A stretch of DNA of 64,000 nucleotides, taken from contig QXPY01000006.1 in assembly GCA_003583745.1 (NCBI GenBank), positions 229,309-293,308 of the forward strand, given 5' to 3'. The DNA comes from Rhodocyclales bacterium GT-UBC (GTDB lineage Bacteria > Pseudomonadota > Gammaproteobacteria > Burkholderiales > Rhodocyclaceae). The translations under genes were made by a program, and so were the position numbers. The notes under the pieces were generated by a model. It was not told the origin of the DNA. It saw only the letters and a program-made list of their open reading frames with translations, and searched no databases. Shown one piece after another: positions 1-64,000 of this stretch (position 1 is its first letter; each line of letters starts with the position of its first letter).

Positions 1-2
1 TG

Positions 3-2620
<2,618 letters not shown>

Positions 2621-2665
2621 GGGCGAGGCGGGCAGGGCGTCGATGCCGCGTCTGATCTGTTAATA

Positions 2666-2687
2666 TACGAACCATATATAAATCGTA
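2666..2687. promoter_or_regulatory. Palindromic candidate operator before the ParD-like gene
   Basis: TACGA and TCGTA form inverted arms around an AT-rich 12-base core (ACCATATATAAA). It sits 15 bases before the ParD-like start, where a promoter is expected. Antitoxin-type ribbon-helix-helix proteins often bind such palindromes to repress their own operon, so autoregulation is inferred. Confidence 0.45.
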
Positions 2688-2701
2688 CATCGAGTCCACC
2701 T

Positions 2702-2935
2702 ATGGGTATCGTCAAAATTTCAGAGCAGATGCATGAAGCCCTGCGGCGCAGCAGCGGCGCCTTGAGCCGTTCGATCAACGCCCAGGCCGAGCATTGGCTG
2801 CGCGTCGGCATGCTTTCCGAACTCAATCCTTCGCTCAGCTACAGCGAAATCTGCCACCTGCTGATCAGTTCCGGCGAACTGGAGGCAGAGGCGGAAACGC
2901 CCGCTGCCAGCGTGCATCTGGCCAAGGTGGCGTGA
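2702..2935 (+). CDS. ParD-like antitoxin family protein
   Basis: A 77-residue protein opening MGIVKISEQMHEALRRSSGALSR and continuing into a helix-rich part (INAQAEHWLRVGML). This matches the ParD-like (DUF3423-type) family related to ribbon-helix-helix antitoxins. No ParE toxin lies beside it. Its stop (TGA) overlaps the ATG of map by one base, an arrangement known from other proteobacteria, so it probably acts as a regulator of map rather than as half of a toxin-antitoxin pair. That role is inference. Confidence 0.8.
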   Translation: MGIVKISEQMHEALRRSSGALSRSINAQAEHWLRVGMLSELNPSLSYSEICHLLISSGELEAEAETPAASVHLAKVA

Positions 2936-3756
2936 TGAGCAAGAAATCCCAGGTTCCCATCCATTCGCAAGCCGATATCGCCATGGCCCGCCGTTCAGGC
3001 GCTATGGCGGCCGAGGTGCTGCAGATGATCGGCGAGCACGTCAAGGCTGGCGTGTCGACCGACGAACTGGACCAGATCTGCCACGACTACATCGTCAATG
3101 TGCTGCAGGCGGTGCCGGCCAACGTCGGCTATCACGGCTACCCGAAGACCATCTGCGCTTCGGTGAACCATGTCATCTGCCACGGCATTCCGTCGGCCAA
3201 GCGCCTGAATGCCGGCGATATCGTCAATATCGATGTCGCCTTGATCAAGGATGGCTGGTTCGGCGACAGCAGCCGCATGTATTTCGTCGGCAAGCCGAGC
3301 ATCCTGGCCAAACGACTGGTGCGCACCACCTACGAGGCGATGCGGGCCGGCATCCTGGCTGTCCGTCCGGGGGCAACGCTGGGCGATGTCGGGCATGCCA
3401 TCCAGACCGTGGCCCACCGCGAGGGTTTCAGCGTCGTTCGCGAATACTGCGGCCACGGCATCGGGCAGGTTTATCACGACGAGCCGCAGGTGCTGCACTA
3501 CGGGCGGCCGGGTACTGGTTTGAAACTCGAACCGGGGATGATCTTCACCATCGAGCCGATGATCAACGCCGGGCGGGCTGAAACCAGCCAGTTGCCGGAC
3601 GGCTGGACGGTGGTCACAAAGGACCGCTCCCTGTCGGCCCAATGGGAGCACATGGTGGTCGTCACCGAAAGCGGTTTCGAGGTGCTGACCCCGTGGCCGG
3701 ACGGCTACGGCGACTATCCGGCCATCGAGGCGGCACCGGCGGCCATCGCTGCCTGA
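2935..3756 (+). CDS. map: Type I methionine aminopeptidase
   Basis: Removes the initiator methionine from nascent proteins. Its 273 residues contain the five metal ligands of the family: two Asp in VNIDVALIKDGWFGDSS, His in CGHGIG, Glu in FTIEPMI and Glu in QWEHMVVV. The start at 2935 overlaps the stop of the ParD-like gene by one base (TGATG). Many bacteria carry a second map copy next to rpsB; this copy, tied to a ParD-like gene, may be the accessory one. Confidence 0.95.
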   Translation: MSKKSQVPIHSQADIAMARRSGAMAAEVLQMIGEHVKAGVSTDELDQICHDYIVNVLQAVPANVGYHGYPKTICASVNHVICHGIPSAKRLNAGDIVNIDVALIKDGWFGDSSRMYFVGKPSILAKRLVRTTYEAMRAGILAVRPGATLGDVGHAIQTVAHREGFSVVREYCGHGIGQVYHDEPQVLHYGRPGTGLKLEPGMIFTIEPMINAGRAETSQLPDGWTVVTKDRSLSAQWEHMVVVTESGFEVLTPWPDGYGDYPAIEAAPAAIAA

Positions 3757-3917
3757 TTCTGCCTTGGGCAAGGCGGCCCGTGGCCGCTCTTGCCCGCCTT
3801 TGCAGATTTCCCTGTAAAAACAAGTTTCAAGCCTCGATTTCGGTGCGGCGCAAGGTAGAATGCGCCCCCTTTGGCCATCGCCTGTCCGGCGGGGCCGCTT
3901 CACCGGAAGATGATTCG

Positions 3918-5567
3918 ATGGCGGACGCCCAAACCCCTGCTGCACCCGATTTCTTTGACCGTCGGCGCACGGTCGCCCAGCCTGGCTTCAATCGCTGGCT
4001 GGTACCGCCCGCTGCGCTGGCCATCCATCTCTGCATCGGCATGGCTTACGGTTTTTCGGTTTTCTGGCTGCCGCTGTCGCGGGCGCTCGGCATCAGCAAG
4101 TCGATCGAATGTGCCAAGGACATCGGCTTCGTCGAGCAGCTGTTCAGCACTGGCTGCGACTGGAAAATTTCCATGCTGGGCTGGATGTACACCCTGTTCT
4201 TCGTCTTCCTCGGCTCCTCGGCGGCGATCTGGGGCGGCTGGCTGGAAAAGGCCGGGCCACGCAAGGCCGGGGTCGTTTCGGCGGTGTGCTGGTGCGGTGG
4301 ACTGGTGATCTCGGCACTGGGCGTGCATCTGCACCAGATCTGGCTGCTCTGGCTCGGTTCCGGTGTGATCGGCGGCATCGGCCTCGGTCTCGGTTACATT
4401 TCGCCGGTGTCGACGCTGATCAAGTGGTTCCCGGACCGGCGCGGCATGGCGACCGGCATGGCGATCATGGGTTTCGGCGGCGGGGCGATGATCGGTGCGC
4501 CGCTGGCCGACAAGCTGATGAAATATTTCGCCACCCCGACCTCGGTCGGCGTCGTCGAGACTTTCCTCGCCTTGGCCGCCATCTACTTCGTCTTCATGAT
4601 GGCCGGCGCCCTGGGCTACCGCGTGCCGGCCGAGAACTGGAAGCCGGCTGGCTGGACGCCGCCGGCCAAGGCCAGGACCTCGATGATCACCGACAGCCAT
4701 GTCCATCTCGATGTTGCCTGGAAGACGCGCCAGTTCTGGCTGATCTGGGCCGTACTCTGCCTCAACGTGACGGCCGGTATCGGCATCATCGGCATGGCTT
4801 CGCCGATGCTGCAGGAAGTCTTCGCCGGCAAGCTGATCGGTGTCGACGTCGCCTTCAACGAACTCGATGCGGCGCAGAAAGGTGCGATCGCCGCGGTCGC
4901 CGCCGGCTTCACCGGACTGCTTTCGCTGTTCAACATCGGCGGGCGCTTCTTCTGGGCTTCGCTGTCCGACCGGATCGGGCGCAAGGCGACCTATTTCACC
5001 TTTTTCCTGCTTGGCTTCGCACTGTATGCCGCCATCCCGGGTACGGCACGGGCCGGCAGCCTGGCGCTGTTCGTCGCCTTCTTCTGCATCATTCTGTCGA
5101 TGTACGGCGGTGGCTTCGCGACGGTGCCGGCCTACCTCGCCGACATGTTCGGCACCCGCTTCGTCGGCGCCATCCACGGCCGCCTGCTCACCGCCTGGTC
5201 GGCGGCCGGCATCTTCGGGCCGGTGCTGGTCAATTACATCCGCGAATACCAGCTCGAGCAGGGCGTCGCCCGCGCCGACGCCTACACCATCACCATGTAC
5301 ATCCTGGCCGGCCTGCTGGTCGTCGGCATGCTGTGCAACTGGCGAATTCACCAGGTGGCGGAAGAGCATCACATGACGCCGGAGGAGTTGGCCGCGGAAA
5401 AGAAGGGCGCCGACGACACGCACCCGCATTTCGTCGAGGACGTCTCGGCCCTGGTCAATGAGGCGAGCCATTCCTGGCGCGTCTTCCTGGCCTGGCTTGC
5501 GGTCTGCATTCCGCTCGGCTGGGGGGGCTGGATGACGATCCAGAAGACGATCGTGCTGTTCAGGTAG
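3918..5567 (+). CDS. OFA-family MFS transporter (oxalate/formate antiporter-like)
   Basis: Inner-membrane major facilitator carrier of about 549 residues with twelve hydrophobic segments and an additional C-terminal one (WRVFLAWLAVCIPLGWGGW). Family features are GMAYGFSVFWLPLSRALG in TM1, GGIGLGLGYISPVSTLIKWFPDRRG and DRIGRKAT. The ATG at 3918 has GGAAGA seven bases upstream. A roughly 30-residue insert after TM1 (SKSIECAKDIGFVEQL) is common in proteobacterial OFA proteins. The substrate is probably a small organic anion; nothing next to it says which. Confidence 0.85.
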   Translation: MADAQTPAAPDFFDRRRTVAQPGFNRWLVPPAALAIHLCIGMAYGFSVFWLPLSRALGISKSIECAKDIGFVEQLFSTGCDWKISMLGWMYTLFFVFLGSSAAIWGGWLEKAGPRKAGVVSAVCWCGGLVISALGVHLHQIWLLWLGSGVIGGIGLGLGYISPVSTLIKWFPDRRGMATGMAIMGFGGGAMIGAPLADKLMKYFATPTSVGVVETFLALAAIYFVFMMAGALGYRVPAENWKPAGWTPPAKARTSMITDSHVHLDVAWKTRQFWLIWAVLCLNVTAGIGIIGMASPMLQEVFAGKLIGVDVAFNELDAAQKGAIAAVAAGFTGLLSLFNIGGRFFWASLSDRIGRKATYFTFFLLGFALYAAIPGTARAGSLALFVAFFCIILSMYGGGFATVPAYLADMFGTRFVGAIHGRLLTAWSAAGIFGPVLVNYIREYQLEQGVARADAYTITMYILAGLLVVGMLCNWRIHQVAEEHHMTPEELAAEKKGADDTHPHFVEDVSALVNEASHSWRVFLAWLAVCIPLGWGGWMTIQKTIVLFR

Positions 5568-5722
5568 CCCGCTACGGACCGCAAGCGCGGCGTTTTGGCA
5601 TACTGCTGTCCGTTGACGCGTTATGGGCCATAGCCGTATCGGTTGATCGTTCTTGTGCGAAACCGCACGGCGGGGAGCCGGAGGGCGAGCGGGAATCAAC
5701 CCGGCGAACACTTTTCCGAGAG

Positions 5723-6649
5723 GTGACTGTCTTGAGCATTTTGTCGATGTCCCTGCGCTTGACGCGATTTGAAGGGCCGAACCGGGGTCAGGTTGTCTCG
5801 GTGACCGCTTGGGCATGCCGAGCCATTTCCTTGCTTTGGCTCGCTCTGCATGCCTGTCTGGCGATGGCCGATGGCGCGACGAATCCCGTTCAGACGCAAG
5901 GCTGGTTCACTTACATGGAAAAGGCGATGTTTGGTCGCGATAGCCCGATCAGACTTGAAGTACTGGCTACCGAGCCGAGCCAATGGAACGGGAAAATCGT
6001 CGTGATCAATCATGGCTCGACCGGGCGCGGGCATGGCGCCAACGGTTACGATGAAAGCCGGATCAAGACGCCTGTCCGGTTTGCGAAGCTCGGTTCTGCG
6101 TGGGTAGCCAAGGGCTATCGCGTGTTTGTCCTGATGCGGAAGGGGCGGGGTAACAGCGAAGGCAGCTTTACCGAGGAAGATGCCCGGACCTGTGCCTGGT
6201 CGGATCAAATGCGTGGCGTTGACGAAGCCATGGCGCAACTCGACCAGTTCATCGACTGGTTGCGGATCGAGTACAAGGTCGACAAGATCATTGTCATGGG
6301 GCACTCGCGGGGTGGATTTCTTGCCAGCCACTACAGTGCCCGGCATCCCGAAAAAGTGGATTTTGCCGTCAATATCAGCGGTGGCTGGACGACCGTTTGC
6401 GAGGCAAAGAACCGGATGACGCATCGGGCGTTGAACGATAGCGCCGGCCAGTTCAAGCGCCAGGCATGGATTTACTCGAGCAAGGACAGCTATTTTTCCG
6501 ATAGCGACCTCGACGATTACGCGCAAATTGCGGCCAAGACAGGAATTGACTTTATCAAGCTGGACACGCTGACCGGCGATGGTCACGCGTTTGCAACGGC
6601 AAATCCAAAATTGTGGGTGGACCGGGTCGAGAGAAGCATCGCAAGGTAG
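5723..6649 (+). CDS. Secreted alpha/beta hydrolase
   Basis: Hydrolase of unknown substrate. The nucleophile elbow is GHSRGG (IIVMGHSRGGFL) and the likely catalytic His is in GDGHAFA near the end; NHGSTGRG resembles the oxyanion-hole loop. A hydrophobic stretch (ISLLWLALHACLAMA) before ADGATN looks like a signal peptide, which would place the enzyme in the periplasm. The start is uncertain: GTG 5723, TTG 5732 (GAGAGG upstream), ATG 5747 and GTG 5801 are all in frame, and 5801 gives the most ordinary signal peptide length. Confidence 0.75.
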   Translation: MTVLSILSMSLRLTRFEGPNRGQVVSVTAWACRAISLLWLALHACLAMADGATNPVQTQGWFTYMEKAMFGRDSPIRLEVLATEPSQWNGKIVVINHGSTGRGHGANGYDESRIKTPVRFAKLGSAWVAKGYRVFVLMRKGRGNSEGSFTEEDARTCAWSDQMRGVDEAMAQLDQFIDWLRIEYKVDKIIVMGHSRGGFLASHYSARHPEKVDFAVNISGGWTTVCEAKNRMTHRALNDSAGQFKRQAWIYSSKDSYFSDSDLDDYAQIAAKTGIDFIKLDTLTGDGHAFATANPKLWVDRVERSIAR

Positions 6650-6682
6650 GGCCTGGTTCGGGCGGCAACTTTTCCTTTTCTC

Positions 6683-7093
6683 TTATTTGTTCCGCTCGCT
6701 TCGCGCAGCCATGATTTGCGGCAGATTGAACTCGATCCAGTCGGCGAGGGCTTCGACTTTTTTGGCGATTTCCTGACCGAGCGGGGTTAGCCGGTATTCG
6801 ACATGCGGTGGCACGACCGGATATGAAATGCGCTCGACAAATCCGTCGCTTTCGAGCCATTGCAGCGTTTGCGCCAGCATCTTTTCGCTGATGCCATTCA
6901 CCTTGCGGCGCAAATCGCTGAAACGCTGGGTGCCGCTTAGTAATCCAACCAGCAGCAAAACCCCCCAGCGACTGGTGACATGTTTCATCACGTCCCGTGA
7001 AGGGCATTTTTCCGAGAACAGATTCCCTCGCATCATCATCATGTCAGCGAGTTTGATGCCCCCTTTGAGGGTGAATTCAGGATAGTCATCCAT
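6683..7093 (-). CDS. HxlR-family transcriptional regulator (YtfH-like)
   Basis: A 136-residue winged-helix regulator with the HxlR pattern: a Cys at CPSRDVMKHVTSRWGVLLL, then RFSDLRRKVNGISEKMLAQTL (recognition helix) and the wing VERISYPVVPPHVEYRLT. Members sense quinones or aldehydes through the N-terminal Cys. It is divergent from qorB, the same arrangement as E. coli ytfH/ytfG, so it probably represses qorB and itself. Start chosen at MDDYPEF. Confidence 0.88.
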   Translation of the reverse strand: MDDYPEFTLKGGIKLADMMMMRGNLFSEKCPSRDVMKHVTSRWGVLLLVGLLSGTQRFSDLRRKVNGISEKMLAQTLQWLESDGFVERISYPVVPPHVEYRLTPLGQEIAKKVEALADWIEFNLPQIMAARSERNK

Positions 7094-7114
7094 CTCAAGC
7101 TTACCTTTGGGTGC

Positions 7115-7135
7115 GTACTTACAAAAAGTTAGTGC
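7115..7135. promoter_or_regulatory. Candidate HxlR operator between regulator and qorB
   Basis: GTACTTAC and GTTAGTGC form an imperfect inverted repeat (6 of 8 pairs) around AAAAA in the 90-base divergent intergenic region. HxlR/YodB-type regulators bind ACTTAC-like palindromes, so this is a reasonable operator for both directions. Confidence 0.5.
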
Positions 7136-7183
7136 AGTCGGTATTCTGCCGATTCCCCTCACCGAAATAAAGGAAATTCGAAC

Positions 7184-8041
7184 ATGGTTATCGTTACTGG
7201 AGCGACCGGCCAACTGGGCCGTCTGGTCATCGACGCGCTTTTGCAGAAGCTGCCGGCAAGCGAAATCGCCGCCGTGGTACGCGATCCGAACAAGGCAGCC
7301 GACCTGGCGGCGCGCGGCATTGAAATCCGTCAGGCCGATTACGACCAGCCGGCCAGCCTTGCCGCTGCCTTCAAGCAGGGCGAAAAACTGTTGCTGATCT
7401 CGGCCAACGAAGTTGGTCGCCGTGTTCCGCAGCACCAGGCGGTCATCGATGCAGCAAAACGCGCTGGTGTGAGTTTGCTGGCCTATACCAGCATCCTGCA
7501 TGCCGATACCTCACCGCTGCCGCTCGCTGCCGAACACAAGGAAACCGAGCGCCTGATCCAGGCTTCCGGCCTGCCGGCGGTGGTCCTGCGCAACGGCTGG
7601 TACACCGAGAACTATCTGGCCGGTATTCCGACCGCCTTGCAGTACGGCGTGGTGCTGGGCAGTGCCGGCGAGGGCCGCATTGCCTCGGCCGCCCGTGCCG
7701 ATTATGCCGCTGCGGCCGCCACCGTGCTGACGCAGGATGGCCACGCAGGGCGCATCTACGAACTGGCGGGCGACGGGGCTTACACCCTGGCCGAACTGGC
7801 GGCGGAAATCACCCGTCAATCGGGCAAGACCGTGGTCTATCAGAACATGCCGGAGGCGGATTTCAAAGCGGCGTTGCTCGGTGCCGGCTTACCCGATTTC
7901 CTGGCGACCTTGCTGGCCGAGTCGGATGTCGGTGCCAGCAAGGGCGGCTTGCATGACGATGGCCGGCAGTTGAGCCAACTGATCGGCCGCCCGACGGCAC
8001 CGCTGGCCGACATGGTCAAGGCTGCACTGCCCGCAGCTTGA
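7184..8041 (+). CDS. qorB: NAD(P)H:quinone oxidoreductase, NmrA/SDR type
   Basis: Atypical short-chain dehydrogenase of 285 residues. The N-terminus MVIVTGATGQLGRLVID is the dinucleotide-binding motif. The rest follows E. coli YtfG/QorB: AYTSILHADTSPLPLAAEHKETE, VLRNGWYTENY and the C-terminal DDGRQLSQLIGRPT. Such enzymes reduce quinones and protect against electrophiles. The divergent HxlR gene supports quinone-responsive control. Confidence 0.9.
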   Translation: MVIVTGATGQLGRLVIDALLQKLPASEIAAVVRDPNKAADLAARGIEIRQADYDQPASLAAAFKQGEKLLLISANEVGRRVPQHQAVIDAAKRAGVSLLAYTSILHADTSPLPLAAEHKETERLIQASGLPAVVLRNGWYTENYLAGIPTALQYGVVLGSAGEGRIASAARADYAAAAATVLTQDGHAGRIYELAGDGAYTLAELAAEITRQSGKTVVYQNMPEADFKAALLGAGLPDFLATLLAESDVGASKGGLHDDGRQLSQLIGRPTAPLADMVKAALPAA

Positions 8042-8055
8042 GTTGATGCTTGAAC

Positions 8056-8083
8056 ACAGGCCAGCCCAAGCGGACTGGCCTGT
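8056..8083. terminator. Hairpin between convergent qorB and maoC
   Basis: ACAGGCCAG and CTGGCCTGT form a perfect nine-base-pair stem around ten bases in the 48-base gap between convergent genes. Neither side has a good T-run, so a shared terminator is plausible but not typical. Confidence 0.45.
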
Positions 8084-8089
8084 GAGCGA

Positions 8090-8518
8090 TCAGGCGGCGC
8101 TGGTACAGAGCAGCGTCGCTTCACCTTCCAGGACGACGGTCTCGCCGACCCGGCAGATGGTTTCGACGATGGTGCGGCGTTTTTCGACCAGCACTTCCTT
8201 GATCGTTGCGGTGGCCACCACCGTGTCGCCGGCCCTGACCGGCGCCTTGAATTTCAGCGTCTGGCCGAGATAGACCGTCCCCGGTCCAGGCAGCTTGTTG
8301 GCCAGCACGGCCGAAATGAAGCCGGCAGTCAGCATGCCATGGGCGATGCGGGTCTTGAAAGGCGTGGTGCGGGCGAAGTCTTCGTTCAGATGCACCGGAT
8401 TGATGTCGGTCGACAGGCCGGCATAAAGCACGATATCGGTCTCGGTGACCGTCTTGGCGATGCTGGCCGTCTGGCCCACCTGCAAATCCTGAATATCGTA
8501 ACCACCTTGCGAGTTCAT
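8090..8518 (-). CDS. MaoC-like (R)-specific enoyl-CoA hydratase
   Basis: A 142-residue hotdog-fold protein of the PhaJ/MaoC type. The hydratase motif is LYAGLSTDINPVHLNEDFA, with catalytic Asp and His, followed by RIAHGMLTAGF. It is the last gene of the minus-strand sulfolactate operon, 27 bases after comC. No step of sulfolactate breakdown needs an enoyl-CoA hydratase, so its role there is unknown; it may act on a CoA-linked product or simply be co-transcribed. Confidence 0.88.
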   Translation of the reverse strand: MNSQGGYDIQDLQVGQTASIAKTVTETDIVLYAGLSTDINPVHLNEDFARTTPFKTRIAHGMLTAGFISAVLANKLPGPGTVYLGQTLKFKAPVRAGDTVVATATIKEVLVEKRRTIVETICRVGETVVLEGEATLLCTSAA

Positions 8519-8545
8519 GCGTCTTTCTCCTGTGTTGTGAATCGG

Positions 8546-9553
8546 TTATTGCGCCGCCGCCAGTTGTTGCAATTGGCGCAGCAGTTTTTCCGGTAGCTCG
8601 ATGCCGTCACGCTCGGCCCGTGCCCGGTTGGCGTCGCGGCGGCAGCCGGGCAAGCGGACGCCGGCGTCGGCGCTCATCGCGGCAAGCAGGACTTCGAGTC
8701 GTTCGGCGTAACTGTCGCTGCCGGAGAGGGCTGCCGGATTGATGACCAGGAATAGCTGGCCGATGGCTGCCTTGTTGCCGGTTTCCGAGAAGAACGAATC
8801 GGCCTCGAAGGCAAAGGCGGCACCGGCCACTGCCCCGATCAGCAGTTCGACCCAGAGGGCCAGCATGGCCCCTTTGACGCCACCGGCCGGCAACATGCTG
8901 CCTTGCAGGCCAAGTTCCGGGTCGGTCGTCGGTGTTCCGTCCGGTGCCAGCGCCCAGGTGGGTGGGATCGCCTGCTTGTTCTGGGCGGCGACCAGCAGCT
9001 TGCCGCGGGCCACTTCCGACAAGGAAAGGTCGATGACCAACGGTGCTGCGGCACGGCGAGGGAAGATCGCGGCAATCGGATTGGTCCCGAACAAGGGCGT
9101 TTTGCCGCCCCAGGGGGCGATCGCTGCCGGAGAATTGCCCAGTGCCAGGCCGACCAGTCCGGCTTCGGCGACCGCTTCGAGATGATGGGCGGCGGCGCCG
9201 AAATGGTTGCTGCGCACCACCGAGGCCAGACCGATGCCTTGTAGGCGGGCGACCGCGATGGCTTCGCCGACCGCCAGCCGGCATGCCGGGTAGGCCAGGC
9301 CGTCGCCGGCATCGATGACGCGTACGGCGCCGCTGCTGCGAATGACGCGCGGTATGGCCTGGCCATCGACGCGACCGTGGCGGAGATGGGCGGCATAAAG
9401 CGGAATGCGCGACACGCCGTGCGAGGCGAGTCCGGCCGCATCGGCGGCAACCAGCGCCAGGGCGGTGTCGATGGCGGCGGCCGGTGCGGCACCGGCGGCA
9501 ATCAGGGCTTGTGTGGCGAGATTCTGCAGGGCTTCCAGCGAAAGGGCGGGCAT
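8546..9553 (-). CDS. comC: Ldh-family dehydrogenase, probable (R)-sulfolactate dehydrogenase ComC
   Basis: Malate/L-lactate/ureidoglycolate-type NAD(P) dehydrogenase of about 335 residues, with SHGVSRIPLY, VVRSNHFGAAAHHLE (catalytic His) and PWGGKTPLFGTNPIA. Next to suyAB and slcC it fits ComC, which reduces 3-sulfopyruvate to (R)-sulfolactate, the isomer SuyAB cleaves. The family alone would not fix this; context does. Start chosen at MPALSLEAL (AAGGA upstream); an ATG nine codons earlier (9580) also has a GGAG site. Confidence 0.78.
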   Translation of the reverse strand: MPALSLEALQNLATQALIAAGAAPAAAIDTALALVAADAAGLASHGVSRIPLYAAHLRHGRVDGQAIPRVIRSSGAVRVIDAGDGLAYPACRLAVGEAIAVARLQGIGLASVVRSNHFGAAAHHLEAVAEAGLVGLALGNSPAAIAPWGGKTPLFGTNPIAAIFPRRAAAPLVIDLSLSEVARGKLLVAAQNKQAIPPTWALAPDGTPTTDPELGLQGSMLPAGGVKGAMLALWVELLIGAVAGAAFAFEADSFFSETGNKAAIGQLFLVINPAALSGSDSYAERLEVLLAAMSADAGVRLPGCRRDANRARAERDGIELPEKLLRQLQQLAAAQ

Positions 9554-9643
9554 GGTTTTCCTTGAGAGGCTTTGAGGCATGGCGGTCTCCGGGGCCAGGC
9601 CGAAACGTTCAGCGGCCCCGGAGGTAAGCAGTCGGGTGGGGGT

Positions 9644-10579
9644 TCAGCCGAGGCTTTGCGCCACGCGCTCGGCGATCAGCTTGCTGACCCGGACATTGGC
9701 TTCGCGACTCAGCCCGGCGATATGCGGGGTGAGCCAGACGTTGGGCAGCCCGGCCAGCGGCGAGCCGGCGGCAAGCGGTTCTTGGGCAAAGACGTCGATG
9801 GCTGCACCGGAGAGATGGCCGCTGCGCAAGGCGTCGGCCAGCGCCGCCTCGTCGACGATGCCGCCGCGTGCGGTGTTGATCAGCAGCGCACCGGGCTTCA
9901 GTCGGGCCAGCGTTTCCCGGCCGAACAGGCCGCGCGTGCCGGCATTGAGCGGCAGGTGCAGCGAAACGACATCGGCCTCGGCAAGCAATTGCTCGAAGCC
10001 GACCGGTTCGACGTTCTGGTAGGCCCAGACCAGTGAATCGTCACGGTGGGCCGGGTCGTGGGCGATGACGCGCAGGCCGATGGCGCCGGCCAGTTTGGCG
10101 GTCAGCTGGCCGATGTCGCCGAAGCCGACCAGGCCCAGCGTCTTGCCGTAGGCCTCGCGGCCATCCGAAAGATAGGCTCGCGGCCATTTGCCGGCGGCGA
10201 TGTCGTCGCTGCGGTCATACGCGCCGCGCAGGCCGATCAGGGTCATCGCCAACACGTATTCGGCCACCGCCCGCGCATTGGCGCCCAGTGCCGGATGCAC
10301 GACGATGCGGCGCGCCTGACAGCCGTCGAGATCGATGTTGTCCAGCCCGACACCGAGCCGACCGACCACCTCGAGCTTCGGGGCGCGGGTCAGCAGATCG
10401 GCATTGACCTGGGTACGGTTGCGGACGATCAGGGCGCGGGCATTTTCGAGCAGGGGATAGATCGCCTCGCCCTGATCGACCAGCTCCGGATCGTAATGAA
10501 CGACATACTTCTCGCGCAGCGCCTCGACGGCGCTGCTTTCCATGAATTCCGTGATGACGATGGTCGGCGTGTCAGACAT
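9644..10579 (-). CDS. slcC: Probable (S)-sulfolactate dehydrogenase SlcC
   Basis: D-2-hydroxyacid dehydrogenase family protein, 311 residues, resembling phosphoglycerate dehydrogenase without its regulatory domain. Visible are VVGRLGVGLDNID, the nucleotide-binding GLVGFGDIGQLTAK, catalytic Arg in INTARGGIVDE and catalytic His in LTPHIAGLS. With comC and suyAB it fits SlcC, which oxidises (S)-sulfolactate to sulfopyruvate. It overlaps the permease stop by eight bases. Confidence 0.8.
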   Translation of the reverse strand: MSDTPTIVITEFMESSAVEALREKYVVHYDPELVDQGEAIYPLLENARALIVRNRTQVNADLLTRAPKLEVVGRLGVGLDNIDLDGCQARRIVVHPALGANARAVAEYVLAMTLIGLRGAYDRSDDIAAGKWPRAYLSDGREAYGKTLGLVGFGDIGQLTAKLAGAIGLRVIAHDPAHRDDSLVWAYQNVEPVGFEQLLAEADVVSLHLPLNAGTRGLFGRETLARLKPGALLINTARGGIVDEAALADALRSGHLSGAAIDVFAQEPLAAGSPLAGLPNVWLTPHIAGLSREANVRVSKLIAERVAQSLG

Positions 10580-11471
10580 GCATCCCCCAGCGGCGCACGG
10601 TACGGGTTTCGATAGTGCGGAAGATCAGGTTCTCGACGGCCAGACCGATCAGGATCACGGTGAGCAGGCCAGCGAAGACCGAAGGGATTTCCAGCTGGTT
10701 CTTGTTTTCGTAGATGAACCAGCCCAGGCCACCCGAGCCCGAGCTGACGCCGAAGACCAGTTCGGCGGCGATCAGCGTCCGCCAGGCGAACGCCCAGCCG
10801 TTCTTGAGACCGGAAAGAATCGACGGAAACGCTGCCGGAATCAGGATCTGCGTCACGTAGCGCGGGCCGGACAGGCCGTAGTTGCGGCCGACCATGCGCA
10901 GCGTCGTCGATACCGACTTGAAGCCGGCGTGGGTACTCAACGCGACCGGCCAGAGCACCGAATGCACCAGCACGAAGATCAGGCTGCCGTTGCCCAGGCC
11001 GAACCAGAGCAGGGCCAGCGGCAGCAGCGCGATGGCGGGCAGCGGGTTGAACATCGCGGTCAGCGTTTCCAGCAGGTCGTTGCCGAGGCGTGAACCGATG
11101 GCGATGCCGGTGAGCAGCGTGGCGAGGACGATGCCGCCGCCGTAGCCGGTGAGCAGGATTTTCAGCGTGAAGCTGGCGCGGGTCAGCAGGGCGCCGGATT
11201 CGATGCCGTCGAACAGGGCTTCCAGCGTTGCGCCGAAGGTCGGGAAGAGCAGCGGGTTGTTGAGGCGGCTGGCATAGAGCTGCCAGGCTGCGGCAAGCAG
11301 CACCAGGATCAGCGTCTTGCGCAGCGTCGGGATGTTGTAGAGCGTCTCGGCCAGGCCGAGTGGCCGTTCGGCCAGCACCGGCGCCGGGTCGGCGGCCGGT
11401 GCTGGGGTCGGCGCGGCCGACAGTTTGGGCTGGAGCAAGGCGCCGGCCGGGTATCCGGTATCAAGCGACAT
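10572..11471 (-). CDS. ABC transporter permease, taurine/sulfonate type
   Basis: Inner-membrane permease of about 299 residues of the SsuC/TauC family, with six hydrophobic segments and the EAA-type loop NYGLSGPRYVTQILIPAAFPSILSGLKNGWAFAW. A proline/alanine-rich 40-residue N-terminal extension (SAAPTPAPAADPAP) precedes the membrane part. The start at MSLDTGYPAG overlaps the ATPase stop by eleven bases. It lies between the ATPase and slcC, so the likely substrate is sulfolactate or a related sulfonate. Confidence 0.88.
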   Translation of the reverse strand: MSLDTGYPAGALLQPKLSAAPTPAPAADPAPVLAERPLGLAETLYNIPTLRKTLILVLLAAAWQLYASRLNNPLLFPTFGATLEALFDGIESGALLTRASFTLKILLTGYGGGIVLATLLTGIAIGSRLGNDLLETLTAMFNPLPAIALLPLALLWFGLGNGSLIFVLVHSVLWPVALSTHAGFKSVSTTLRMVGRNYGLSGPRYVTQILIPAAFPSILSGLKNGWAFAWRTLIAAELVFGVSSGSGGLGWFIYENKNQLEIPSVFAGLLTVILIGLAVENLIFRTIETRTVRRWGMHV

Positions 11472-12243
11472 GGAAGGCTTCCTCGCGTTCGGTCGGGTTG
11501 TCGAAAAGCTGGCGGTGGATGCGCTCGGAGAGCAATTGCCCGGAATCATCGACACGGTCGCTGCCGTCGCTCTCGATCAGGTCGCGAACGCGCCCCGGGT
11601 GGGCTGACAGCAGCAGGATGCGATTGCCCAGCTTGACCGCCTCGGGAATCGAGTGGGTGACGAAAAGCACGGTGAAATGGGTGTCGTCCCACAGGCGTAG
11701 CAACTCGTCCTGCATCTGCTGCCGGGTCAGCGCATCGAGCGCGGCGAAGGGCTCGTCCATCAGCAAAATCTGCGGTTCCATCGCCATGCCGCGGGCGATC
11801 GCGACGCGCTGCTTCATGCCGCCCGACAAGGTGTGCGGATGGCTGTCGGCAAACTTGGCGAGGCCGACCTTGGCGATGTAGTGCAAGGCCCGTTCCTCGG
11901 CTTCCTTGTCACCCAGCGTGCGGCTGGCGGTCAGGGCGAACTTGACGTTTTCCTTGACCGTCTTCCAGGGCAGCAACTGGTCGAATTCCTGAAAGACCAT
12001 GACCCGGTCGGGTCCCGGCTTCCTGATCGGCACGCCGGCCAGCCGGATTTCGCCGGCCACCGGCGCGATATAGCCGCCCACTGCTTTCAGTAGTGTCGAC
12101 TTGCCGCAGCCGGAAGGGCCGAGCAGCACGAAGCGGTCGCCGGTACGGATCTGGAAGCTGACCCGGTTGGTGGCCGTGACCAGCCGTTCGCTGGTCTTAT
12201 ACTGCAGGGTGACGTCACGAACGTCGAGCAGAGGCTGGCTCAC
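11461..12243 (-). CDS. ABC transporter ATP-binding protein, sulfonate type
   Basis: A 260-residue ATPase of the SsuB/TauB family. Walker A is GPSGCGKST, the Q-loop is in VMVFQEFDQLLPW, the signature is LSGGMKQRVAIARG, Walker B is ILLMDEPF and the switch His is in FVTHSIPEA. It is separated by two bases from the binding-protein gene and overlaps the permease start, so the three form one importer. Confidence 0.92.
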   Translation of the reverse strand: MSQPLLDVRDVTLQYKTSERLVTATNRVSFQIRTGDRFVLLGPSGCGKSTLLKAVGGYIAPVAGEIRLAGVPIRKPGPDRVMVFQEFDQLLPWKTVKENVKFALTASRTLGDKEAEERALHYIAKVGLAKFADSHPHTLSGGMKQRVAIARGMAMEPQILLMDEPFAALDALTRQQMQDELLRLWDDTHFTVLFVTHSIPEAVKLGNRILLLSAHPGRVRDLIESDGSDRVDDSGQLLSERIHRQLFDNPTEREEAFHVA

Positions 12244-12245
12244 GA

Positions 12246-13256
12246 TCAGCTTCCCGGCAGGTGGTGCACTTCCGGGAAGAACAGGTCTTTCCAGCTGGCC
12301 GGGTTTTGCTTGATGGTGCCGATCTTGAACAGGAAGTCGGAGTACTTGGTGACGTTCTGCGGCGTCAGCGTAAAAGTGACCTGCGGGTCGGCCAAGATCT
12401 GCTGCACTTCTTCCAGCGAGGTCTTCTTGTCGTTGGCGTAGCTCAGGTAGAGCTGGGCCGCCGCCTTCTTGTCCCGGTTGATGATGTCGGTCGCTTCCTG
12501 GAAGGCCTTGAGGAAGGCGCCATAAAGCTTGGGGTTGTCGTCATGGAACCTGCGGCTGGCGTAGAGCACATTGAAGGTGGCCGGGCCGCCGAGGACGTCG
12601 AAGGAATTGAGAATGGTGCGAATGCCTTCCTTCTTGGCCTCCAGTTGCGAGAACGGTGGCGAGGTGAAATGGGCGTTGATCTCGCCGGTGCCGGAGGTCA
12701 GCGCGACATAGGCGTCCGGGTGGGCCAGCGAGACGGTGTAGGGGTCGAGCTTGAAGGCATTGGCGTCGCCGAACTCCTTGGCGGCAGCCATTTGCAGCAA
12801 CACCGGCTGGAAGCCGACCTTGACGGCGGGGACCGCGATCTTGTCCTTGTCGGTCAGGTCGCGGATGCTGCGCACGTTGGGGTTGCGCGTATTGAGCAGG
12901 TTGGGCATCGAATTCATAGCCGCCACCAGCTTCACTTCGCCCTTGGTCTTGGCCCACAGCGTGATTGCCGGCGGTGCGCCAGCAGAAGCGATATCGAGCG
13001 AGTTGGAAAGCAGGGCGTCGTTCATCACGTTGGCGCCGGCAAACTTGGCCCAGGTCACCTTGACCTCGCCCAGGCCGGCCGCCTTGGCGTGTTTCTCGAG
13101 CAGTTTCTGGTGTTCGACGATCAGCGTCGGCAGGTAACTGATGCCGTATTGCTGGGCGATGCGGATTTCGCCGGCTTCGGCCAGGGCTGCCTGGCTTTGT
13201 ACGGTCAGGCCGAGCCCGAGCAGGCTGACGAACAGGGTGGGAATGATTTTTTTCAT
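12246..13256 (-). CDS. ABC transporter substrate-binding protein, sulfonate type
   Basis: Periplasmic SsuA/TauA (NMT1-like) binding protein of 336 residues. The signal peptide is MKKIIPTLFVSLLGLGLTVQ, cleaved near ALAEAGE. Family features include RIAQQYGISYLPTLIVEH and SNSLDIASAGAPPAITLW. AGGAGAAC precedes the ATG at 13256. It sits between suyB and the ATPase, so sulfolactate is the inferred ligand. Confidence 0.88.
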   Translation of the reverse strand: MKKIIPTLFVSLLGLGLTVQSQAALAEAGEIRIAQQYGISYLPTLIVEHQKLLEKHAKAAGLGEVKVTWAKFAGANVMNDALLSNSLDIASAGAPPAITLWAKTKGEVKLVAAMNSMPNLLNTRNPNVRSIRDLTDKDKIAVPAVKVGFQPVLLQMAAAKEFGDANAFKLDPYTVSLAHPDAYVALTSGTGEINAHFTSPPFSQLEAKKEGIRTILNSFDVLGGPATFNVLYASRRFHDDNPKLYGAFLKAFQEATDIINRDKKAAAQLYLSYANDKKTSLEEVQQILADPQVTFTLTPQNVTKYSDFLFKIGTIKQNPASWKDLFFPEVHHLPGS

Positions 13257-13282
13257 GATGTTCTCCTGGATGGGCGGCCGGA

Positions 13283-14446
13283 TCAGGCGCTCCGGTACAG
13301 CTTGGTGAGCACGAATTCGCGGTGGCCCAGTGCTTCGGCGGCGGTCAGGCGGCCATTGGCGGTACGGATGGTGATGTCGAGCAATGCATCGCCGGCCTGA
13401 TCGAGATTGACTTCGCGTTGCAGCAAGCCGGAAACGTCGAGATCGATGTGCTCGCCCATGGTCCGCACAGTGCGCGGATTGGCCGTCAGCTTGATGACCG
13501 GCAGGATCGGGTTGCCGATGACGTTGCCCTGGCCGGTCGGGAACAGATGCACGGCAAAGCCGGCGGCAGCGGCGAGCGTCACCATCTCGGCGGCGGCCGA
13601 GCTTGAATCCATGAACCACAGGCCCTTGCCGGTCGGTGTTTCGGCCGGTTCCAGCACGCCATCGACCAGACACTTCTTGCCGATCTTCTGGATGTTGCCG
13701 AGCGCCTTTTCCTCGATCGTGGTCAGGCCGCCGATGATGTTGCCCTTGGTCGGCTGCGATTCGGATAGGTCGTCGGTCTTGTTGGCCAGGATGAAGTCGT
13801 TATAGGCGTTCCAGGTCTTGAGGAAAGCCTCGCCGATCTCCGGTGTGCGGGCGCGCTGGGCGACCAGGTGTTCGGCACCGGTGATCTCCGAGGTTTCGCC
13901 GAAAAGCAGGGTATTGCCCTGTTCATAGAGCTTGTCGAAGGCATTGCCGACAGTCGGGTTGGCGCCGCAGCCGGAGGTGGTGTCGGACTCGCCGCACTTG
14001 GTCGATACCCACAGTTCGGATATCGGATGCTCGGTGCGTTGCAACTCCGACGCCCATTGCAGGTATTCCTTGGCAACGCGGGAGGCGGCGGCGATGGTGT
14101 TGATGTCGCCATTGAGTTCGATCGAGAAGCCCTGTACCGGCTTGCCGGTGGCGGCGATGCCGTCGACCACGCGCTGCGTCCAGCCCGGCTCGATGCCGAT
14201 GACGATGACGGCGGCGACATTGGGGTTCGAACCGGTGCCGATCAGCGTCCGGAAATGCAGTTCGAGGTCGGCGCCGAATTGCAGGCGGCCATAGGGATGG
14301 GGCAGGGCCAGCGTGCCCTTGATGTTGTGGGCAACGGCTTCGGAAGCGGCATTGGACAGGTCGTCCACGGGCAGGATGATGACGTGGTTGCGCACGCCGA
14401 CACGGCCGTTTTCGCGGCGATAACCCCAGAAATTAGGCAGGCTCAT
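13283..14446 (-). CDS. suyB: (2R)-sulfolactate sulfo-lyase, large subunit
   Basis: Cleaves (R)-sulfolactate to pyruvate and sulfite together with SuyA. The 387 residues are of the UxaA/GarD altronate-galactarate dehydratase family: [17 protein letters not shown], the Cys motifs [33 protein letters not shown] and [18 protein letters not shown] sugar-acid dehydratase is the alternative, but the size, the split 93-residue partner six bases upstream, slcC, comC and a sulfonate importer in one operon point to SuyB. Confidence 0.87.
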
Positions 14447-14452
14447 TGCTTC

Positions 14453-14734
14453 TTACCACCGTTTGGTTTTGACGTTGTGAACATGCAGGTGCTCGCCGCG
14501 CTTGATCGGAGCAACTGCCCGGCCGATGTCATGGCCGTACTTGATGACCGTATCGCCTTCGGCAATGTCGGTCAGGGCCAGCTTGTGGCCGATGGGGATG
14601 ATGTCGCGGACGGTGATGGTGATCGTTTCATCGGTATCCATCACCCAGCCGGTCAATACCTGGCCGGCCAGGATGTTCTCGACCACGGCGACGCCGGTCG
14701 AGTCTTCCGGGCTATGCACCACAAAATGAATCAT
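14453..14734 (-). CDS. suyA: (2R)-sulfolactate sulfo-lyase, small subunit
   Basis: A 93-residue SAF-domain protein (MIHFVVHSPEDSTGVAV, IPIGHKLALTDIAEGD, YGHDIGRAVAPIKRGEHLHV). This domain is the N-terminal part of single-chain altronate dehydratases; as a separate subunit it matches SuyA. It is the first gene of an eight-gene operon ending at 8090 and lies behind a candidate sigma-54 promoter at 14820-14835. Confidence 0.87.
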   Translation of the reverse strand: MIHFVVHSPEDSTGVAVVENILAGQVLTGWVMDTDETITITVRDIIPIGHKLALTDIAEGDTVIKYGHDIGRAVAPIKRGEHLHVHNVKTKRW

Positions 14735-14819
14735 TGCTTCCTCGTCTGGAAAAACCTGGCAGGGCCAGTCACAGGCCGGATGCTAGAGAAGGGGCCCGTG
14801 ATCCAGAACGACGTATTTC

Positions 14820-14835
14820 TGCATTGCTTATGCCC
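14820..14835 (-). promoter_or_regulatory. Candidate sigma-54 promoter of the suyAB operon
   Basis: Read on the minus strand: GGGCATAAGCAATGCA, that is GG-N10-GC (GG at 14834-14833, GC at 14822-14821). It matches 4 of 6 bases of TGGCAC and 4 of 5 of TTGCW. Transcription would begin near 14809, about 75 bases before suyA. Two shared palindromes lie about 205-250 bases upstream. Confidence 0.55.
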
Positions 14836-14940
14836 GTTCCGCGAGATTGCGCCGGATCCGGAGCGACTGATATGCAAAGCGGCCGGCGGCTTCTTTTCTT
14901 ATAGCGATAAATTGGTTGGGGGCTGTGTACGGGAGGGCTA

Positions 14941-15030
14941 GATTGCAATCCGTGACTGCCTGACAGCAATCATGTACATCTCTCTCTCCATGCGTTCGGC
15001 CCGCCACGGTTTCGTGGCGGGCATTTTTTT
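14941..15030 (+). ncRNA. Candidate small RNA ending in a strong terminator
   Basis: No plausible gene lies between suyA and 15323, yet the plus strand carries a textbook terminator at 14999-15030. Just upstream, GATTGC (14941-14946) pairs with GCAATC (14966-14971) as a second stem. A short plus-strand transcript ending here is the simplest reading. The 5' end is not defined. Confidence 0.35.
14999..15030 (+). terminator. Rho-independent terminator in the suyA upstream region
   Basis: GCCCGCCACG (14999-15008) pairs perfectly with CGTGGCGGGC (15013-15022) around a four-base loop, followed by ATTTTTTT. The T-run exists only in the plus direction, and no coding gene runs into it. Confidence 0.85.
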
Positions 15031-15040
15031 GTCCACGAAG

Positions 15041-15087
15041 TGTTGCGCTGGCAGCATGCAGGATCGCCGGTTGCTGCCGGTGCAACA
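15041..15087. promoter_or_regulatory. Paired TGYTGC-N4-GCARCA palindromes (suyA / rhodanese-like gene)
   Basis: TGTTGC-GCTG-GCAGCA at 15041-15056 and TGCTGC-CGGT-GCAACA at 15072-15087. Both match the shared palindrome exactly, with starts 31 bases apart. They lie between two divergent candidate sigma-54 promoters (14820 minus, 15219 plus), which fits enhancer sites for a sigma-54 activator such as the SfnR-type protein at 59.5 kb. Confidence 0.65.
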
Positions 15088-15156
15088 GCGGGCCGATCAT
15101 GGTGGCTCTTGAGTGTGCTTACTGGATGCAAGTCTTGTTGAAAAATAATTTAAATA

Positions 15157-15169
15157 AATCAGTTGGTTG
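15157..15169 (+). promoter_or_regulatory. Possible IHF site
   Basis: AATCAGTTGGTTG fits the IHF consensus WATCAANNNNTTR with one mismatch. It lies in an AT-rich tract between the paired palindromes and the sigma-54 promoter at 15219, where DNA bending is expected. Confidence 0.35.
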
Positions 15170-15218
15170 AGTTGTTTATTTAATGTTATTTCGAGTTCGT
15201 AATCGTGCGCTGTGTTAT

Positions 15219-15234
15219 TGGCATGAATGCTGCC
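15219..15234 (+). promoter_or_regulatory. Candidate sigma-54 promoter of the rhodanese-like operon
   Basis: TGGCATGAATGCTGCC has GG (15220-15221), ten bases, GC (15232-15233). The -24 box matches 5 of 6 consensus bases; the -12 box is weaker (CTGCC). It is 89 bases before the start at 15323 and about 130 bases after the paired palindromes. Confidence 0.55.
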
Positions 15235-15322
15235 AATGGGGGTAAGTTGCTCCATTGAATGCCTGCCTGGCAGGTCTGGGGCGATCGATGCCAACCTTAC
15301 TCAGAGAAAGCGAATCACACCG

Positions 15323-15733
15323 ATGAAACTCAAGAACCTGTCTGCCGTCCTGTTGCTGGCCGTGTCTTCCACCCTGGCGTTTGCCCAGCAGACGACGCCC
15401 AAGTTGAGTCGCGCCCAGCTCGACAGCCTGTTTGCCAAGCCCGATCAACTGGTCGTCGTCGATGTGCGACGCCCCGACGAGCTGACCAAGATTGGCGGCT
15501 TCCCGGTCTATCTGAGCATCCAGGCCAAGGATCTGGAAAACAGCCTGGCCTACATCCCGAAGGACCGTCAGGTGGTCACCGTGTCGAATCATGCCGGCCG
15601 CGCCGTCAAGGCGGCCGACCTGCTGGTCAGCAAGGGCTTCAAGGTGGCCGGTGCGGTCGGTGTCCAGGACTATGAAGCCGAAGGCGGCACGTTGAGCAAG
15701 ATCGCGCCGCCGGCACCGAAGCCGGCCCAGTAA
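15323..15733 (+). CDS. Periplasmic rhodanese-like protein lacking the catalytic Cys
   Basis: A 136-residue secreted protein: signal peptide MKLKNLSAVLLLAVSSTLAFAQ, then a single rhodanese domain with LVVVDVRRPDELTKIGGFP and the active-site loop VTVSNHAGRAVKAADLL. In active rhodaneses this loop is C-X4-G-X-R-like, with Cys five residues before Arg; here that residue is Ser (about 88), so sulfur transfer is unlikely and a binding role is inferred. First gene after the sigma-54 promoter at 15219. Confidence 0.82.
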   Translation: MKLKNLSAVLLLAVSSTLAFAQQTTPKLSRAQLDSLFAKPDQLVVVDVRRPDELTKIGGFPVYLSIQAKDLENSLAYIPKDRQVVTVSNHAGRAVKAADLLVSKGFKVAGAVGVQDYEAEGGTLSKIAPPAPKPAQ

Positions 15734-15810
15734 GCCGCGCCTGTCCGCCTTGCCCGGCGGCCGGTCGTTCCGGCTGTCGGGATGTCAATGCTCTCCACGG
15801 AAATCTATAG

Positions 15811-16494
15811 ATGAAACTCAAGCTGACCTTGCTTGGCGCCTGTCTTGTCGCGCCGACCTTGCTTCTTGCCCAACAGGCCGCCGCCCCCGCCAAGCCGCTG
15901 CCGCCCCTGGGCTTCTTCGTCACCAGTGTCGGTCTCGGCAAGGGGGCCGACCTGGGCGGCCTGGCCGGAGCCGATGCACATTGCCAGGCGCTGGCCAGTG
16001 CGGCGGGCGCCGGGAGCCGGACCTGGCGCGCTTATCTCAGCACCCAGGCGGCCGATGGCAAGCCGGCGATCCATGCCCGCGACCGGATCGGAACCGGTCC
16101 CTGGCACAACGCCAAGGGCGCCGTGGTGGCGCGCGATCTCGAACATCTGCATGGCGATACGCTGGATGGTGCCCGCCTTGGCAGCAACCTGAGCCGGACC
16201 ACGGCCCTGAGCGAAAAGGGCGAGGCGGTGAAGGGGGCCGGCGACAAGCCGAACCAGCACGACATCCTGACCGGTTCGCAGCCCGATGGCCGCGCCTACG
16301 CCGATGCCGCCGACCACACCTGCAGCAACTACACCAGCAGCGCAGCCGAAGGCTCGGTCCAGGTCGGTCATTTCGACCGCACCGGTGGTGGCAATACGTC
16401 GTGGAATTCGGCGCATGGCAGCCGCGGCTGCAGCAACGAGAAGCTTGAGAGCAGCGGCGGCGCCGGCCTGCTTTATTGCTTTGCTGCCAACTAA
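15811..16494 (+). CDS. Secreted DUF1554/lectin-like protein
   Basis: Exported protein of 227 residues with signal peptide MKLKLTLLGACLVAPTLLLAQ. The mature part begins LGFFVTSVGLGKGADLGGLAGADAHCQALA and ends GCSNEKLESSGGAGLLYCFAAN. This pattern, with paired Cys and many Gly, Ser and Asn, belongs to a family often labelled DUF1554 or lectin-like (collagen NC10/endostatin fold). No catalytic motif is seen. It shares its MKLK start and AQQ signal junction with the gene before it. Function unknown. Confidence 0.7.
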   Translation: MKLKLTLLGACLVAPTLLLAQQAAAPAKPLPPLGFFVTSVGLGKGADLGGLAGADAHCQALASAAGAGSRTWRAYLSTQAADGKPAIHARDRIGTGPWHNAKGAVVARDLEHLHGDTLDGARLGSNLSRTTALSEKGEAVKGAGDKPNQHDILTGSQPDGRAYADAADHTCSNYTSSAAEGSVQVGHFDRTGGGNTSWNSAHGSRGCSNEKLESSGGAGLLYCFAAN

Positions 16495-16512
16495 CGCGAC
16501 GAGGAAATGACG

Positions 16513-17043
16513 ATGCAAGCAAAACTGTTTCTCCTGATGCTGCTGGCCGCATCCGGCAGCGCCATGGCGCAGACGGCGGCGCCGAATTCAGCTGCACCGG
16601 CGGCACGTCCGCCGGCCCAGCCGGCCGCCCGAGGACCGGCCCTGGACCTCGCCATCGAGGCGGCACGAATCGCGGTCGATACCTGCAAGGCACGAGACCA
16701 GAAAATCGGTGTCAGCGTGGTCGATTCGGCCGGCGTGCTGAAAACCCTGCTCGCCACCGATGGCGCTTCGTCGCGCGGCGTGTCGTCGAGCACGGCCAAG
16801 GCGGTGACGGCGCTGAGCTTCAAGGCGGCGACCAGCCAGCTGGCCGAGCAGATCAAGACGGACACGACACTGGCCGAGAAAATTTCGGCCAACACCGCCT
16901 ACAACGCCCGGGCCGGCGGCGTGCTGCTCAAGGTCGGCGACGAGATCATCGGTGCCATCGGGGTGGGCGGGGCGCGCGGCAGCGATGTCGACGAAGCCTG
17001 TGCCGTGGCCGGCATCCAGGCCATCCAGAGCCGGTTGAATTGA
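16513..17043 (+). CDS. Secreted HbpS/GlcG-like heme-binding family protein
   Basis: A GlcG/HbpS (DUF336) domain behind a signal peptide (KLFLLMLLAASGSAMAQ) and an Ala/Pro-rich linker. Typical parts are LDLAIEAARIAVDTCKARDQKIGVSVVD, SSSTAKAVTALSFKA and GEIIGAIGVGG-like GDEIIGAIGVGGARGSD. HbpS relatives bind heme or cobalamin; here the ligand is unknown. The ATG at 16513 lies seven bases after GAGGAA; another ATG two codons earlier is too close to that site. The next gene overlaps its stop. Confidence 0.8.
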   Translation: MQAKLFLLMLLAASGSAMAQTAAPNSAAPAARPPAQPAARGPALDLAIEAARIAVDTCKARDQKIGVSVVDSAGVLKTLLATDGASSRGVSSSTAKAVTALSFKAATSQLAEQIKTDTTLAEKISANTAYNARAGGVLLKVGDEIIGAIGVGGARGSDVDEACAVAGIQAIQSRLN

Positions 17044-19178
17044 GCGCATGGCTTGATGCCGGACGGGGCTGGCGCCTGCTGGCTGCCGGCCTGCTGTTCT
17101 GCCTGAACGGCCTGGCCGGCGCGGCAGCACTTTCCCCTCGTGCTTCAACCGAGCAGGTCGAGGCAGAATTGCTGGCCGCCTTTCCGACGGTGACGCCGGG
17201 GCAGGAAATCCTGCTCGGGGTGCGGCAAAAAATCATTCCGCACTGGCACACCTACTGGAAAAACCCCGGCGACTCGGGCGAGGCGACAAAGATCGACTGG
17301 CAGTTGCCGGAAGGAGTCACGGCCGGGGCGATCCAGTGGCCGGCACCGCGGCGTTTCACGCTCGGGCCGGTAACCAACTACGGTTACGCCGATGAAGTCA
17401 TGCTGCTGGTGCCGCTGCAGGTGGCGGCAACGGCGCAGCCCGGGCAGCGTCTGCCGATCCGGGCCAGCGTGGACTGGCTGGTGTGCGAGGAAACCTGCAT
17501 TCCGCAACGGGTCGAGCTGGGGTTGTCCTTGCCCGTCGTAGCGCCGGGGAGTGCGATCGGACCGGCCAATCCGCTGATTCAAGCAGCGCGCTTGGCACTG
17601 CCAACGAGCAGCCCATGGCCGCTTCGTCTTGATCGTGTCGGCGATGCGCTGCAACTGCGGATCAAGGCGCCGGAACTGGCCGCGCCTGCAGTTCGGGAGC
17701 TTTGGTTCTATCCCTCCGAATGGGGCAGGGTGGCGCATGACGCCGCGCAACCAGCCCGCTTCGCAGACGGCGAGCTCATCCTGTCGTTACAACCCGGTGA
17801 GGCGCCGTTGGTGGCCGGCGAGGCATTGGACGGCGTGCTGGTCATCACCGAGGAGCAGCCCGGTGGCACGACAAGGCGCAGCTTCGAGATGGCGCCGACG
17901 CTGGCCATAGCTTCGGCAGACGGCCATGGCCAGGAAACCGGAGCGTGGTCGGCGATGCTGCTTGCCCTGCTGGGCGGCATCGTCCTCAACCTGATGCCTT
18001 GCGTATTTCCCGTGTTGTCGATCAAAGCGCTGTCGCTGATTCGCCATGCCGGGCAGGCACCGGGCAAGCTCAGGCGGCAGGGGTTGGCCTATACGGCCGG
18101 TGTGCTGGTCAGTTTCGCTGCCCTCGGCGGCTTGCTGATCGGGATCAAGCTCGGTGGCGGCAGCATTGGCTGGGGATTCCAGTATCAATCGCCGGTCTTC
18201 GTCCTGCTGGTGGCCTACCTGATGTTTGCCGTCGGACTCAATCTTTCCGGGCTGTTTGTCGTCGGTGCCGGCGCGGTCGGTCTGGGGAGTAGCCTGGCCG
18301 CTCGCGAGGGGAGTCTGGGCAGTTTCTTTACCGGTGTGTTGGCGACCGTGGTGGCGACGCCATGTACGGCGCCATTCATGGGCGCCGCCGTCGGCTTTGC
18401 GCTCGGCCAGCCCACGCTGCAGTTGCTGGCCGTGTTCCTCAGCCTGGGGCTGGGGCTGGCCTTGCCGTATCTGCTCCTTTGCCTGTGGCCCGGCCTGCAG
18501 CGCCTGTTGCCGCGGCCCGGTGTATGGATGGAGCACCTCAAGCAGGGGCTGGCTTTCCCGATGTACGGGGCGGCGATCTGGCTGGTCTGGGTGCTGGCCC
18601 AACAGGCGGGAATCAATGCCGTCGCCGTGGCGCTTGGCGGCATGCTGGCGATTGCCTTTGCCGTCTGGCTGTTTGGCCTGACCCGGCAAGGGGGCCGACT
18701 GGCGCGACATGGCGGTGCGTGGTTCGCCTCGCTGGCCCTGGCCGGGGCCTTGTTGGGCGGCTATTTCGGCATCGAGGCCCGGTCGGCCGAAGTCGGCGCA
18801 TCCCGTTCAATCAGGCAGAGCTGGGAACCCTACAGCGCCAAAAGGCTGGCCGAGTTGCGGGCGGGCGGTCGGCCGGTGTTGATCAATCTGACTGCATCCT
18901 GGTGCATCAGCTGCCTGGTCAACGAGAAGGTGGCCTTGAGTTCGACGGCCGTGGGCGAGGCGCTTCGGGCCGGCGGCATTACCTACCTGAAGGGCGACTG
19001 GACCAATCAGGACCCGGAGATCGGGCGACTGCTGGCCGAGTTCGGGCGCAGCGGCGTCCCGCTCTATGTCTATTACCCCGCCGGCGCGAAGGCGGTACCG
19101 ATCGTCCTGCCGCAGATCCTGACGCCGGAAATCGTGCTCGCCGCCCTTGCCCCCGGCAATTCGACTTCGCTTCATTAA
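17040..19178 (+). CDS. ScsB/DsbD-type membrane protein-disulfide reductase
   Basis: Moves electrons from the cytoplasm to periplasmic thiols. About 712 residues: signal peptide, an N-terminal immunoglobulin-like DsbD/ScsB domain with Cys 149 and 153 (VCEETCIPQ), an eight-helix CcdA-like membrane domain with Cys 321 (LMPCVFPVLS) and 442 (TPCTAPFMG), and a C-terminal thioredoxin domain with C622-I-S-C625. The large N-terminal domain and length are closer to ScsB than classical DsbD. Start inferred as TTG at 17040, overlapping the previous stop (TTGA); no ATG fits. Its partner is probably the redoxin just downstream. Confidence 0.85.
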   Translation: MSAWLDAGRGWRLLAAGLLFCLNGLAGAAALSPRASTEQVEAELLAAFPTVTPGQEILLGVRQKIIPHWHTYWKNPGDSGEATKIDWQLPEGVTAGAIQWPAPRRFTLGPVTNYGYADEVMLLVPLQVAATAQPGQRLPIRASVDWLVCEETCIPQRVELGLSLPVVAPGSAIGPANPLIQAARLALPTSSPWPLRLDRVGDALQLRIKAPELAAPAVRELWFYPSEWGRVAHDAAQPARFADGELILSLQPGEAPLVAGEALDGVLVITEEQPGGTTRRSFEMAPTLAIASADGHGQETGAWSAMLLALLGGIVLNLMPCVFPVLSIKALSLIRHAGQAPGKLRRQGLAYTAGVLVSFAALGGLLIGIKLGGGSIGWGFQYQSPVFVLLVAYLMFAVGLNLSGLFVVGAGAVGLGSSLAAREGSLGSFFTGVLATVVATPCTAPFMGAAVGFALGQPTLQLLAVFLSLGLGLALPYLLLCLWPGLQRLLPRPGVWMEHLKQGLAFPMYGAAIWLVWVLAQQAGINAVAVALGGMLAIAFAVWLFGLTRQGGRLARHGGAWFASLALAGALLGGYFGIEARSAEVGASRSIRQSWEPYSAKRLAELRAGGRPVLINLTASWCISCLVNEKVALSSTAVGEALRAGGITYLKGDWTNQDPEIGRLLAEFGRSGVPLYVYYPAGAKAVPIVLPQILTPEIVLAALAPGNSTSLH

Positions 19179-19195
19179 CCTTCGAGGAGTTTTTC

Positions 19196-19816
19196 ATGTT
19201 GTTACGCACGATCGCCCGGATCAGCCTGCTTGGGCTGTCCGCTTCACTGCTGCCTGTTTCCGCCCTGGCCGTGGCCAATATCGATCAGCCGGCACCGCCT
19301 TTTTCAGCCCAGAGCGCTGACGGCAATACCGTCAATCTGGCCGCCTATCGGGGCAAAACGGTGGTGCTGGAATGGACCAATCATGAATGCCCCTACGTCC
19401 GTAAGCATTACGAGAGCGGCAACATCCCGCAGTTGCAGAAGGAGGCTGCGGCGCGCGGCATCGTCTGGCTGCAGGTGATTTCATCGGCACCGGGCAAGCA
19501 GGGCCATGTCGACGGTGCGACGGCGCTCAAGGTCAATGCGACGCGCGATGCCCGACCGGCCGGCATCATCCTCGATCCGGAAGGCAAGATCGCCCGCCTG
19601 TACGGCGCCCAGACGACGCCCCACATCTTCATCATCAACCCGGCCGGTGAACTGGTTTACAAGGGCGGGATCGACAGCGTCGCAAGTAGCAAGAAGGAAG
19701 ACCTGGCCACTGCCGAAAACTACGTCCGGCTGGCCTTTGCCGACATTTCCGCGCAGCGTCGCATCGCCCAGGCCAGCACGCGTCCGTATGGCTGCACCAT
19801 CAAGTACGCCGACTGA
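19196..19816 (+). CDS. Periplasmic redoxin (AhpC/TSA-like)
   Basis: Thioredoxin-fold protein of 206 residues with signal peptide MLLRTIARISLLGLSASLLP. The key Cys is in WTNHECPYVRKHY, with single-Cys peroxiredoxin-like spacing, and a second Cys is near the end (RPYGCTIKY). The redoxin core includes TTPHIFIINPAGELVYKGGIDS. GAGGAG lies six bases before the ATG. Following the ScsB-type reductase, it is a likely acceptor of its electrons. Confidence 0.82.
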   Translation: MLLRTIARISLLGLSASLLPVSALAVANIDQPAPPFSAQSADGNTVNLAAYRGKTVVLEWTNHECPYVRKHYESGNIPQLQKEAAARGIVWLQVISSAPGKQGHVDGATALKVNATRDARPAGIILDPEGKIARLYGAQTTPHIFIINPAGELVYKGGIDSVASSKKEDLATAENYVRLAFADISAQRRIAQASTRPYGCTIKYAD

Positions 19817-19847
19817 GTCTTCCGGCTCTTTTCATTTCCGGATGACC

Positions 19848-19875
19848 GGCATATCGAAATAAAAAATACGTCGTT
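19848..19875 (+). promoter_or_regulatory. CysB-like box before the first sulfate-binding protein gene
   Basis: GGCATATCGAAATA, six bases later TACGTCGTT. The same 28-base pattern recurs at 21045-21072 before the second sulfate-binding protein gene (GGCATATCCAAATA ... AATTCGTT), 21 of 28 or more positions identical. CysB activates such genes in proteobacteria, so a CysB site overlapping the promoter is inferred. Confidence 0.55.
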
Positions 19876-19937
19876 CCGCAGTTTGGAGCGGCTCCGTAGA
19901 TTGACGTTTCCAACCCTCTATTTCAGGAAAAATAACG

Positions 19938-20942
19938 ATGCAATTCCAGAAAACCCGCCGTGCCCTGATCGCACTCGCATTGGGTGCCGCCCTCGGCGGC
20001 CATGCCCTGGCCGATGTCTCCCTGCTCAACGTGTCCTACGATCCGACGCGCGAGCTGTATCAGGAATACAACGCAGCCTTCGCCAAGTACTGGAAGGGCA
20101 AGACCGGTGAAAGCATCTCCGTCAAGGCTTCGCATGGTGGTTCCGGCAAGCAGGCGCGTGCCGTGCTCGACGGTCTCGATGCCGACGTCGTCACCCTGGC
20201 CCTAGCCTACGATATCGATGAAATCGCCGAAGCCGGCCTGCTCAACAAGGATTGGCAGAAGAAGCTGCCGCTCAATGCTTCGCCCTATACCTCGACCATC
20301 GTGCTGCTCGTCCGCAAGGGCAACCCGAAAGGCATCAAGGACTGGAACGACCTGGTCAAGCCGGGTGTTGAAGTCATCACCCCGAATCCGAAGACCTCCG
20401 GTGGTGCCCGCTGGAACTACCTGGCCGCCTGGGGCTACGCCAAGCAATTGAAGGGCGGCTCCGATGCGACGGCCAAGGACTTCGTCAAGAAGCTCTACGG
20501 CAACGTCAAGGTGCTCGATTCCGGCGCCCGCGGCGCGACGACGACCTTCGTCGAACGCGGCATCGGCGACGTGCTGATCGCCTGGGAAAACGAGGCCTAC
20601 CTGTCGCTCAAGGAACTCGGTCCGGACAAGTTCGAGATCGTCACGCCTTCGGTGTCCATCCTGGCTGAACCGCCGGTCGCCGTGGTCGACAAGATCGTCG
20701 ACAAGAAGGGCACCCGCAAGGTTGCTACCGAGTACCTGAACTACCTGTACTCGCCGGAGGGCCAGGAAATCGCGGCCAAGAACTACTACCGTCCGACCGA
20801 TGCCAAGGTGGCTGCCAAGTACGCGAAGCAGTTCGCTCCGGTCAAGCTGTTCAAGATCAACGACGTGTTCGGCGGCTGGAGCAAGGCCCAGAAGACCCAC
20901 TTCGCCGACGGCGGCGTGTTCGACGAAATCGCCGTCAAATAA
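19938..20942 (+). CDS. sbp: Periplasmic sulfate-binding protein (first copy)
   Basis: Binds sulfate or thiosulfate for the CysTW importer. 334 residues with signal peptide cleaved near ALADVSLLN. The family signatures are [49 protein letters not shown] and [11 protein letters not shown]. It has its own promoter box and its own terminator at 20980-21016, so it can be expressed alone. The second copy at 21130 is clearly diverged. Confidence 0.95.
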
Positions 20943-20979
20943 GCGCTCCTGGCTGGCGCGACTCTCCCGCGCGAAGCTG

Positions 20980-21016
20980 CCCCGCATGGCCCGTAAGGCA
21001 TGCGGGGTTTTTCTTT
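20980..21016 (+). terminator. Rho-independent terminator after sbp
   Basis: CCCCGCATG (20980-20988) pairs with CATGCGGGG (20999-21007), ten-base loop, then TTTTTCTTT. Confidence 0.85.
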
Positions 21017-21044
21017 GTCGGTCGGGCTGCTTTCGCTGCCGATG

Positions 21045-21072
21045 GGCATATCCAAATAGGAATAAATTCGTT
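21045..21072 (+). promoter_or_regulatory. CysB-like box before the second sulfate-binding protein gene
   Basis: GGCATATCCAAATAGGAATA followed by AATTCGTT, aligned base for base with the box at 19848-19875. It starts 85 bases before the ATG at 21130. Confidence 0.55.
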
Positions 21073-21129
21073 ATTGCGCTCGGGGGGCTTCTCTAAGCTT
21101 GCGCCATGATCGAAACGACTGGAGTCATG

Positions 21130-22137
21130 ATGAAACGAAAACCCCGTGCCCTCCGCCAACTGGCGGTTTCGGCTGCCCTGTTCGGCTTCGGCCTGAGTGC
21201 AATCGCCCAGGTGACGCTGCTCAACGTCTCGTATGACGTGACCCGCGAACTCTACAAGGACATCAACCCGGCCTTCGTCAGCGCCTGGAAAAAGAAAACC
21301 GGCGAGACGGTCGGCATCAACCAGTCGCATGGCGGTTCCAGCAAGCAAGCCGGTTCGGTGATCGGCGGCCTGGAGGCCGACGTGGTGACGATGAACCAGT
21401 CCACCGACATCGACGTCATCGCCGATAGCGGCCTGATCGCCGCCGACTGGAACAAGCGTTTCCCGAACGGTGCCGCGCCGTACACCTCGACCAGCGTTTT
21501 CCTGGTTCGCAAGGGCAATCCGAAGAACATCCGCGACTGGGACGATCTGGTCAAGCCGGGGACGACGGTGATCGTGCCCAATCCGAAAACCTCGGGCAAC
21601 GGCCGCTATACCTACCTGGCGGCCTGGGGGCAGGTGATCAGCAAGGGCGGCAATGCGACACAGGCCCGCGACTTCGTCAGCCGCCTGTTCCGCAATGTGC
21701 CGGTGCTCGATGGCGGCGGCCGCGGTGCGACGACGACCTTCACCCAGCGCAATATCGGCGACGTCCTGGTGACGTTTGAAAACGAGGCCTACCTGATCGA
21801 CAAGGAAGTCGGCGGTGACCAGTTCGATGTCGTCTATCCCTCGGTCAGCATCGAGGCGGCGGCGCCGGTTGCGTTGGTCGACAAGGTGGTGGACAAGAAG
21901 GGCAGCCGCAAGCAGGCGCAGGCCTATCTCGACTTCCTCTATTCGCCGGAAGGGCAGGAAATCATCGCCCGCCATTACCTGCGGCCGCGCAACGAGGCCG
22001 TGCTCAAGAAGCATGCGGCACAGTTCAAGCCGCTCAAGCTGTTCACCCCGGAAGCCATCTTCGGCAGCCTGGCCAAGGCCCAGAAAGAGCATTTCGCCGA
22101 TGGCGGCATCTATGACCAGATCGTGGTGAACAAATAA
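21130..22137 (+). CDS. Periplasmic sulfate-binding protein (second copy)
   Basis: A second Sbp/CysP family protein, about 335 residues, with signal peptide ending near SAIAQ and VTLLNVSYDVTRELYKDIN, NQSHGGSSKQAGSV, PNPKTSGNGRYTYLAAWG. The ATG at 21130 has GGAG five bases upstream; ATGs at 21106 and 21127 are in frame but badly spaced. The stop overlaps the cysT ATG (TAATG), so this copy is the one coupled to the permeases. Confidence 0.93.
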   Translation: MKRKPRALRQLAVSAALFGFGLSAIAQVTLLNVSYDVTRELYKDINPAFVSAWKKKTGETVGINQSHGGSSKQAGSVIGGLEADVVTMNQSTDIDVIADSGLIAADWNKRFPNGAAPYTSTSVFLVRKGNPKNIRDWDDLVKPGTTVIVPNPKTSGNGRYTYLAAWGQVISKGGNATQARDFVSRLFRNVPVLDGGGRGATTTFTQRNIGDVLVTFENEAYLIDKEVGGDQFDVVYPSVSIEAAAPVALVDKVVDKKGSRKQAQAYLDFLYSPEGQEIIARHYLRPRNEAVLKKHAAQFKPLKLFTPEAIFGSLAKAQKEHFADGGIYDQIVVNK

Positions 22138-22964
22138 TGGCGACACGTCGTGCCTTGCCGGGATTCGGGCTTTCTCTCGGCTATACCCTGACCTGGCTAT
22201 CCCTGGTTGTGCTGATTCCGCTGGCGGCGGTGTTCATCAAGACCTCCAGCCTGACGCTGGAGCAGTTCTGGCATGTCACCACCACGCCGCGGGTGCTGGC
22301 CTCGTATCGGCTGACCTTCGGTGCCTCGCTGCTTGCCGCCGGCATCAACGCGGTATTCGGCCTGCTGCTGGCCTGGAGCCTGGTGCGTTACACCTTTCCC
22401 GGCAAGAAGCTGGTCGATTCGCTGGTCGACCTGCCGTTTGCCTTGCCGACCGCCGTCGCCGGCATTTCGCTGACCGCGCTGTGGGCGGGTAATGGCTGGC
22501 TGGGCAAGATCAGCGAGCCGCTCGGCATCAAGGTCGCCTTTTCGCCGCTCGGGGTGCTGGTGGCGCTGGTCTTCATCGGCTTGCCCTTCGTCGTGCGGAC
22601 CGTGCAGCCGGTGCTGGAAGATCTGGAAATCGAGATCGAAGAGGCGTCTTCCAGCCTCGGGGCGGACCGCTGGCAAACCTTCCGCCTGGTCGTCTTTCCA
22701 ACGCTTTATCCGGCCCTGCTGACCGGCTTTGCACTGGCCTTTGCCCGTGCCGTCGGCGAGTACGGCTCGGTGATCTTCATTGCCGGCAACATCCCGATGG
22801 TCTCGGAAATCACGCCGCTGATGATCATCACCAAGCTTGAGCAATACGACTATGCCGGCGCCACCGCGATTGCCTCGGTGATGCTGATCGCTTCCTTCAT
22901 TCTTCTCATTGCCATCAACAGCCTGCAGGCCTGGACGGCAAAACGCACAGGAAAGTCCAAATAA
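22137..22964 (+). CDS. cysT: Sulfate/thiosulfate ABC permease CysT
   Basis: Inner-membrane permease, 275 residues, six membrane segments, with LPFALPTAVAGISLTALW and the EAA loop EEASSSLGADRWQTFRLVVFPTLYPALLTG. One-base overlaps on both sides (TAATG) couple it to the binding protein and cysW. Confidence 0.95.
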   Translation: MATRRALPGFGLSLGYTLTWLSLVVLIPLAAVFIKTSSLTLEQFWHVTTTPRVLASYRLTFGASLLAAGINAVFGLLLAWSLVRYTFPGKKLVDSLVDLPFALPTAVAGISLTALWAGNGWLGKISEPLGIKVAFSPLGVLVALVFIGLPFVVRTVQPVLEDLEIEIEEASSSLGADRWQTFRLVVFPTLYPALLTGFALAFARAVGEYGSVIFIAGNIPMVSEITPLMIITKLEQYDYAGATAIASVMLIASFILLIAINSLQAWTAKRTGKSK

Positions 22965-23857
22965 TGGCTGGCGCAACATCACTTCATCTCGGTGGCATTC
23001 CGGCCGAGCGCTTCGAGGCCAATCCGGCCACCCGCGAACCGGTCTGGGTCAAGTGGGCGATCATCATCACCGCCTTGTCCTTCTTTGCCCTGTTCGTACT
23101 GATGCCGCTGATCGTGGTCTTCGCCGAAGGGCTGCGCAAGGGCTGGGATGCCTACCTCGCCGCGCTGATCGAGCCGGATGCCTTGTCATCGGTCAGGTTG
23201 ACCCTGCTGGTGGCGGCGGTTTCCGTGCCCCTCAACATCGTCTTTGGTGTCGCCGCGGCCTGGTGTATCGCCAAGTTCGACTTCCCCGGCAAGACCTTCC
23301 TGATCACGCTGATCGACCTGCCGTTCTCGGTGTCGCCGGTGGTGGCCGGCCTGATCTACGTGCTGGTCTTTGGCCGTACCGGCTGGATTGGCCCGTGGTT
23401 CATCGAGCACGACATGAAAATCGTCTTCGCGGTGCCCGGCATCATTCTCGCCACCATCTTCGTGACCTTCCCGTTTGTCGCGCGCGAACTGATCCCGCTG
23501 ATGCAGGCGCAGGGCCGGGATGAGGAGGAGGCGGCGACCGTGCTCGGTGCTTCCGGCTGGCAGACCTTCTGGAAAGTCACCGTTCCCAACATCAAATGGG
23601 GCCTGATCTACGGGGTGATCCTGTGCAATGCCCGGGCGATGGGCGAGTTCGGCGCCGTTTCGGTGGTCTCCGGCCATATTCGCGGCGAGACCAATACGAT
23701 GCCCCTGCACGTCGAGATCGCCTACAACGAATACAACTTCGCCGCCGCTTTCGCCGTCGCCTCGTTGCTGGCGATCCTGGCGCTGCTGACGCTGGTGGTG
23801 AAGACCTTCGTCGAATGGCGGGCCGGTCTGGCGGCACGGGAGGTGGTCGAGGAATAA
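22964..23857 (+). CDS. cysW: Sulfate/thiosulfate ABC permease CysW
   Basis: The partner permease, 297 residues, with LPFSVSPVVAGLIYVLVFG and the EAA loop EEAATVLGASGWQTFWKVTVPNIKWG. Normally cysA (the ATPase) follows; here a terminator follows at 23886, so the ATPase must come from elsewhere in the genome. Confidence 0.95.
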   Translation: MAGATSLHLGGIPAERFEANPATREPVWVKWAIIITALSFFALFVLMPLIVVFAEGLRKGWDAYLAALIEPDALSSVRLTLLVAAVSVPLNIVFGVAAAWCIAKFDFPGKTFLITLIDLPFSVSPVVAGLIYVLVFGRTGWIGPWFIEHDMKIVFAVPGIILATIFVTFPFVARELIPLMQAQGRDEEEAATVLGASGWQTFWKVTVPNIKWGLIYGVILCNARAMGEFGAVSVVSGHIRGETNTMPLHVEIAYNEYNFAAAFAVASLLAILALLTLVVKTFVEWRAGLAAREVVEE

Positions 23858-23885
23858 ACGACAGCCTTTCAACAGGTAACGCGCA

Positions 23886-23911
23886 AACGGCCGGGTAACC
23901 GGCCGTTTTTT
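23886..23911 (+). terminator. Rho-independent terminator after cysW
   Basis: AACGGCCGG (23886-23894) pairs perfectly with CCGGCCGTT (23899-23907) around GTAA, then a T-run. It closes the sulfate operon without a cysA gene. Confidence 0.88.
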
Positions 23912-23948
23912 ATTGCCGGTCGCTTTTCGCTGCCTTCCTGATCCGGGT

Positions 23949-23964
23949 TGCTGCGTACGCAGCA
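23949..23964. promoter_or_regulatory. TGYTGC-N4-GCARCA palindrome before the first TonB receptor
   Basis: TGCTGC-GTAC-GCAGCA, an exact match that is also a perfect 16-base palindrome. A poorer copy lies at 23980-23995 (right arm GAAGCA), 31 bases on. The sigma-54 promoter at 24126 is about 165 bases downstream. The rest of the 330-base gap is AT-rich with nothing else recognised. Confidence 0.62.
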
Positions 23965-24125
23965 GCCAGATGTTGCGCCTGCGCGGCATGAAGCAGCGAG
24001 CGGGGACGTCTTACGCTAGCGAATTGTTTCTGTTTTTGAAAAATGAAATTAATTTTCAATTAAAAACAATAAATTACATAATTTAATTAAGGTTAATTCG
24101 ATGTTTTGTTGCATGTATTTCCGGC

Positions 24126-24141
24126 GGGCACGGTGGTTGCA
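24126..24141 (+). promoter_or_regulatory. Strong candidate sigma-54 promoter of the first TonB receptor operon
   Basis: GGGCACGGTGGTTGCA: 5 of 6 bases of TGGCAC, ten bases between GG and GC, and a perfect TTGCA. Transcription would begin near 24152, 36 bases before the ATG. Confidence 0.72.
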
Positions 24142-24187
24142 ATCCCTGATGAGGGGTCACTTTTGCAACGATTAACGGGGAAGCGTA

Positions 24188-26929
24188 ATGCCCAATAGAA
24201 AGTCTTCATACCAAAAACGAAAAGCCGGAACGGCGACTGCATCCGATTCATATCAACAGGGCAATTTCGCCTTGCGGCGCAGCACTGCCTGCGTCCTTGC
24301 CGCATTGGCCCTGGCCGGCGGCGGATCGCTGCAGGCCGCCGAGGAAAACAAGGGCTTGGCCGAGCTGCAGGCCGAAAATCAACGCCTGCGCCAGGAAATC
24401 GAAGCCCTGAAGCAGCAGGGCAAGACGCCGGCTGCTGCGCCCGTGGCGGCGGCAGCCCCGGGTCAGGCAGCGGCTGCCACAACGCCGATCAAGGCCGGGG
24501 CCGACGGTGTTGTCGCTTTTGACCGCGTGGTGGTGACGTCGCGAAATCGCGAGGAAATCGCCCAGGATGTACCGCTGCCGGTCACCGTCATTGGCGGCGA
24601 CCGACTGGATCGGGAAGACATCAAATCGCTTTGGGATTTGCCGGCCAAGGTACCCAATCTCCGCCTGAACAATCCCGGCGAAAATGCCCGCAAGGTCAGC
24701 CCGTCGATTCGCGGCCTGGGCCAGGGCGCCGCCAACGACTCGATGGAGCAGAGCGTCGGCGTCATCGTCGATGGCGTGACGCTGTACTACTCAGGGCAGG
24801 CCTGGAACGACTATGTCGACCTCGACCGCATCGAGGTCCTGAATGGGCCGCAGGGCACGCTGATGGGCAAGAACACCTCGCTCGGCGCGATCAATATCCT
24901 GACCAAGGCACCGAGTTTCACCAAAGCGTCGAGTTTTGAGTTGACCGGTGGCGATTTCAATACGCTGAATGGCAAGTTCTCGTCCACCGGTTCGCTGGTC
25001 GATGGCCTGCTGGCCTATCGCGGCAGCTTCGTGGCCGAGCGCGGCGATGGCATCTATACCAATACCTACCAGTCGATGGGGCATGCCAAGGAAACCTGGC
25101 GGGAGAGCAACAAGCTGTCCGGGCGCCTGCAGTTCCTGTTTACGCCGACCGAGAACCTGACCGGCCGCTTCATCTTCGACAAAACCCGCTCCGACGAGCG
25201 AACCAACACCGGCAATACGCTGGTCGATAATGGTCCGGCAACCTGGCGCAACAGCGTGACCGGGGCCGTCAGCAGCCGGGTGGTTACACCGATCAACTAC
25301 AGCCCGACCGGCAGCTACGTCAATTACGGCTTCCTCGGCAAATGGGCGCAGCGCTCGGCCTGGTTCCACAACGCCGATGGTTCGGTCTATCAACCCGGCT
25401 TCAATACCACCGATATCCAGAATTCCGAGGCCCGGCCGCAAGTCACCAACCAGTGGGGCAGCTCCGGCCAGTTCGACTGGCGCGTGGCCGATCACACCCT
25501 GACCTCGATCACCGCCTATCGCTACCAGGATTTCGATATCAAGAACGGCGGCCAGAACGGCCCGTTCTACATCAGCAACAGCGGCCAGCAGTTGTGGAAC
25601 CAGCAGTTCTCGCAAGAATTGCGTCTGGCGTCCAATCCCTCTCCGGAAAAGGTGCTGGATTATCAGGTCGGCCTCTACTACCTGAATGCCCGCGTTTATA
25701 GCGACGACCCGACCTACTACGGTGCCGATGCCGGGGCGTGGAATGCCTCGACTTCGCAATACACGTCGCTGATCGCCAACGGGGCCGGGCGCGAGCTGAT
25801 GCGGGCGTCGTTGAATGGTCTCTATCAATCGTCGGTGACCGATGCCCGGGTCAGCAGCCTGGCCGCCTACGGTCAGCTCGACTGGCACCTGACCGATAAG
25901 GCGACCATCGGATTTGGCTTGCGTCAGACGCAGGAGCACAAGACCAACAAGATCAGTCAGCAACTGGATCGGGCTGGCGAAAATCTCGATGCCCTGGGCG
26001 CAGCAGTCGGCGCCAGCGCGGCCCAAATCAGCGCAGCGAAGGCGATTCGCGCCGCCCAGGTCAATCCGGCTTTCAACTGGGTGGATGGCAACGCGATCGA
26101 CGCCAACCTGACAGCCTGGAACATCGGCCCCAGCTACAAGCTTAATGACGACGTGTTGCTTTATTCGTCGGTCGGGCAGGGCGTCAAGTCGGGCTTCATC
26201 TACTTCCAGCAGGGCAAGCAGCCGACCGATGCCGACTTCGAGACCGATATCAAGCCTGAGAAGACGCTTGATTTCGAGCTGGGTTTCAAGAGCCTGTTGC
26301 TCAATCGCAAGTTGCAACTCAATACCAATCTCTACTTGACCAAGATCAAGAACTACCAGGCATCCTGGACCCGCGAAGATGCGACCACGCCATCCGGTTT
26401 CCGCTCCGGTTGGGGCAACGTCGAGAAGATCGGCGCCAAGGGGATCGAGCTGCAATCGGCTTACCAGTACAACAATGCGCTCTCGTTCAACCTGGCGGCG
26501 GCCTACAACATCGCCGAGTACGAGACCGACTGGCTGGTACAGGTGCCTGAGGTGTCCAACACGGCCTATTTCAATGCCAAGGGGCAGCAGATCGCCAATG
26601 TGCCGAAACTGTCGCTCAGCTACGGCCTGAACTGGCAGGCCCCGGTCGCCGGCTTCCTCGGTCGGGTCACCTTGAGCAACAGCTATCGCTCGGGCACCTA
26701 TCTCAACGACAACCACTCGGAGTTCACCTACCAGTCCGGCTACAACGTGACCAATCTCGGCCTCGGTCTGGGCGGGCTTGATCGGAGTTGGGAAGTCTCC
26801 TTGCTCGGCCGGAATATTTTCGATACCGAGTACTACACCAGCAAGAGCACCTGGAGTTCCACCGGGGCCGCCAACGTCCTGTGGGGCGCGCCGCGCGGCT
26901 GGTTCCTGGTCTTCAAATCGAAGCTCTGA
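24188..26929 (+). CDS. TonB-dependent outer-membrane receptor with N-terminal coiled coil
   Basis: Imports a large or scarce ligand across the outer membrane. 913 residues: a long n-region, signal hydrophobic stretch (STACVLAALALAGGG), a heptad-like segment (LAELQAENQRLRQEIEALKQQ), an Ala/Pro linker, a TonB-box-like FDRVVVTSR, the plug (PSIRGLGQG, VIVDGVTLYY, IEVLNGPQGTLMGKNTSLGAINI) and a 22-strand barrel ending WFLVFKSKL. The coiled coil between signal and plug is unusual and is shared with the receptor at 29542. It heads an operon with a lactonase-like protein, a hydrolase and a cytochrome. Ligand unknown; sulfur-containing organics are inferred from regulation. Confidence 0.9.
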   Translation: MPNRKSSYQKRKAGTATASDSYQQGNFALRRSTACVLAALALAGGGSLQAAEENKGLAELQAENQRLRQEIEALKQQGKTPAAAPVAAAAPGQAAAATTPIKAGADGVVAFDRVVVTSRNREEIAQDVPLPVTVIGGDRLDREDIKSLWDLPAKVPNLRLNNPGENARKVSPSIRGLGQGAANDSMEQSVGVIVDGVTLYYSGQAWNDYVDLDRIEVLNGPQGTLMGKNTSLGAINILTKAPSFTKASSFELTGGDFNTLNGKFSSTGSLVDGLLAYRGSFVAERGDGIYTNTYQSMGHAKETWRESNKLSGRLQFLFTPTENLTGRFIFDKTRSDERTNTGNTLVDNGPATWRNSVTGAVSSRVVTPINYSPTGSYVNYGFLGKWAQRSAWFHNADGSVYQPGFNTTDIQNSEARPQVTNQWGSSGQFDWRVADHTLTSITAYRYQDFDIKNGGQNGPFYISNSGQQLWNQQFSQELRLASNPSPEKVLDYQVGLYYLNARVYSDDPTYYGADAGAWNASTSQYTSLIANGAGRELMRASLNGLYQSSVTDARVSSLAAYGQLDWHLTDKATIGFGLRQTQEHKTNKISQQLDRAGENLDALGAAVGASAAQISAAKAIRAAQVNPAFNWVDGNAIDANLTAWNIGPSYKLNDDVLLYSSVGQGVKSGFIYFQQGKQPTDADFETDIKPEKTLDFELGFKSLLLNRKLQLNTNLYLTKIKNYQASWTREDATTPSGFRSGWGNVEKIGAKGIELQSAYQYNNALSFNLAAAYNIAEYETDWLVQVPEVSNTAYFNAKGQQIANVPKLSLSYGLNWQAPVAGFLGRVTLSNSYRSGTYLNDNHSEFTYQSGYNVTNLGLGLGGLDRSWEVSLLGRNIFDTEYYTSKSTWSSTGAANVLWGAPRGWFLVFKSKL

Positions 26930-26943
26930 TTCGTGGCTGGAAC

Positions 26944-26975
26944 AAAAGCGGCGGCTGTGTGCAGTCGCTGCTTTT
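26944..26975 (+). other. Hairpin between receptor and lactonase-like gene
   Basis: AAAAGCGGC (26944-26952) pairs with GCTGCTTTT (26967-26975) with one G-U. The stem ends in TTTT and may partly attenuate read-through or mark mRNA processing. Confidence 0.35.
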
Positions 26976-26991
26976 ACAAGAGGAGACATTG

Positions 26992-27951
26992 ATGCAAAAA
27001 CGCGCCCTATCGGCCCGCATGGGCCTGTTGTTTCTGGCCGGCTATCTGGTGTTTGGCTCGTTGCGGGCTGAGCCGGCGAATCCGGCCATTCCCGGCGTGC
27101 TGGCCGCCGGTACGCCGCTACAGCTGATTCAGGATGGGTTCAAGGGCACCGAAGGGCCTGTCGCCTTGCCGGATGGCAGTGTGATCTTTACCGAGACCCA
27201 GGCCAGCCGGATTACCCGCATTGCAGCCGATGGTTCGGTATCGACCTTCCTGGAAAACAGCAATGGGTCGAACGGCCTGGGATTCAATCGCCAGGGCGAA
27301 TTGCTCTCGGTGCAGACCGTCAAGCCGCAGGTCGGGGTCATTTATCCGGCGGGCAGGGAACGGGTACTGGTCGCCGAGTTCGAGGGGCAGCCCCTGGCGC
27401 GCCCCAACGATCTGGTGGTCGATCGCCTGGGCGGCGCCTATTTCACCGACCCCGGGGCCAATCCACCTGCCGGGCAGACACCGGCCAAGCCGGCGGTCTA
27501 TCACGTTTCGGCCGACGGCCGGGTGCAGCGCCTGATCGACGATGTCGAGCGGCCGAATGGCATCCAGCTCAGCCCGGACGAAAAAATCCTCTATCTGGCC
27601 AATACGCGGGGCGAATACGTGCTGGCCTACGATGTGGCGGCCGATGGCAGCCTCGGCAAACGCCGCGACTTCGCCCGCCTGAGCGGCTGGAGCAAGGGTG
27701 AGAACGGCAGTTACGCCAGTGGCGCAGACGGTCTGGCGGTGGATGCCGAGGGGCGCTTGTATGTCGCCTCGAATGCCGGTATCGAGGTGTTTTCGCCGGC
27801 CGGGCAGGCTCTGGGTATCATTGCGCTGCCGAAAAAGCCGCAAAACCTGGCGTTCGCCGGGATCGACAAGAAAACGCTCTATGTCGTCGGCCGTGGCGCA
27901 GCGTATCGCATTGCACTGCTGACACCGGGATTTGCCGGTCGCGCCAAGTGA
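26992..27951 (+). CDS. Secreted SMP-30/gluconolactonase-like protein
   Basis: Six-bladed propeller of the SMP-30/LRE lactonase family, 319 residues, behind a signal peptide (MGLLFLAGYLVFGSLRA). Family motifs are GFKGTEGPVALPDGSVIFTE (metal Glu), SNGLGFNRQGEL, RPNDLVVDRLGGAYFTDPG (Asn/Asp metal ligands) and ASGADGLAVDAEGRLYVAS. AGAGGAG lies six bases before the ATG. It probably opens a lactone or hydrolyses an ester in the periplasm; the substrate is unknown. Confidence 0.88.
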   Translation: MQKRALSARMGLLFLAGYLVFGSLRAEPANPAIPGVLAAGTPLQLIQDGFKGTEGPVALPDGSVIFTETQASRITRIAADGSVSTFLENSNGSNGLGFNRQGELLSVQTVKPQVGVIYPAGRERVLVAEFEGQPLARPNDLVVDRLGGAYFTDPGANPPAGQTPAKPAVYHVSADGRVQRLIDDVERPNGIQLSPDEKILYLANTRGEYVLAYDVAADGSLGKRRDFARLSGWSKGENGSYASGADGLAVDAEGRLYVASNAGIEVFSPAGQALGIIALPKKPQNLAFAGIDKKTLYVVGRGAAYRIALLTPGFAGRAK

Positions 27952-27980
27952 ATATCCGATTCTTTCAACCAAGGACACCC

Positions 27981-28871
27981 ATGACACGTAAAACTGCCAA
28001 CGACTTCGATCCGGAAGTCCTTCGATTGTTCGACAAGTATGTGCACGGGATCATTCCCCGTCGCGAATTTCTCAAATCGGCGGCCCGTTTCGCGGTTGCC
28101 GGCTTGACCGCCGAAGGGCTGCTCGAAGCCCTCAATCCGCGCTTCGCCGAGGCGCAGCAGGTCAAGGTCGACGACCCGCGGATCAAGACCGGCTATGTCG
28201 AACAGCCTTCCTCTGCTGGCTACGGCAAGCTGCGCGGCTACCTGGCGCATCCGGCGCGCAGCAACGGCAAGCTGCCGACGGTGCTGGTCGTGCACGAAAA
28301 CCGAGGCCTGAATCCGCATATCGAGGACATTACCCGCCGCCTGGCGCTGGATGGCTTCATCGCCTTCGCACCGGACGCACTGTTTCCGCTCGGCGGCTAT
28401 CCCGGCGACGAGGACAAGGCCCGCGAGGTGTTCCCTAAGCTCGATCAGGCCAAGGTCCGCGAAGACTTCGTTGCTGCCGCCGAATACCTGCAGCGCTTGC
28501 CGGAAGGCAATGGCAAGCTCGGTGTGGTCGGCTTTTGCTACGGTGGTGGCGTCGCCAATTTCCTGGCCACCCGCTTGCCCAATCTGGCTGCCGCCGTCCC
28601 GTTCTACGGCAATCAACCGCCAGCCGGCGACGTTGCGCGGATCAAGGCGCCGCTACTGATTCATTACGCCGAAAAGGACGAACGGATCAATGCCGGCTGG
28701 CCGGCCTATGAAACCGCCCTCAAGGCTGCCGGCGTGCGCTACGAGGCCTGGATTTATCCCGGCGTCCAGCACGGCTTCAACAACGACACGACGCCGCGCT
28801 ACGACGAGGCGGCCGCCCGGCTTGCCTGGCAGCGCACGACCGGTTTCTTCAATACCCATTTGCGGACTTGA
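27981..28871 (+). CDS. Tat-exported dienelactone hydrolase-like protein
   Basis: Alpha/beta hydrolase of 296 residues with the DLH triad: Cys 186 in VGFCYGGGVAN, Asp in HYAEKDERIN and His in YPGVQHGFNN, plus the Glu of LVVHENRGLNPHIED. The N-terminus PRREFLKSAARFAVAG is a twin-arginine signal, as in YghX relatives. AAGGA precedes the ATG at 27981. Together with the lactonase-like gene before it, a two-step hydrolysis of an imported compound is possible. Confidence 0.88.
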   Translation: MTRKTANDFDPEVLRLFDKYVHGIIPRREFLKSAARFAVAGLTAEGLLEALNPRFAEAQQVKVDDPRIKTGYVEQPSSAGYGKLRGYLAHPARSNGKLPTVLVVHENRGLNPHIEDITRRLALDGFIAFAPDALFPLGGYPGDEDKAREVFPKLDQAKVREDFVAAAEYLQRLPEGNGKLGVVGFCYGGGVANFLATRLPNLAAAVPFYGNQPPAGDVARIKAPLLIHYAEKDERINAGWPAYETALKAAGVRYEAWIYPGVQHGFNNDTTPRYDEAAARLAWQRTTGFFNTHLRT

Positions 28872-28936
28872 GCCGTAATTTTTCCATCGGCCGGCCGTGC
28901 ATCGTCATGCCGGCCAACATCTCCCCTGGAGCAAGC

Positions 28937-29416
28937 ATGAAAAAACATTGCAAGACCTTCGTCCTGAGCACCTTGTCCGGCGTTTTGCTCGCCGCCTCGG
29001 TGGGCGCTTTTGCCCAGCAGGCGCCGAAGCCCGAAACGCTGATCAAATGGCGCCAGTCGGCCTATTCGGTGCTTGGCTGGAACAGCTCGCGCATCAAGGC
29101 CAGCGTCGAAGGCCAGTACAACAAGGACGAAGTGATCAAGGCGGCCAACACCATTGCTGCGCTGGCCAATGCCGGGATCGGCAGCCTGTTCGCCCCCGGC
29201 ACCGAGCAGGGCAAGGGCTGGCACGATACGGCCACCAAGCCCGAGCTGTTCAAGGACGGCAAGCGGGTCGGCGAACTGGCCGGCGATTTCACCCGTGAGG
29301 CCAATGAACTGGCCAAGGTGGCAGCGACCGGCGATGCCGCGGCCGTCAAGACCCAGTACGGCAAATTGAGCAAGACCTGCAAGGCGTGTCACGACGATTT
29401 CAAGATCAAGGACTGA
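28937..29416 (+). CDS. Periplasmic c-type cytochrome (class II, c'-like)
   Basis: 159 residues with signal peptide ending GAFAQ. A single heme-binding CKACH lies near the C-terminus (SKTCKACHDDFKIKD), and the rest is helical, as in cytochrome c' (IKWRQSAYSVLGWNSSRIKA). It ends the operon that starts with the TonB receptor and is followed by a terminator at 29437. Confidence 0.88.
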   Translation: MKKHCKTFVLSTLSGVLLAASVGAFAQQAPKPETLIKWRQSAYSVLGWNSSRIKASVEGQYNKDEVIKAANTIAALANAGIGSLFAPGTEQGKGWHDTATKPELFKDGKRVGELAGDFTREANELAKVAATGDAAAVKTQYGKLSKTCKACHDDFKIKD

Positions 29417-29436
29417 GCGTCGCTGTCTTAAAACGG

Positions 29437-29467
29437 GCCGCTGCCATTTCCGGCAGCGGCTTTTTTT
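29437..29467 (+). terminator. Rho-independent terminator of the receptor/lactonase/cytochrome operon
   Basis: GCCGCTGCC (29437-29445) pairs with GGCAGCGGC (29452-29460), then seven T. Confidence 0.9.
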
Positions 29468-29487
29468 GCGTCCATCGCTGGCGCAAA

Positions 29488-29515
29488 TAAAAAAGGCGCA
29501 GATCCGGTCTGCGCC
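29488..29515 (-). terminator. Rho-independent terminator of the second TonB receptor gene
   Basis: GGCGCAGA and TCTGCGCC form an eight-base-pair stem at 29495-29515. On the minus strand it is followed by a T-run (29494-29489), 27 bases after the receptor stop. Confidence 0.85.
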
Positions 29516-29541
29516 TGGTGAGTGCCGAGCCAGCCGGCGAT

Positions 29542-32322
29542 TTACAGGCGGGTGCTGAAGACGACGCCGAACCAGCGGGGCAGGTTGGGCGTGTAGCCAT
29601 TCCAGCCTTCGACGTGATACTTGGTGTCGAGGGCGTTCTTGGCAATCAGGTTGACGTCGAACAAGCCATCCTGGCGGCCGATGCCGATACCGAGGTCGAG
29701 CAGTCCATAAGCCTTGACCACGTCGTAGGACGAGGCGCTGGTGTTGTAGCTGCTGGTATAGCTGTAGTTGGCGCTGGCATGGAACAGCTTGTTGTCCAAT
29801 ACGGGCAGGCGGTAGTCGGCGCCGATCTTGGCGGTAAATTTCGGCGCGTTGTTGAGCACGGCGCCTTTGGCGTTGTAGTACTTCTGGAAATTGCTGGCCG
29901 TGCTGTCGACTTCGTTCGGCTTTGCCACCCAGGTGTCTTCGCCGTAGCGCGCGTCGTTGTAAGCCGCGGCCAGACGCAAGGTCAGGTTCCTGATGCCGGA
30001 GTAGGCGGCATCGACTTCGATCCCCTTGACCCGTACCGAAGGCAGGTTGCCGACTACGCTCTGGAACTGCTGGCCGTCAGCTGCCGATACCGTCGGGTTG
30101 GAGGCCAGGTAAGCTGCGGTGGCCACCGGGTCCGGCAGATTGACCGTGGTCTGGAAGTCCTTGATGTCGTTCAGGAAAACCCCGGCGTTAACGGTCAGGC
30201 TGCGGTTGAGCAGGGAGGAGCGCAGACCGGCCTCGTAGCCATTGGTGCGTTCCTTTTTGACCAGCGAACTGCTGCCATTGCTGGCGATCTGGGCCATGCC
30301 GCCCTTTTCGCCGTATTGCAGCGTGCCGTAGAGCGACAACTCTTCACTGAGCTTGTCGGTCAGGCTCAGGTTCCAACCGTTGACCGTGCCCTTCCAGGTT
30401 GGCGCATCCTTCACGGCATAGGCAGAGTTGAGCTGCAATACGCCGTTGCGGACCAGGGCGGCATTTTTCAGCAGGGTCTGGTTGGCGGCGCTCAGGCCGG
30501 ACCAGGTGCTGCCGCTGCCGAAGTAGCGAGCGGCCAGGCGGTCGGCGGCGGCGGTGTTCAAGGTCAGGGCCGAGCTGGTCGTGCCCTTGCCGAAGGCGGC
30601 ATTGAAGTCGCTGCCAACGCCGGGGTCGAGCAGCAAGACGCCTTGCTGGGTGGCCCGCTCCTCGTAGCCGACGCGGTAGCCGGTGGTCAGCGTCAATGGC
30701 TCGCTCATGTGCCAGTCGGCCTGGCCGTAGAGCGCCTTGCTCTCGTTCTTGACGTAGGTTTGCGTCCCCTTGTAGGCCAGATTGAGCGAATCCTTGAGCA
30801 AGGCCTGCCCGGTGGCGGTGGTGCCCAGGCTGCTGTACAGGGCGTCGCTGGCATTGAAGGCGCCGGCATCGTTGCCGTAACGGGTGCGGGTCAGCGAATC
30901 GTTATCGGTTTTCAGGTAGTAAAGCCCGGTTACGTAGTCGACCAACTCGTTCTTTTTCGACTGCAGGCGGATTTCCTGGCTGATCTGGTTGTAGTCGGTA
31001 ATGTAGCCGCCGCTCTTTGTGACGTCGTAAGGCGTCCCTTCGTCGTTGGTGGCGCTGAACCAGTGATTGCGATAGCCGGTGATCGACTGCAGCGTGTGGC
31101 CGGCAACCTGCCAGTCGAGATTGAGCGTGACGCCTTTCGAGCCGGTCATGATGGCGCCGTTGTTGTCGACATTGACCGGGTAGCGGAAATAGTCGCGGGC
31201 CGTGTTCCAGACGGTCGGGTCCTGGTTGAACCAGGAGCGCAGGTATTTCTTGTAGGTCGTATCCACGGCGGCTGTCGGACGCGCCACGCCGTCGCTGAAA
31301 GTACTCGGCTCGGGATGGCGGATGCTCAGCCCGTTTACGTACTCGCTGCCTTTCGGCTGGAATTCGACGCTGAGCTTGGCAGTCAGGTCGTAGCCCGGCG
31401 TCAGCAGGAATTGCACCCGCCCGAAGGTGCGGTCTACGTTCTGGTAGGTGCCGCGTCCCTGGGTGTCGGGAAACTGGTTTTTCCAGGGGCCATTGCCTTG
31501 TTCGCGCAGGAAGGTGCCGCGCCAGGCGAGCAGGCCGTCAACGACCGGACCGCCGGTCACTGCCGTGGTTTTCAGCGTATCCCAATCGCCCAGGGTCTGG
31601 CTGATCTCGGTTTCCGGCGTGAAGCTCGGTGCCTTGGTCTTGAAGGCGATCCGCCCGATGTTCGAGCCCTTGCCACCCTGCGTGCCCTGCGGGCCGCGCG
31701 TTACTTCGACGCTGTCGATGTCGGTGAAGACGTAGCCGTTAACCAGTGGCGTATAGGCCAGGCTGACGCCGTCGAGCATGGTGCCGATGGTGGGGTCGAT
31801 CTGGTCGCTGGAGCCGGTGGTGATGCCGCGCATGGTCAGGCTGCCGGTACGCGGATTGCCATAGTTGAAGTTGACGTTACCGACCCGGCGCAAGACTTCG
31901 GTGATGTTGTTGGCACCCAGGCGATCAAGTTCTTCGCCACTGACCAGGGAGACCGATTGCGGGACTTCCTTCAGGGTTTCCAGCGGTGTCTTGCGGCGGA
32001 CGACGATGGTATCGAGTACGGTGGCTTGCGCCGGATTCTTTGCCGTCTCGTCTGGCGCGGGCTTGCTGGCGGACGTTGCCTGTGCCGGTGCGGACGGTGT
32101 CTTGTTGTCGCGTGCCGCCAGTTCCTTCCGGCTTTGCTCCAGGGCCGCCTTGAGGAAGGCGACCTCGGCCTGCAATTCGGCAACCGAGTTGCTCTCGGCT
32201 GCTGTCGCGCCATTGCCCAGGGTCAGGCCGGCCAGGATGGCCGCCGCCAGCGGGGTCAGTCGGAAGGTCGTGTTGCGATCGCGGTAGGGCGGTCGGGACC
32301 CGGTTAGGGAGTGGCTCCGCAT
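29542..32322 (-). CDS. Second TonB-dependent receptor with N-terminal coiled coil
   Basis: 926 residues. After the signal region (PLAAAILAGLTLGNGATAAE) comes a coiled-coil segment (VAELQAEVAFLKAALEQSRKEL) like that of the receptor at 24188, then a linker, the TonB-box-like LDTIVVRRK, the plug (EEVPQSVSLVSGEEL-like, LTMRGITTG, TMLDGVSLAYTP, VEVTRGPQGTQGGKGSNIGRI) and the barrel ending RWFGVVFSTRL. GGAGAT lies seven bases before the ATG. It is transcribed alone, from a sigma-54 promoter only 37 bases upstream. Confidence 0.9.
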   Translation of the reverse strand: MRSHSLTGSRPPYRDRNTTFRLTPLAAAILAGLTLGNGATAAESNSVAELQAEVAFLKAALEQSRKELAARDNKTPSAPAQATSASKPAPDETAKNPAQATVLDTIVVRRKTPLETLKEVPQSVSLVSGEELDRLGANNITEVLRRVGNVNFNYGNPRTGSLTMRGITTGSSDQIDPTIGTMLDGVSLAYTPLVNGYVFTDIDSVEVTRGPQGTQGGKGSNIGRIAFKTKAPSFTPETEISQTLGDWDTLKTTAVTGGPVVDGLLAWRGTFLREQGNGPWKNQFPDTQGRGTYQNVDRTFGRVQFLLTPGYDLTAKLSVEFQPKGSEYVNGLSIRHPEPSTFSDGVARPTAAVDTTYKKYLRSWFNQDPTVWNTARDYFRYPVNVDNNGAIMTGSKGVTLNLDWQVAGHTLQSITGYRNHWFSATNDEGTPYDVTKSGGYITDYNQISQEIRLQSKKNELVDYVTGLYYLKTDNDSLTRTRYGNDAGAFNASDALYSSLGTTATGQALLKDSLNLAYKGTQTYVKNESKALYGQADWHMSEPLTLTTGYRVGYEERATQQGVLLLDPGVGSDFNAAFGKGTTSSALTLNTAAADRLAARYFGSGSTWSGLSAANQTLLKNAALVRNGVLQLNSAYAVKDAPTWKGTVNGWNLSLTDKLSEELSLYGTLQYGEKGGMAQIASNGSSSLVKKERTNGYEAGLRSSLLNRSLTVNAGVFLNDIKDFQTTVNLPDPVATAAYLASNPTVSAADGQQFQSVVGNLPSVRVKGIEVDAAYSGIRNLTLRLAAAYNDARYGEDTWVAKPNEVDSTASNFQKYYNAKGAVLNNAPKFTAKIGADYRLPVLDNKLFHASANYSYTSSYNTSASSYDVVKAYGLLDLGIGIGRQDGLFDVNLIAKNALDTKYHVEGWNGYTPNLPRWFGVVFSTRL

Positions 32323-32358
32323 GAAATGATCTCCAGATGGATAAAAAGACCATGGATT

Positions 32359-32374
32359 CGCAATTCATGTGCCC
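32359..32374 (-). promoter_or_regulatory. Candidate sigma-54 promoter of the second TonB receptor
   Basis: On the minus strand GGGCACATGAATTGCG: 5 of 6 of TGGCAC, spacing of ten, TTGC intact. Start of transcription near 32348. Confidence 0.68.
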
Positions 32375-32604
32375 AAGCTGCAGAAAACAATGTTTTACCT
32401 GGTAAAACGAATGAGATGAATCGGTAAGTAATTGTTGTAAAGATTAAAAAATTTGTAATTGTTGTTGCTCAAGGTTGATGTCAAATCGCTTTATATCCTT
32501 ATGAAAAGCCTTTTTCGTGTTGCGCAGGCAGCAGAAATCAATGATGAGTGCTGGAAAATCAGCAGCATGCGCAAATTGCTTGAATTTCGCGAAAGCGTCT
32601 CTGG

Positions 32605-32651
32605 TGAACGCTGCGCAGCAGCACGGCGCCCCGACTGTTGCTGGCGCAACA
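32605..32651. promoter_or_regulatory. TGTTGC-N4-GCAACA palindrome shared by divergent promoters
   Basis: TGTTGC-TGGC-GCAACA at 32636-32651 is an exact match, with one more paired base on each side. Exactly 31 bases earlier (32605-32620) a half-site has the perfect right arm GCAGCA. The pair lies in a 601-base gap between the receptor (minus) and the DUF6152 gene (plus), each with its own sigma-54 promoter. Small frames in the gap have no coding character. Confidence 0.6.
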
Positions 32652-32796
32652 GGTTTTTCGTACGGACCGATGTGTTGATGGCCTTCGATCAACTGGCTTG
32701 TGCTGGTTTTGTTGGTTTATATAAGACAATAGATTCATTGTGTTGCACGTGTTAATTAATGTTAATTGTTTGTTAATGCCTGCAGGAATTAACCTC

Positions 32797-32812
32797 TGGC
32801 ATAGTCGTTGCG
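32797..32812 (+). promoter_or_regulatory. Candidate sigma-54 promoter of the DUF6152 operon
   Basis: TGGCATAGTCGTTGCG: 5 of 6 and 4 of 5 consensus bases, spacing ten. About 147 bases after the palindrome at 32636-32651. Confidence 0.68.
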
Positions 32813-32923
32813 CATGTCGTTTCCAGCAGTCGCTCCGGGGTATGGCGTAATGAGATTTACGGCTCAGTATCCCCGGTGAGTCTGGTCAGTTTTTCAAACA
32901 AACCTGTCTACTGGAGAAATGCC

Positions 32924-33376
32924 ATGCTTGACCATCTCAAAACCCCGCTTGCCAAGGCGCTTGTCGCCCTGGCCATCGCCGGCGCCGGCGTGCTGTCCGC
33001 ATCCGCACCGGCCACGGCCCACCACGCATTTGCTGCCGAGTTCGATGCCGATCAGCCGATCGAGATCAAGGGGGTTGTCACCAAGTTCAAACTGGTTAAC
33101 CCGCACAGCTGGTTGTATCTCGACGTCAAGGCGGCCGATGGGTCGGTGACCAACTGGGGGGTCGAGTTCAGCGCCCCGAATGCGCTGGCCCAACGCGGCT
33201 TGAGCAAGGCTGACGTCAAGCCGGGCGACGAAATCCAGATCAAGGGCTACCGCTCCAAGAATGGTGGTCCGTTCGGCTATTCCGTCTTCGCGACGCTGAG
33301 CGATGGCCGCGTCATCCAGACCGGCGGCGCCCAGGACGCGCCTTCCGCCGCTGCCGCCGCACCGGTGCAACGTTAA
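32924..33376 (+). CDS. Secreted DUF6152 family protein
   Basis: 150 residues with signal peptide ending ATAHHAFAAEFD, then a small beta-barrel-like domain (IEIKGVVTKFKLVNPHSWLYLDVKAADGS, PGDEIQIKGYRSKNGGPFGY). The HH after the signal and the NPHSWL motif mark the DUF6152 family, whose role is unknown. GGAGA lies seven bases before the ATG. First gene of a three-gene operon. Confidence 0.82.
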   Translation: MLDHLKTPLAKALVALAIAGAGVLSASAPATAHHAFAAEFDADQPIEIKGVVTKFKLVNPHSWLYLDVKAADGSVTNWGVEFSAPNALAQRGLSKADVKPGDEIQIKGYRSKNGGPFGYSVFATLSDGRVIQTGGAQDAPSAAAAAPVQR

Positions 33377-33419
33377 GCAGGCGCAGGCCTGTTCCGACCA
33401 ATTTAGTGGAGTTTTTTTC

Positions 33420-34250
33420 TTGAAAAACACAGAAACCAGCTCGGCGCCGGACGCCTTGCCGCGTCGTCGTGCTCTCGGGGCATCCTTGCTGCTGGCCGTC
33501 GGCTTGATTGCTTCGCCGCTGTTCAGCGGCGAGGTGCTGGCCGCCGAAAGCGCCGTTTCCGGCAAGATTCCGCGCCTGGCCAACGGCAAGCCGGACTTTT
33601 CCGGCATCTGGCAGACGACCAGTGCGGCGGATTACGACCTGGAGCCGCATTCCAACCGGCGTGATGCGCCACCGGGGCCAGGTATCGTCGAAGGCAATTT
33701 CATTCCGTACCTGCCGGCTGCGCTCGAGCAGAAAAAGAAGAATTTCGCCAATCGCGAAACGGCAGATCCGGCCGCCAAGGGCTTTGCGCTCGGCGTGCCG
33801 CGCACGGTGTATTACCCCGAGCCGTTCCAGATTTTCCAGCGCAAGCAGGATGTGACGGTGGTGCCGCAGTTCGGTCATGCCGTCCGGACCATCCATACCA
33901 ATGGCACCAAGCATCCGGCCGGCGAGGCCAAGGAGTACTGGCTGGGCGATTCACGCGGGCATTGGGAGGGTGACACCCTGGTCGTCGACGTCACCGACTT
34001 CAATGACGAAACTTGGCTCGATCGCGCCGGCAATTTCCACAGCGAAGCCTTTCATGTCGTCGAGCGCTGGAAATATCTCGACCCCAACACCATCGAGTAC
34101 AAGGCGACGCTGGAAGACCCCAAGGTTTACAGCAAGCCGTGGAACATCAGCGTGATCCTGCATCGCCATCGCGAGAAGAATTTCCAGCTGATCGAGGACT
34201 ATCGATTCACGCTCGATTATGACCAGTACTACCCGCCCAAGAAGCCTTGA
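33420..34250 (+). CDS. Secreted protein of unknown function, DUF6152-associated family
   Basis: About 276 residues. The frame has no suitable ATG; TTG at 33420 lies eight bases after GTGGAG and is the likely start. The N-terminus LPRRRALGASLLLAVGLIA looks like a twin-arginine signal. The conserved core is LGDSRGHWEGDTLVVDVTDF, followed by RAGNFHSEAFHVVERW and a beta-rich end. The next gene encodes a relative with the same core. Proteins of this type recur beside DUF6152 genes, but no activity is known to me. Confidence 0.75.
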   Translation: MKNTETSSAPDALPRRRALGASLLLAVGLIASPLFSGEVLAAESAVSGKIPRLANGKPDFSGIWQTTSAADYDLEPHSNRRDAPPGPGIVEGNFIPYLPAALEQKKKNFANRETADPAAKGFALGVPRTVYYPEPFQIFQRKQDVTVVPQFGHAVRTIHTNGTKHPAGEAKEYWLGDSRGHWEGDTLVVDVTDFNDETWLDRAGNFHSEAFHVVERWKYLDPNTIEYKATLEDPKVYSKPWNISVILHRHREKNFQLIEDYRFTLDYDQYYPPKKP

Positions 34251-34289
34251 TGGCTGCTCGGTGACTCAAAAACAGCAAGCGAGAAACTT

Positions 34290-35285
34290 ATGAAAATCAG
34301 CGTACGTCGACAAAATCTTCGGCGGGTAGCGGTGTTGGTTGGGGCGCTCGGTCTGGCAGCACCGCTGCTGGCTCAGGCCCAGCAGACTCGCCAGGCGGCC
34401 TCGCCGGCAGCGCAGGCGCCGGCCGGTGGCGGGCAGATCGGTAACGAAAAGTCCTTCCCGGCCATCGCCTCCGGCAAATGGACCGGTCCGCGCCTGGCCG
34501 ATGGTCAGCCGGATGTGCAGGGCCACTGGTCGAACACCATCTCCAATCACAGCAACTTCACCGACCCCAACCTGGGGGCGCCGGGTGACCGGCGGCGGGG
34601 CGACCTGCCGCCGCGCGAGCAGCGCGCGCCAAGCCGGGTCAGCGACCCGGCCGATGGCCAGGTGCCGTTCCAGCCGTGGGCGGCGGAGAAGGTGAAGGAA
34701 TTCCAGCAGTACTTCGCCAACCCGATCAAGCCGGAATACATCGAGCCGCTGGCCCGCTGCGCGCCGGGCGGGGTGCCCAAGTCCTTCTACTGGCACGGCT
34801 ACGAGATCCGCCAGTATCCGGGCTATGTCGTGCTGTTGTTCAACTCCGGCACCCGCATCATCCATCTCGATGGCAAGCCGCATCTGCCGGAAAACATCAA
34901 GCTGTGGAATGCCGATTCGCGCGGCCATTGGGAAGGCAATACCCTGGTCGTCGATGTCACCAATAACAACGGCAAGGCGCTGTTCGGCCGAACCGGCGAG
35001 TTCTCCAGCGAGAACGTGCATGTCACCGAACGCTACATCTTCGACAACAGCAACAAGCGCTACAACTACGTCGCGACCTTCACCGATCCGACCGTCTATA
35101 CCCGTCCGTTCACCGTCACCATCCCGGCCAAGCGCTGGACGGCCGACGACAAGCCGAACGGCTGGCATTTCGAGACCAATCTGGCCAATCACGACGGCAA
35201 GGAAAAGATCCTCGAACGTGACGAGCGGATTTGTACCGAGAACAACGGTGGCTTTGGCAATACGGCTGTAACGGCCAGGAAGTAG
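34290..35285 (+). CDS. Second secreted protein of the same unknown family
   Basis: 331 residues, signal peptide ending LLAQAQQ. It shares the core DSRGHWEGNTLVVDVTNNNG and SSENVHVTERYIFD with the preceding protein, plus a distinct middle part with one Cys (ARCAPGGVPKSFYWHGYEI) and a second Cys near the end (DERICTEN), so a disulfide is possible. A terminator follows at 35337. Confidence 0.75.
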   Translation: MKISVRRQNLRRVAVLVGALGLAAPLLAQAQQTRQAASPAAQAPAGGGQIGNEKSFPAIASGKWTGPRLADGQPDVQGHWSNTISNHSNFTDPNLGAPGDRRRGDLPPREQRAPSRVSDPADGQVPFQPWAAEKVKEFQQYFANPIKPEYIEPLARCAPGGVPKSFYWHGYEIRQYPGYVVLLFNSGTRIIHLDGKPHLPENIKLWNADSRGHWEGNTLVVDVTNNNGKALFGRTGEFSSENVHVTERYIFDNSNKRYNYVATFTDPTVYTRPFTVTIPAKRWTADDKPNGWHFETNLANHDGKEKILERDERICTENNGGFGNTAVTARK

Positions 35286-35336
35286 TCGCGCTACTATCGA
35301 CATCGTCAGCTGTCGGGTTGAGATCAAGCGCAAACC

Positions 35337-35372
35337 AGCCGGGCGTGGAGCAATCCACCCCGGCTTTTTTTG
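35337..35372 (+). terminator. Rho-independent terminator of the DUF6152 operon
   Basis: AGCCGGG (35337-35343) pairs with CCCGGCT (35359-35365), with an inner GTGGA/TCCAC stem, then seven T. Confidence 0.88.
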
Positions 35373-35375
35373 TGT

Positions 35376-35431
35376 TGCTGGCCGGGCAGCACTGCTGTTG
35401 CGCAGCCAGCAGTTGCGGTGCCTGCGCAGCA
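35376..35431. promoter_or_regulatory. Three TGYTGC-N4-GCARCA-like sites spaced 20 bases
   Basis: TGCTGG-CCGG-GCAGCA (35376, 11 of 12 arm bases), TGTTGC-GCAG-CCAGCA (35396, 11 of 12), CGGTGC-CTGC-GCAGCA (35416, 10 of 12). The starts are exactly 20 bases apart, so all face one side of the helix. They lie 100-155 bases before the sigma-54 promoter at 35531, in a 374-base gap without a gene. Confidence 0.55.
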
Positions 35432-35479
35432 AGTCATTTATTTCCAGGTTGCGATTTAGTTTTTCGTAAAATATCAATT

Positions 35480-35492
35480 AATCAACAAATTA
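35480..35492 (+). promoter_or_regulatory. IHF site
   Basis: AATCAACAAATTA is a perfect match to WATCAANNNNTTR. It lies midway between the three palindromes and the sigma-54 promoter, the standard place for IHF in enhancer-driven promoters. Confidence 0.6.
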
Positions 35493-35530
35493 CGATCTAT
35501 ATTTAATGTTGATTATCTGATTAAGTTCGT

Positions 35531-35546
35531 TGGCACCAAGCTTGCT
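35531..35546 (+). promoter_or_regulatory. Consensus sigma-54 promoter of the small membrane protein/cytochrome operon
   Basis: TGGCACCAAGCTTGCT: perfect TGGCAC, spacing ten, perfect TTGCT, preceded by T. The best sigma-54 match in the window. Transcription would begin near 35557, about 100 bases before the first gene. Confidence 0.8.
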
Positions 35547-35659
35547 GTTAGTCCAGTGCAGACGTTTTGCCGGCCGTCAGAAAGGCTTGGCGCACCTAAG
35601 CCTGCCGTCAGCCAGGGGCTGACGGGGAGAACCAGATTTTCATCAAACGAGGAAGAAAC

Positions 35660-36157
35660 ATGTCGCTTATTCTTGACTTCGCCCAGAGTCTGCAGGACTC
35701 CGGGTTTGGCACGGCACTCGCCGAGTCACGCTATGCCTTTCCGCTGGTCGAGGCAGCCCACCTGTTGGGGCTCTCGATTTCCGTCGGCCTGATTTTCCTG
35801 ACCGATTTGCGGCTCATCGGACGGTTCCTGACCAACGTGCCGATTCCGGTCGTGCTGCGCCAGTTGCGTCCGTGGGTCTTGAGCGGCTTTGCCGTGACCT
35901 TCATTTCCGGCGTGCTGCTCTTCATTGCGGAAGGCGCCACGGTTGTGATTAGCCCGGCCTTCCCGGCCAAGTTCGTGTTCATCGCCCTGGCCGGCCTGAA
36001 TGCACTGTATTTCGAGCTGCGTCTGGCCCGCCTGGCACCGGTCGTCGAGCACCAGGCCGTGTTGCCGGTGGGCGTCAGGTATGCCGGCCTGGCCTCGATC
36101 GGCTTGTGGACGGCAACCATCATCGCCGGTCGCCTGATTCCTTATCTGCCGGGCTGA
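35660..36157 (+). CDS. Small four-helix membrane protein (DUF2214/DUF6644-like), first
   Basis: 165 residues with four hydrophobic segments. YAFPLVEAAHLLGLSISVGLIFLTDLRLIG and LSGFAVTFISGVLLF match a family of small inner-membrane proteins of unknown function. A His in the second helix (AAHLLG) is conserved in the next gene's product (FHVLG). GAGGAAG precedes the ATG. It is followed by a related gene and two lipoprotein cytochromes, so an electron-transfer role is possible. Confidence 0.78.
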   Translation: MSLILDFAQSLQDSGFGTALAESRYAFPLVEAAHLLGLSISVGLIFLTDLRLIGRFLTNVPIPVVLRQLRPWVLSGFAVTFISGVLLFIAEGATVVISPAFPAKFVFIALAGLNALYFELRLARLAPVVEHQAVLPVGVRYAGLASIGLWTATIIAGRLIPYLPG

Positions 36158-36207
36158 TCCAGCTCGTGCCGTAGTCCATTTTCCCAATTCAATTCAGGAC
36201 AGCAAAC

Positions 36208-36684
36208 ATGTCGCTCACCCTAGATATCCTCAACGCCATCCAGCACAGCGTAGTCGGCCAGTCGATCGCCAAGTCCGACCATCTGGTCGGCGCGACGGCG
36301 CAGATCTTCCACGTGCTGGGCTTCATCATCCTGCTTGCCGCCGTCGTGCTGACCAGCCTGCGCCTGCTCGGCCACGGCCTGACCGATCGCACGGCCCAGC
36401 AGATTTCGCGCGAAACCAACCGCTTGCTCTGGCTGGGCCTGGCCTCTGCCGTGATCAGCGGCATCGTCATGTTCTTCTCGGCGGTCGAGCTGTATTACTT
36501 CAACCCGGCTTTCAAGCTCAAGATCGTGTTGCTGCTTGCCGCCGTCGTGCTGCAGATCCTCTGGTTCCGCAAGGTGCTGGCCCAGGAAACACCGAATGCG
36601 CAACTGGCGCGGAGTAGCGCGGTCTTCTCGCTGCTGCTCTGGTTCGGCGTGGGCATCGCCGGCCGCTCGATCGGTTTCGTTTAG
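36208..36684 (+). CDS. Small four-helix membrane protein, second
   Basis: 158 residues, same size and topology as the preceding product: DHLVGATAQIFHVLGFIILLAAVVLTSLRLLG, GLASAVISGIVMFFSAVELYYFNPAFKLKIVLLL. AGGA lies before the ATG. The two may form a hetero-oligomer. Confidence 0.78.
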   Translation: MSLTLDILNAIQHSVVGQSIAKSDHLVGATAQIFHVLGFIILLAAVVLTSLRLLGHGLTDRTAQQISRETNRLLWLGLASAVISGIVMFFSAVELYYFNPAFKLKIVLLLAAVVLQILWFRKVLAQETPNAQLARSSAVFSLLLWFGVGIAGRSIGFV

Positions 36685-36701
36685 CCGATCAGGGAGGCAC
36701 G

Positions 36702-37286
36702 ATGCGACACCACCAACTGGGCTTGCTGCTTGCCTTCGGCCTCGCCCTGGCCGGATGCGGCCGGCAGCCGGAGGCTCCGGCGACGCCCTTCAAGCCGACG
36801 GCGAGTATCCAGGAACTGATGAAAGCGCTGGTCGATCCGGCCGCCGACGGCATCTGGGAGTCTTTCTCGACGACAGTCACCCAGGCCGGGGTCGAAGAAA
36901 AGCGGCCGCAGACCGACGAGGAATGGGCCGTTGTCCGGCATCACGCCATCACGCTGATCGAGGCGAGCAACCTGCTGCTGATCGAAGGGCGAAAGGTGGC
37001 GCATCCAGGACAAAAGCTCGACGACGAAGGGACGCCCGGCTTGCTGACCGCACCGGAAATCGAGCAGGGCATCGCCAAGGACCGCGCCGGCTTCGTCGCC
37101 GCAGCGCATGTGCTGCACGATACCGGCGTGAAGGTGCTGGCCGCCATCGATACGAAAAAGCCCGAGGCCGTGGTCGAGGCCGGCGGTTATATCGAAGCGG
37201 CCTGCGAGCAATGCCACGCCAAATTCTGGTATCCGAACGCCCAGGGGCCACAGTACGGGCGCTTCAACAAGGCGGCGAAGCCCTGA
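36702..37286 (+). CDS. Lipoprotein c-type cytochrome, first
   Basis: 194 residues. The lipobox LALAGC puts the acylated Cys near residue 20. A single heme motif CEQCH is near the C-terminus (IEAACEQCHAKFWYP), as in class II cytochromes. GGGAGG lies five bases before the ATG. It overlaps in operon with the next, smaller cytochrome lipoprotein. Confidence 0.85.
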   Translation: MRHHQLGLLLAFGLALAGCGRQPEAPATPFKPTASIQELMKALVDPAADGIWESFSTTVTQAGVEEKRPQTDEEWAVVRHHAITLIEASNLLLIEGRKVAHPGQKLDDEGTPGLLTAPEIEQGIAKDRAGFVAAAHVLHDTGVKVLAAIDTKKPEAVVEAGGYIEAACEQCHAKFWYPNAQGPQYGRFNKAAKP

Positions 37287-37287
37287 C

Positions 37288-37731
37288 ATGGCGGACAGCT
37301 TATCGCTCCTGCGTTGCCTGGCGCTGGTCGGCGCGGCCCAGTTGCTGGCCGCCTGCGCTTCGGAAGCCGAGGAACCGGTCCTGCCGCCGGCAACCGTGCG
37401 CAACCTGATGCTGGGCAAAACGATTCCGGCTTCCAATGTCGTTTTTGCCGCAGCGGCCGAACCGCCAGCCAGCGACCAGGACTGGCGGCAGGTCGGCCAG
37501 AGTGCGCGCACCCTGGCCGAGGCCGGCCTGAAACTGCAGCTTGGGGCCAAGGGGAGCGGCAAGGATAGCTGGCGGCGCTACGCGCAGGCCATGGCCGATG
37601 CCGCCCTCAAGGTCGCCAAAGCCGTCGACAAGCACGACGTCGATGCTGTTTCAGCTGCCGGAAACCAGGTATTCGAGGCTTGCGAAGGCTGTCACCGCAG
37701 CTTTTACAAGAAAAGCGAAACCACCGGCTGA
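37288..37731 (+). CDS. Lipoprotein c-type cytochrome, second
   Basis: 147 residues, lipobox LLAAC and a C-terminal heme motif CEGCH (VFEACEGCHRSFYKK). It starts one base after the stop of the preceding cytochrome gene. Its C-terminal half resembles the upstream protein, which suggests duplication. Operon end; the convergent DUF1501 gene stops 23 bases away. Confidence 0.85.
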   Translation: MADSLSLLRCLALVGAAQLLAACASEAEEPVLPPATVRNLMLGKTIPASNVVFAAAAEPPASDQDWRQVGQSARTLAEAGLKLQLGAKGSGKDSWRRYAQAMADAALKVAKAVDKHDVDAVSAAGNQVFEACEGCHRSFYKKSETTG

Positions 37732-37754
37732 TTCCGTTGGTTTTGTCGCAGCAA

Positions 37755-38969
37755 CTAGCCGAGTAGCAAGGGGGAGCCCGACCAGCCAGGGAATTGCGAC
37801 CTCATGCCGGCCAGGTTGAGCGCGCCGGCGAGCAGGGCGCGGTAGTCGGTGGTGACCGCCAGATCGACGCCTTCGTCGAGCTGCGGCGTTGCCAGCCCCG
37901 GCCAGCGGCCAAGCATGCGACCGCCCCGGACGCCGCTACCCAGCATGAAAGCGACGCCGCCATGGCCGTGGTCGGTGCCATTGCTCTTGTTGGCGCGCAG
38001 ACGACGGCCGAATTCGGAGAGGGCGACCAGCACCACCGGGCGCCTGGCCTGGCTCATGTCCTCATGGAAAGCGGCCAGCCCGCCGGCCAGCCGGGCGGCC
38101 AGATCGGCTACCCGGCCGCCCTGGTTTTCATGCGTATCCCAAATGCCGAAATCGACCCAGGCTGCCTGCAGGCCGATATCGGCGCGGACCATCTGGGCCA
38201 CGGCGGCCAGCTTCTTGCCGAAGTCGCCACCGGCACCGTAGTTGGCATTGCCGGCCGGCAGATAAGGCAGGACCTTGCCATTGCCGTCGCGGGCAATCGC
38301 CCGGCCGGCTTGCTCGATAACCGTCAGCGCCTGGCGGGTGGCTTCGCCGAACGGTGTGCCGGCCGAACTCCATTGCGCCAGTAGCTGCCGGGTCGGCTCG
38401 CCGTAGGGGAAACCGATGCCGCCGGTCAGATCGGGGGCTGCCAGGTAGCCCGGTGCGCCCTTGAGGCCGAAGACCGGGTTGTTGCTTGTCGAATAGGCGT
38501 TGATCGCCGCGCCTGCCTCAGGCAGCGCCCGGGCCAGCCAGCCGCTGCTTTCGGCCAGGCCTTTTTCCGAAGCGACGCCGCGTTCCATCATGTCCTGGGC
38601 GACGAAGTGCGAGCGTGTCGCGTTGGTCAGGCCGATGGCGTGGGCAATGGCCAGCTGGCCGGACTGGTAAAGCGGCAGCAGCGGGGCCAGGGCGGGATGC
38701 AGACGAAAGCCGAGTTCGGGCTGCAGCGCGTTGTCGAGCAGCGGCCCGGCCTTGTCGCCGCTGTCGAGAACGCGCAGTTCGGCCGGTCGGGCGGCGATAT
38801 AGTGCGGATCGGCGGCTGGCCCGACCAGGTGCAGCCCATCGGCACCACCGCGCAGGAAGACCATGACGAAGACCGGCTTGCCGGCCGGCTGCGCCGCCGA
38901 AACCCAGCCGCTGACGCCCGGCGCCAGTGCTATGCCGCCAGCCATCTTGAGGAAGTCGCGTCGTTTCAT
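37755..38969 (-). CDS. Tat-exported DUF1501 protein (alkaline phosphatase/sulfatase superfamily)
   Basis: 404 residues. MKRRDFLKMAGGIALAPG is a twin-arginine signal. The mature part opens VFVMVFLRGGADGLHLV and contains VDFGIWDTHENQ and LSEFGRRLRANKSNGTDHGHGG, the usual DUF1501 pattern with probable metal ligands (Asp, His). The family belongs to the alkaline phosphatase/sulfatase fold, but activities are largely unproven. GGAGGTA precedes the ATG. The start overlaps the DUF1800 stop by four bases, the usual pairing. Confidence 0.87.
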   Translation of the reverse strand: MKRRDFLKMAGGIALAPGVSGWVSAAQPAGKPVFVMVFLRGGADGLHLVGPAADPHYIAARPAELRVLDSGDKAGPLLDNALQPELGFRLHPALAPLLPLYQSGQLAIAHAIGLTNATRSHFVAQDMMERGVASEKGLAESSGWLARALPEAGAAINAYSTSNNPVFGLKGAPGYLAAPDLTGGIGFPYGEPTRQLLAQWSSAGTPFGEATRQALTVIEQAGRAIARDGNGKVLPYLPAGNANYGAGGDFGKKLAAVAQMVRADIGLQAAWVDFGIWDTHENQGGRVADLAARLAGGLAAFHEDMSQARRPVVLVALSEFGRRLRANKSNGTDHGHGGVAFMLGSGVRGGRMLGRWPGLATPQLDEGVDLAVTTDYRALLAGALNLAGMRSQFPGWSGSPLLLG

Positions 38970-40543
38970 GCCGTACCTCCGCGACTCTGGAAGGCTGGCG
39001 CCATGGCCAGCCAGGCCAGCATCCGGCGCGCCGTGGCCTCGTCGCCAAGCGGCTTGCCGGCGGGGTATTTGCCGGTGGCGAGAATGTCGTCGATGATCGA
39101 TGGCGCCACCGAGCCGTGCAATTGCCGGCCCCAGTGTTCGAGAAATGCCCGGGCATCCAGGGCGCCGACGCCGGCCGGTTTGAAGACCCCGGTTCCCCAC
39201 CAGTTTTCAGTCAAGCCGGCGATCAGTGTCCAGCGCCGGCGGATGGCATTGACGCCCAGCCAGTAGGCGTCGTCGTCGGGCAAGCCGGTTGGCGTCGTCC
39301 AGCCGAAGAGTTTCTGGCCGGCGACCTCCATTTCGCCGAGCAATCCCTCGCTTGGCGAAAATTCGAGTCCGCTCGCCCGGACATAGGCCAGCACCAGTTC
39401 CAGCGGCCGCCGGAGACGTGCCGGGGCCTGGCTGAAGTCGGTGTTGAGGATGAGGTGGCGAACGACCTGGGCGATCTGGTCCGGCGCGTTGACGGTCTGC
39501 TGCCAGAGCGCCACCGCCGCTTTCAGTGCGGCCGGCGAGGGCTTGCCGAGGCCGAGGCGCCAGGCCAGTTTGCCGATGATGTGTCTGGCGGTGGCCGGAT
39601 GCCGGGCGACCAGATCGAGCACCCGTCGACCATCGGCCTGCGGCGGCTGGTAGGGGTCGAACTCGACGCCGAGTACCCGCTTCTGGTACTGGTCATGCCA
39701 GGCATCGACGTAGGCGAACTTGCCGGATTTCGGCAGGGCGCCGCCCATGCCGGTCCCGGCGCCATCCTCCAGCCCCCAGCCGGTGAAGGCGCGGGCCGCC
39801 TCATAGACGTCCTGATCGATATAGCCGACCGGTTCGCCCTTCACGGCGCCGGGCACCTGACGCCAGCGGTCGTAGAGCGAGTTGAGATAGGCGTCGCGGC
39901 CGAGGCTGTGCAGCTCGAACAGTTCGCGGGCGTAGTTTTCGTTGGGGGCACCGGCGCGTGACGAGCGATTGTTCAGCGAGATCAGCATGGCGGCCGAACT
40001 GGCAATCGCTTCGAGAAACTTGCGGAAATTGCCCAGGCAATGCGCCCGGATCACCTCGCGGTCATAGACCGGGAAAGCGACGCCGATACTGCCGTCGTAG
40101 GCGTTGACGCTGAAATGGTTGTGCCAGAAGTCGCACAGCACTTCCTGCAGCTGGAACTGGCCGTAGGCGCCGCGCAACAGTGTCGCCGCCGCCACTTCGA
40201 CGCGCGGCCTGGCCCGCTCCGGCCCGGGCTGCGGCACGCCGTAGTTGGCCAGCGGCCACAGCTTTTCCATCGGCGCGTCCAGCCACTGCAGCGGGCGCAT
40301 CTCATCGACAGCCGGCCAGTCCTTGTTCTCGGCGTATTTGATGCGAAGGCGCAGTTGCCGCAAGCGCCTGTCCAGATCCGGGTCGCTATCCGGATGCAGT
40401 TGCCGTTCCAGCCAGTTCTTCAGACCCAGCGTCTCGAATTCGCCGATCGCCTGCGGCGTGCCGCCGAAAGTCAGGCGGCCGAGCACTTCGCTTGCACTTG
40501 CAGCGGCTTGGAGGGACTTGGCGGGGCGTGCCGGTTTGGCCAT
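38966..40543 (-). CDS. DUF1800 family protein
   Basis: 525 residues. Typical parts are LGRLTFGGTPQAI near the N-terminus, LRGAYGQFQLQEVLCDFWHNHFSVN, NENYARELFELHSLG and a central VYEAARAFTGWGLED. DUF1800 genes are nearly always found directly before DUF1501 genes, as here, and the two products are thought to act together outside the cytoplasm. No clear signal peptide is visible at this start. Function unknown. Confidence 0.87.
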   Translation of the reverse strand: MAKPARPAKSLQAAASASEVLGRLTFGGTPQAIGEFETLGLKNWLERQLHPDSDPDLDRRLRQLRLRIKYAENKDWPAVDEMRPLQWLDAPMEKLWPLANYGVPQPGPERARPRVEVAAATLLRGAYGQFQLQEVLCDFWHNHFSVNAYDGSIGVAFPVYDREVIRAHCLGNFRKFLEAIASSAAMLISLNNRSSRAGAPNENYARELFELHSLGRDAYLNSLYDRWRQVPGAVKGEPVGYIDQDVYEAARAFTGWGLEDGAGTGMGGALPKSGKFAYVDAWHDQYQKRVLGVEFDPYQPPQADGRRVLDLVARHPATARHIIGKLAWRLGLGKPSPAALKAAVALWQQTVNAPDQIAQVVRHLILNTDFSQAPARLRRPLELVLAYVRASGLEFSPSEGLLGEMEVAGQKLFGWTTPTGLPDDDAYWLGVNAIRRRWTLIAGLTENWWGTGVFKPAGVGALDARAFLEHWGRQLHGSVAPSIIDDILATGKYPAGKPLGDEATARRMLAWLAMAPAFQSRGGTA

Positions 40544-40623
40544 ACGGAGTGGGCGCGTCAGCTTGAGGGAACCGACATTCTATGACCGATACGCTGACCA
40601 CCGACGGACAAGGCAGGCCGGCA

Positions 40624-41523
40624 TCAACGCACGCTCAGCGCGGCTTCCAGCAAGTCGGCCAGGGCTTGCGCTGCCGGATGCAGGCGGCTGCCCTTGCGGG
40701 TGATCAGCCCCAGCGTCCGGGTAATCACCGGTTCGGTCAGCGGAATGCTGACCAGGCCGCGCTTCGCCCGCTGGTCGTTGAGCAGTCCGGGCAGGATGGC
40801 GACGCCGAGGCCGGCCGCGACCAGGCCGATGGCACCGATGGTGTGGTTGATCTCGTACTGGATGTTGGGGCGGATCTCGACCCGCGACAGGGCGTGGTCG
40901 ATCAGCATGCGGTTGGTACTGCTTTGCGAGACGGAAACCAGCCGTTCTCCGGCCAGGGCGCTCCAGGTGACCGCCGGCCTGTCGGCCAGCGGATGATCGT
41001 TGCGGACGATCAGCACGTAGCGTTCGGTATTGATCGTCCGGAAGTCGATATCCGCTTCCTGGCCGCCGATGAAGTTGATGCCGAAATCCGCCGTGCCCGA
41101 GACGACGCATTCGAGCACCTCCGGCGCGCTTTCATCGATCACCCTGACGAAAACCTCCGGATGGCGCTGGGCGAAATCCTTCAAGACATCGGGCAGCAAC
41201 TGGTTGGCGACCGAGGCGACGCAGGCGACGGTGACATGTTCCTTGCGTTGCTCGCTGCTCCGGCTCATGCCTTCGACCGCCTGCTGCAACTGGTTGATCA
41301 CCGCTTCGGCATGCACCAGGAACTGGCGTCCGGCGTCGGTCAGCGACACCCGCCGGGTGGTGCGCTCGAAAAGGCGTACTTTCAGGCTGCTTTCGAGCTT
41401 TTCGATGCGTCGGCTCAAGGCCGGCTGCGAAATGAACAGGCCATCGGCCGCGGCCTTGAAACTCGATTGCTCGGCCACCGCGATGAAGGCCTGCAGTTCG
41501 CCGATTTCGAGATTGATCTGCAT
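40624..41523 (-). CDS. LysR-family transcriptional regulator
   Basis: 299 residues: N-terminal winged helix (ELQAFIAVAEQSSFKAAADGLFISQPALSRRIEKLE) and a periplasmic-binding-like effector domain. Divergent from the AbrB-family transporter gene with a 95-base gap, so it probably controls that gene. The effector cannot be read from the sequence. Confidence 0.92.
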   Translation of the reverse strand: MQINLEIGELQAFIAVAEQSSFKAAADGLFISQPALSRRIEKLESSLKVRLFERTTRRVSLTDAGRQFLVHAEAVINQLQQAVEGMSRSSEQRKEHVTVACVASVANQLLPDVLKDFAQRHPEVFVRVIDESAPEVLECVVSGTADFGINFIGGQEADIDFRTINTERYVLIVRNDHPLADRPAVTWSALAGERLVSVSQSSTNRMLIDHALSRVEIRPNIQYEINHTIGAIGLVAAGLGVAILPGLLNDQRAKRGLVSIPLTEPVITRTLGLITRKGSRLHPAAQALADLLEAALSVR

Positions 41524-41527
41524 ACTG

Positions 41528-41557
41528 GATTAATCGATAAGATAATTGCAATTAATC
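41528..41557. promoter_or_regulatory. Candidate LysR operator
   Basis: GATTAAT (41528-41534) and ATTAATC (41551-41557) are exact inverted repeats in the AT-rich divergent gap, with ATTGCAAT between them. This fits LysR-type binding upstream of the transporter gene. Confidence 0.45.
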
Positions 41558-41618
41558 TTTTAATGCTTTCGGCGCATCATGGCAAGCCTCAAAGCATTCG
41601 GAAGACAGGCGGCGCGCA

Positions 41619-42698
41619 ATGATCAAACGGTTCAAGGACAGGCTGGCGGCAGCCGGCTGGGCCAAGGTGGGCGCGATGCTCGCCGCGATCGGCGTGGCGC
41701 TGGCCGGCGCCGAGTTGTGGAAAGCCCTGAATTTTCCCTTGCCCTGGCTGGTCGGCTCGCTTTACGCCGTCGCCCTGTCGCGGATCAATGGCCTGCAGCT
41801 GATTTCGCCGCCGGGTGCGCGCCAGGCCGGGCAATGGGTGATCGGCATCAACATGGGTTTGTACTTCAGCGCGACGGTGGTCGCCGAACTGGTCTCGCAC
41901 GCCCCGCTGATTCTCGGCATGGCGCTGTTTTCGCTACTGCTCGGCGGCCTGGGCGCCGCCTTGCTGATGCGTTTCCGGCTGGCCGATGCGCCGACCGCCT
42001 TTTTTGCCGCGATGCCCGGTGGCGCCTCCGAGATGGCCAACCTGTCGGACATGTGGAACGCTTCGGTGGACCGGGTGGCGGCGGCGCACGTCACCCGGGT
42101 CATGCTGGTGGTGCTGGTCGTGCCACTTGGGCTGGCGCTGGCCGGCAGCCATGGCGCGGCGCTGGGCGAACTGATGCCGCATCCGGTGGCCTGGCAGCAT
42201 TTCCCGGCGATGATCGCGGTCAGCCTGCTCGGCATCGCGCTGTTTCTCAAGCTGCGCATCCCGAATGCCTGGGTGTTGGGCAACCTGGCGGCCATCGCCA
42301 TCCTGGGGATCGCCGGCTATCCGCTTTCCGGCATGCCGGGCTGGCTGTCCGCCTGCGGCCAGGTGCTGATCGGCGTTTCGCTGGGTTGCCGTTTTGGGCC
42401 GGGCTTCCTGCGCCAGGCACCGGCCTTCCTGGCCGGGGTCACCGTGCAGAGCATGTTGTTGCTGGCGGCGACCGTCGCCGCCGCCTTCCTCGTCTCGCCG
42501 CTGGCGCATCTCGGTTTTCCCAACCTGATCCTCAGCTTTGCGCCGGGCGGCATTGCCGAAATGTCGCTAACGGCCAGCCATCTGAATCTGGGCGTGCCGC
42601 TGGTGGTGGCCTCGCACGTCGTCCGGCTGGCGATCCTGACCATCCTCGCACCGGTGAGCTTCCGGATTTTCTCCCGGTTGGTGCAGTCGCCCACCTAG
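41619..42698 (+). CDS. AbrB-family membrane transporter
   Basis: 359 residues with about ten hydrophobic segments. The family repeat is visible twice: FPLPWLVGSLYA / FFAAMPGGASEMANLSDMW and IPNAWVLGNLAAIA / ILSFAPGGIAEMSLTASHL. This is the AbrB/'ammonia monooxygenase' permease family (not the AbrB DNA-binding protein), with members linked to organic acid uptake. The substrate is unknown. No good ribosome site is seen before the ATG. Confidence 0.85.
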   Translation: MIKRFKDRLAAAGWAKVGAMLAAIGVALAGAELWKALNFPLPWLVGSLYAVALSRINGLQLISPPGARQAGQWVIGINMGLYFSATVVAELVSHAPLILGMALFSLLLGGLGAALLMRFRLADAPTAFFAAMPGGASEMANLSDMWNASVDRVAAAHVTRVMLVVLVVPLGLALAGSHGAALGELMPHPVAWQHFPAMIAVSLLGIALFLKLRIPNAWVLGNLAAIAILGIAGYPLSGMPGWLSACGQVLIGVSLGCRFGPGFLRQAPAFLAGVTVQSMLLLAATVAAAFLVSPLAHLGFPNLILSFAPGGIAEMSLTASHLNLGVPLVVASHVVRLAILTILAPVSFRIFSRLVQSPT

Positions 42699-42700
42699 GC

Positions 42701-44794
42701 TCAAAAGCTGGCGCGCAGGCCGATCCGGAAGCTGCGCGGTTCGAGCGGATGCACCAGGCGACCGTCGATGCCGCTGCCGCAATTGCCGGCCAGGGTCTCG
42801 CTGCGACTGCAGGCGCCGCCCCAGTATTCGATGTCGTTGGCCTTGCGGTTGAACAGGTTGAGCACGTCGAAGCTCAGTTGCAGGTTCTTGTCGTAGCGGT
42901 AGCCCAACTTCAGGCTGGTCAGCCAGAACGGGGTCGATTTCTGTTCGCCGGTTTCTTCCAGGGCGTAGGCACCGAGGTAGCGCAGGCGCAGGCCGCCCGA
43001 CCAGCGGCCGCCGTCATCCGCCGTCAGACCGAGCGAGGCGGTGAGTGGAATGGCGTTGGGGACGTGCCGGCCGCCGTTGTCGGGGTTGGCGTCACGGAAA
43101 CGCGCCTGTGAAACGGCCAGGTCGGCATCGAGAATCAGGCCGTGGGCCGGCGTGATGTAGTTGGACCATTCCAGGCCGTGGCGGCGCGAGGCGCCTTTCG
43201 GTTCGGTGACACCTTCGTCGCCGATGAAAACCAGTTCCGAATCGAGTTCCATCTGCCACAGGCTGAGGCTGGTGTTCCAGCCCGGCAGCGGCGCCGCCCG
43301 CATGCCCAGTTCGCTGCCCCGGGCCTTGACGATCAACGGTACCGCCTGGGCGCTGCTGCCATCCTGCGGGTTGGTACGGGCCGTGGCGCCGCGTACGTCG
43401 TTGCTGTGAAAGCCATAACCCCAGTTGCCGTAGAACTCGGTCTGGCCGAGCAGGTTGAAGGGGCCGACGACCAGGCCGAGCTTCGGGCTGGTCTGGCCGG
43501 CGCTGGTATTGCCGCCATTGTTCATGTTGTAGGTGCCGGCCAGCGCGCTGGCCTCGGCCCGGATATCGTCGCGGCGCAAGCCGAGCGTGCTGCGCAGCCA
43601 GGAGGTCCATTGACTGCGCGCCTCGAGAAAGAGCGCAGTGGCGGTTTCGTCGATCCGGTCCTCGCGAACCGTTTCGGTACGTTGGCGATTTTCAGTGCGA
43701 TACAAGCCGAGCTTGCCAATGCGGTCCTGGCGCAAACGCAGGCCGGCAGTGATCTCGGTGTCCTTCCAGTCAGACCCGAGGAACCAGCTGTGGCTGAGCT
43801 GGCCGCCCAGGATGGTGCGCTGGTCGGCCTGTTCGTGCTGGTCGCCCTGCAGGCCGCTGATGTAGCCGGATGGCGCCGAGTAGAGCTTGAGACCGTAGTT
43901 GATCGCGTAGGCATTGGCACGGGTCGCGCCGGAGTCGTTGCTGCGCGCCCACTCGCCGGACAGGCTGGTGCGGTGGGTACGCCCGCCGTCGTTGCTGGAC
44001 AAGGCACCGTAGCGGCCGATTTCGCCGCTGTCGATGGCCCGCTCCGGGACATGTTCGGTGGCCGTCCAGGCGGCCTGGTAGGCCATCAGGGTGAGGGCGT
44101 GACCGTTGGCGCTGTCGCCCTCGCTCAGGCGCAGGACCAGGTTCGATTTCTGCAGGTTTTCAGGTTGCTCCCAGGGGCCGTTGTTGCCGGCTACTTCGAG
44201 TGCCCCGGTCAGCTTGCGTCCGCCCAGCTCGAGCGTGCCGGCGGTGAGCAGGCGTTGGTAGCCGAATCGTCCCAGGCTGAGATCGACAAATGGACGTTCG
44301 ACTGCGCGCAGGTAGTCGATCCGCGCCGAGCCGGTGGTGGCGAAGTCGCCATCCTCGGCGGCATAGACGCCCTTGCGGTACTTGATGCTGGCGATCAGTT
44401 CCGGGATCAGGAAATTGAGATCCATGTAGCCCTGGCCGTGGGCATGGCTGACCATGTTGGCCGGCATGCCCATAACCTGGGTGGCAAAGTCGCTGCCGTG
44501 GTCGAGATTGAAGCCGCGCAGGAAATACTGGTTGGCCTTGCCGTCACCGGAATGCTGGGTGACAACCATGCCGGGTACCGCCTCCATGACTTCGGCCGGC
44601 CGTTGCAAGGGGCGGTTGGCCAGTTGCTGGGCGGTCACCGTGCCTTCGCTGGCCGAATCGGCAATTCCGGTCAGGCCGTTGCTGCCCGACGTGACGACCA
44701 CTTCCTGCAAGGTGAAGACGCCGGCCGCCTGGGCCGGGCCGATCTGGGCCAGCGCCAGCAGGAGGGCGCCGCGCTGGATAAAGGGTTTGCTCAT
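42701..44794 (-). CDS. Third TonB-dependent receptor
   Basis: 697 residues, signal peptide ending AQIGPAQAAG, TonB box-like LQEVVVTSG, plug with QYFLRGFNLDHGSDFATQV and GVYAAEDGDFATTGSARID, barrel ending RSFRIGLRASF. It lacks the coiled coil of the other two receptors and has no palindrome or sigma-54 promoter, so it is outside that group. Its gene lies just downstream of the membrane-tethered regulator and probably answers to it. It has two Cys near the end (GGACSRSETLAGNCG). Ligand unknown. Confidence 0.9.
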   Translation of the reverse strand: MSKPFIQRGALLLALAQIGPAQAAGVFTLQEVVVTSGSNGLTGIADSASEGTVTAQQLANRPLQRPAEVMEAVPGMVVTQHSGDGKANQYFLRGFNLDHGSDFATQVMGMPANMVSHAHGQGYMDLNFLIPELIASIKYRKGVYAAEDGDFATTGSARIDYLRAVERPFVDLSLGRFGYQRLLTAGTLELGGRKLTGALEVAGNNGPWEQPENLQKSNLVLRLSEGDSANGHALTLMAYQAAWTATEHVPERAIDSGEIGRYGALSSNDGGRTHRTSLSGEWARSNDSGATRANAYAINYGLKLYSAPSGYISGLQGDQHEQADQRTILGGQLSHSWFLGSDWKDTEITAGLRLRQDRIGKLGLYRTENRQRTETVREDRIDETATALFLEARSQWTSWLRSTLGLRRDDIRAEASALAGTYNMNNGGNTSAGQTSPKLGLVVGPFNLLGQTEFYGNWGYGFHSNDVRGATARTNPQDGSSAQAVPLIVKARGSELGMRAAPLPGWNTSLSLWQMELDSELVFIGDEGVTEPKGASRRHGLEWSNYITPAHGLILDADLAVSQARFRDANPDNGGRHVPNAIPLTASLGLTADDGGRWSGGLRLRYLGAYALEETGEQKSTPFWLTSLKLGYRYDKNLQLSFDVLNLFNRKANDIEYWGGACSRSETLAGNCGSGIDGRLVHPLEPRSFRIGLRASF

Positions 44795-44904
44795 TGATGC
44801 TTCCTGTCAGTCATATGCCTTGGCCGGTGCGTTGTCCTGGCCGCTCCAGCCATGCTTGGCCAGACCGCGGCGGCTGTCACGTAAAGTACGGTTGCCGCGG
44901 CCGG

Positions 44905-44927
44905 CGTTAACGTTAATCGGACGTTAA
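44905..44927. promoter_or_regulatory. CGTTAA repeats upstream of the third receptor
   Basis: CGTTAA occurs at 44905, 44911 and 44922; ACGTTAA repeats with an 11-base period (44910, 44921). Regular spacing on one helix face suits binding of an OmpR/CadC-type winged-helix protein, such as the neighbour encoded at 44924-46210. The last repeat overlaps that gene's stop. Confidence 0.45.
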
Positions 44928-46210
44928 CGGCCCTCGACCGGGGCTGCCTGCGGCGCCAATGATCGGTGGAGCAGCAGCCGGGCCGGGGTCGTGGCGCTGC
45001 CGAAGCCGCTGGTCTGATACAGCGCCTCGAACGGGGCGCCGCCCGTGTGCTCGTCCAGCGCCGCAACGCCGCCGGGCGACGCGACGGCATCGGCCAGCTC
45101 GCGCAGGCCGGCATCGCGGCAGCCGGCCAGGATCACGATGCGGTTGCCGGTCGGTCCCTGGAAACTCGACAAGTAGGCGAGGTGATTCGCCGCCGCATTT
45201 TCGTGCGCGATGCCGCTGGCCGAATGAAAATGCTGCCCCGAGGCCTTGTCCACCAGTTCGTCGTAACCGCGCCCGAGGCGAAAGCCGCTGTGGGCGAAGA
45301 CGAGCGGCTCCAGCAGGCCGAGGCCGCTGAGGTGGCCGACGAAGATCAGATGGCTGTTGCGCAGGTTTTCCGGGGTCAGTTCCGAAGCGAGGATGACGCC
45401 CCAGGCCTTCTTGGGCCCGGTGTTGAGCAGCGCGCCGAGGCGGTTGAGCGCATAGCCGGTACTGGTCGACAGATAACTCAGGCCGACATCGAACTGCCGT
45501 TCGGCCCGGGACGGATGCTGCTGTAACTGGCTGGCCAGATCGCCCGGCGAATTGATCTCGAAGTCGCGGACCAGTCGGCGAACCCGGTCGTCGCCATCGG
45601 TTTCGGCAAACAGGTAATAGTCGCCTAGAACCACGACAACCGGCCGCGTGTCGGCAAATAGCGGCTGCCAGAGCACGCTGGCCCGCAGTTGCGGCGTGTC
45701 GTCGGTGGCCTGGCGCAAGGCCTGCCCGGCCAGCAGGAGGTTGAGCAGCAGCGAAGCGAGCAGGGCAAAGGCCAATAGCCGGGTGTGTCGTCGGGCCAGA
45801 TTGGCGATCCGTTGCCACAGCCGAGGGGCCGCTTCCAGCGGGGTTGAAGGCTTCGAGGAAGGTAGCGGATCGGTCGGTGCGGCCAGTTGCAGACGGTATT
45901 CGCCCTTGGGCAGGATCAGCCGGCAAGCGTCCGGGCGCGTACCCTGCTGGTAGTAGTCATCGAGCTTGCGGCGCAGCTTATGGATATAGACCCGGACCAG
46001 CGCATCCTGCGTGGCGTCGAAGCCGGCATGGCGGCCGAGGCCCTCGACGGCGACCTCGAACTCCTTCGGGACGCGCCCGTCGAGATGGCAGCGATGCAGA
46101 AATTCCAGGAGCCGGTCGAGATGCTTGCTGCGGGCGAGGATGCCGCTGGCGCGGATCTCCCTGACCTGCTGCGCGATTTCGTCTTCGGCGGCGGGGGCTG
46201 TGTCGGACAT
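44924..46210 (-). CDS. Membrane-tethered winged-helix regulator (CadC/ToxR-like layout)
   Basis: 428 residues. The N-terminal 100 residues resemble the transcriptional regulator C-terminal winged helix (FEVAVEGLGRHAGFDATQDALVRVYIHKLRRKLDDYY, LPKGEYRLQL). One membrane helix follows at about 140-165 (LLAFALLASLLLNLLLAGQ), then a large domain outside the membrane (PVVVVLGDYYLFAETDGDD, GNRIVILAGCRDAG). This is the CadC/ToxR layout, with a sensor domain I do not recognise. It lies upstream of the third TonB receptor. Confidence 0.75.
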   Translation of the reverse strand: MSDTAPAAEDEIAQQVREIRASGILARSKHLDRLLEFLHRCHLDGRVPKEFEVAVEGLGRHAGFDATQDALVRVYIHKLRRKLDDYYQQGTRPDACRLILPKGEYRLQLAAPTDPLPSSKPSTPLEAAPRLWQRIANLARRHTRLLAFALLASLLLNLLLAGQALRQATDDTPQLRASVLWQPLFADTRPVVVVLGDYYLFAETDGDDRVRRLVRDFEINSPGDLASQLQQHPSRAERQFDVGLSYLSTSTGYALNRLGALLNTGPKKAWGVILASELTPENLRNSHLIFVGHLSGLGLLEPLVFAHSGFRLGRGYDELVDKASGQHFHSASGIAHENAAANHLAYLSSFQGPTGNRIVILAGCRDAGLRELADAVASPGGVAALDEHTGGAPFEALYQTSGFGSATTPARLLLHRSLAPQAAPVEGR

Positions 46211-46351
46211 GGGCGATGGCGGGCGCCCGGAGCGGGCAGATTGATCGTGGTTGCGGACTATCGACCAATCGCCGGCGGGAGAGAACTAAGCAATGCTGAA
46301 TAGCTTATGCGCCGGCCAGCTGGTTGCTGGTCGGTGAGCCTGGTATGCGAC

Positions 46352-47788
46352 CTATTTCCAGGCGCCGCCACCCAGCGCCTTGACCAGCGCCACGCTGGCG
46401 GCCAGCTGGCGGTTCTGCAGATCGAGACTGCTGCGCTCCGCGCTCAACGCCGAGGCCTGGGCGGTGGCGACGTTGAGATAGCTGACCGTGCCGGCCAGGT
46501 ACTGGTTGTTGGTCAATTCCTGGAACTGGTTGGCGGCGCGCACCGCTGCCCGCTGGATTTCGCGCTCCTCGGCGAGCAGGCGCAAGGCGGCGAGATTGCC
46601 CTCGACCTCCTGGAAGGCGGTGAGCACGGTTTGCCGGTAGGTGGCGACCGTCTGGTCGTAGGCGGCAACCGCCTGATCCTTGACCGCAGCGCGGGCGCCG
46701 CCGTCGAACAGAGTAAGGGCGAGGCTTGGCCCGAGCGACCAGAAGCGGTTGGGCAGGCTGATCAGGTCGGCAAAGCTGGTGTTCTGGTAGCCGCCGCTGG
46801 CGGAAAGGGTCAGGGCCGGGAAGAAGGCGGCCTGGGCAACGCCGATCTGGGCATTGGCCGCCGCCACGCGGCGCTCGGCGGCGGCGATGTCGGGCCGGCG
46901 TTCGAGCAGTAGCGAGGGGAATTGTGCCGGGACCAGCGGCGCTTCCGGTACCGCTTCGACCGTGGCGATGCTGAATTCGGCCGGCGTCTTGCCGACCAGG
47001 ATGGCAATCGCCTGTTCGAGCTGGACGCGCTGCAGGCCGAGGTCGGTGGCTTGGGCCTGGGTGGTGCGCAACTGGGTTTCGGCCTGGGCGACGTCGGCCT
47101 GGCTGGCAACGCCGGCTTCGTAGCGATTGCGGGTGATTTCCCAGAAGCGCTGGTAGGTTGTGATGGTCCGTTGCAACAGGCGCAACTGAGCATCGGTGAC
47201 ACGTAGTTGCAGGTAATTCTGAGCCAGGGTGGCCTGGGCGCTGAGGCGGGCGGCGGCGAGGTCGGCGGCGCTGGCTTCGGCGCTGCCACGGCTGGATTCG
47301 ACACTGCGGCTGATCCGTCCCCAGAGGTCGATTTCCCAACTGCTGCTCAGGCCGAGCTTGTCGGTGTTGCGGATTGGATTATTGGTATTGCTGCCGGATG
47401 TCGTCGAGCTGTTGCTTTCGGCCCGGGTGGCGCTGACGCTGCTGCCCAGGGTCGGGAAAAACGAGGCCCGCGATGCGCTGACCACGGCCTGGGCCTGGCG
47501 GTAACGGGCTTCGGCTGCCAGCACGGTCTGGTTGGCGCTGTCGACCTGGCCGACCAGTTCGTTGAGCAGCGGATCGCCATAGCGTTCCCACCACACATCG
47601 TCACGGCTGGGCGCCGCCGGCTCGGCGGTCTTCCAGCCTTTTGCCTCGCGATAGGCCGGCGGAATCTTGACCTCGGGGCGCAGGAAGTCCGGACCAAGGG
47701 CGCAGCCGCCGAGGAGCAGGGAAAGGGTGAGCGGGGCGAGGCGAAGCAGGCCGGAAATCGAGGAAGCAGAGGCTTGACGATGGATCAT
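46352..47788 (-). CDS. Outer-membrane efflux channel lipoprotein (NodT/OprM-like)
   Basis: 478 residues. The lipobox SLLLGGC gives an acylated Cys at about 28. Two outer-membrane-efflux repeats follow, with DVWWERYGDPLLNELV, TLAQNYLQLRVTDAQLRLL, RPDIAAAERRVAAANAQIGVAQAAFFPALTLS and ALTLFDGGARAAV. It ends the mdtABC-type operon, fourteen bases after mdtC, and completes a tripartite pump. Confidence 0.93.
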   Translation of the reverse strand: MIHRQASASSISGLLRLAPLTLSLLLGGCALGPDFLRPEVKIPPAYREAKGWKTAEPAAPSRDDVWWERYGDPLLNELVGQVDSANQTVLAAEARYRQAQAVVSASRASFFPTLGSSVSATRAESNSSTTSGSNTNNPIRNTDKLGLSSSWEIDLWGRISRSVESSRGSAEASAADLAAARLSAQATLAQNYLQLRVTDAQLRLLQRTITTYQRFWEITRNRYEAGVASQADVAQAETQLRTTQAQATDLGLQRVQLEQAIAILVGKTPAEFSIATVEAVPEAPLVPAQFPSLLLERRPDIAAAERRVAAANAQIGVAQAAFFPALTLSASGGYQNTSFADLISLPNRFWSLGPSLALTLFDGGARAAVKDQAVAAYDQTVATYRQTVLTAFQEVEGNLAALRLLAEEREIQRAAVRAANQFQELTNNQYLAGTVSYLNVATAQASALSAERSSLDLQNRQLAASVALVKALGGGAWK

Positions 47789-47802
47789 GGGGGCGGCGGC
47801 GC

Positions 47803-50800
47803 TCAGGCCGATTCGGATACGGAAACCGGTTGCCGGCGGTTTTTCCAGGCCAGGCAACGCAGACGGAAGCGGTCGAGATACAGATAGACCACCGGTGTGG
47901 TGTAGAGGGTCAGCAACTGGCTGATCAGCAGCCCGCCGACGATGGAGATGCCGAGCGGCTGGCGCAGTTCGGCCCCGTCGCCGCTGCCCAGTGCGAGCGG
48001 GATGGCGCCGAACAGGGCGGCCATCGTGGTCATCATGATCGGCCGGAAACGCAACTGGCAGGCTTCGAAAATGGCCTGGCGCGGCGTCATATCCTGGGCC
48101 CGTTCGGCCTGCAGCGCGAAGTCGATCATCATGATGGCGTTTTTCTTGACGATGCCGATCAACAGGATGATGCCGATCAGCGCGATCACGGTGAATTCGG
48201 TCTTGAAGGCGAGCAATGCCAGCAGGGCGCCGATGCCGGCCGAGGGCAGCGTGGACAGGATGGTGATCGGGTGGGTCAGGCTTTCGTAGAGGATGCCGAG
48301 GATCAGGTAGACGGCCAGGATGGCGCCGAGGATGAGCAACGGCTGGCTCGACATCGAGGCCTGGAAAGCCTTGGCCGAGCCCTCGAAACTGCCGTAGATG
48401 CTGCTTGGAACGCCGAGGCGGGCCATCGCCTCGTTGATGGCGATGGTCGCATCGCCCAGCGAGACGCCGAGCGGTAGCGCGAAGCTGATGGTCGAGGCGG
48501 CAAACTGGCTCTGGTGGGCGATCGACAGCGGGGCGTAGGTCGGCCCCCAATGGGCGATGGCCGAGAGCGGAATTTGCGTGCCGCCGCTGGCGATCAGGAA
48601 GACCTCGTTGAGCGCCTCCGGGCTTTGCCAGTAGTAGGGCGCCGCTTCCATCACGACACGGTACTGGTTGAGCGGGTTGTAGATGGTCGACACCAGGCGC
48701 TGGCCGAAGAAATTGTTCAAGGTGGTGTCGATGGCGCGCTGGGTCAGGCCGAGGCGGGCGGCGGCGTCGCGGTCGATCACCAGGCTGGTCTGCAGCCCCT
48801 TGTCCTGGCGGTCGGTATTGACGTCGGCCAGCTCGGGCAAGTCGGAAAGCGCCTTGCGGATGCGCGGTTCCCAGGCGCGCAACTCTTCCAGATCGTCGCT
48901 GAGCAGGGTGTATTGGTATTGCGAGTTGCTGCTGCGGCCGCCGATGCGGATTTCCTGCACCGATTGCAGGTAGAGGTTGGCACCGGGCACCTTCGACAGA
49001 GGCCGGCGCAGGCGTTCGATCACCTGTTCCGAACCGGCATCGCGTTCGCCCATCGGCTTAAGGGACACGAACAGTTGCGCCGAGTTGCGCCGGCCGCCGC
49101 CAGTGAAGCCGGCAACATTGGCGACAGCCGGGTCGCGCCGGATGATGTCGATGAAGTCGGCCAGCTTGTCCTGCATCGACTGGAAGGAACTGCTCTGGTC
49201 GGCCTGGACGAAACCCATCAGCCGCCCGGTGTCCTGCTGCGGGAAAAAGCCCTTGGGGACGATGGTGTAGAGATAGACGTTGCAGCCGATGACCAGCCCC
49301 AGGATCAGCATCGTGATCAGGCTGTGGTCCAGCGCCCAGCCCAGGCTACGGGCGTAGCCGCGCTGCATGGCGGCTACGAGGCGGCCGGCCAGCCGCGACA
49401 GCCGGCCTTCCGGTTGTTCGGCCGCCGGGCGCAGCATGCGGGAACACATCATCGGCGTGGTGGCCAGCGAAACCAGCAGCGAAATCAGTACTGCCGCCGA
49501 CAGGGTGACGGCGAATTCGCGGAACAGCCGGCCGACGATGCCGCCCATGAACAGGATGGGAATGAAGGCGGCAATCAGCGAAATGGTCATCGAGACCACC
49601 GTCGTTGCCACCTCGCGCACGCCGAGCAGCGCCGCCTGGACGGGAGAAAGCCCTTTCTCGATATGGCGGGTGATGTTTTCGAGGACGACCACCGCGTCGT
49701 CGACCACGAAGCCGGTGGCGACGGTGAGTGCCATCAGCGACAGGTTGTTGAGGCTGAAGCCGCACAGGTACATCACCGCCAGCGTGCCGATCAACGAGAC
49801 CGGGACGGTGATGGCCGGGATGAAGGCGGCCCGGCGGTCGCGCAGGAACAGCATGACCACCATGACGACCAGGCAGACGGAGATGAACAGGGTGTTGCCG
49901 ACATCGCGCAGCGAGGCGCGGATCGTCGTGCTGCGGTCCTGCGCCACCTCCAGCTTGATCTCGGACGGGATCGCCGCCTGCAGTTCGGGCAGGGCGGCAC
50001 GAATGCGGTCGACGGTGGCGATGATGTTGGCGCCGGGCTGCCGGCTGATCATCAGCAACACCGAAGGCTTGCCGTTGGTCAGCGCGGCATTGCGCAGGTC
50101 CTGCGCGCCATCCTGGACTTCCGCGACGTCGGACAGGCGCAGTGCACTGCCGTTTTTCCAGGCGACGATCAAGGGCCGGTAATCGGCTGCCTTGCTGGCC
50201 TGGTCGTTGGCGCCGATCTGCCACTGGCGGTCGCCGTCCTCGATGAAGCCCTTGGGGCGATTGACGTTGGTGGCGACGATGGCGGTGCGCACGTCGTCGG
50301 CGCTGACCCCGGCTTTCGACAGCGCCAGCGGGTTGAGTTCGACCCGTACCGCCGGCAGCGAACTGCCCCCGGCATTGACCTGGCCGACGCCTTCAATCTG
50401 CGACAGCTTCTGGCCCAACACCGAAACCGCCGCATCGTACATCTGCGGCCGCGACAGCACGTTCGAGGTGAGCGACAAGACGACGATAGGCGCATCGTTC
50501 GGATTGACCTTACGTACCGTCGGATTGCCGGTCATGCCGCTCGGCAGTTGCGAGCGCGAAGCATTGATGGCGGCCTGCACGTCGCGGGCCGCCCCTTCGA
50601 TACTGCGGTTGAGATCGAATTGCAGCGTGATGTCGACCGAACCGAGGGCGCTGTTCGAGGTGATCTCATTGACCCCGGCAATGCTGCCCAGGGCGCGCTC
50701 CAGCGGCGTCGCCACGCTCGACGCCATGGTTTCCGGACTGGCGCCGGGCAGCGCGGCACGCACCGAGATGGTCGGGTACTCGACCTGCGGCAACAATGCC

Positions 50801-50901
50801 GCCGGCAGCTGGAAGAACGCAGCAACGCCAAGCAGCGTGATGCCCAGGGTCAGCAGCGTGGTGGCCACCGGGCGGTGGATGAATTGGGGGAAGAGGCTCA
50901 T
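47803..50901 (-). CDS. mdtC: RND efflux pump inner-membrane subunit, MdtC-like
   Basis: 1032 residues with twelve membrane helices and two large periplasmic loops. [19 protein letters not shown] opens as in MdtB/C. The proton-relay region is in [27 protein letters not shown], and the second half carries [18 protein letters not shown]. It is separated from mdtB by an inverted-repeat element of about 490 bases, not the usual few bases. Confidence 0.93.
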
Positions 50902-50931
50902 GGGGTTTGGGGTTTCGCCTTGAGGGCGACG

Positions 50932-51419
50932 TTACTTTCTTTTGCTTCGCCAAAAGAAAGTAAGCAAAGAAAAGGCGACCCCTGGGTCGGTGCCCGGCGC
51001 TGCCGGGTTCCCTGCGCTACTCGAAACGCCGGGCGGCTGCGCAACTCGGGGCTACGCCCCTCAAACAGTGCTCGCCGACTGCCCCCGGCGCTTCTGCGTT
51101 GCTCGGCACCTCTCAAGGGGCCCGGAGAGGCCTCCGGGATTGAGGTGAGGAAAGAATGATTTGGCTTTTTGCGTGGTTCGGTGCCCAAAGAAAACAATCG
51201 TTCTGCGGTTTGTTCCGCGCCGCCTCTCGGGTCCCCATGTGAAGCGCCGAGCAACGGAGAAAGCGGCGGAAAAAGCGCGAGGACTGTCTGAGGCCCGCAG
51301 GGCCGAGTTCCGCAGCGCCCGCCGTTTTCGAGTCGCGCAGGGAAGTCGGCATAGCCGACCGCGCAACCTGGGGTCGCCTTTTCTTTGGCTACTTTCTTTT
51401 GGCGAAGCAAAAGAAAGTA
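50932..51419. repeat. Inverted-repeat element inserted between mdtB and mdtC
   Basis: The 50-base ends (50933-50982 and 51370-51419) are inverted copies differing at about two bases. Each end is itself a hairpin: TTACTTTCTTTTG with CAAAAGAAAGTAA, 13 base pairs around CTTCGC, on the left, and a 12-base-pair version on the right. Similarity continues inwards with decay for roughly 200 bases each (for example TGCGCNACTCGAAA, GTTGCTCGGC), leaving a short unpaired centre. No open frame inside looks like a gene. It fits a dispersed betaproteobacterial repeat family present here as two head-to-head copies. Confidence 0.8.
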
Positions 51420-51487
51420 CGCCCGCCCACCAGGCGGAACCCCCTGTCCGGCAAAGGAAAGCATCAAGGTGTCGTGGCAAGCAGGCA

Positions 51488-54400
51488 TCACGCCGCCTCC
51501 CGCTTCAACCGCCAAGCCGCCACCCGTCGCGCCGTCCGATCAAACGCCAGGTAGATCACCGGCGTCGTAAACAAGGTCAGCACCTGCGAAACAATCAGCC
51601 CGCCGACCATCGTGATGCCCAGCGGATGGCGCAGTTCGGAGCCGACGCCGCTACCGATCATCATCGGCAGGGCGCCGAGCAGCGCCGCCATGGTGGTCAT
51701 CAGGATCGGCCGGAAACGCAGCAGGCAGGCCTGGTAGATGGCTTCCTCCGGCGTCTTGCCGTGCTCGCGTTCGGCTTCGAGGGCGAAGTCGATCATCATG
51801 ATGGCGTTCTTCTTGACGATGCCGATCAGCAGGATGATGCCGATGATGCCGATGATGCCGAGATCGGTGCGGGCGACGATCAGCGCCAGCAGGGCGCCGA
51901 CGCCGGCCGAGGGCAGTGTCGACAGGATGGTGATGGGGTGGATGTAGCTCTCGTAGAGCACGCCGAGCACGATGTACATCGTGATGATGGCGGCGATGAT
52001 CAGCCACACCGTGCTGTCGAGCGACGACTGGAAGGCCTGGGCGGCCCCCTGGAAGCGCGTCGAGATGCGGGCCGGCAGGCCCATCTCGGCCTGTTCGGCG
52101 CGGATCGCCTTGACCGCGTCGCCGAGCGAGACGCCGGGCGCCAGGTTGAACGAGATGGTTGCCGCCGGGAACTGGCCGATATGGTTGATGGCGAGCAGGG
52201 CCGGGCGTTCGCTGACCTTGGCGACCGAGGTCAGCGGCACCTGGGCGCCGTTGGCGGCGACCAGATACAGGTTGCTCAGGGCGCCGAGTCCGCGCTGGAA
52301 TTCCGGCTTGACCTCGAGGACGACGCGGTAGAGGTTGGATTGGGTGAAGATGGTCGAGATCAGCCGCTGACCGAAAGCGTTGTACAGCGCGTTGTCGATG
52401 GCAGCGGTGGTGATGCCGAGGCGGCCGGCGCTGTCGCGGTCGATTTCGACATAGGCCTGCCGACCCTCGTCCTGCCAGTCGCTGGCGACATCGGCCAGTT
52501 GCGGCAGCTGGCCGAGGCGGTCGATCAGCTGCTTGACCCAGTCGCCCAGTTCCACCGGATCGGAACCTTCCAGGCTGAACTGGTATTGCGTCCGGCTGAC
52601 CCGGCTTTCGATGGTCAGGTCCTGCACCGGCTGCATGTAGGCCGTGATGCCGGGGATCTTGGCGGTTTTCGCCTGCAGTCGGCGAATGATCTCGCTGGCG
52701 CTGGCATCGCGTTCGGCCAGCGGTTTCAGGTTGATCAGCAGGCGGCCGCTGTTCAGCGTCGCATTGATGCCATCGACGCCGATCACCGAGGTCAGGCTTT
52801 CCACCGCCGGGTCTTCGAGGATGGCGTCGGCCAAGGCCTGCTGCCGTTCGCTCATGGCCGGGAAGGAAATGTTCTGGGTCGCTTCGGTGATGCCCTGGAT
52901 CAGGCCGGTATCCTGGATCGGGAAAAAGCCCTTGGGGATGAAGGCATAGAGGGCAATGGTGAGCAGCAGGGTGCCGACGGCGACAACCAGCGTCAGGCCC
53001 TGGCGTTGCAGCACCCAGCGCAGCGCCGTGCCGTAGCCGGCGATGACGCGGTCGAAGAAGGCGCCGGTGGCGCGGAAGAAGCGGCCTTGCTTGTCTTCCG
53101 GGACGTGGTGGAGCAGGCGGGCGCACATCATCGGCGTCAGCGTCAGCGAGACGACGGCCGAGATCAGGATGGCGACGGCCAGGGTGATGGCGAATTCGCG
53201 GAACAGGCGGCCGACCACGTCGCCCATGAAAAGCAGGGGGATCAACACGGCGATCAGCGAGAAGGTCAGCGAGATGATGGTGAATCCGATCTGCGCCGAG
53301 CCCTTGAGCGCCGCCTCCATCGGCGTATCGCCTTCTTCGACGTAGCGGGCGATGTTTTCGATCATCACGATCGCATCGTCGACGACGAAGCCGGTGGCGA
53401 TGGTCATCGCCATCAGCGTCAGGTTGTTGATCGAGAAGCCGGCCAGGTACATGACGCCGAAGGTGCCGACCAGCGACAGCGGCACGGCGACGCTCGGGAT
53501 GATGGTTGCCGGGACGTTGCGCAGGAAGACGAAAATGACCAGCACGACCAGGATGATCGCCATCAGCAATTCGTGGCGAACATCGTCGACCGAGGCGCGG
53601 ATCGTGGTGGTGCGGTCGGTGAGCAGCTCGACCTCGACGGTTTCCGGCAGCGAGGCGCGCAATTGCGGCAACAGCGCCTTGATCCGGTCTACCGTCTCGA
53701 TGACGTTGGCGCCGGGCTGGCGCTGGATGTTCAGGATCACGGCTGGCGCCTTGTTGGCCCAGGCGGCAAGGCGGCTGTTTTCGGCGCCGTCGATCAGGTC
53801 GGCGACATCGCCGAGGCGGATCGGGGCACCATTTTTCCAGGCGATGACCAGGTTGCGGTATTCGTCGGCCGATTTGAGCTGGTCGTTGGCATCCAGCGTC
53901 GAGGCGCGCAGCGGGCCATCGAAGCTGCCCTTGGCCATGTTGACGTTGGCGTTGCCGATGGCGCTGCGCAGGTCCTCCAGATTCAGACCGTTCGAGGCCA
54001 GGGCCTGCGGGTTGGCCTGGATGCGCACGGCCGGGCGCTGGCCGCCGCCGATGCTGACCAGGCCGACGCCGGTGATGCGCGACAGTTTCTGCGCCAGCCG
54101 GGTATCGACCAGGTCTTCAACCTTGGGCAGCGGCAGCGACGACGAGGTGATGGCCAGCGTGACGATCGGCGCATCGGCCGGATTGACCTTGCTGAACACC
54201 GGCGGCATCGGCAGGTCGGTGGGCAGGAAGGCGTTGGCGGCATTGATCGCGGCCTGGACCTCCTGCTGGGCGACGTCCATGCTCAGCCCGAGCGAGAACT
54301 GCATGGTGATCACCGAGGCGCCGCCGGAACTGGTCGACGACATCTGATTGAGGCCGGCGATCTGCCCGAGCTGGCGCTCCAGCGGGGCGGTGATCGAGGA

Positions 54401-54589
54401 GGTGACGACCTCCGGGCTGGCCCCCGGATAGAGCGCCGTCACCTGGATGGTCGGGTACTCGACTTCCGGCAGGGCCGAAACGCCGAGCATGCGGTAGCCA
54501 ACCAGGCCGGCGAGCAGGATGGCGACCATCAGCAGCGAGGTCGCGACCGGCCGCAGGATGTAGAGGCGGGAAGGATTCATGCCGGCCAT
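51488..54589 (-). CDS. mdtB: RND efflux pump inner-membrane subunit, MdtB-like
   Basis: 1033 residues, same RND fold: [53 protein letters not shown] and [18 protein letters not shown]. Order mdtA-mdtB-mdtC is as in E. coli. Start at 54589 (MAGMNPSR); an ATG three codons on is equally possible. Two bases separate it from mdtA. Confidence 0.93.
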
Positions 54590-54591
54590 GT

Positions 54592-56193
54592 TCAGTTGCG
54601 CGGCGCCGGGCGTGCCTCGCCGGCTTCGCGTTCCTGCGCTTCACGACGCTGCCGCCAGCGCTCGCGGCGGGCGATGGCTTCCGGGTCCTGGCTGTTAGCC
54701 TCGTCCCGGTTCCAGCGGCGTTCGCCGCGCGACGCATTCGCCTCGCCTTCGGCCGGTCGGCCTGCAGGGGCGGAGCCGGCCGGCTTGTCGCCGTTATTTC
54801 CCTTGTCGGCCGCAGCGGTTTTGCCCGGCGCGGCTGGCTTGGCGCTATCGGCAGCGGCATCCTGGCGCGGCGGCCGGCCTTCTTCGCCTTCGGCACGACG
54901 TTTGCGGCGTTCGCCCTTGGCCGGGTCACCAGCTTCGCCACTCCGGGCCTCGTCGGCATTGCGCGACTGGCCGTCGATACTCAGGACATCGACCTTGCCA
55001 CCGGGGCGCAGGCGGTCGGCACCGTCGAGCACGACCTGGTCGCCCGGCTCCAGTCCTTTTTCGACAATCACGGTTTCACCGTTCACCGGACCAAGTTGCA
55101 CCGGCCGCGGTGCCACCGTCTGGTCTTCCTTGTTGATGCGGTAGACAAAGGCCCCCTGGGCATTGCGCTGCACGGCGGCGAGCGGCAGCAGCACGGCGTT
55201 CTGGCGGGTTTCGACCTTGAGCCGGGCGTTGATGAACTGGTTCGGGAACAGGCTGTTGTCCTTGTTGGCGAATTCGGCCTTGAGCTTGACGGTGCCGGTG
55301 GCAACGTCGATCTGGTTGTCGATGCTGCTCAGCTTGCCCTCGGTCAGCAAGGTTTTGCCGTCGCGGCTCCAGGCTTCGACGACCAGGCTGGCACCGCTTT
55401 GCACCCGGTTGACGATGTCGCCGATGCTTTCCGATGGAATGGCGAAGACAACGTTGATCGGCTGCGTCTGGGTAATCACCACCAGGCCGGTGGTGTCGGA
55501 CGAACGCACCATGTTGCCGACATCGACCAGGCGCAGGCCGAGGCGGCCGGGGGCCGGCGCGGTGACGCGGGTAAAGGCCAGTTGCAGGCGGGCGTTGTCT
55601 TCCAGCGCCTTGTCGGCTTCGACGGTGCCCTTGTACTGGCGAACCAGGGCTTCCTGCGTATCGACCTGCTGCTTGGCAATGGAATCCTTGGCGAGCAGGG
55701 CGCGATAGCGTTCAAGGTCGACCTGGGCGGCGCTGAGCAGCGCCTGGTCCTTGAGCAGCTGGCCATGCGTCTGGTCGAGTGCGATCTGGAAGGGGCGAGG
55801 ATCGATCTCGGCGAGCACGTCGCCGGTCTTCACCTGCTGGCCGTCGCGGAAGTTGATCTTGATGAGTTGCCCATCGACACGCGGCTTGACGGTGGCCGTG
55901 TTGTAAGCGGTGACGGTGCCCAGCGCGCTGACCACGATGTCGAGATTACCCTGCTTGACCTGGCTGGCCTTGACCGGCTGGGCGCGTCCGCCGCCCTGAC
56001 GGTCGCGGCCGTTGCGGCCCGGCGGCCCGCCGTTCGGCCCTGCGGCTTCGGCCTTGCTGTCGCCGCCGGCTCCTTGCGAATAAGCCGAATAGGCCCACCA
56101 GGCGCCGCCGGAGAGGGCGATGAGTGCGCCGCCAAGGGCGATGAGCGTGGTCCGACGACCAAAACGCGTGCTGAGTTTTTCCCTGAGTGCCAT
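54592..56193 (-). CDS. mdtA: RND efflux membrane-fusion protein, MdtA-like, with long charged tail
   Basis: 533 residues: an N-terminal membrane anchor ([21 protein letters not shown]), the lipoyl/hairpin core ([40 protein letters not shown]) and beta-barrel domains. About 120 residues after LSIDGQSRN are low-complexity, rich in Ala, Glu, Arg, Gly and Lys ([33 protein letters not shown]). Usual MdtA proteins are about 400-415 residues, so this tail is additional. Confidence 0.9.
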
Positions 56194-56327
56194 GCAGGCT
56201 GATTCCGTATCGCTATGGGGTAATGAATGTTTGGTGCATAAATGCAGGCGGGCGTGTTTTCAACGCCCGCCCGAATCGTCGCGTCAAGCGGCGATTGTCG
56301 CAAGAATCCAGTTGTAACAAGCAGTTT

Positions 56328-56756
56328 CTAGATGAACTGCTCTCCACCGACCAGGCCGACCTTGGTCAAACCCTTGCGCTGAACCGCCGCCATCACAGCC
56401 GCAACATGGCGGTAAGGCACCTTGCGGTCCGGCCGGACATGCAGCTCCGGCGTCACTTCCTGGGCGGCCGCGGCGCCCAGCTTGCTTTCCAGCAGCGCGG
56501 TGTCGCCGACGACCTCGCCGTTCCAGCGGATGGTACCGCCCGCGTCGATATCGACCCGGACGATTTCCGGTGGCGTGCTGGGCGGCGGCGGGTTGCCCAC
56601 TGGCATGTTGAGATTGACCGAGTGCAGCTGGATCGGGATGGTGATGATCAGCATGATCAGCAGCACCAGCATCACGTCGATCAGCGGCGTGGTATTGATT
56701 TCGGACATGACTTCGGGATCACCCGAGGCGCTGCCCGAACCGATGTTCATTCCCAT
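56328..56756 (-). CDS. exbD: ExbD-type TonB energising protein, second copy
   Basis: 142 residues with one membrane helix: MSEINTTPLIDVMLVLLIMLIITIP carries the proton-relay Asp. The periplasmic part holds ELHVRPDRKVPYRHVAAVMAAVQRKGLTKVGLVGG. It is 28 bases after another exbD. Two different exbD genes are common where one TonB system serves many receptors. Confidence 0.93.
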   Translation of the reverse strand: MGMNIGSGSASGDPEVMSEINTTPLIDVMLVLLIMLIITIPIQLHSVNLNMPVGNPPPPSTPPEIVRVDIDAGGTIRWNGEVVGDTALLESKLGAAAAQEVTPELHVRPDRKVPYRHVAAVMAAVQRKGLTKVGLVGGEQFI

Positions 56757-56784
56757 GACGGTAAATTCCTGTACTGGCCCGCCA

Positions 56785-57207
56785 TCAGCGGGGCGGGGGT
56801 TCGGTGATGAAGCCGAGCTTGACGATGCCGGCGCGCTGGGCGGCGAGCACCACCTTGCCGACGTACTCGTAGGGCGCGTTGCTGTCGCCGCGGATCTGGA
56901 CTTCCGGCTGCGGCTCGAGAATGGCGATCTCCTTGAGCTGGCTGACCAGGGCCTCGCTACCCGGGACACGTTTCTCGTTCCAGTAAACATCGCCCTCGCG
57001 GGACACCGAGAGGTTGATGTTTTCCGGCTTGGTCAGCCGCGGCTGGTTGTGTTCCTTCGGTAGATCGACCGGCACTGTCTGGGTCACGACCGGGATGGTG
57101 ATCAGGAAAATGATCAGCAGCACCAGCATGACATCGACCAGCGGCGTCGTATTGATTGCCGAGACGACCTCGTCTTCATCTTCCGCGGCGGCGATATGCA
57201 TTCCCAT
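56785..57207 (-). CDS. exbD: ExbD-type TonB energising protein, first copy
   Basis: 140 residues, with VVSAINTTPLVDVMLVLLIIFLITIPVV (relay Asp) and VQIRGDSNAPYEYVGKVVLAAQRAGIVKLGFITEP. Transcribed with exbB, 18 bases upstream. Differs clearly from the next copy, including a longer insert (LPKEHNQPRLTKPENINL). Confidence 0.93.
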   Translation of the reverse strand: MGMHIAAAEDEDEVVSAINTTPLVDVMLVLLIIFLITIPVVTQTVPVDLPKEHNQPRLTKPENINLSVSREGDVYWNEKRVPGSEALVSQLKEIAILEPQPEVQIRGDSNAPYEYVGKVVLAAQRAGIVKLGFITEPPPR

Positions 57208-57225
57208 GATCGACCGTCTCCGCGC

Positions 57226-58032
57226 TTAAACCGAGATGGCCCGGATGTGTTGCACGACCTTGGGCGACTTGTCGGTGGTGCGGGCGGCAGCAGCACCGAG
57301 CAGGACGGCATGGAGTTCGGCACCGAAGGTACGGACGCTTTCCAGGGCGGCCTTGTTGCGGCGAACCAGCCAGTTGTAACCGAGCACGGCCGGTACGGCG
57401 ACGGCCAGGCCGATGGCGGTCATGATCAGCGATTCGCCGACCGGGCCGGCCACCTTGTCGATCGATGCCTGGCCGGCAATGCCGATTGCGGTCAGCGCGT
57501 GGTAAATCCCCCAGACGGTGCCGAACAGCCCGACGAACGGGGCGGTCGAGCCGACCGTGGCGAGGAAGGCGAGGCCGTCCTGCAGGCGGCTCTGGACGTT
57601 TTCGATCGAGCGATGGATGGACAGTTGCACCCAGTCGTTGAGATCGATGTAGCCGAGCAGGCCACGGTGCTTGCCGGTGGCTTCGGCACCGGACTGGGCG
57701 ATGTAGTGATAGGCGCTGGCGGTGTCGAGCGAGGCGATGGCCTGATCGACTTCACCGGCTTCCCAGAAGGTTTCGTTGGCTTTCTTGCCTTGCTGGCTTA
57801 GCTTGTGCTGCTCGTAGAGCTTGGTGAAGATGATCAGCCAGCTGCCGATCGACATGATCACCAGGATGCCCAGCGTACCCTTGGCGACGAAGTCGCCGCC
57901 TTTCCACAGTGCGTCGAGGCCGTAGGGATTGCTGACCACTTCAGTGGCTGGCGCAAGGTCGGCGGCGGAGGCGACGGCGCTGGCCAGCAGCAGGGCGGCG
58001 GCGAGCAGATGATTCAGATTGAGACGGGACAT
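57226..58032 (-). CDS. exbB: ExbB-type TonB energising protein (MotA/TolQ/ExbB)
   Basis: 268 residues: a cleavable-looking signal (LLAAALLLASAVASA), then three membrane helices with GTLGILVIMSIGSWLIIF, AFLATVGSTAPFVGLFGTVWGIYHAL (the channel-motif helix) and VGESLIMTAIGLAVAVPAVLGYNWLVRR. Works with ExbD and TonB to power outer-membrane receptors. Confidence 0.95.
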   Translation of the reverse strand: MSRLNLNHLLAAALLLASAVASAADLAPATEVVSNPYGLDALWKGGDFVAKGTLGILVIMSIGSWLIIFTKLYEQHKLSQQGKKANETFWEAGEVDQAIASLDTASAYHYIAQSGAEATGKHRGLLGYIDLNDWVQLSIHRSIENVQSRLQDGLAFLATVGSTAPFVGLFGTVWGIYHALTAIGIAGQASIDKVAGPVGESLIMTAIGLAVAVPAVLGYNWLVRRNKAALESVRTFGAELHAVLLGAAAARTTDKSPKVVQHIRAISV

Positions 58033-58074
58033 GCGAATTTCTCCTGTTGGATTGATCTGGTAAAAACTGTTGTT

Positions 58075-58707
58075 TTAGCCGCCGTGGCGGAACGAGAAGG
58101 GCACCCGGACCCGGGCTTCATGGCCCTGGCCGTTGCAGCGCAACTGGGCGACGGCGGCGGTTGCCGCGGCGTTGAAGACACTGTTGGTCGATTGGGCAAC
58201 GGTGACGTTCTTGACTTCGCCATTGACGCCGACCGTGAATTCGATGACCACCTCGCCCGACAGGCCGAGTCGTTCCGCCTGGCGCGGGAAGGGCACCTGG
58301 CTGCGGACATCGACGTGATTCGGGCAAGCCACCGCGATATTGACTGCCGGCGGTGCAGCCGGGGCAGCGGGTGCGGCCGGCGCCACCGGCGTCGGGGCGG
58401 GCGGTTGGCTCGACGTGGTGACGGTCGGCTGAACCGGTACATTGACCGGGACTTCGACCGGCGGCGCATAGGCCGGTGGTGGCGGGCTCTTGGTCCGGGC
58501 GACCACGACCTTGGGCGGCGGTGGTGGTGGCGGCAAGGTCTTGACCTCCTCGACGATGCTGACGTTGAGCGGGGCTTTCAGGACCTCGATGACCTTGCGG
58601 CCCAGGCCGTTGGCCAGTGCGTAGACCAGCACGACGTGAAATCCCAGCACTGCGACCAGTCCGACCAGATGCTTGCGCGGATTGCGCTGCTGTTCGGCGT
58701 AACTCAT
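58075..58707 (-). CDS. tonB: TonB energy-transducing protein
   Basis: 210 residues: N-terminal membrane anchor (HLVGLVAVLGFHVVLVYALANGL), a Pro-rich spacer (LPPPPPPPKVV, PVEVPVNVPVQP, PAAPAAPAAPPA) and a C-terminal TonB domain (VDVRSQVPFPRQAERLGLSGEVVIEFTVGVNGEVKNVTVAQS). A Cys pair flanks the domain. It heads tonB-exbB-exbD-exbD and lies behind a candidate sigma-54 promoter and two palindromes. Confidence 0.95.
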   Translation of the reverse strand: MSYAEQQRNPRKHLVGLVAVLGFHVVLVYALANGLGRKVIEVLKAPLNVSIVEEVKTLPPPPPPPKVVVARTKSPPPPAYAPPVEVPVNVPVQPTVTTSSQPPAPTPVAPAAPAAPAAPPAVNIAVACPNHVDVRSQVPFPRQAERLGLSGEVVIEFTVGVNGEVKNVTVAQSTNSVFNAAATAAVAQLRCNGQGHEARVRVPFSFRHGG

Positions 58708-58796
58708 TTTTCCGGCTTCCTTGGCAACAGGCGGAACACGTCCTGCCTGATTAAATTGATCTGTGGGGTGGGCTTGCTCATCCGGGCAAGCAATGC

Positions 58797-58812
58797 TGCA
58801 CAGCACAAGCCA
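58797..58812 (-). promoter_or_regulatory. Candidate sigma-54 promoter of the tonB operon
   Basis: On the minus strand TGGCTTGTGCTGTGCA: GG, ten bases, GC. 4 of 6 and 4 of 5 consensus bases, the weakest of the seven. It is 90 bases before the tonB ATG and about 115-165 bases from the paired palindromes. Confidence 0.42.
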
Positions 58813-58927
58813 TGCCTGTTGCCCGAAAAAGAAACGATCGAGATCTAAGCAACTAAGAAATAAGCGCTTTTTAAGCAACCGGGCGAAAAGATGACCGCCT
58901 GGCCGGTTGGGTGAACGGGCCGTTCGC

Positions 58928-58974
58928 TGTTGCTGCAGAAGCAATCCGGCGCTAGGGGTGTTGCTGGCGAAACA
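58928..58974. promoter_or_regulatory. Paired TGTTGC-N4 palindromes before tonB
   Basis: TGTTGC-TGCA-GAAGCA (58928-58943) and TGTTGC-TGGC-GAAACA (58959-58974), each 11 of 12 arm bases. Starts are 31 bases apart, the same spacing as at 15041/15072. They lie in the 465-base gap between tonB and the molbindin gene; no other gene is seen there. Confidence 0.6.
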
Positions 58975-59085
58975 GTTGGCAGAAAAGGCGTCGACAAGCC
59001 ATGTATTTCGTCTTTTCAAATGAATTTTTTCTGAGAAAGCTTATGGGAAATGGATCGTTGTTCCACCTTGCCCGGCTGACTAATC

Positions 59086-59099
59086 TTGACCTGCGTCAA
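59086..59099. promoter_or_regulatory. FNR/Dnr-type palindrome before the molbindin gene
   Basis: TTGAC-CTGC-GTCAA is a perfect CRP/FNR-superfamily palindrome (FixK/Dnr-like form), 74 bases before the ATG. It suggests oxygen or nitric-oxide dependent control of the molbindin and perhaps the sfnR-like gene. Confidence 0.55.
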
Positions 59100-59172
59100 A
59101 AACGTGACCGGCCTGTTCAGCGGTCGCCTCGGAGCAAAAAATACTTCTTCAACAGGGTTAAGGAATTTCAGC

Positions 59173-59388
59173 ATGACGATTCAATCCATCAACGCCCGCA
59201 ACCAGTTCAAGGGTTCGGTCACCAATATCATCCATGGGCCGGTAGTCTCGGAAATCGAGGTCGATACGCCGTTCGGCATCGTGACGTCGGTCATCACCAC
59301 GCGCTCGGTCAAGGATCTCGATCTGCAGATCGGCACCGAAGTCCTGGCGCTGGTGAAATCGACCGAAGTGTCGATCGCCAAGCTCTAG
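59173..59388 (+). CDS. Molbindin (Mop/TOBE domain protein)
   Basis: 71 residues forming a single TOBE/Mop domain (INARNQFKGSVTNIIHGPVVSEIEVDTPFGIVTSVIT, GTEVLALVKSTEVSIA). Such proteins form hexamers that hold molybdate or related oxyanions such as tungstate. Placed 113 bases before the SfnR-type regulator. It may store molybdate or sense oxyanions linked to sulfate limitation; that link is inference. Confidence 0.9.
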   Translation: MTIQSINARNQFKGSVTNIIHGPVVSEIEVDTPFGIVTSVITTRSVKDLDLQIGTEVLALVKSTEVSIAKL

Positions 59389-59501
59389 GCTTCAGGTCTG
59401 GCGGGCTGGAGGGGGTATCCAGTCCGCAAAGGGCCGTCCAGAATCAGGTTGGTGGCAACAGCCCGTCAAATGGCACCAACCGTCCATGTTTGTCAGATGC
59501 C

Positions 59502-60608
59502 ATGCACAAAATTCTCACGTTTCCCGATTCGCAGGCACAAATGCTGTCAATCCGGGCCAAGGCGCTGGTCTTTCACGACCCGGCCTCGCTCGAAATCCTC
59601 AATACGACAGAATTGCTGGCGCCTAGCGATGCCACTGTCCTGATCATCGGCGACACCGGTACCGGCAAGGAATTGATCGCCCGCCACGTGCATGAACAGA
59701 GCGGCCGGACCGGTCCCTTCGTCGCCGTCAATTGCGGTGCATTCAGCGAAAACCTGATCGAGGCCGAGCTGTTCGGCCACGAATCCGGGGCCTTTACCGG
59801 GGCACAGGGAGCCCGGGCCGGCTGGTTCGAGGCAGCACAGAACGGCACCTTGTTTCTCGACGAGATCGGCGACCTGCCGCTCGGCATGCAGGTCAAGCTG
59901 CTGCGGGTGCTGCAGGAACGCCAGGTCGTCCGGCTCGGTTCGCGACGGCCGATTGACATCGATGTCCGGCTGGTCGCTGCCACCAACGTCGACCTGGTGG
60001 CGGCGGTCGAGGCCGGGCATTTCCGGGCCGACCTCTACTACCGGCTGAACATTGCGCCGATCAAGCTGCCACCGCTGCGCGAGCGGCCGGGCGACATCCT
60101 GCCGCTGGCCCGCCATTTCGTCAGCACCTACCGGGCCCGGCTCAACCTGGGAGTGATCGAGTTTTCCAGCAATGCCCGCCAGTTGCTGCTCGGCTATTCG
60201 TGGCCTGGCAATATCCGGGAACTGGAAAACGTCATTCACTACGCCCTGATCGTCTGTCGCGACGGCGTGATTCGTTCGGCCGACCTGCGTCTGCACGAAC
60301 GGGTCCCGATGCGCCCCGGCGCGACATGCGAAACAGTTAATCCGGCCAACGAGGATGACGAGTGCCGTTTGTCCAAGGCTTTCATCAACCTGTTCCAGGA
60401 AGGCGGCCCGGCGATCTACGAGCAGGTCGAGGAGATGCTGGTCTCCCTGGCCTTCGAGCACTGCAACAACAACCAGGTGCAGACCGCCCGACTGTTGGGC
60501 ATTTCGCGCAACATCCTGCGCGCCCAGTTGAAGCGCTTCGGCCTGTTGTCGTCGCGGGACAGCGTGGCGGGCGATGGAGAGGGCGTGGAAAGCGAAGCCG
60601 TCGTCTGA
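59502..60608 (+). CDS. sfnR: SfnR-type sigma-54-dependent activator
   Basis: 368 residues. The AAA+ domain begins almost at once: Walker A GDTGTGKE (50-57), the sigma-54 contact loop GAFTGA (96-101), Walker B GTLFLDE (115-121), arginine finger region FRADLYYRLN. A Fis-type helix-turn-helix is at the C-terminus (NNNQVQTARLLGISRNILRAQLKRFGLL). No receiver, GAF or PAS domain precedes the AAA+ part, which is how SfnR of Pseudomonas is built; SfnR acts on sulfone and sulfonate genes under sulfur starvation. It is the only sigma-54 activator in the window and so the first candidate for the TGYTGC-N4-GCARCA sites. Confidence 0.85.
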   Translation: MHKILTFPDSQAQMLSIRAKALVFHDPASLEILNTTELLAPSDATVLIIGDTGTGKELIARHVHEQSGRTGPFVAVNCGAFSENLIEAELFGHESGAFTGAQGARAGWFEAAQNGTLFLDEIGDLPLGMQVKLLRVLQERQVVRLGSRRPIDIDVRLVAATNVDLVAAVEAGHFRADLYYRLNIAPIKLPPLRERPGDILPLARHFVSTYRARLNLGVIEFSSNARQLLLGYSWPGNIRELENVIHYALIVCRDGVIRSADLRLHERVPMRPGATCETVNPANEDDECRLSKAFINLFQEGGPAIYEQVEEMLVSLAFEHCNNNQVQTARLLGISRNILRAQLKRFGLLSSRDSVAGDGEGVESEAVV

Positions 60609-60665
60609 GCAAGGCCTGGGACAGAGCCGATCCCCGAGGCGATCGGCCCTATCGCCAACGTCTTC

Positions 60666-62321
60666 TCAAACCTTGAAGCGTTCGGCCGTGGCCCGCATCC
60701 GCGCGGAAGTTTCGCGAATGCGGTGCACGGCCTGGGCTGCCTGCTGGACGCTGGCATTGCTCTCTTCCGAGGCCTGCGCGACGTTCTCGACCCGACGGGC
60801 AATGTCCTGGCTGGCTGCGCCTTGTTCCGACATGGCGTTGGCGATCTCGTTGACCACGCGCACGACCTGAGTCGAACTGTCGCGGATCGAGACGATCGAC
60901 CGTCCGGCTTCCTGGGCGTGTTCCGTACCTTTGCTCACTTGTTCGACCGTATCGGCCATCTTGGCGACGGCGGAATGCGAACAACTCTGGATGTTGTTAA
61001 TCATGTTGGCAATTTCGCCGGTGGCGCTCGACGTGCGTTCAGCCAGTTTGCGCACCTCGTCGGCAACCACCGCGAAGCCGCGGCCGGCTTCACCGGCGCG
61101 GGCTGCCTCGATGGCGGCATTGAGGGCCAGCAGGTTGGTCTGGTCGGCAACCTCGCGGATGACCTGAACGACGGTCGAAATCCGGTCCGAGCTTTGGCCA
61201 AGTGCCTTGATCGTCGCGCTGACTTCATCGATGACGCTGGCAATCCGGTCGATTTCCTGGACCGTATCGCCGATCACCTTGCCGCCCGCGTCGGCGCATT
61301 GGTCGGCCGATTCGGAGATGTTCAGCGCTTCGTTGGTGCTGGCCGAAACCGAGGTGATGCTGACCGACATCTGCTCGACCGAGGCAGCCATCGAGGAAGC
61401 GGATTCGCTGGTCGTCGCGGAGGCCTTGGCGGCTTGCTCGGAGGCGGCGGCCAGCGTCAGCAGGGCGTCGTCGACGCCGATCATGTGCTGCTTGAGTTCG
61501 CTCAGGCTGTCACGCAAGGTCGCCATCATGGTGTTGAAAGCGTGCGCGGTATCGGCGATTTCGTTACGGCCGAGGACATGGATGCGACCCGTGAAGTCGT
61601 TCTGGCTGGCCGCCCGGTCGATGACCGCCCGCATTTCCTGAAGCGGTTTGACGATCGAGGTGATGGTGAGAAGGGCAACCAGAAAGGCCAGCAGGCTGCC
61701 GGCAACGACCACGACAAGCGCGATGTTGCGCTGGTGCTTGCTGCTTGCCAAGGCGGTTTCGTAATGGCTCTTGACGGCGTTCTGCTGGACTTCGGCCAGA
61801 TCGCGGAAGGCCTTGTTCATCTGGCCGCCGTAACTGGCGTTGCCCTTGAGAAAACCGGCGACGCTTTCCGTCGAATAATCGCCGGCCTTGAGGCGAGCCA
61901 GCGCCGGGCGCAGGACTTCGCTGACGAAGTTATCGTAGAGCGGCTTGATTTCCTTGGTCAGATTGGCTTCCTGGCTATCGTGTTCCAGGCGGGGAACCAG
62001 ATCGCGCCAGGTTTCCTCGGCCCAAACCAGATTTTTCTCGATATTGTCGGTGTGCTCGGTGACCTGGTGATTGTGCAGCTTGGCGTAGTCGAAAGCGGGG
62101 TTGTGCTGGAAGGCCCGGAAAACGTGGCTTTCGTTTTCGACGATCAGCCGCCGCAAGCGCGCCACCTCGCGCATGGGAATCGTTTGTTCTTCATAGGTTT
62201 CCTGCAAGTCTTCGATTGCGGAATTGGTGGCGTGGATGCCAAGCCCCCCAACGATAACCAGTAGCGCCGCCATGCTGAAGACCAGTGCGAAAAGACGGGC
62301 GCGAACGGATAGATGGTTCAT
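60666..62321 (-). CDS. Methyl-accepting chemotaxis protein
   Basis: 551 residues: membrane helix ([22 protein letters not shown]), a periplasmic four-helix-type sensor of about 150 residues, a second helix ([24 protein letters not shown]), HAMP, and the signalling hairpin [43 protein letters not shown]. The ligand is unknown. ATG chosen at 62321. The 250 bases before it hold nothing recognised. Confidence 0.93.
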
Positions 62322-62571
62322 GATCGTTCCGATGCCTTTTGTAATTAGAATTCCATTATATTCCAAAAGTATTAGATGCTGTTGTTGCCTCTGGCTCGGC
62401 AAACGGTAGATCAACCATTAGCAGGACATCCCGGCAGGTACCTTATTCGGACGAACAAGCTCAGGTACTGGCATGCAGGCACCTAGCGCCGGTCGTGAGT
62501 TGCAGGCCGAGGCAGGAGGGAATGGCGGCGGTTGTTGGCTGAACGCTTTCCGACGCGGCGTGTGCGGTACG

Positions 62572-63633
62572 CTACTTGTGTCGGGTAAGGAACGGACGCC
62601 CGGTCATCGGGTTGAGGCCTTTCGCATCGGCCATTTCGGCAATACGTTCCTTGCTGGGGAGTGGCGGTTCGAAATTCAGCTTGCGTTGTTCAACCCACTT
62701 CAACTTGCCATTCCAGGGCGGCAGCTTGGCCGGCGGCAATGGAACGATCTGGTCGATTTCCGGGACTTTGGGGTGGAGGTAGTCGTAGTCGGCGAGTTGG
62801 CTCCAGATGGCCTTGTATCGGCGGACGCGCTCTTCATCTTTTTGTTGGCCAAGGTAGTCAATCCGGTCATCCGGTTTCGGACCGTTAAAGCCTTTTTGTA
62901 GAGCAAAGGCGGATAAGCCATCCCCCGCCTTTACGCCGAGTTGGAAAGCTTGCAGAGCTTCGGTATAGCGGCCATTGCTTAACCAAATCCCCAATTCCTG
63001 CGCGGCCACACCATGCCCCTGTTCTGCCGCACATCGCCACATGGTTTCACCGATTTTTCGTAACTCCGGGTCGTCAAAGCCGGTCAGTTTGTCGCCAATG
63101 GCGTATTGAGCTTCAGGGTTGCCCAGGTCAGCCGCTTTACGCTGGTATTTGCGTGCCAGTTCCTTATCCTGCTTCACCCCGTAGCCGGTTTCCAGGTAAT
63201 AGGCCATGTCGTAAAAGCCACCAGGGATGCCGCGCTTGATGAGGTCCTCGGTGAGATCGATGACTTCCTTTCGCGGGTTGTCGCTGTAGGCGTCGCCGCG
63301 AATAATCATGTCGCGTAATTCGAGGTTGGCCTTGTCGTGGCCGTAGGCAACGGCGATCCGATAGAGGCGTTCGAGTTCGGGCAGGACTAGCGGGTCCTGT
63401 TTGAGCCGGTTGTTCTTTTGCAGCCAGCGGGCGTGCTTGTAGAGCTGGTCAGCTTCCGGATCGCGGTCAGGGATGGCGTCCTTCTCGTAGGCACAGGTGA
63501 AGGCGAGGTTGGTGCGGATACCTGATAGGTCGGGCATAAGGCGGGTTTGATTCGATGCGTCGATATGTTCGTCATCGCAGGCGACCAGGGATGCCATCAG
63601 AAAGGCCAGCAGTGCCAAACCTTTGAAAGTCAT
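62572..63633 (-). CDS. Sel1-repeat-like lipoprotein (DUF6396-type)
   Basis: 353 residues. MTFKGLALLAFLMASLVAC is a lipoprotein signal. The middle has Sel1/TPR-like helices (DMAYYLETGYGVKQDKELARKYQRKAADLGNPEAQYAIGDKL, CAAEQGHGVAAQELGIWLSNGRYTEALQAFQLG). The C-terminus PPLPSKERIAEMADAKGLNPMTGRP matches a segment in the gene just upstream (LPSEERIQEMARAKHLDPETGRP). Related proteins occur in type VI effector/immunity clusters, so an immunity role is possible but unproven. It overlaps the upstream gene by four bases. Confidence 0.7.
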   Translation of the reverse strand: MTFKGLALLAFLMASLVACDDEHIDASNQTRLMPDLSGIRTNLAFTCAYEKDAIPDRDPEADQLYKHARWLQKNNRLKQDPLVLPELERLYRIAVAYGHDKANLELRDMIIRGDAYSDNPRKEVIDLTEDLIKRGIPGGFYDMAYYLETGYGVKQDKELARKYQRKAADLGNPEAQYAIGDKLTGFDDPELRKIGETMWRCAAEQGHGVAAQELGIWLSNGRYTEALQAFQLGVKAGDGLSAFALQKGFNGPKPDDRIDYLGQQKDEERVRRYKAIWSQLADYDYLHPKVPEIDQIVPLPPAKLPPWNGKLKWVEQRKLNFEPPLPSKERIAEMADAKGLNPMTGRPFLTRHK

Positions 63634-64000
63634 GCCTTACTGTTTTCCGGCAATTCGACCAGCGTCCAGGTGGTGGCGACGACCTGAGAAGGCGCTTCGC
63701 CCTTGAGCTTCTGCCACAGGCTGGGTTGTGCCGGGATACGCACTCCGGCCAGGATTTCGCCCGCCACAAAGACCCGGCGGCTGGCGCCCTGTTCGGGCGA
63801 ACAAACCCAGGTGCCGGTGTGTGGGCAGGTGGCGCCGGTGGGTAGTTGCAGGCCGAGAGGGATGGTTGGGGCAGCGGCGGTTTTGAGTGGCGCTGCTTCG
63901 GTTTCCGCCTTGGTGTGTTTGTCTTTTAGCGGTCGGCCGGTCTCTGGGTCGAGGTGCTTGGCGCGAGCCATTTCCTGGATACGTTCTTCGCTGGGCAGCG
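63630..64000 (-). CDS. Partial protein with shared TGRP motif (5' end outside window)
   Basis: The frame is open to the window edge, so the N-terminus is missing. The visible 123 residues begin LPSEERIQEMARAKHLDPETGRP, then a linker and GATCPHTGTWVCSPEQGASRRVFVAGEILAGVRIPAQPSLWQKLKG. The CPHTG...C pair may be a disulfide. Similar small domains sit beside type VI lipase effectors in other proteobacteria. An ATG at 63971 is internal to the shared motif and is probably not the real start. Confidence 0.65.
   Translation of the reverse strand, partial: LPSEERIQEMARAKHLDPETGRPLKDKHTKAETEAAPLKTAAAPTIPLGLQLPTGATCPHTGTWVCSPEQGASRRVFVAGEILAGVRIPAQPSLWQKLKGEAPSQVVATTWTLVELPENSKA

What the first reader, a model, noticed from the sequence alone, without database searches (positions are those of the whole stretch)
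14820..60608. A shared palindrome plus sigma-54 promoters define a likely SfnR-type organosulfur regulon
Seen directly: seven intergenic GG-N10-GC promoters (14820-, 15219+, 24126+, 32359-, 32797+, 35531+, 58797-) and five upstream clusters of TGYTGC-N4-GCARCA. All the clusters are in gene-free gaps, about 100-260 bases from a promoter. Known: sigma-54 promoters need an AAA+ activator bound at such distances; SfnR in Pseudomonas drives sulfone/sulfonate genes. Inference: the SfnR-type protein at 59502-60608 binds this palindrome and co-activates sulfolactate breakdown, a periplasmic redox operon, two TonB receptors, tonB-exbBD and several genes of unknown function. These unknown genes would then be new members of a sulfur-scavenging system.
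Basis: partly seen in the sequence, partly recalled or inferred. Interest (0 to 1): 0.93.

Follow-up and report, generated by a model that had tools for sequence, protein, structure and literature searches.

The report
Sulfur-sparing envelope regulon under one activator
A bacterium and nine relatives in its genus share a set of cell-envelope genes, many coding for proteins almost free of sulfur amino acids, whose control regions carry one common DNA palindrome and which are likely switched on together by a single activator protein when sulfur runs short.

Summary
Five exact and four one-mismatch palindromes (TGYTGC-N4-GCARCA) lie in five gene-free gaps, each with a predicted sigma-54 promoter; the 8 exact copies elsewhere in the genome lie in ORFs. 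Ten of 76 genus genomes (this one included) encode the activator (59502-60608). At their loci 30 of 32 exact palindromes are intergenic, often in tandem 20-21 or 30-32 bp apart. All 42 palindrome gaps hold a sigma-54-like site (20 of 191 other gaps). In genus genomes without the activator, 40 of 40 palindromes checked lie in open frames. In Pseudomonas loci with a 57-60% identical activator, 19 of 23 palindrome gaps precede msuE. A new, independent line: the proteins are stripped of sulfur. Fifteen of 29 are Met-free (12 of 251 controls), and Sbp1 has no internal Met against 5-8 in housekeeping copies. So a sulfur-limitation regulon is well supported, but with new content: TonB-ExbBD-RND, TonB receptors, a second sulfate transporter and unknown periplasmic proteins instead of MsuE/C/D. 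The sulfolactate operon is not supported as a member (weak promoter; absent from the other 21 genus genomes tested). Binding, sigma-54 use and sulfur response are inferred.

The parts
59502..60608 (+). SfnR-type sigma-54 activator (AAA+ with GAFTGA loop, Fis-type HTH, no N-terminal sensor domain); predicted to bind the palindrome
   Evidence: Pfam; alignment; orthologues in 10 of 76 genus genomes, own included; 57-60% to the activator of Pseudomonas msu loci
59173..59388 (+). Mop/TOBE molybdate-binding protein, upstream neighbour of the activator also in G435, G437, G439, G456, G459 (5 of the 8 relatives whose activator is at least 80% identical)
   Evidence: TIGR00638 60.5 bits, over cut-off; synteny
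15041..15056 (.). palindrome, exact
15072..15087 (.). palindrome, exact, 31 bp from the previous one
23949..23964 (.). palindrome, exact, between cysW and TBDT1; a palindrome follows cysW also in G439, G437, G459, G002, G435, G454
32518..32533 (.). palindrome, exact
32549..32564 (.). degenerate palindrome (2 mismatches), 31 bp from 32518
32636..32651 (.). palindrome, exact
35376..35391 (.). palindrome, 1 mismatch
35396..35411 (.). palindrome, 1 mismatch, 20 bp from the previous one
58928..58943 (.). palindrome, 1 mismatch
58959..58974 (.). palindrome, 1 mismatch, 31 bp from the previous one
15219..15234 (+). predicted sigma-54 promoter of the rhodanese-like operon
   Evidence: 11.2 bits, not above shuffles on its own; sites of 12.9-16.2 bits before the same gene in G002, G007, G454, G459, G437
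24126..24141 (+). predicted sigma-54 promoter of TBDT1-SGL-DLH-cytochrome c'
   Evidence: 15.6 bits; counterparts in G439, G437, G459
32359..32374 (-). predicted sigma-54 promoter of TBDT2
   Evidence: 11.0 bits; G459 counterpart 14.0 bits
32797..32812 (+). predicted sigma-54 promoter of the DUF6152 operon
   Evidence: 12.7 bits
35531..35546 (+). predicted sigma-54 promoter of the DUF6644 operon
   Evidence: 16.6 bits; no mismatch to TGGCAC-N5-TTGCW
58802..58817 (-). predicted sigma-54 promoter of tonB-exbBD-RND (register corrected by 5 bp from the finding)
   Evidence: 11.2 bits at 58817-; aligns with G435 and G456
14820..14835 (-). claimed sigma-54 promoter of the sulfolactate operon: weak, not supported
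   Evidence: 10.4 bits; SuyB-like gene absent from the other 21 of 22 genus genomes tested
15323..15733 (+). periplasmic rhodanese-like protein (weak Pfam match) lacking the catalytic Cys; no Cys or Met after residue 25
15811..16494 (+). weak DUF1554 match; Met-free
16507..17043 (+). HbpS-like protein
17190..19178 (+). DsbD-like thiol transporter
19196..19816 (+). redoxin (AhpC-TSA/Redoxin domain), Met-free
19938..23857 (+). second sulfate transporter: Sbp1, Sbp2, CysT, CysW
   Evidence: NCBIfam over cut-off; housekeeping copy on contig C12
24188..26929 (+). TonB-dependent receptor TBDT1
27019..29416 (+). SMP-30/SGL protein, dienelactone-hydrolase-family protein, cytochrome c'; Met-free after residue 25
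   Evidence: DLH in 8 of 76 genus genomes, all with the activator
29542..32322 (-). TonB-dependent receptor TBDT2
32924..35285 (+). DUF6152 protein and two unknown proteins (33486, 34332), Met-free after residue 25
35660..37731 (+). two DUF6644 proteins and two cytochrome c'-like proteins (36702 below cut-off)
46352..58707 (-). TonB-ExbB-ExbD-ExbD2 and MFP-RND-RND-TolC, divergent from Mop-activator
   Evidence: order kept in G435, G437, G439, G456, G459 and in G422 (same family, other genus)

Best explanation
The gene block at 15.3-58.7 kb is likely a sulfur-limitation regulon in which the SfnR-type protein encoded at 59502-60608 would bind the palindromes present in five promoter gaps and activate the predicted sigma-54 promoters about 140 bp downstream. 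Shown by sequence: the palindromes, their frequent tandem spacing of two or three helical turns, their coupling to sigma-54-like sites, their co-occurrence with the activator across the genus, their presence before msuE in Pseudomonas loci with a related activator, and the sulfur-poor make-up of many encoded proteins. Inferred: the activator binds tandem sites as adjacent dimers on one face of the helix and loops to sigma-54 polymerase; its own level, not a ligand, is the switch, because it has no sensor domain and no strong sigma-54 site faces its gene in the window. Inferred function: TonB receptors powered by the co-regulated TonB-ExbBD bring an organosulfur compound into the periplasm; periplasmic enzymes (lactonase-like, DLH-like, thiol-redox and haem proteins) free sulfate or sulfite; the dedicated Sbp-CysTW takes up sulfate; and the RND pump may expel the remainder. 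The substrate is unknown.
For: Activator in 10 of 76 genus genomes, own included. In 11 stretches from those 10 genomes, exact palindromes are intergenic 30 of 32 (153 kb of 824 kb is intergenic; binomial 4e-20) and one-mismatch ones 33 of 57; reversed-pattern control in the same stretches 0 exact and 2 one-mismatch intergenic; three control stretches of 100 kb 0 exact and 1 one-mismatch intergenic. One of the 11 stretches (G437 2.32-2.35 Mb) was fetched because it holds the DLH gene and an exact palindrome. Genus genomes without the activator: 40 of 40 exact palindromes checked lie in open frames (37 called coding; 3 called intergenic but in open frames of 513-641 codons). Sigma-54: 42 of 42 palindrome gaps reach 11 bits against 20 of 191 others; for gaps of 150-1200 bp 42 of 42 against 19 of 161; 31 of 42 gaps beat their own shuffles at p 0.04 or less (50 shuffles each). 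Spacing: 21 of 24 neighbouring pairs within 250 bp are 20-21 or 30-32 bp apart. DLH gene in 8 of 76 genus genomes, all 8 among the 10 with the activator (p 2e-9). In G437, 170-190 kb from the activator, palindromes again lie before the DUF6152, TBDT1-SGL-DLH and rhodanese-like/DUF6644 operons. Pseudomonas: palindrome gaps in 20 of 24 loci; 20 of 23 such gaps reach 11 bits against 15 of 124 others; 19 of 23 precede msuE and 2 more an msuC-like gene (MsuE over its cut-off). Sulfur sparing: 15 of 29 window regulon proteins Met-free against 12 of 251 controls (p 3e-10); Sbp1 without Cys or Met after residue 25 in 9 of 9, housekeeping copies 5-8 Met in six of six.
Against: No binding, rpoN or expression data. 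The sigma-54 matrix is from memory, and the 11-bit line was chosen after seeing the scores. Genome-wide exact counts hardly differ with the activator (mean 11.3, n = 10) or without it (8.8, n = 12). RND pumps, CysT, CysW and two of the three TonB barrels are not sulfur-poor against paralogues; secreted regulon proteins do not differ significantly from other secreted proteins of the same stretches by a crude operon rule (p 0.11). In 32 Burkholderiales loci (activators 57-65% identical) palindromes are not enriched between genes (7 of 77; 12% of the DNA is intergenic), nor clearly in 19 methanotroph-type loci (5 of 15; 26%). DLH is missing in G007 and G454.
Confidence: 0.8

Rival explanations
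1. The palindrome is bound by another sigma-54 activator of the cell, for example a NifA-type protein whose TGT-N10-ACA site (recalled) overlaps this consensus, and the SfnR-type gene is only a neighbour.
For: The genome has 23 sigma-54-activator domain matches; TGT-N10-ACA fits those palindromes that begin TGT and end ACA.
Against: Palindromes were intergenic near this activator and none of 40 checked in genomes without it was outside an open frame; they lie before msuE in Pseudomonas loci with a related activator. In 67 pattern-selected sites the third base is C in 54% of half-sites, so TGT/ACA is not kept.
Confidence: 0.08
2. The regulon serves another need (metal or haem uptake, solvent or aromatic efflux), and the sulfate transporter and low Met content are incidental.
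For: TonB receptors, RND efflux, HbpS-like and cytochrome c' proteins are typical of such systems; no sulfur poverty in RND, CysT or CysW against paralogues; secreted-only comparison mixed.
Against: A Met-free Sbp with CysTW lies in the palindrome-led run of genes in G000, G437, G439, G459 and next to a palindrome gap in G002, G435, G454; Met-free proteins are about 10 times more frequent than in controls; the activator is of the SfnR type.
Confidence: 0.12
3. Sulfolactate breakdown is a real member, co-activated from the same palindrome pair through 14820-.
For: The pair lies in the divergent gap between suy and the rhodanese-like gene; the best NCBIfam hit of 8546-9580 is L-sulfolactate dehydrogenase, below its cut-off; the operon's proteins are also rather low in Cys and Met.
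Against: Weakest promoter; SuyB-like gene in 1 of 22 genus genomes; relatives without it keep palindromes before the rhodanese-like gene.
Confidence: 0.25

Closest known systems
SfnR and the msu/sfn regulon of Pseudomonas (dimethyl sulfone and methanesulfonate use)
   Same: Activator type (57-60% identity, no sensor domain), palindrome pattern, sigma-54-like site downstream, sulfur theme; [quoted passage not shown]
   Different: Target set: no MsuE or MsuC relative and only one 37% relative of the alkanesulfonate monooxygenase (in G437) in the twelve stretches tested. Instead TonB-ExbBD-RND, TonB receptors, Sbp-CysTW and unknown proteins; tandem sites 20-21 or 30-32 bp apart, against 15 bp in many Pseudomonas gaps.
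Sulfate-starvation proteins with low sulfur content (elemental sparing; recalled)
   Same: Sulfur-acquisition proteins poor in Cys and Met
   Different: Here the sparing marks many members of one predicted sigma-54 regulon of envelope proteins, including ones of unknown function
MdtABC-type RND export operons (recalled)
   Same: MFP-RND-RND-TolC order
   Different: In one block with TonB-ExbB-ExbD-ExbD2 and divergent from the activator

Membership tests
SfnR-type sigma-54 activators | AAA+ domain with GAFTGA loop and Fis-type HTH | tested here: met
SfnR-type sigma-54 activators | no N-terminal sensor domain | tested here: met
   AAA+ match starts at residue 24, no other domain before it
SfnR-type sigma-54 activators | close relatives include the activator of Pseudomonas msu loci | tested here: met
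   57-60% identity, L173-L176 and L178-L197; a Thauera relative is named SfnR (P0104)
SfnR-type sigma-54 activators | same operator as the Pseudomonas protein | tested here: inconclusive
   Same palindrome before msuE in 19 of 23 Pseudomonas palindrome gaps, but the published SfnR papers were not held and Burkholderiales loci show no enrichment
Pseudomonas SfnR regulon | controls msu/sfn flavin monooxygenases | tested here: not met
   (loci only, whole genomes not searched): so the regulon is not filed as the Pseudomonas SfnR regulon
Pseudomonas SfnR regulon | CysB control and induction by sulfate starvation | not testable with these tools
   needs expression data
sulfolactate pathway (SuyAB with sulfolactate dehydrogenases; layout recalled) | curated family cut-offs for the enzymes | tested here: not met
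   L-sulfolactate dehydrogenase model 210.8 of 500 bits; SuyA/B-like proteins match only galactarate dehydratase below cut-off

The most novel reading that the evidence does not exclude
A whole, previously undescribed organosulfur-foraging apparatus: TonB-driven import of an unknown sulfur compound, periplasmic desulfuration by Met-free enzymes of unknown kind (DUF6152, DUF6644 and the 33486/34332 families, SGL, DLH), uptake of the freed sulfate by a dedicated Sbp-CysTW with a Met-free binding protein, and RND expulsion of the leftover, all under one SfnR-type activator that has been rewired from flavin monooxygenases to the cell envelope.
Probability: 0.4. Interest if true: 0.8.

Novelty: new variant of a known kind. 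Interest (0 to 1): 0.66.

Why it matters
If true, it gives a coherent, testable role to a dozen protein families without function, shows how a sigma-54 regulator keeps its operator while its targets are exchanged between genera, and shows sulfur sparing used as an independent mark of which genes belong to a sulfur regulon. Operator pattern plus Met-free content could be used to find such genes in other genomes.

Tried and rejected
TGGCAC-N5-TTGCW with two mismatches gives chance numbers in the window (36 against 36.5 expected), so promoters were judged by gap and with a matrix. Gene calling with the window-trained model fails in G059, G039 and G067 (few genes called), so those were left out of the counts, as was G093 (one coding one-mismatch hit). 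The related family genome G422 is in the gap and spacing counts, not in the 30 of 32. The 29 regulon proteins are my choice of blocks (15323-37731 and 46352-58707); adding four neighbours of the earlier set of 33 (37755, 38966, 42701, 44924) would add one Met-free protein. Structure prediction of the unknown protein 34332-35285 (mean pLDDT 71.6) found no PDB match at E 0.001 or better; the best are weak lipocalin- and avidin-like barrels: no function drawn. The crude operon-wise comparison of secreted proteins was mixed (p 9e-5 against control stretches, 0.11 against other secreted proteins of the same stretches). Sigma-54 autoregulation of the activator was considered: in the window gap the best site towards Mop-activator has 4.7 bits. 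Paper searches for SfnR with inverted repeat and with Betaproteobacteria listed nothing, and the three SfnR papers asked for are not held, so I cannot say whether the operator has been published.


Full report
What is there. The window is the end of contig C5 of a 4.68-Mb genome. Between 15.3 and 58.7 kb lie a rhodanese-like/DsbD/redoxin operon running into a sulfate transporter (Sbp1, Sbp2, CysT, CysW), two TonB receptors with SGL, DLH and cytochrome c' genes, DUF6152 and DUF6644 operons, and a TonB-ExbB-ExbD-ExbD2-MFP-RND-RND-TolC block that is divergent from Mop and the SfnR-type activator.

The palindrome. TGYTGC-N4-GCARCA has 5 exact and 5 one-mismatch matches in the window against 1.15 expected. 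All exact ones and four of the others are intergenic. Outside the window the genome has 8 more exact matches, all in ORFs. The motif is thus a local operator, and a genome count would have hidden it.

Comparison with relatives. The activator is found in 10 of 76 genus genomes, own included, and, at E 1e-105 or better, in 31 of 399 genomes drawn from the order. In 11 stretches from those ten genomes, 30 of 32 exact and 33 of 57 one-mismatch palindromes are intergenic, with 0 exact and 2 one-mismatch intergenic hits for the reversed pattern; three control stretches of 100 kb gave 0 exact and 1 one-mismatch intergenic. I checked 40 of the 52 exact palindromes of six genus genomes without the activator (all 35 of G342, G434, G436 and G433, and 5 of 17 of G146 and G029): 37 are called coding, and 3 are called intergenic but lie in open frames of 513-641 codons; none has a one-mismatch partner 20-32 bp away. 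Palindromes recur near the same genes: Mop-activator/tonB, rhodanese-like, cysW/TBDT1-SGL-DLH, DUF6152/TBDT2. In G437 several of these operons lie 170-190 kb from the activator and still carry the sites; that stretch was fetched because it holds DLH and an exact palindrome. The DLH gene is in 8 of 76 genus genomes, all within the 10; G007 and G454 lack it.

Architecture. Of 24 neighbouring palindrome pairs less than 250 bp apart, 21 are 20-21 or 30-32 bp apart, that is two or three helical turns. Every one of 42 palindrome gaps (11 genomes, G422 included) has a sigma-54-like site of 11 bits or more towards a flanking gene, against 20 of 191 other gaps; at 12 bits it is 33 of 42 against 15 of 191; 31 of 42 beat their own shuffles at p 0.04 or less. 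For gaps of 150-1200 bp it is 42 of 42 against 19 of 161. The 11-bit line was chosen after seeing the scores, and the matrix is from memory. The distance from palindrome to -24 is 62-370 bp, median 138, n = 50. In the tonB gap, palindromes (0.76, 0.79) and promoter core (0.80, first register) are more conserved over six genomes than the spacer between the palindromes (0.47) or the rest (0.57), and the alignment moves the promoter register to 58802-58817.

Link to SfnR. Pseudomonas activators are 57-60% identical. In 20 of 24 Pseudomonas loci (L173-L176, L178-L197) a palindrome of the same pattern lies between genes, and 20 of 23 such gaps carry a sigma-54-like site. Of these 23 gaps 19 precede a gene 63-100% identical to an MsuE that passes its curated cut-off, and 2 more an msuC-like gene. 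The alkanesulfonate monooxygenases of these loci also pass their cut-off; the gene that I call msuC matches DszC and SfnB models below cut-off, so that name is mine. [quoted passage not shown] aeruginosa study reports SfnR1 and MsuCDE proteins raised in sulfur starvation (PMC12581299, passages seen). In 32 Burkholderiales loci with 57-65% relatives the palindrome is not enriched (7 of 77 intergenic), nor clearly in 19 methanotroph-type loci (5 of 15), so operator and activator have drifted there or the targets lie elsewhere. No MsuE or MsuC relative, and only one 37% relative of the monooxygenase (in G437), is in the twelve stretches tested: the operator is kept and the targets differ.

An independent test of the sulfur claim. 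If these genes serve sulfur starvation, their products should be cheap in sulfur. Of 29 regulon proteins of 120 aa or more in the window, 15 have no Met after residue 25, against 12 of 251 control proteins (p 3e-10); the median of Cys plus Met is 0.88% for 33 genes against 2.87% for 102 controls. Over relatives, the rhodanese-like protein (10 of 10), Sbp1 (9 of 9) and DUF6152 (5 of 5) have neither Cys nor Met after residue 25; DLH and cytochrome c' (8 of 8 each) have no Met and at most one and two Cys. Six housekeeping Sbp copies have 5-8 Met in the aligned part. Against: the RND pumps rank 9 and 13 of 17, TonB barrels 2, 7 and 15 of 26, and CysT/CysW do not differ from the housekeeping copies; the secreted-only comparison is mixed. 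Relatives are not independent samples.

The sulfolactate operon. The SuyB-like gene is in 1 of 22 genus genomes, its promoter is the weakest of the seven, and its enzymes fall below curated cut-offs. It may have joined the regulon in this genome, since it shares the gap with a palindrome pair and its proteins are also rather sulfur-poor, but conservation gives no support.

Mechanism. Most likely the activator, lacking a sensor and not facing a strong sigma-54 site of its own, is made under sulfur limitation by another route (CysB in Pseudomonas, from a cited title seen; not tested here), binds the palindromes and activates sigma-54 polymerase. The apparatus would then bring an organosulfur compound through TonB receptors, free its sulfur in the periplasm and take it up through the dedicated transporter. 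Binding, sigma-54 use, induction and substrate are inferred.

Verdict. The regulon is real by comparative evidence and is a new variant of a known kind; the unknown genes are strong candidates for sulfur scavenging.

Noticed in passing
window 15323-15733: Rhodanese-like protein whose active-site loop reads VSNHAGRA (VSNRAHRA in G435 and G007), without the catalytic Cys, in the five sequences printed; 10 of 10 orthologues have no Cys after residue 25.
   Followed up: partly
window 59173-59388: A Mop/TOBE molybdate-binding protein precedes the activator; in G435 a palindrome (G435:C1:756743) precedes a [2Fe-2S]/molybdopterin hydroxylase pair with XdhC- and MocA-like genes (the last two judged by eye).
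   Followed up: partly
L059 12578-18512 and the like in G002, G454: Palindromes with two divergent strong sigma-54-like sites lie between an ABC transporter operon and PSD1/PSCyt2 + DUF1501 genes with cytochrome c and redoxin genes further on: further candidate members absent from the window.
   Followed up: partly
L175, L176, L179 and others: In many Pseudomonas loci the two palindromes before msuE are only 15 bp apart and overlap, unlike the 20-32 bp spacing here.
   Followed up: no
window 60-2620: metY-metX pair near the regulon; next to the activator region also in G437.
   Followed up: no
window 37755-40486: DUF1501 and DUF1800 proteins next to the regulon, with 9 and 7 Met and no palindrome.
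   Followed up: partly
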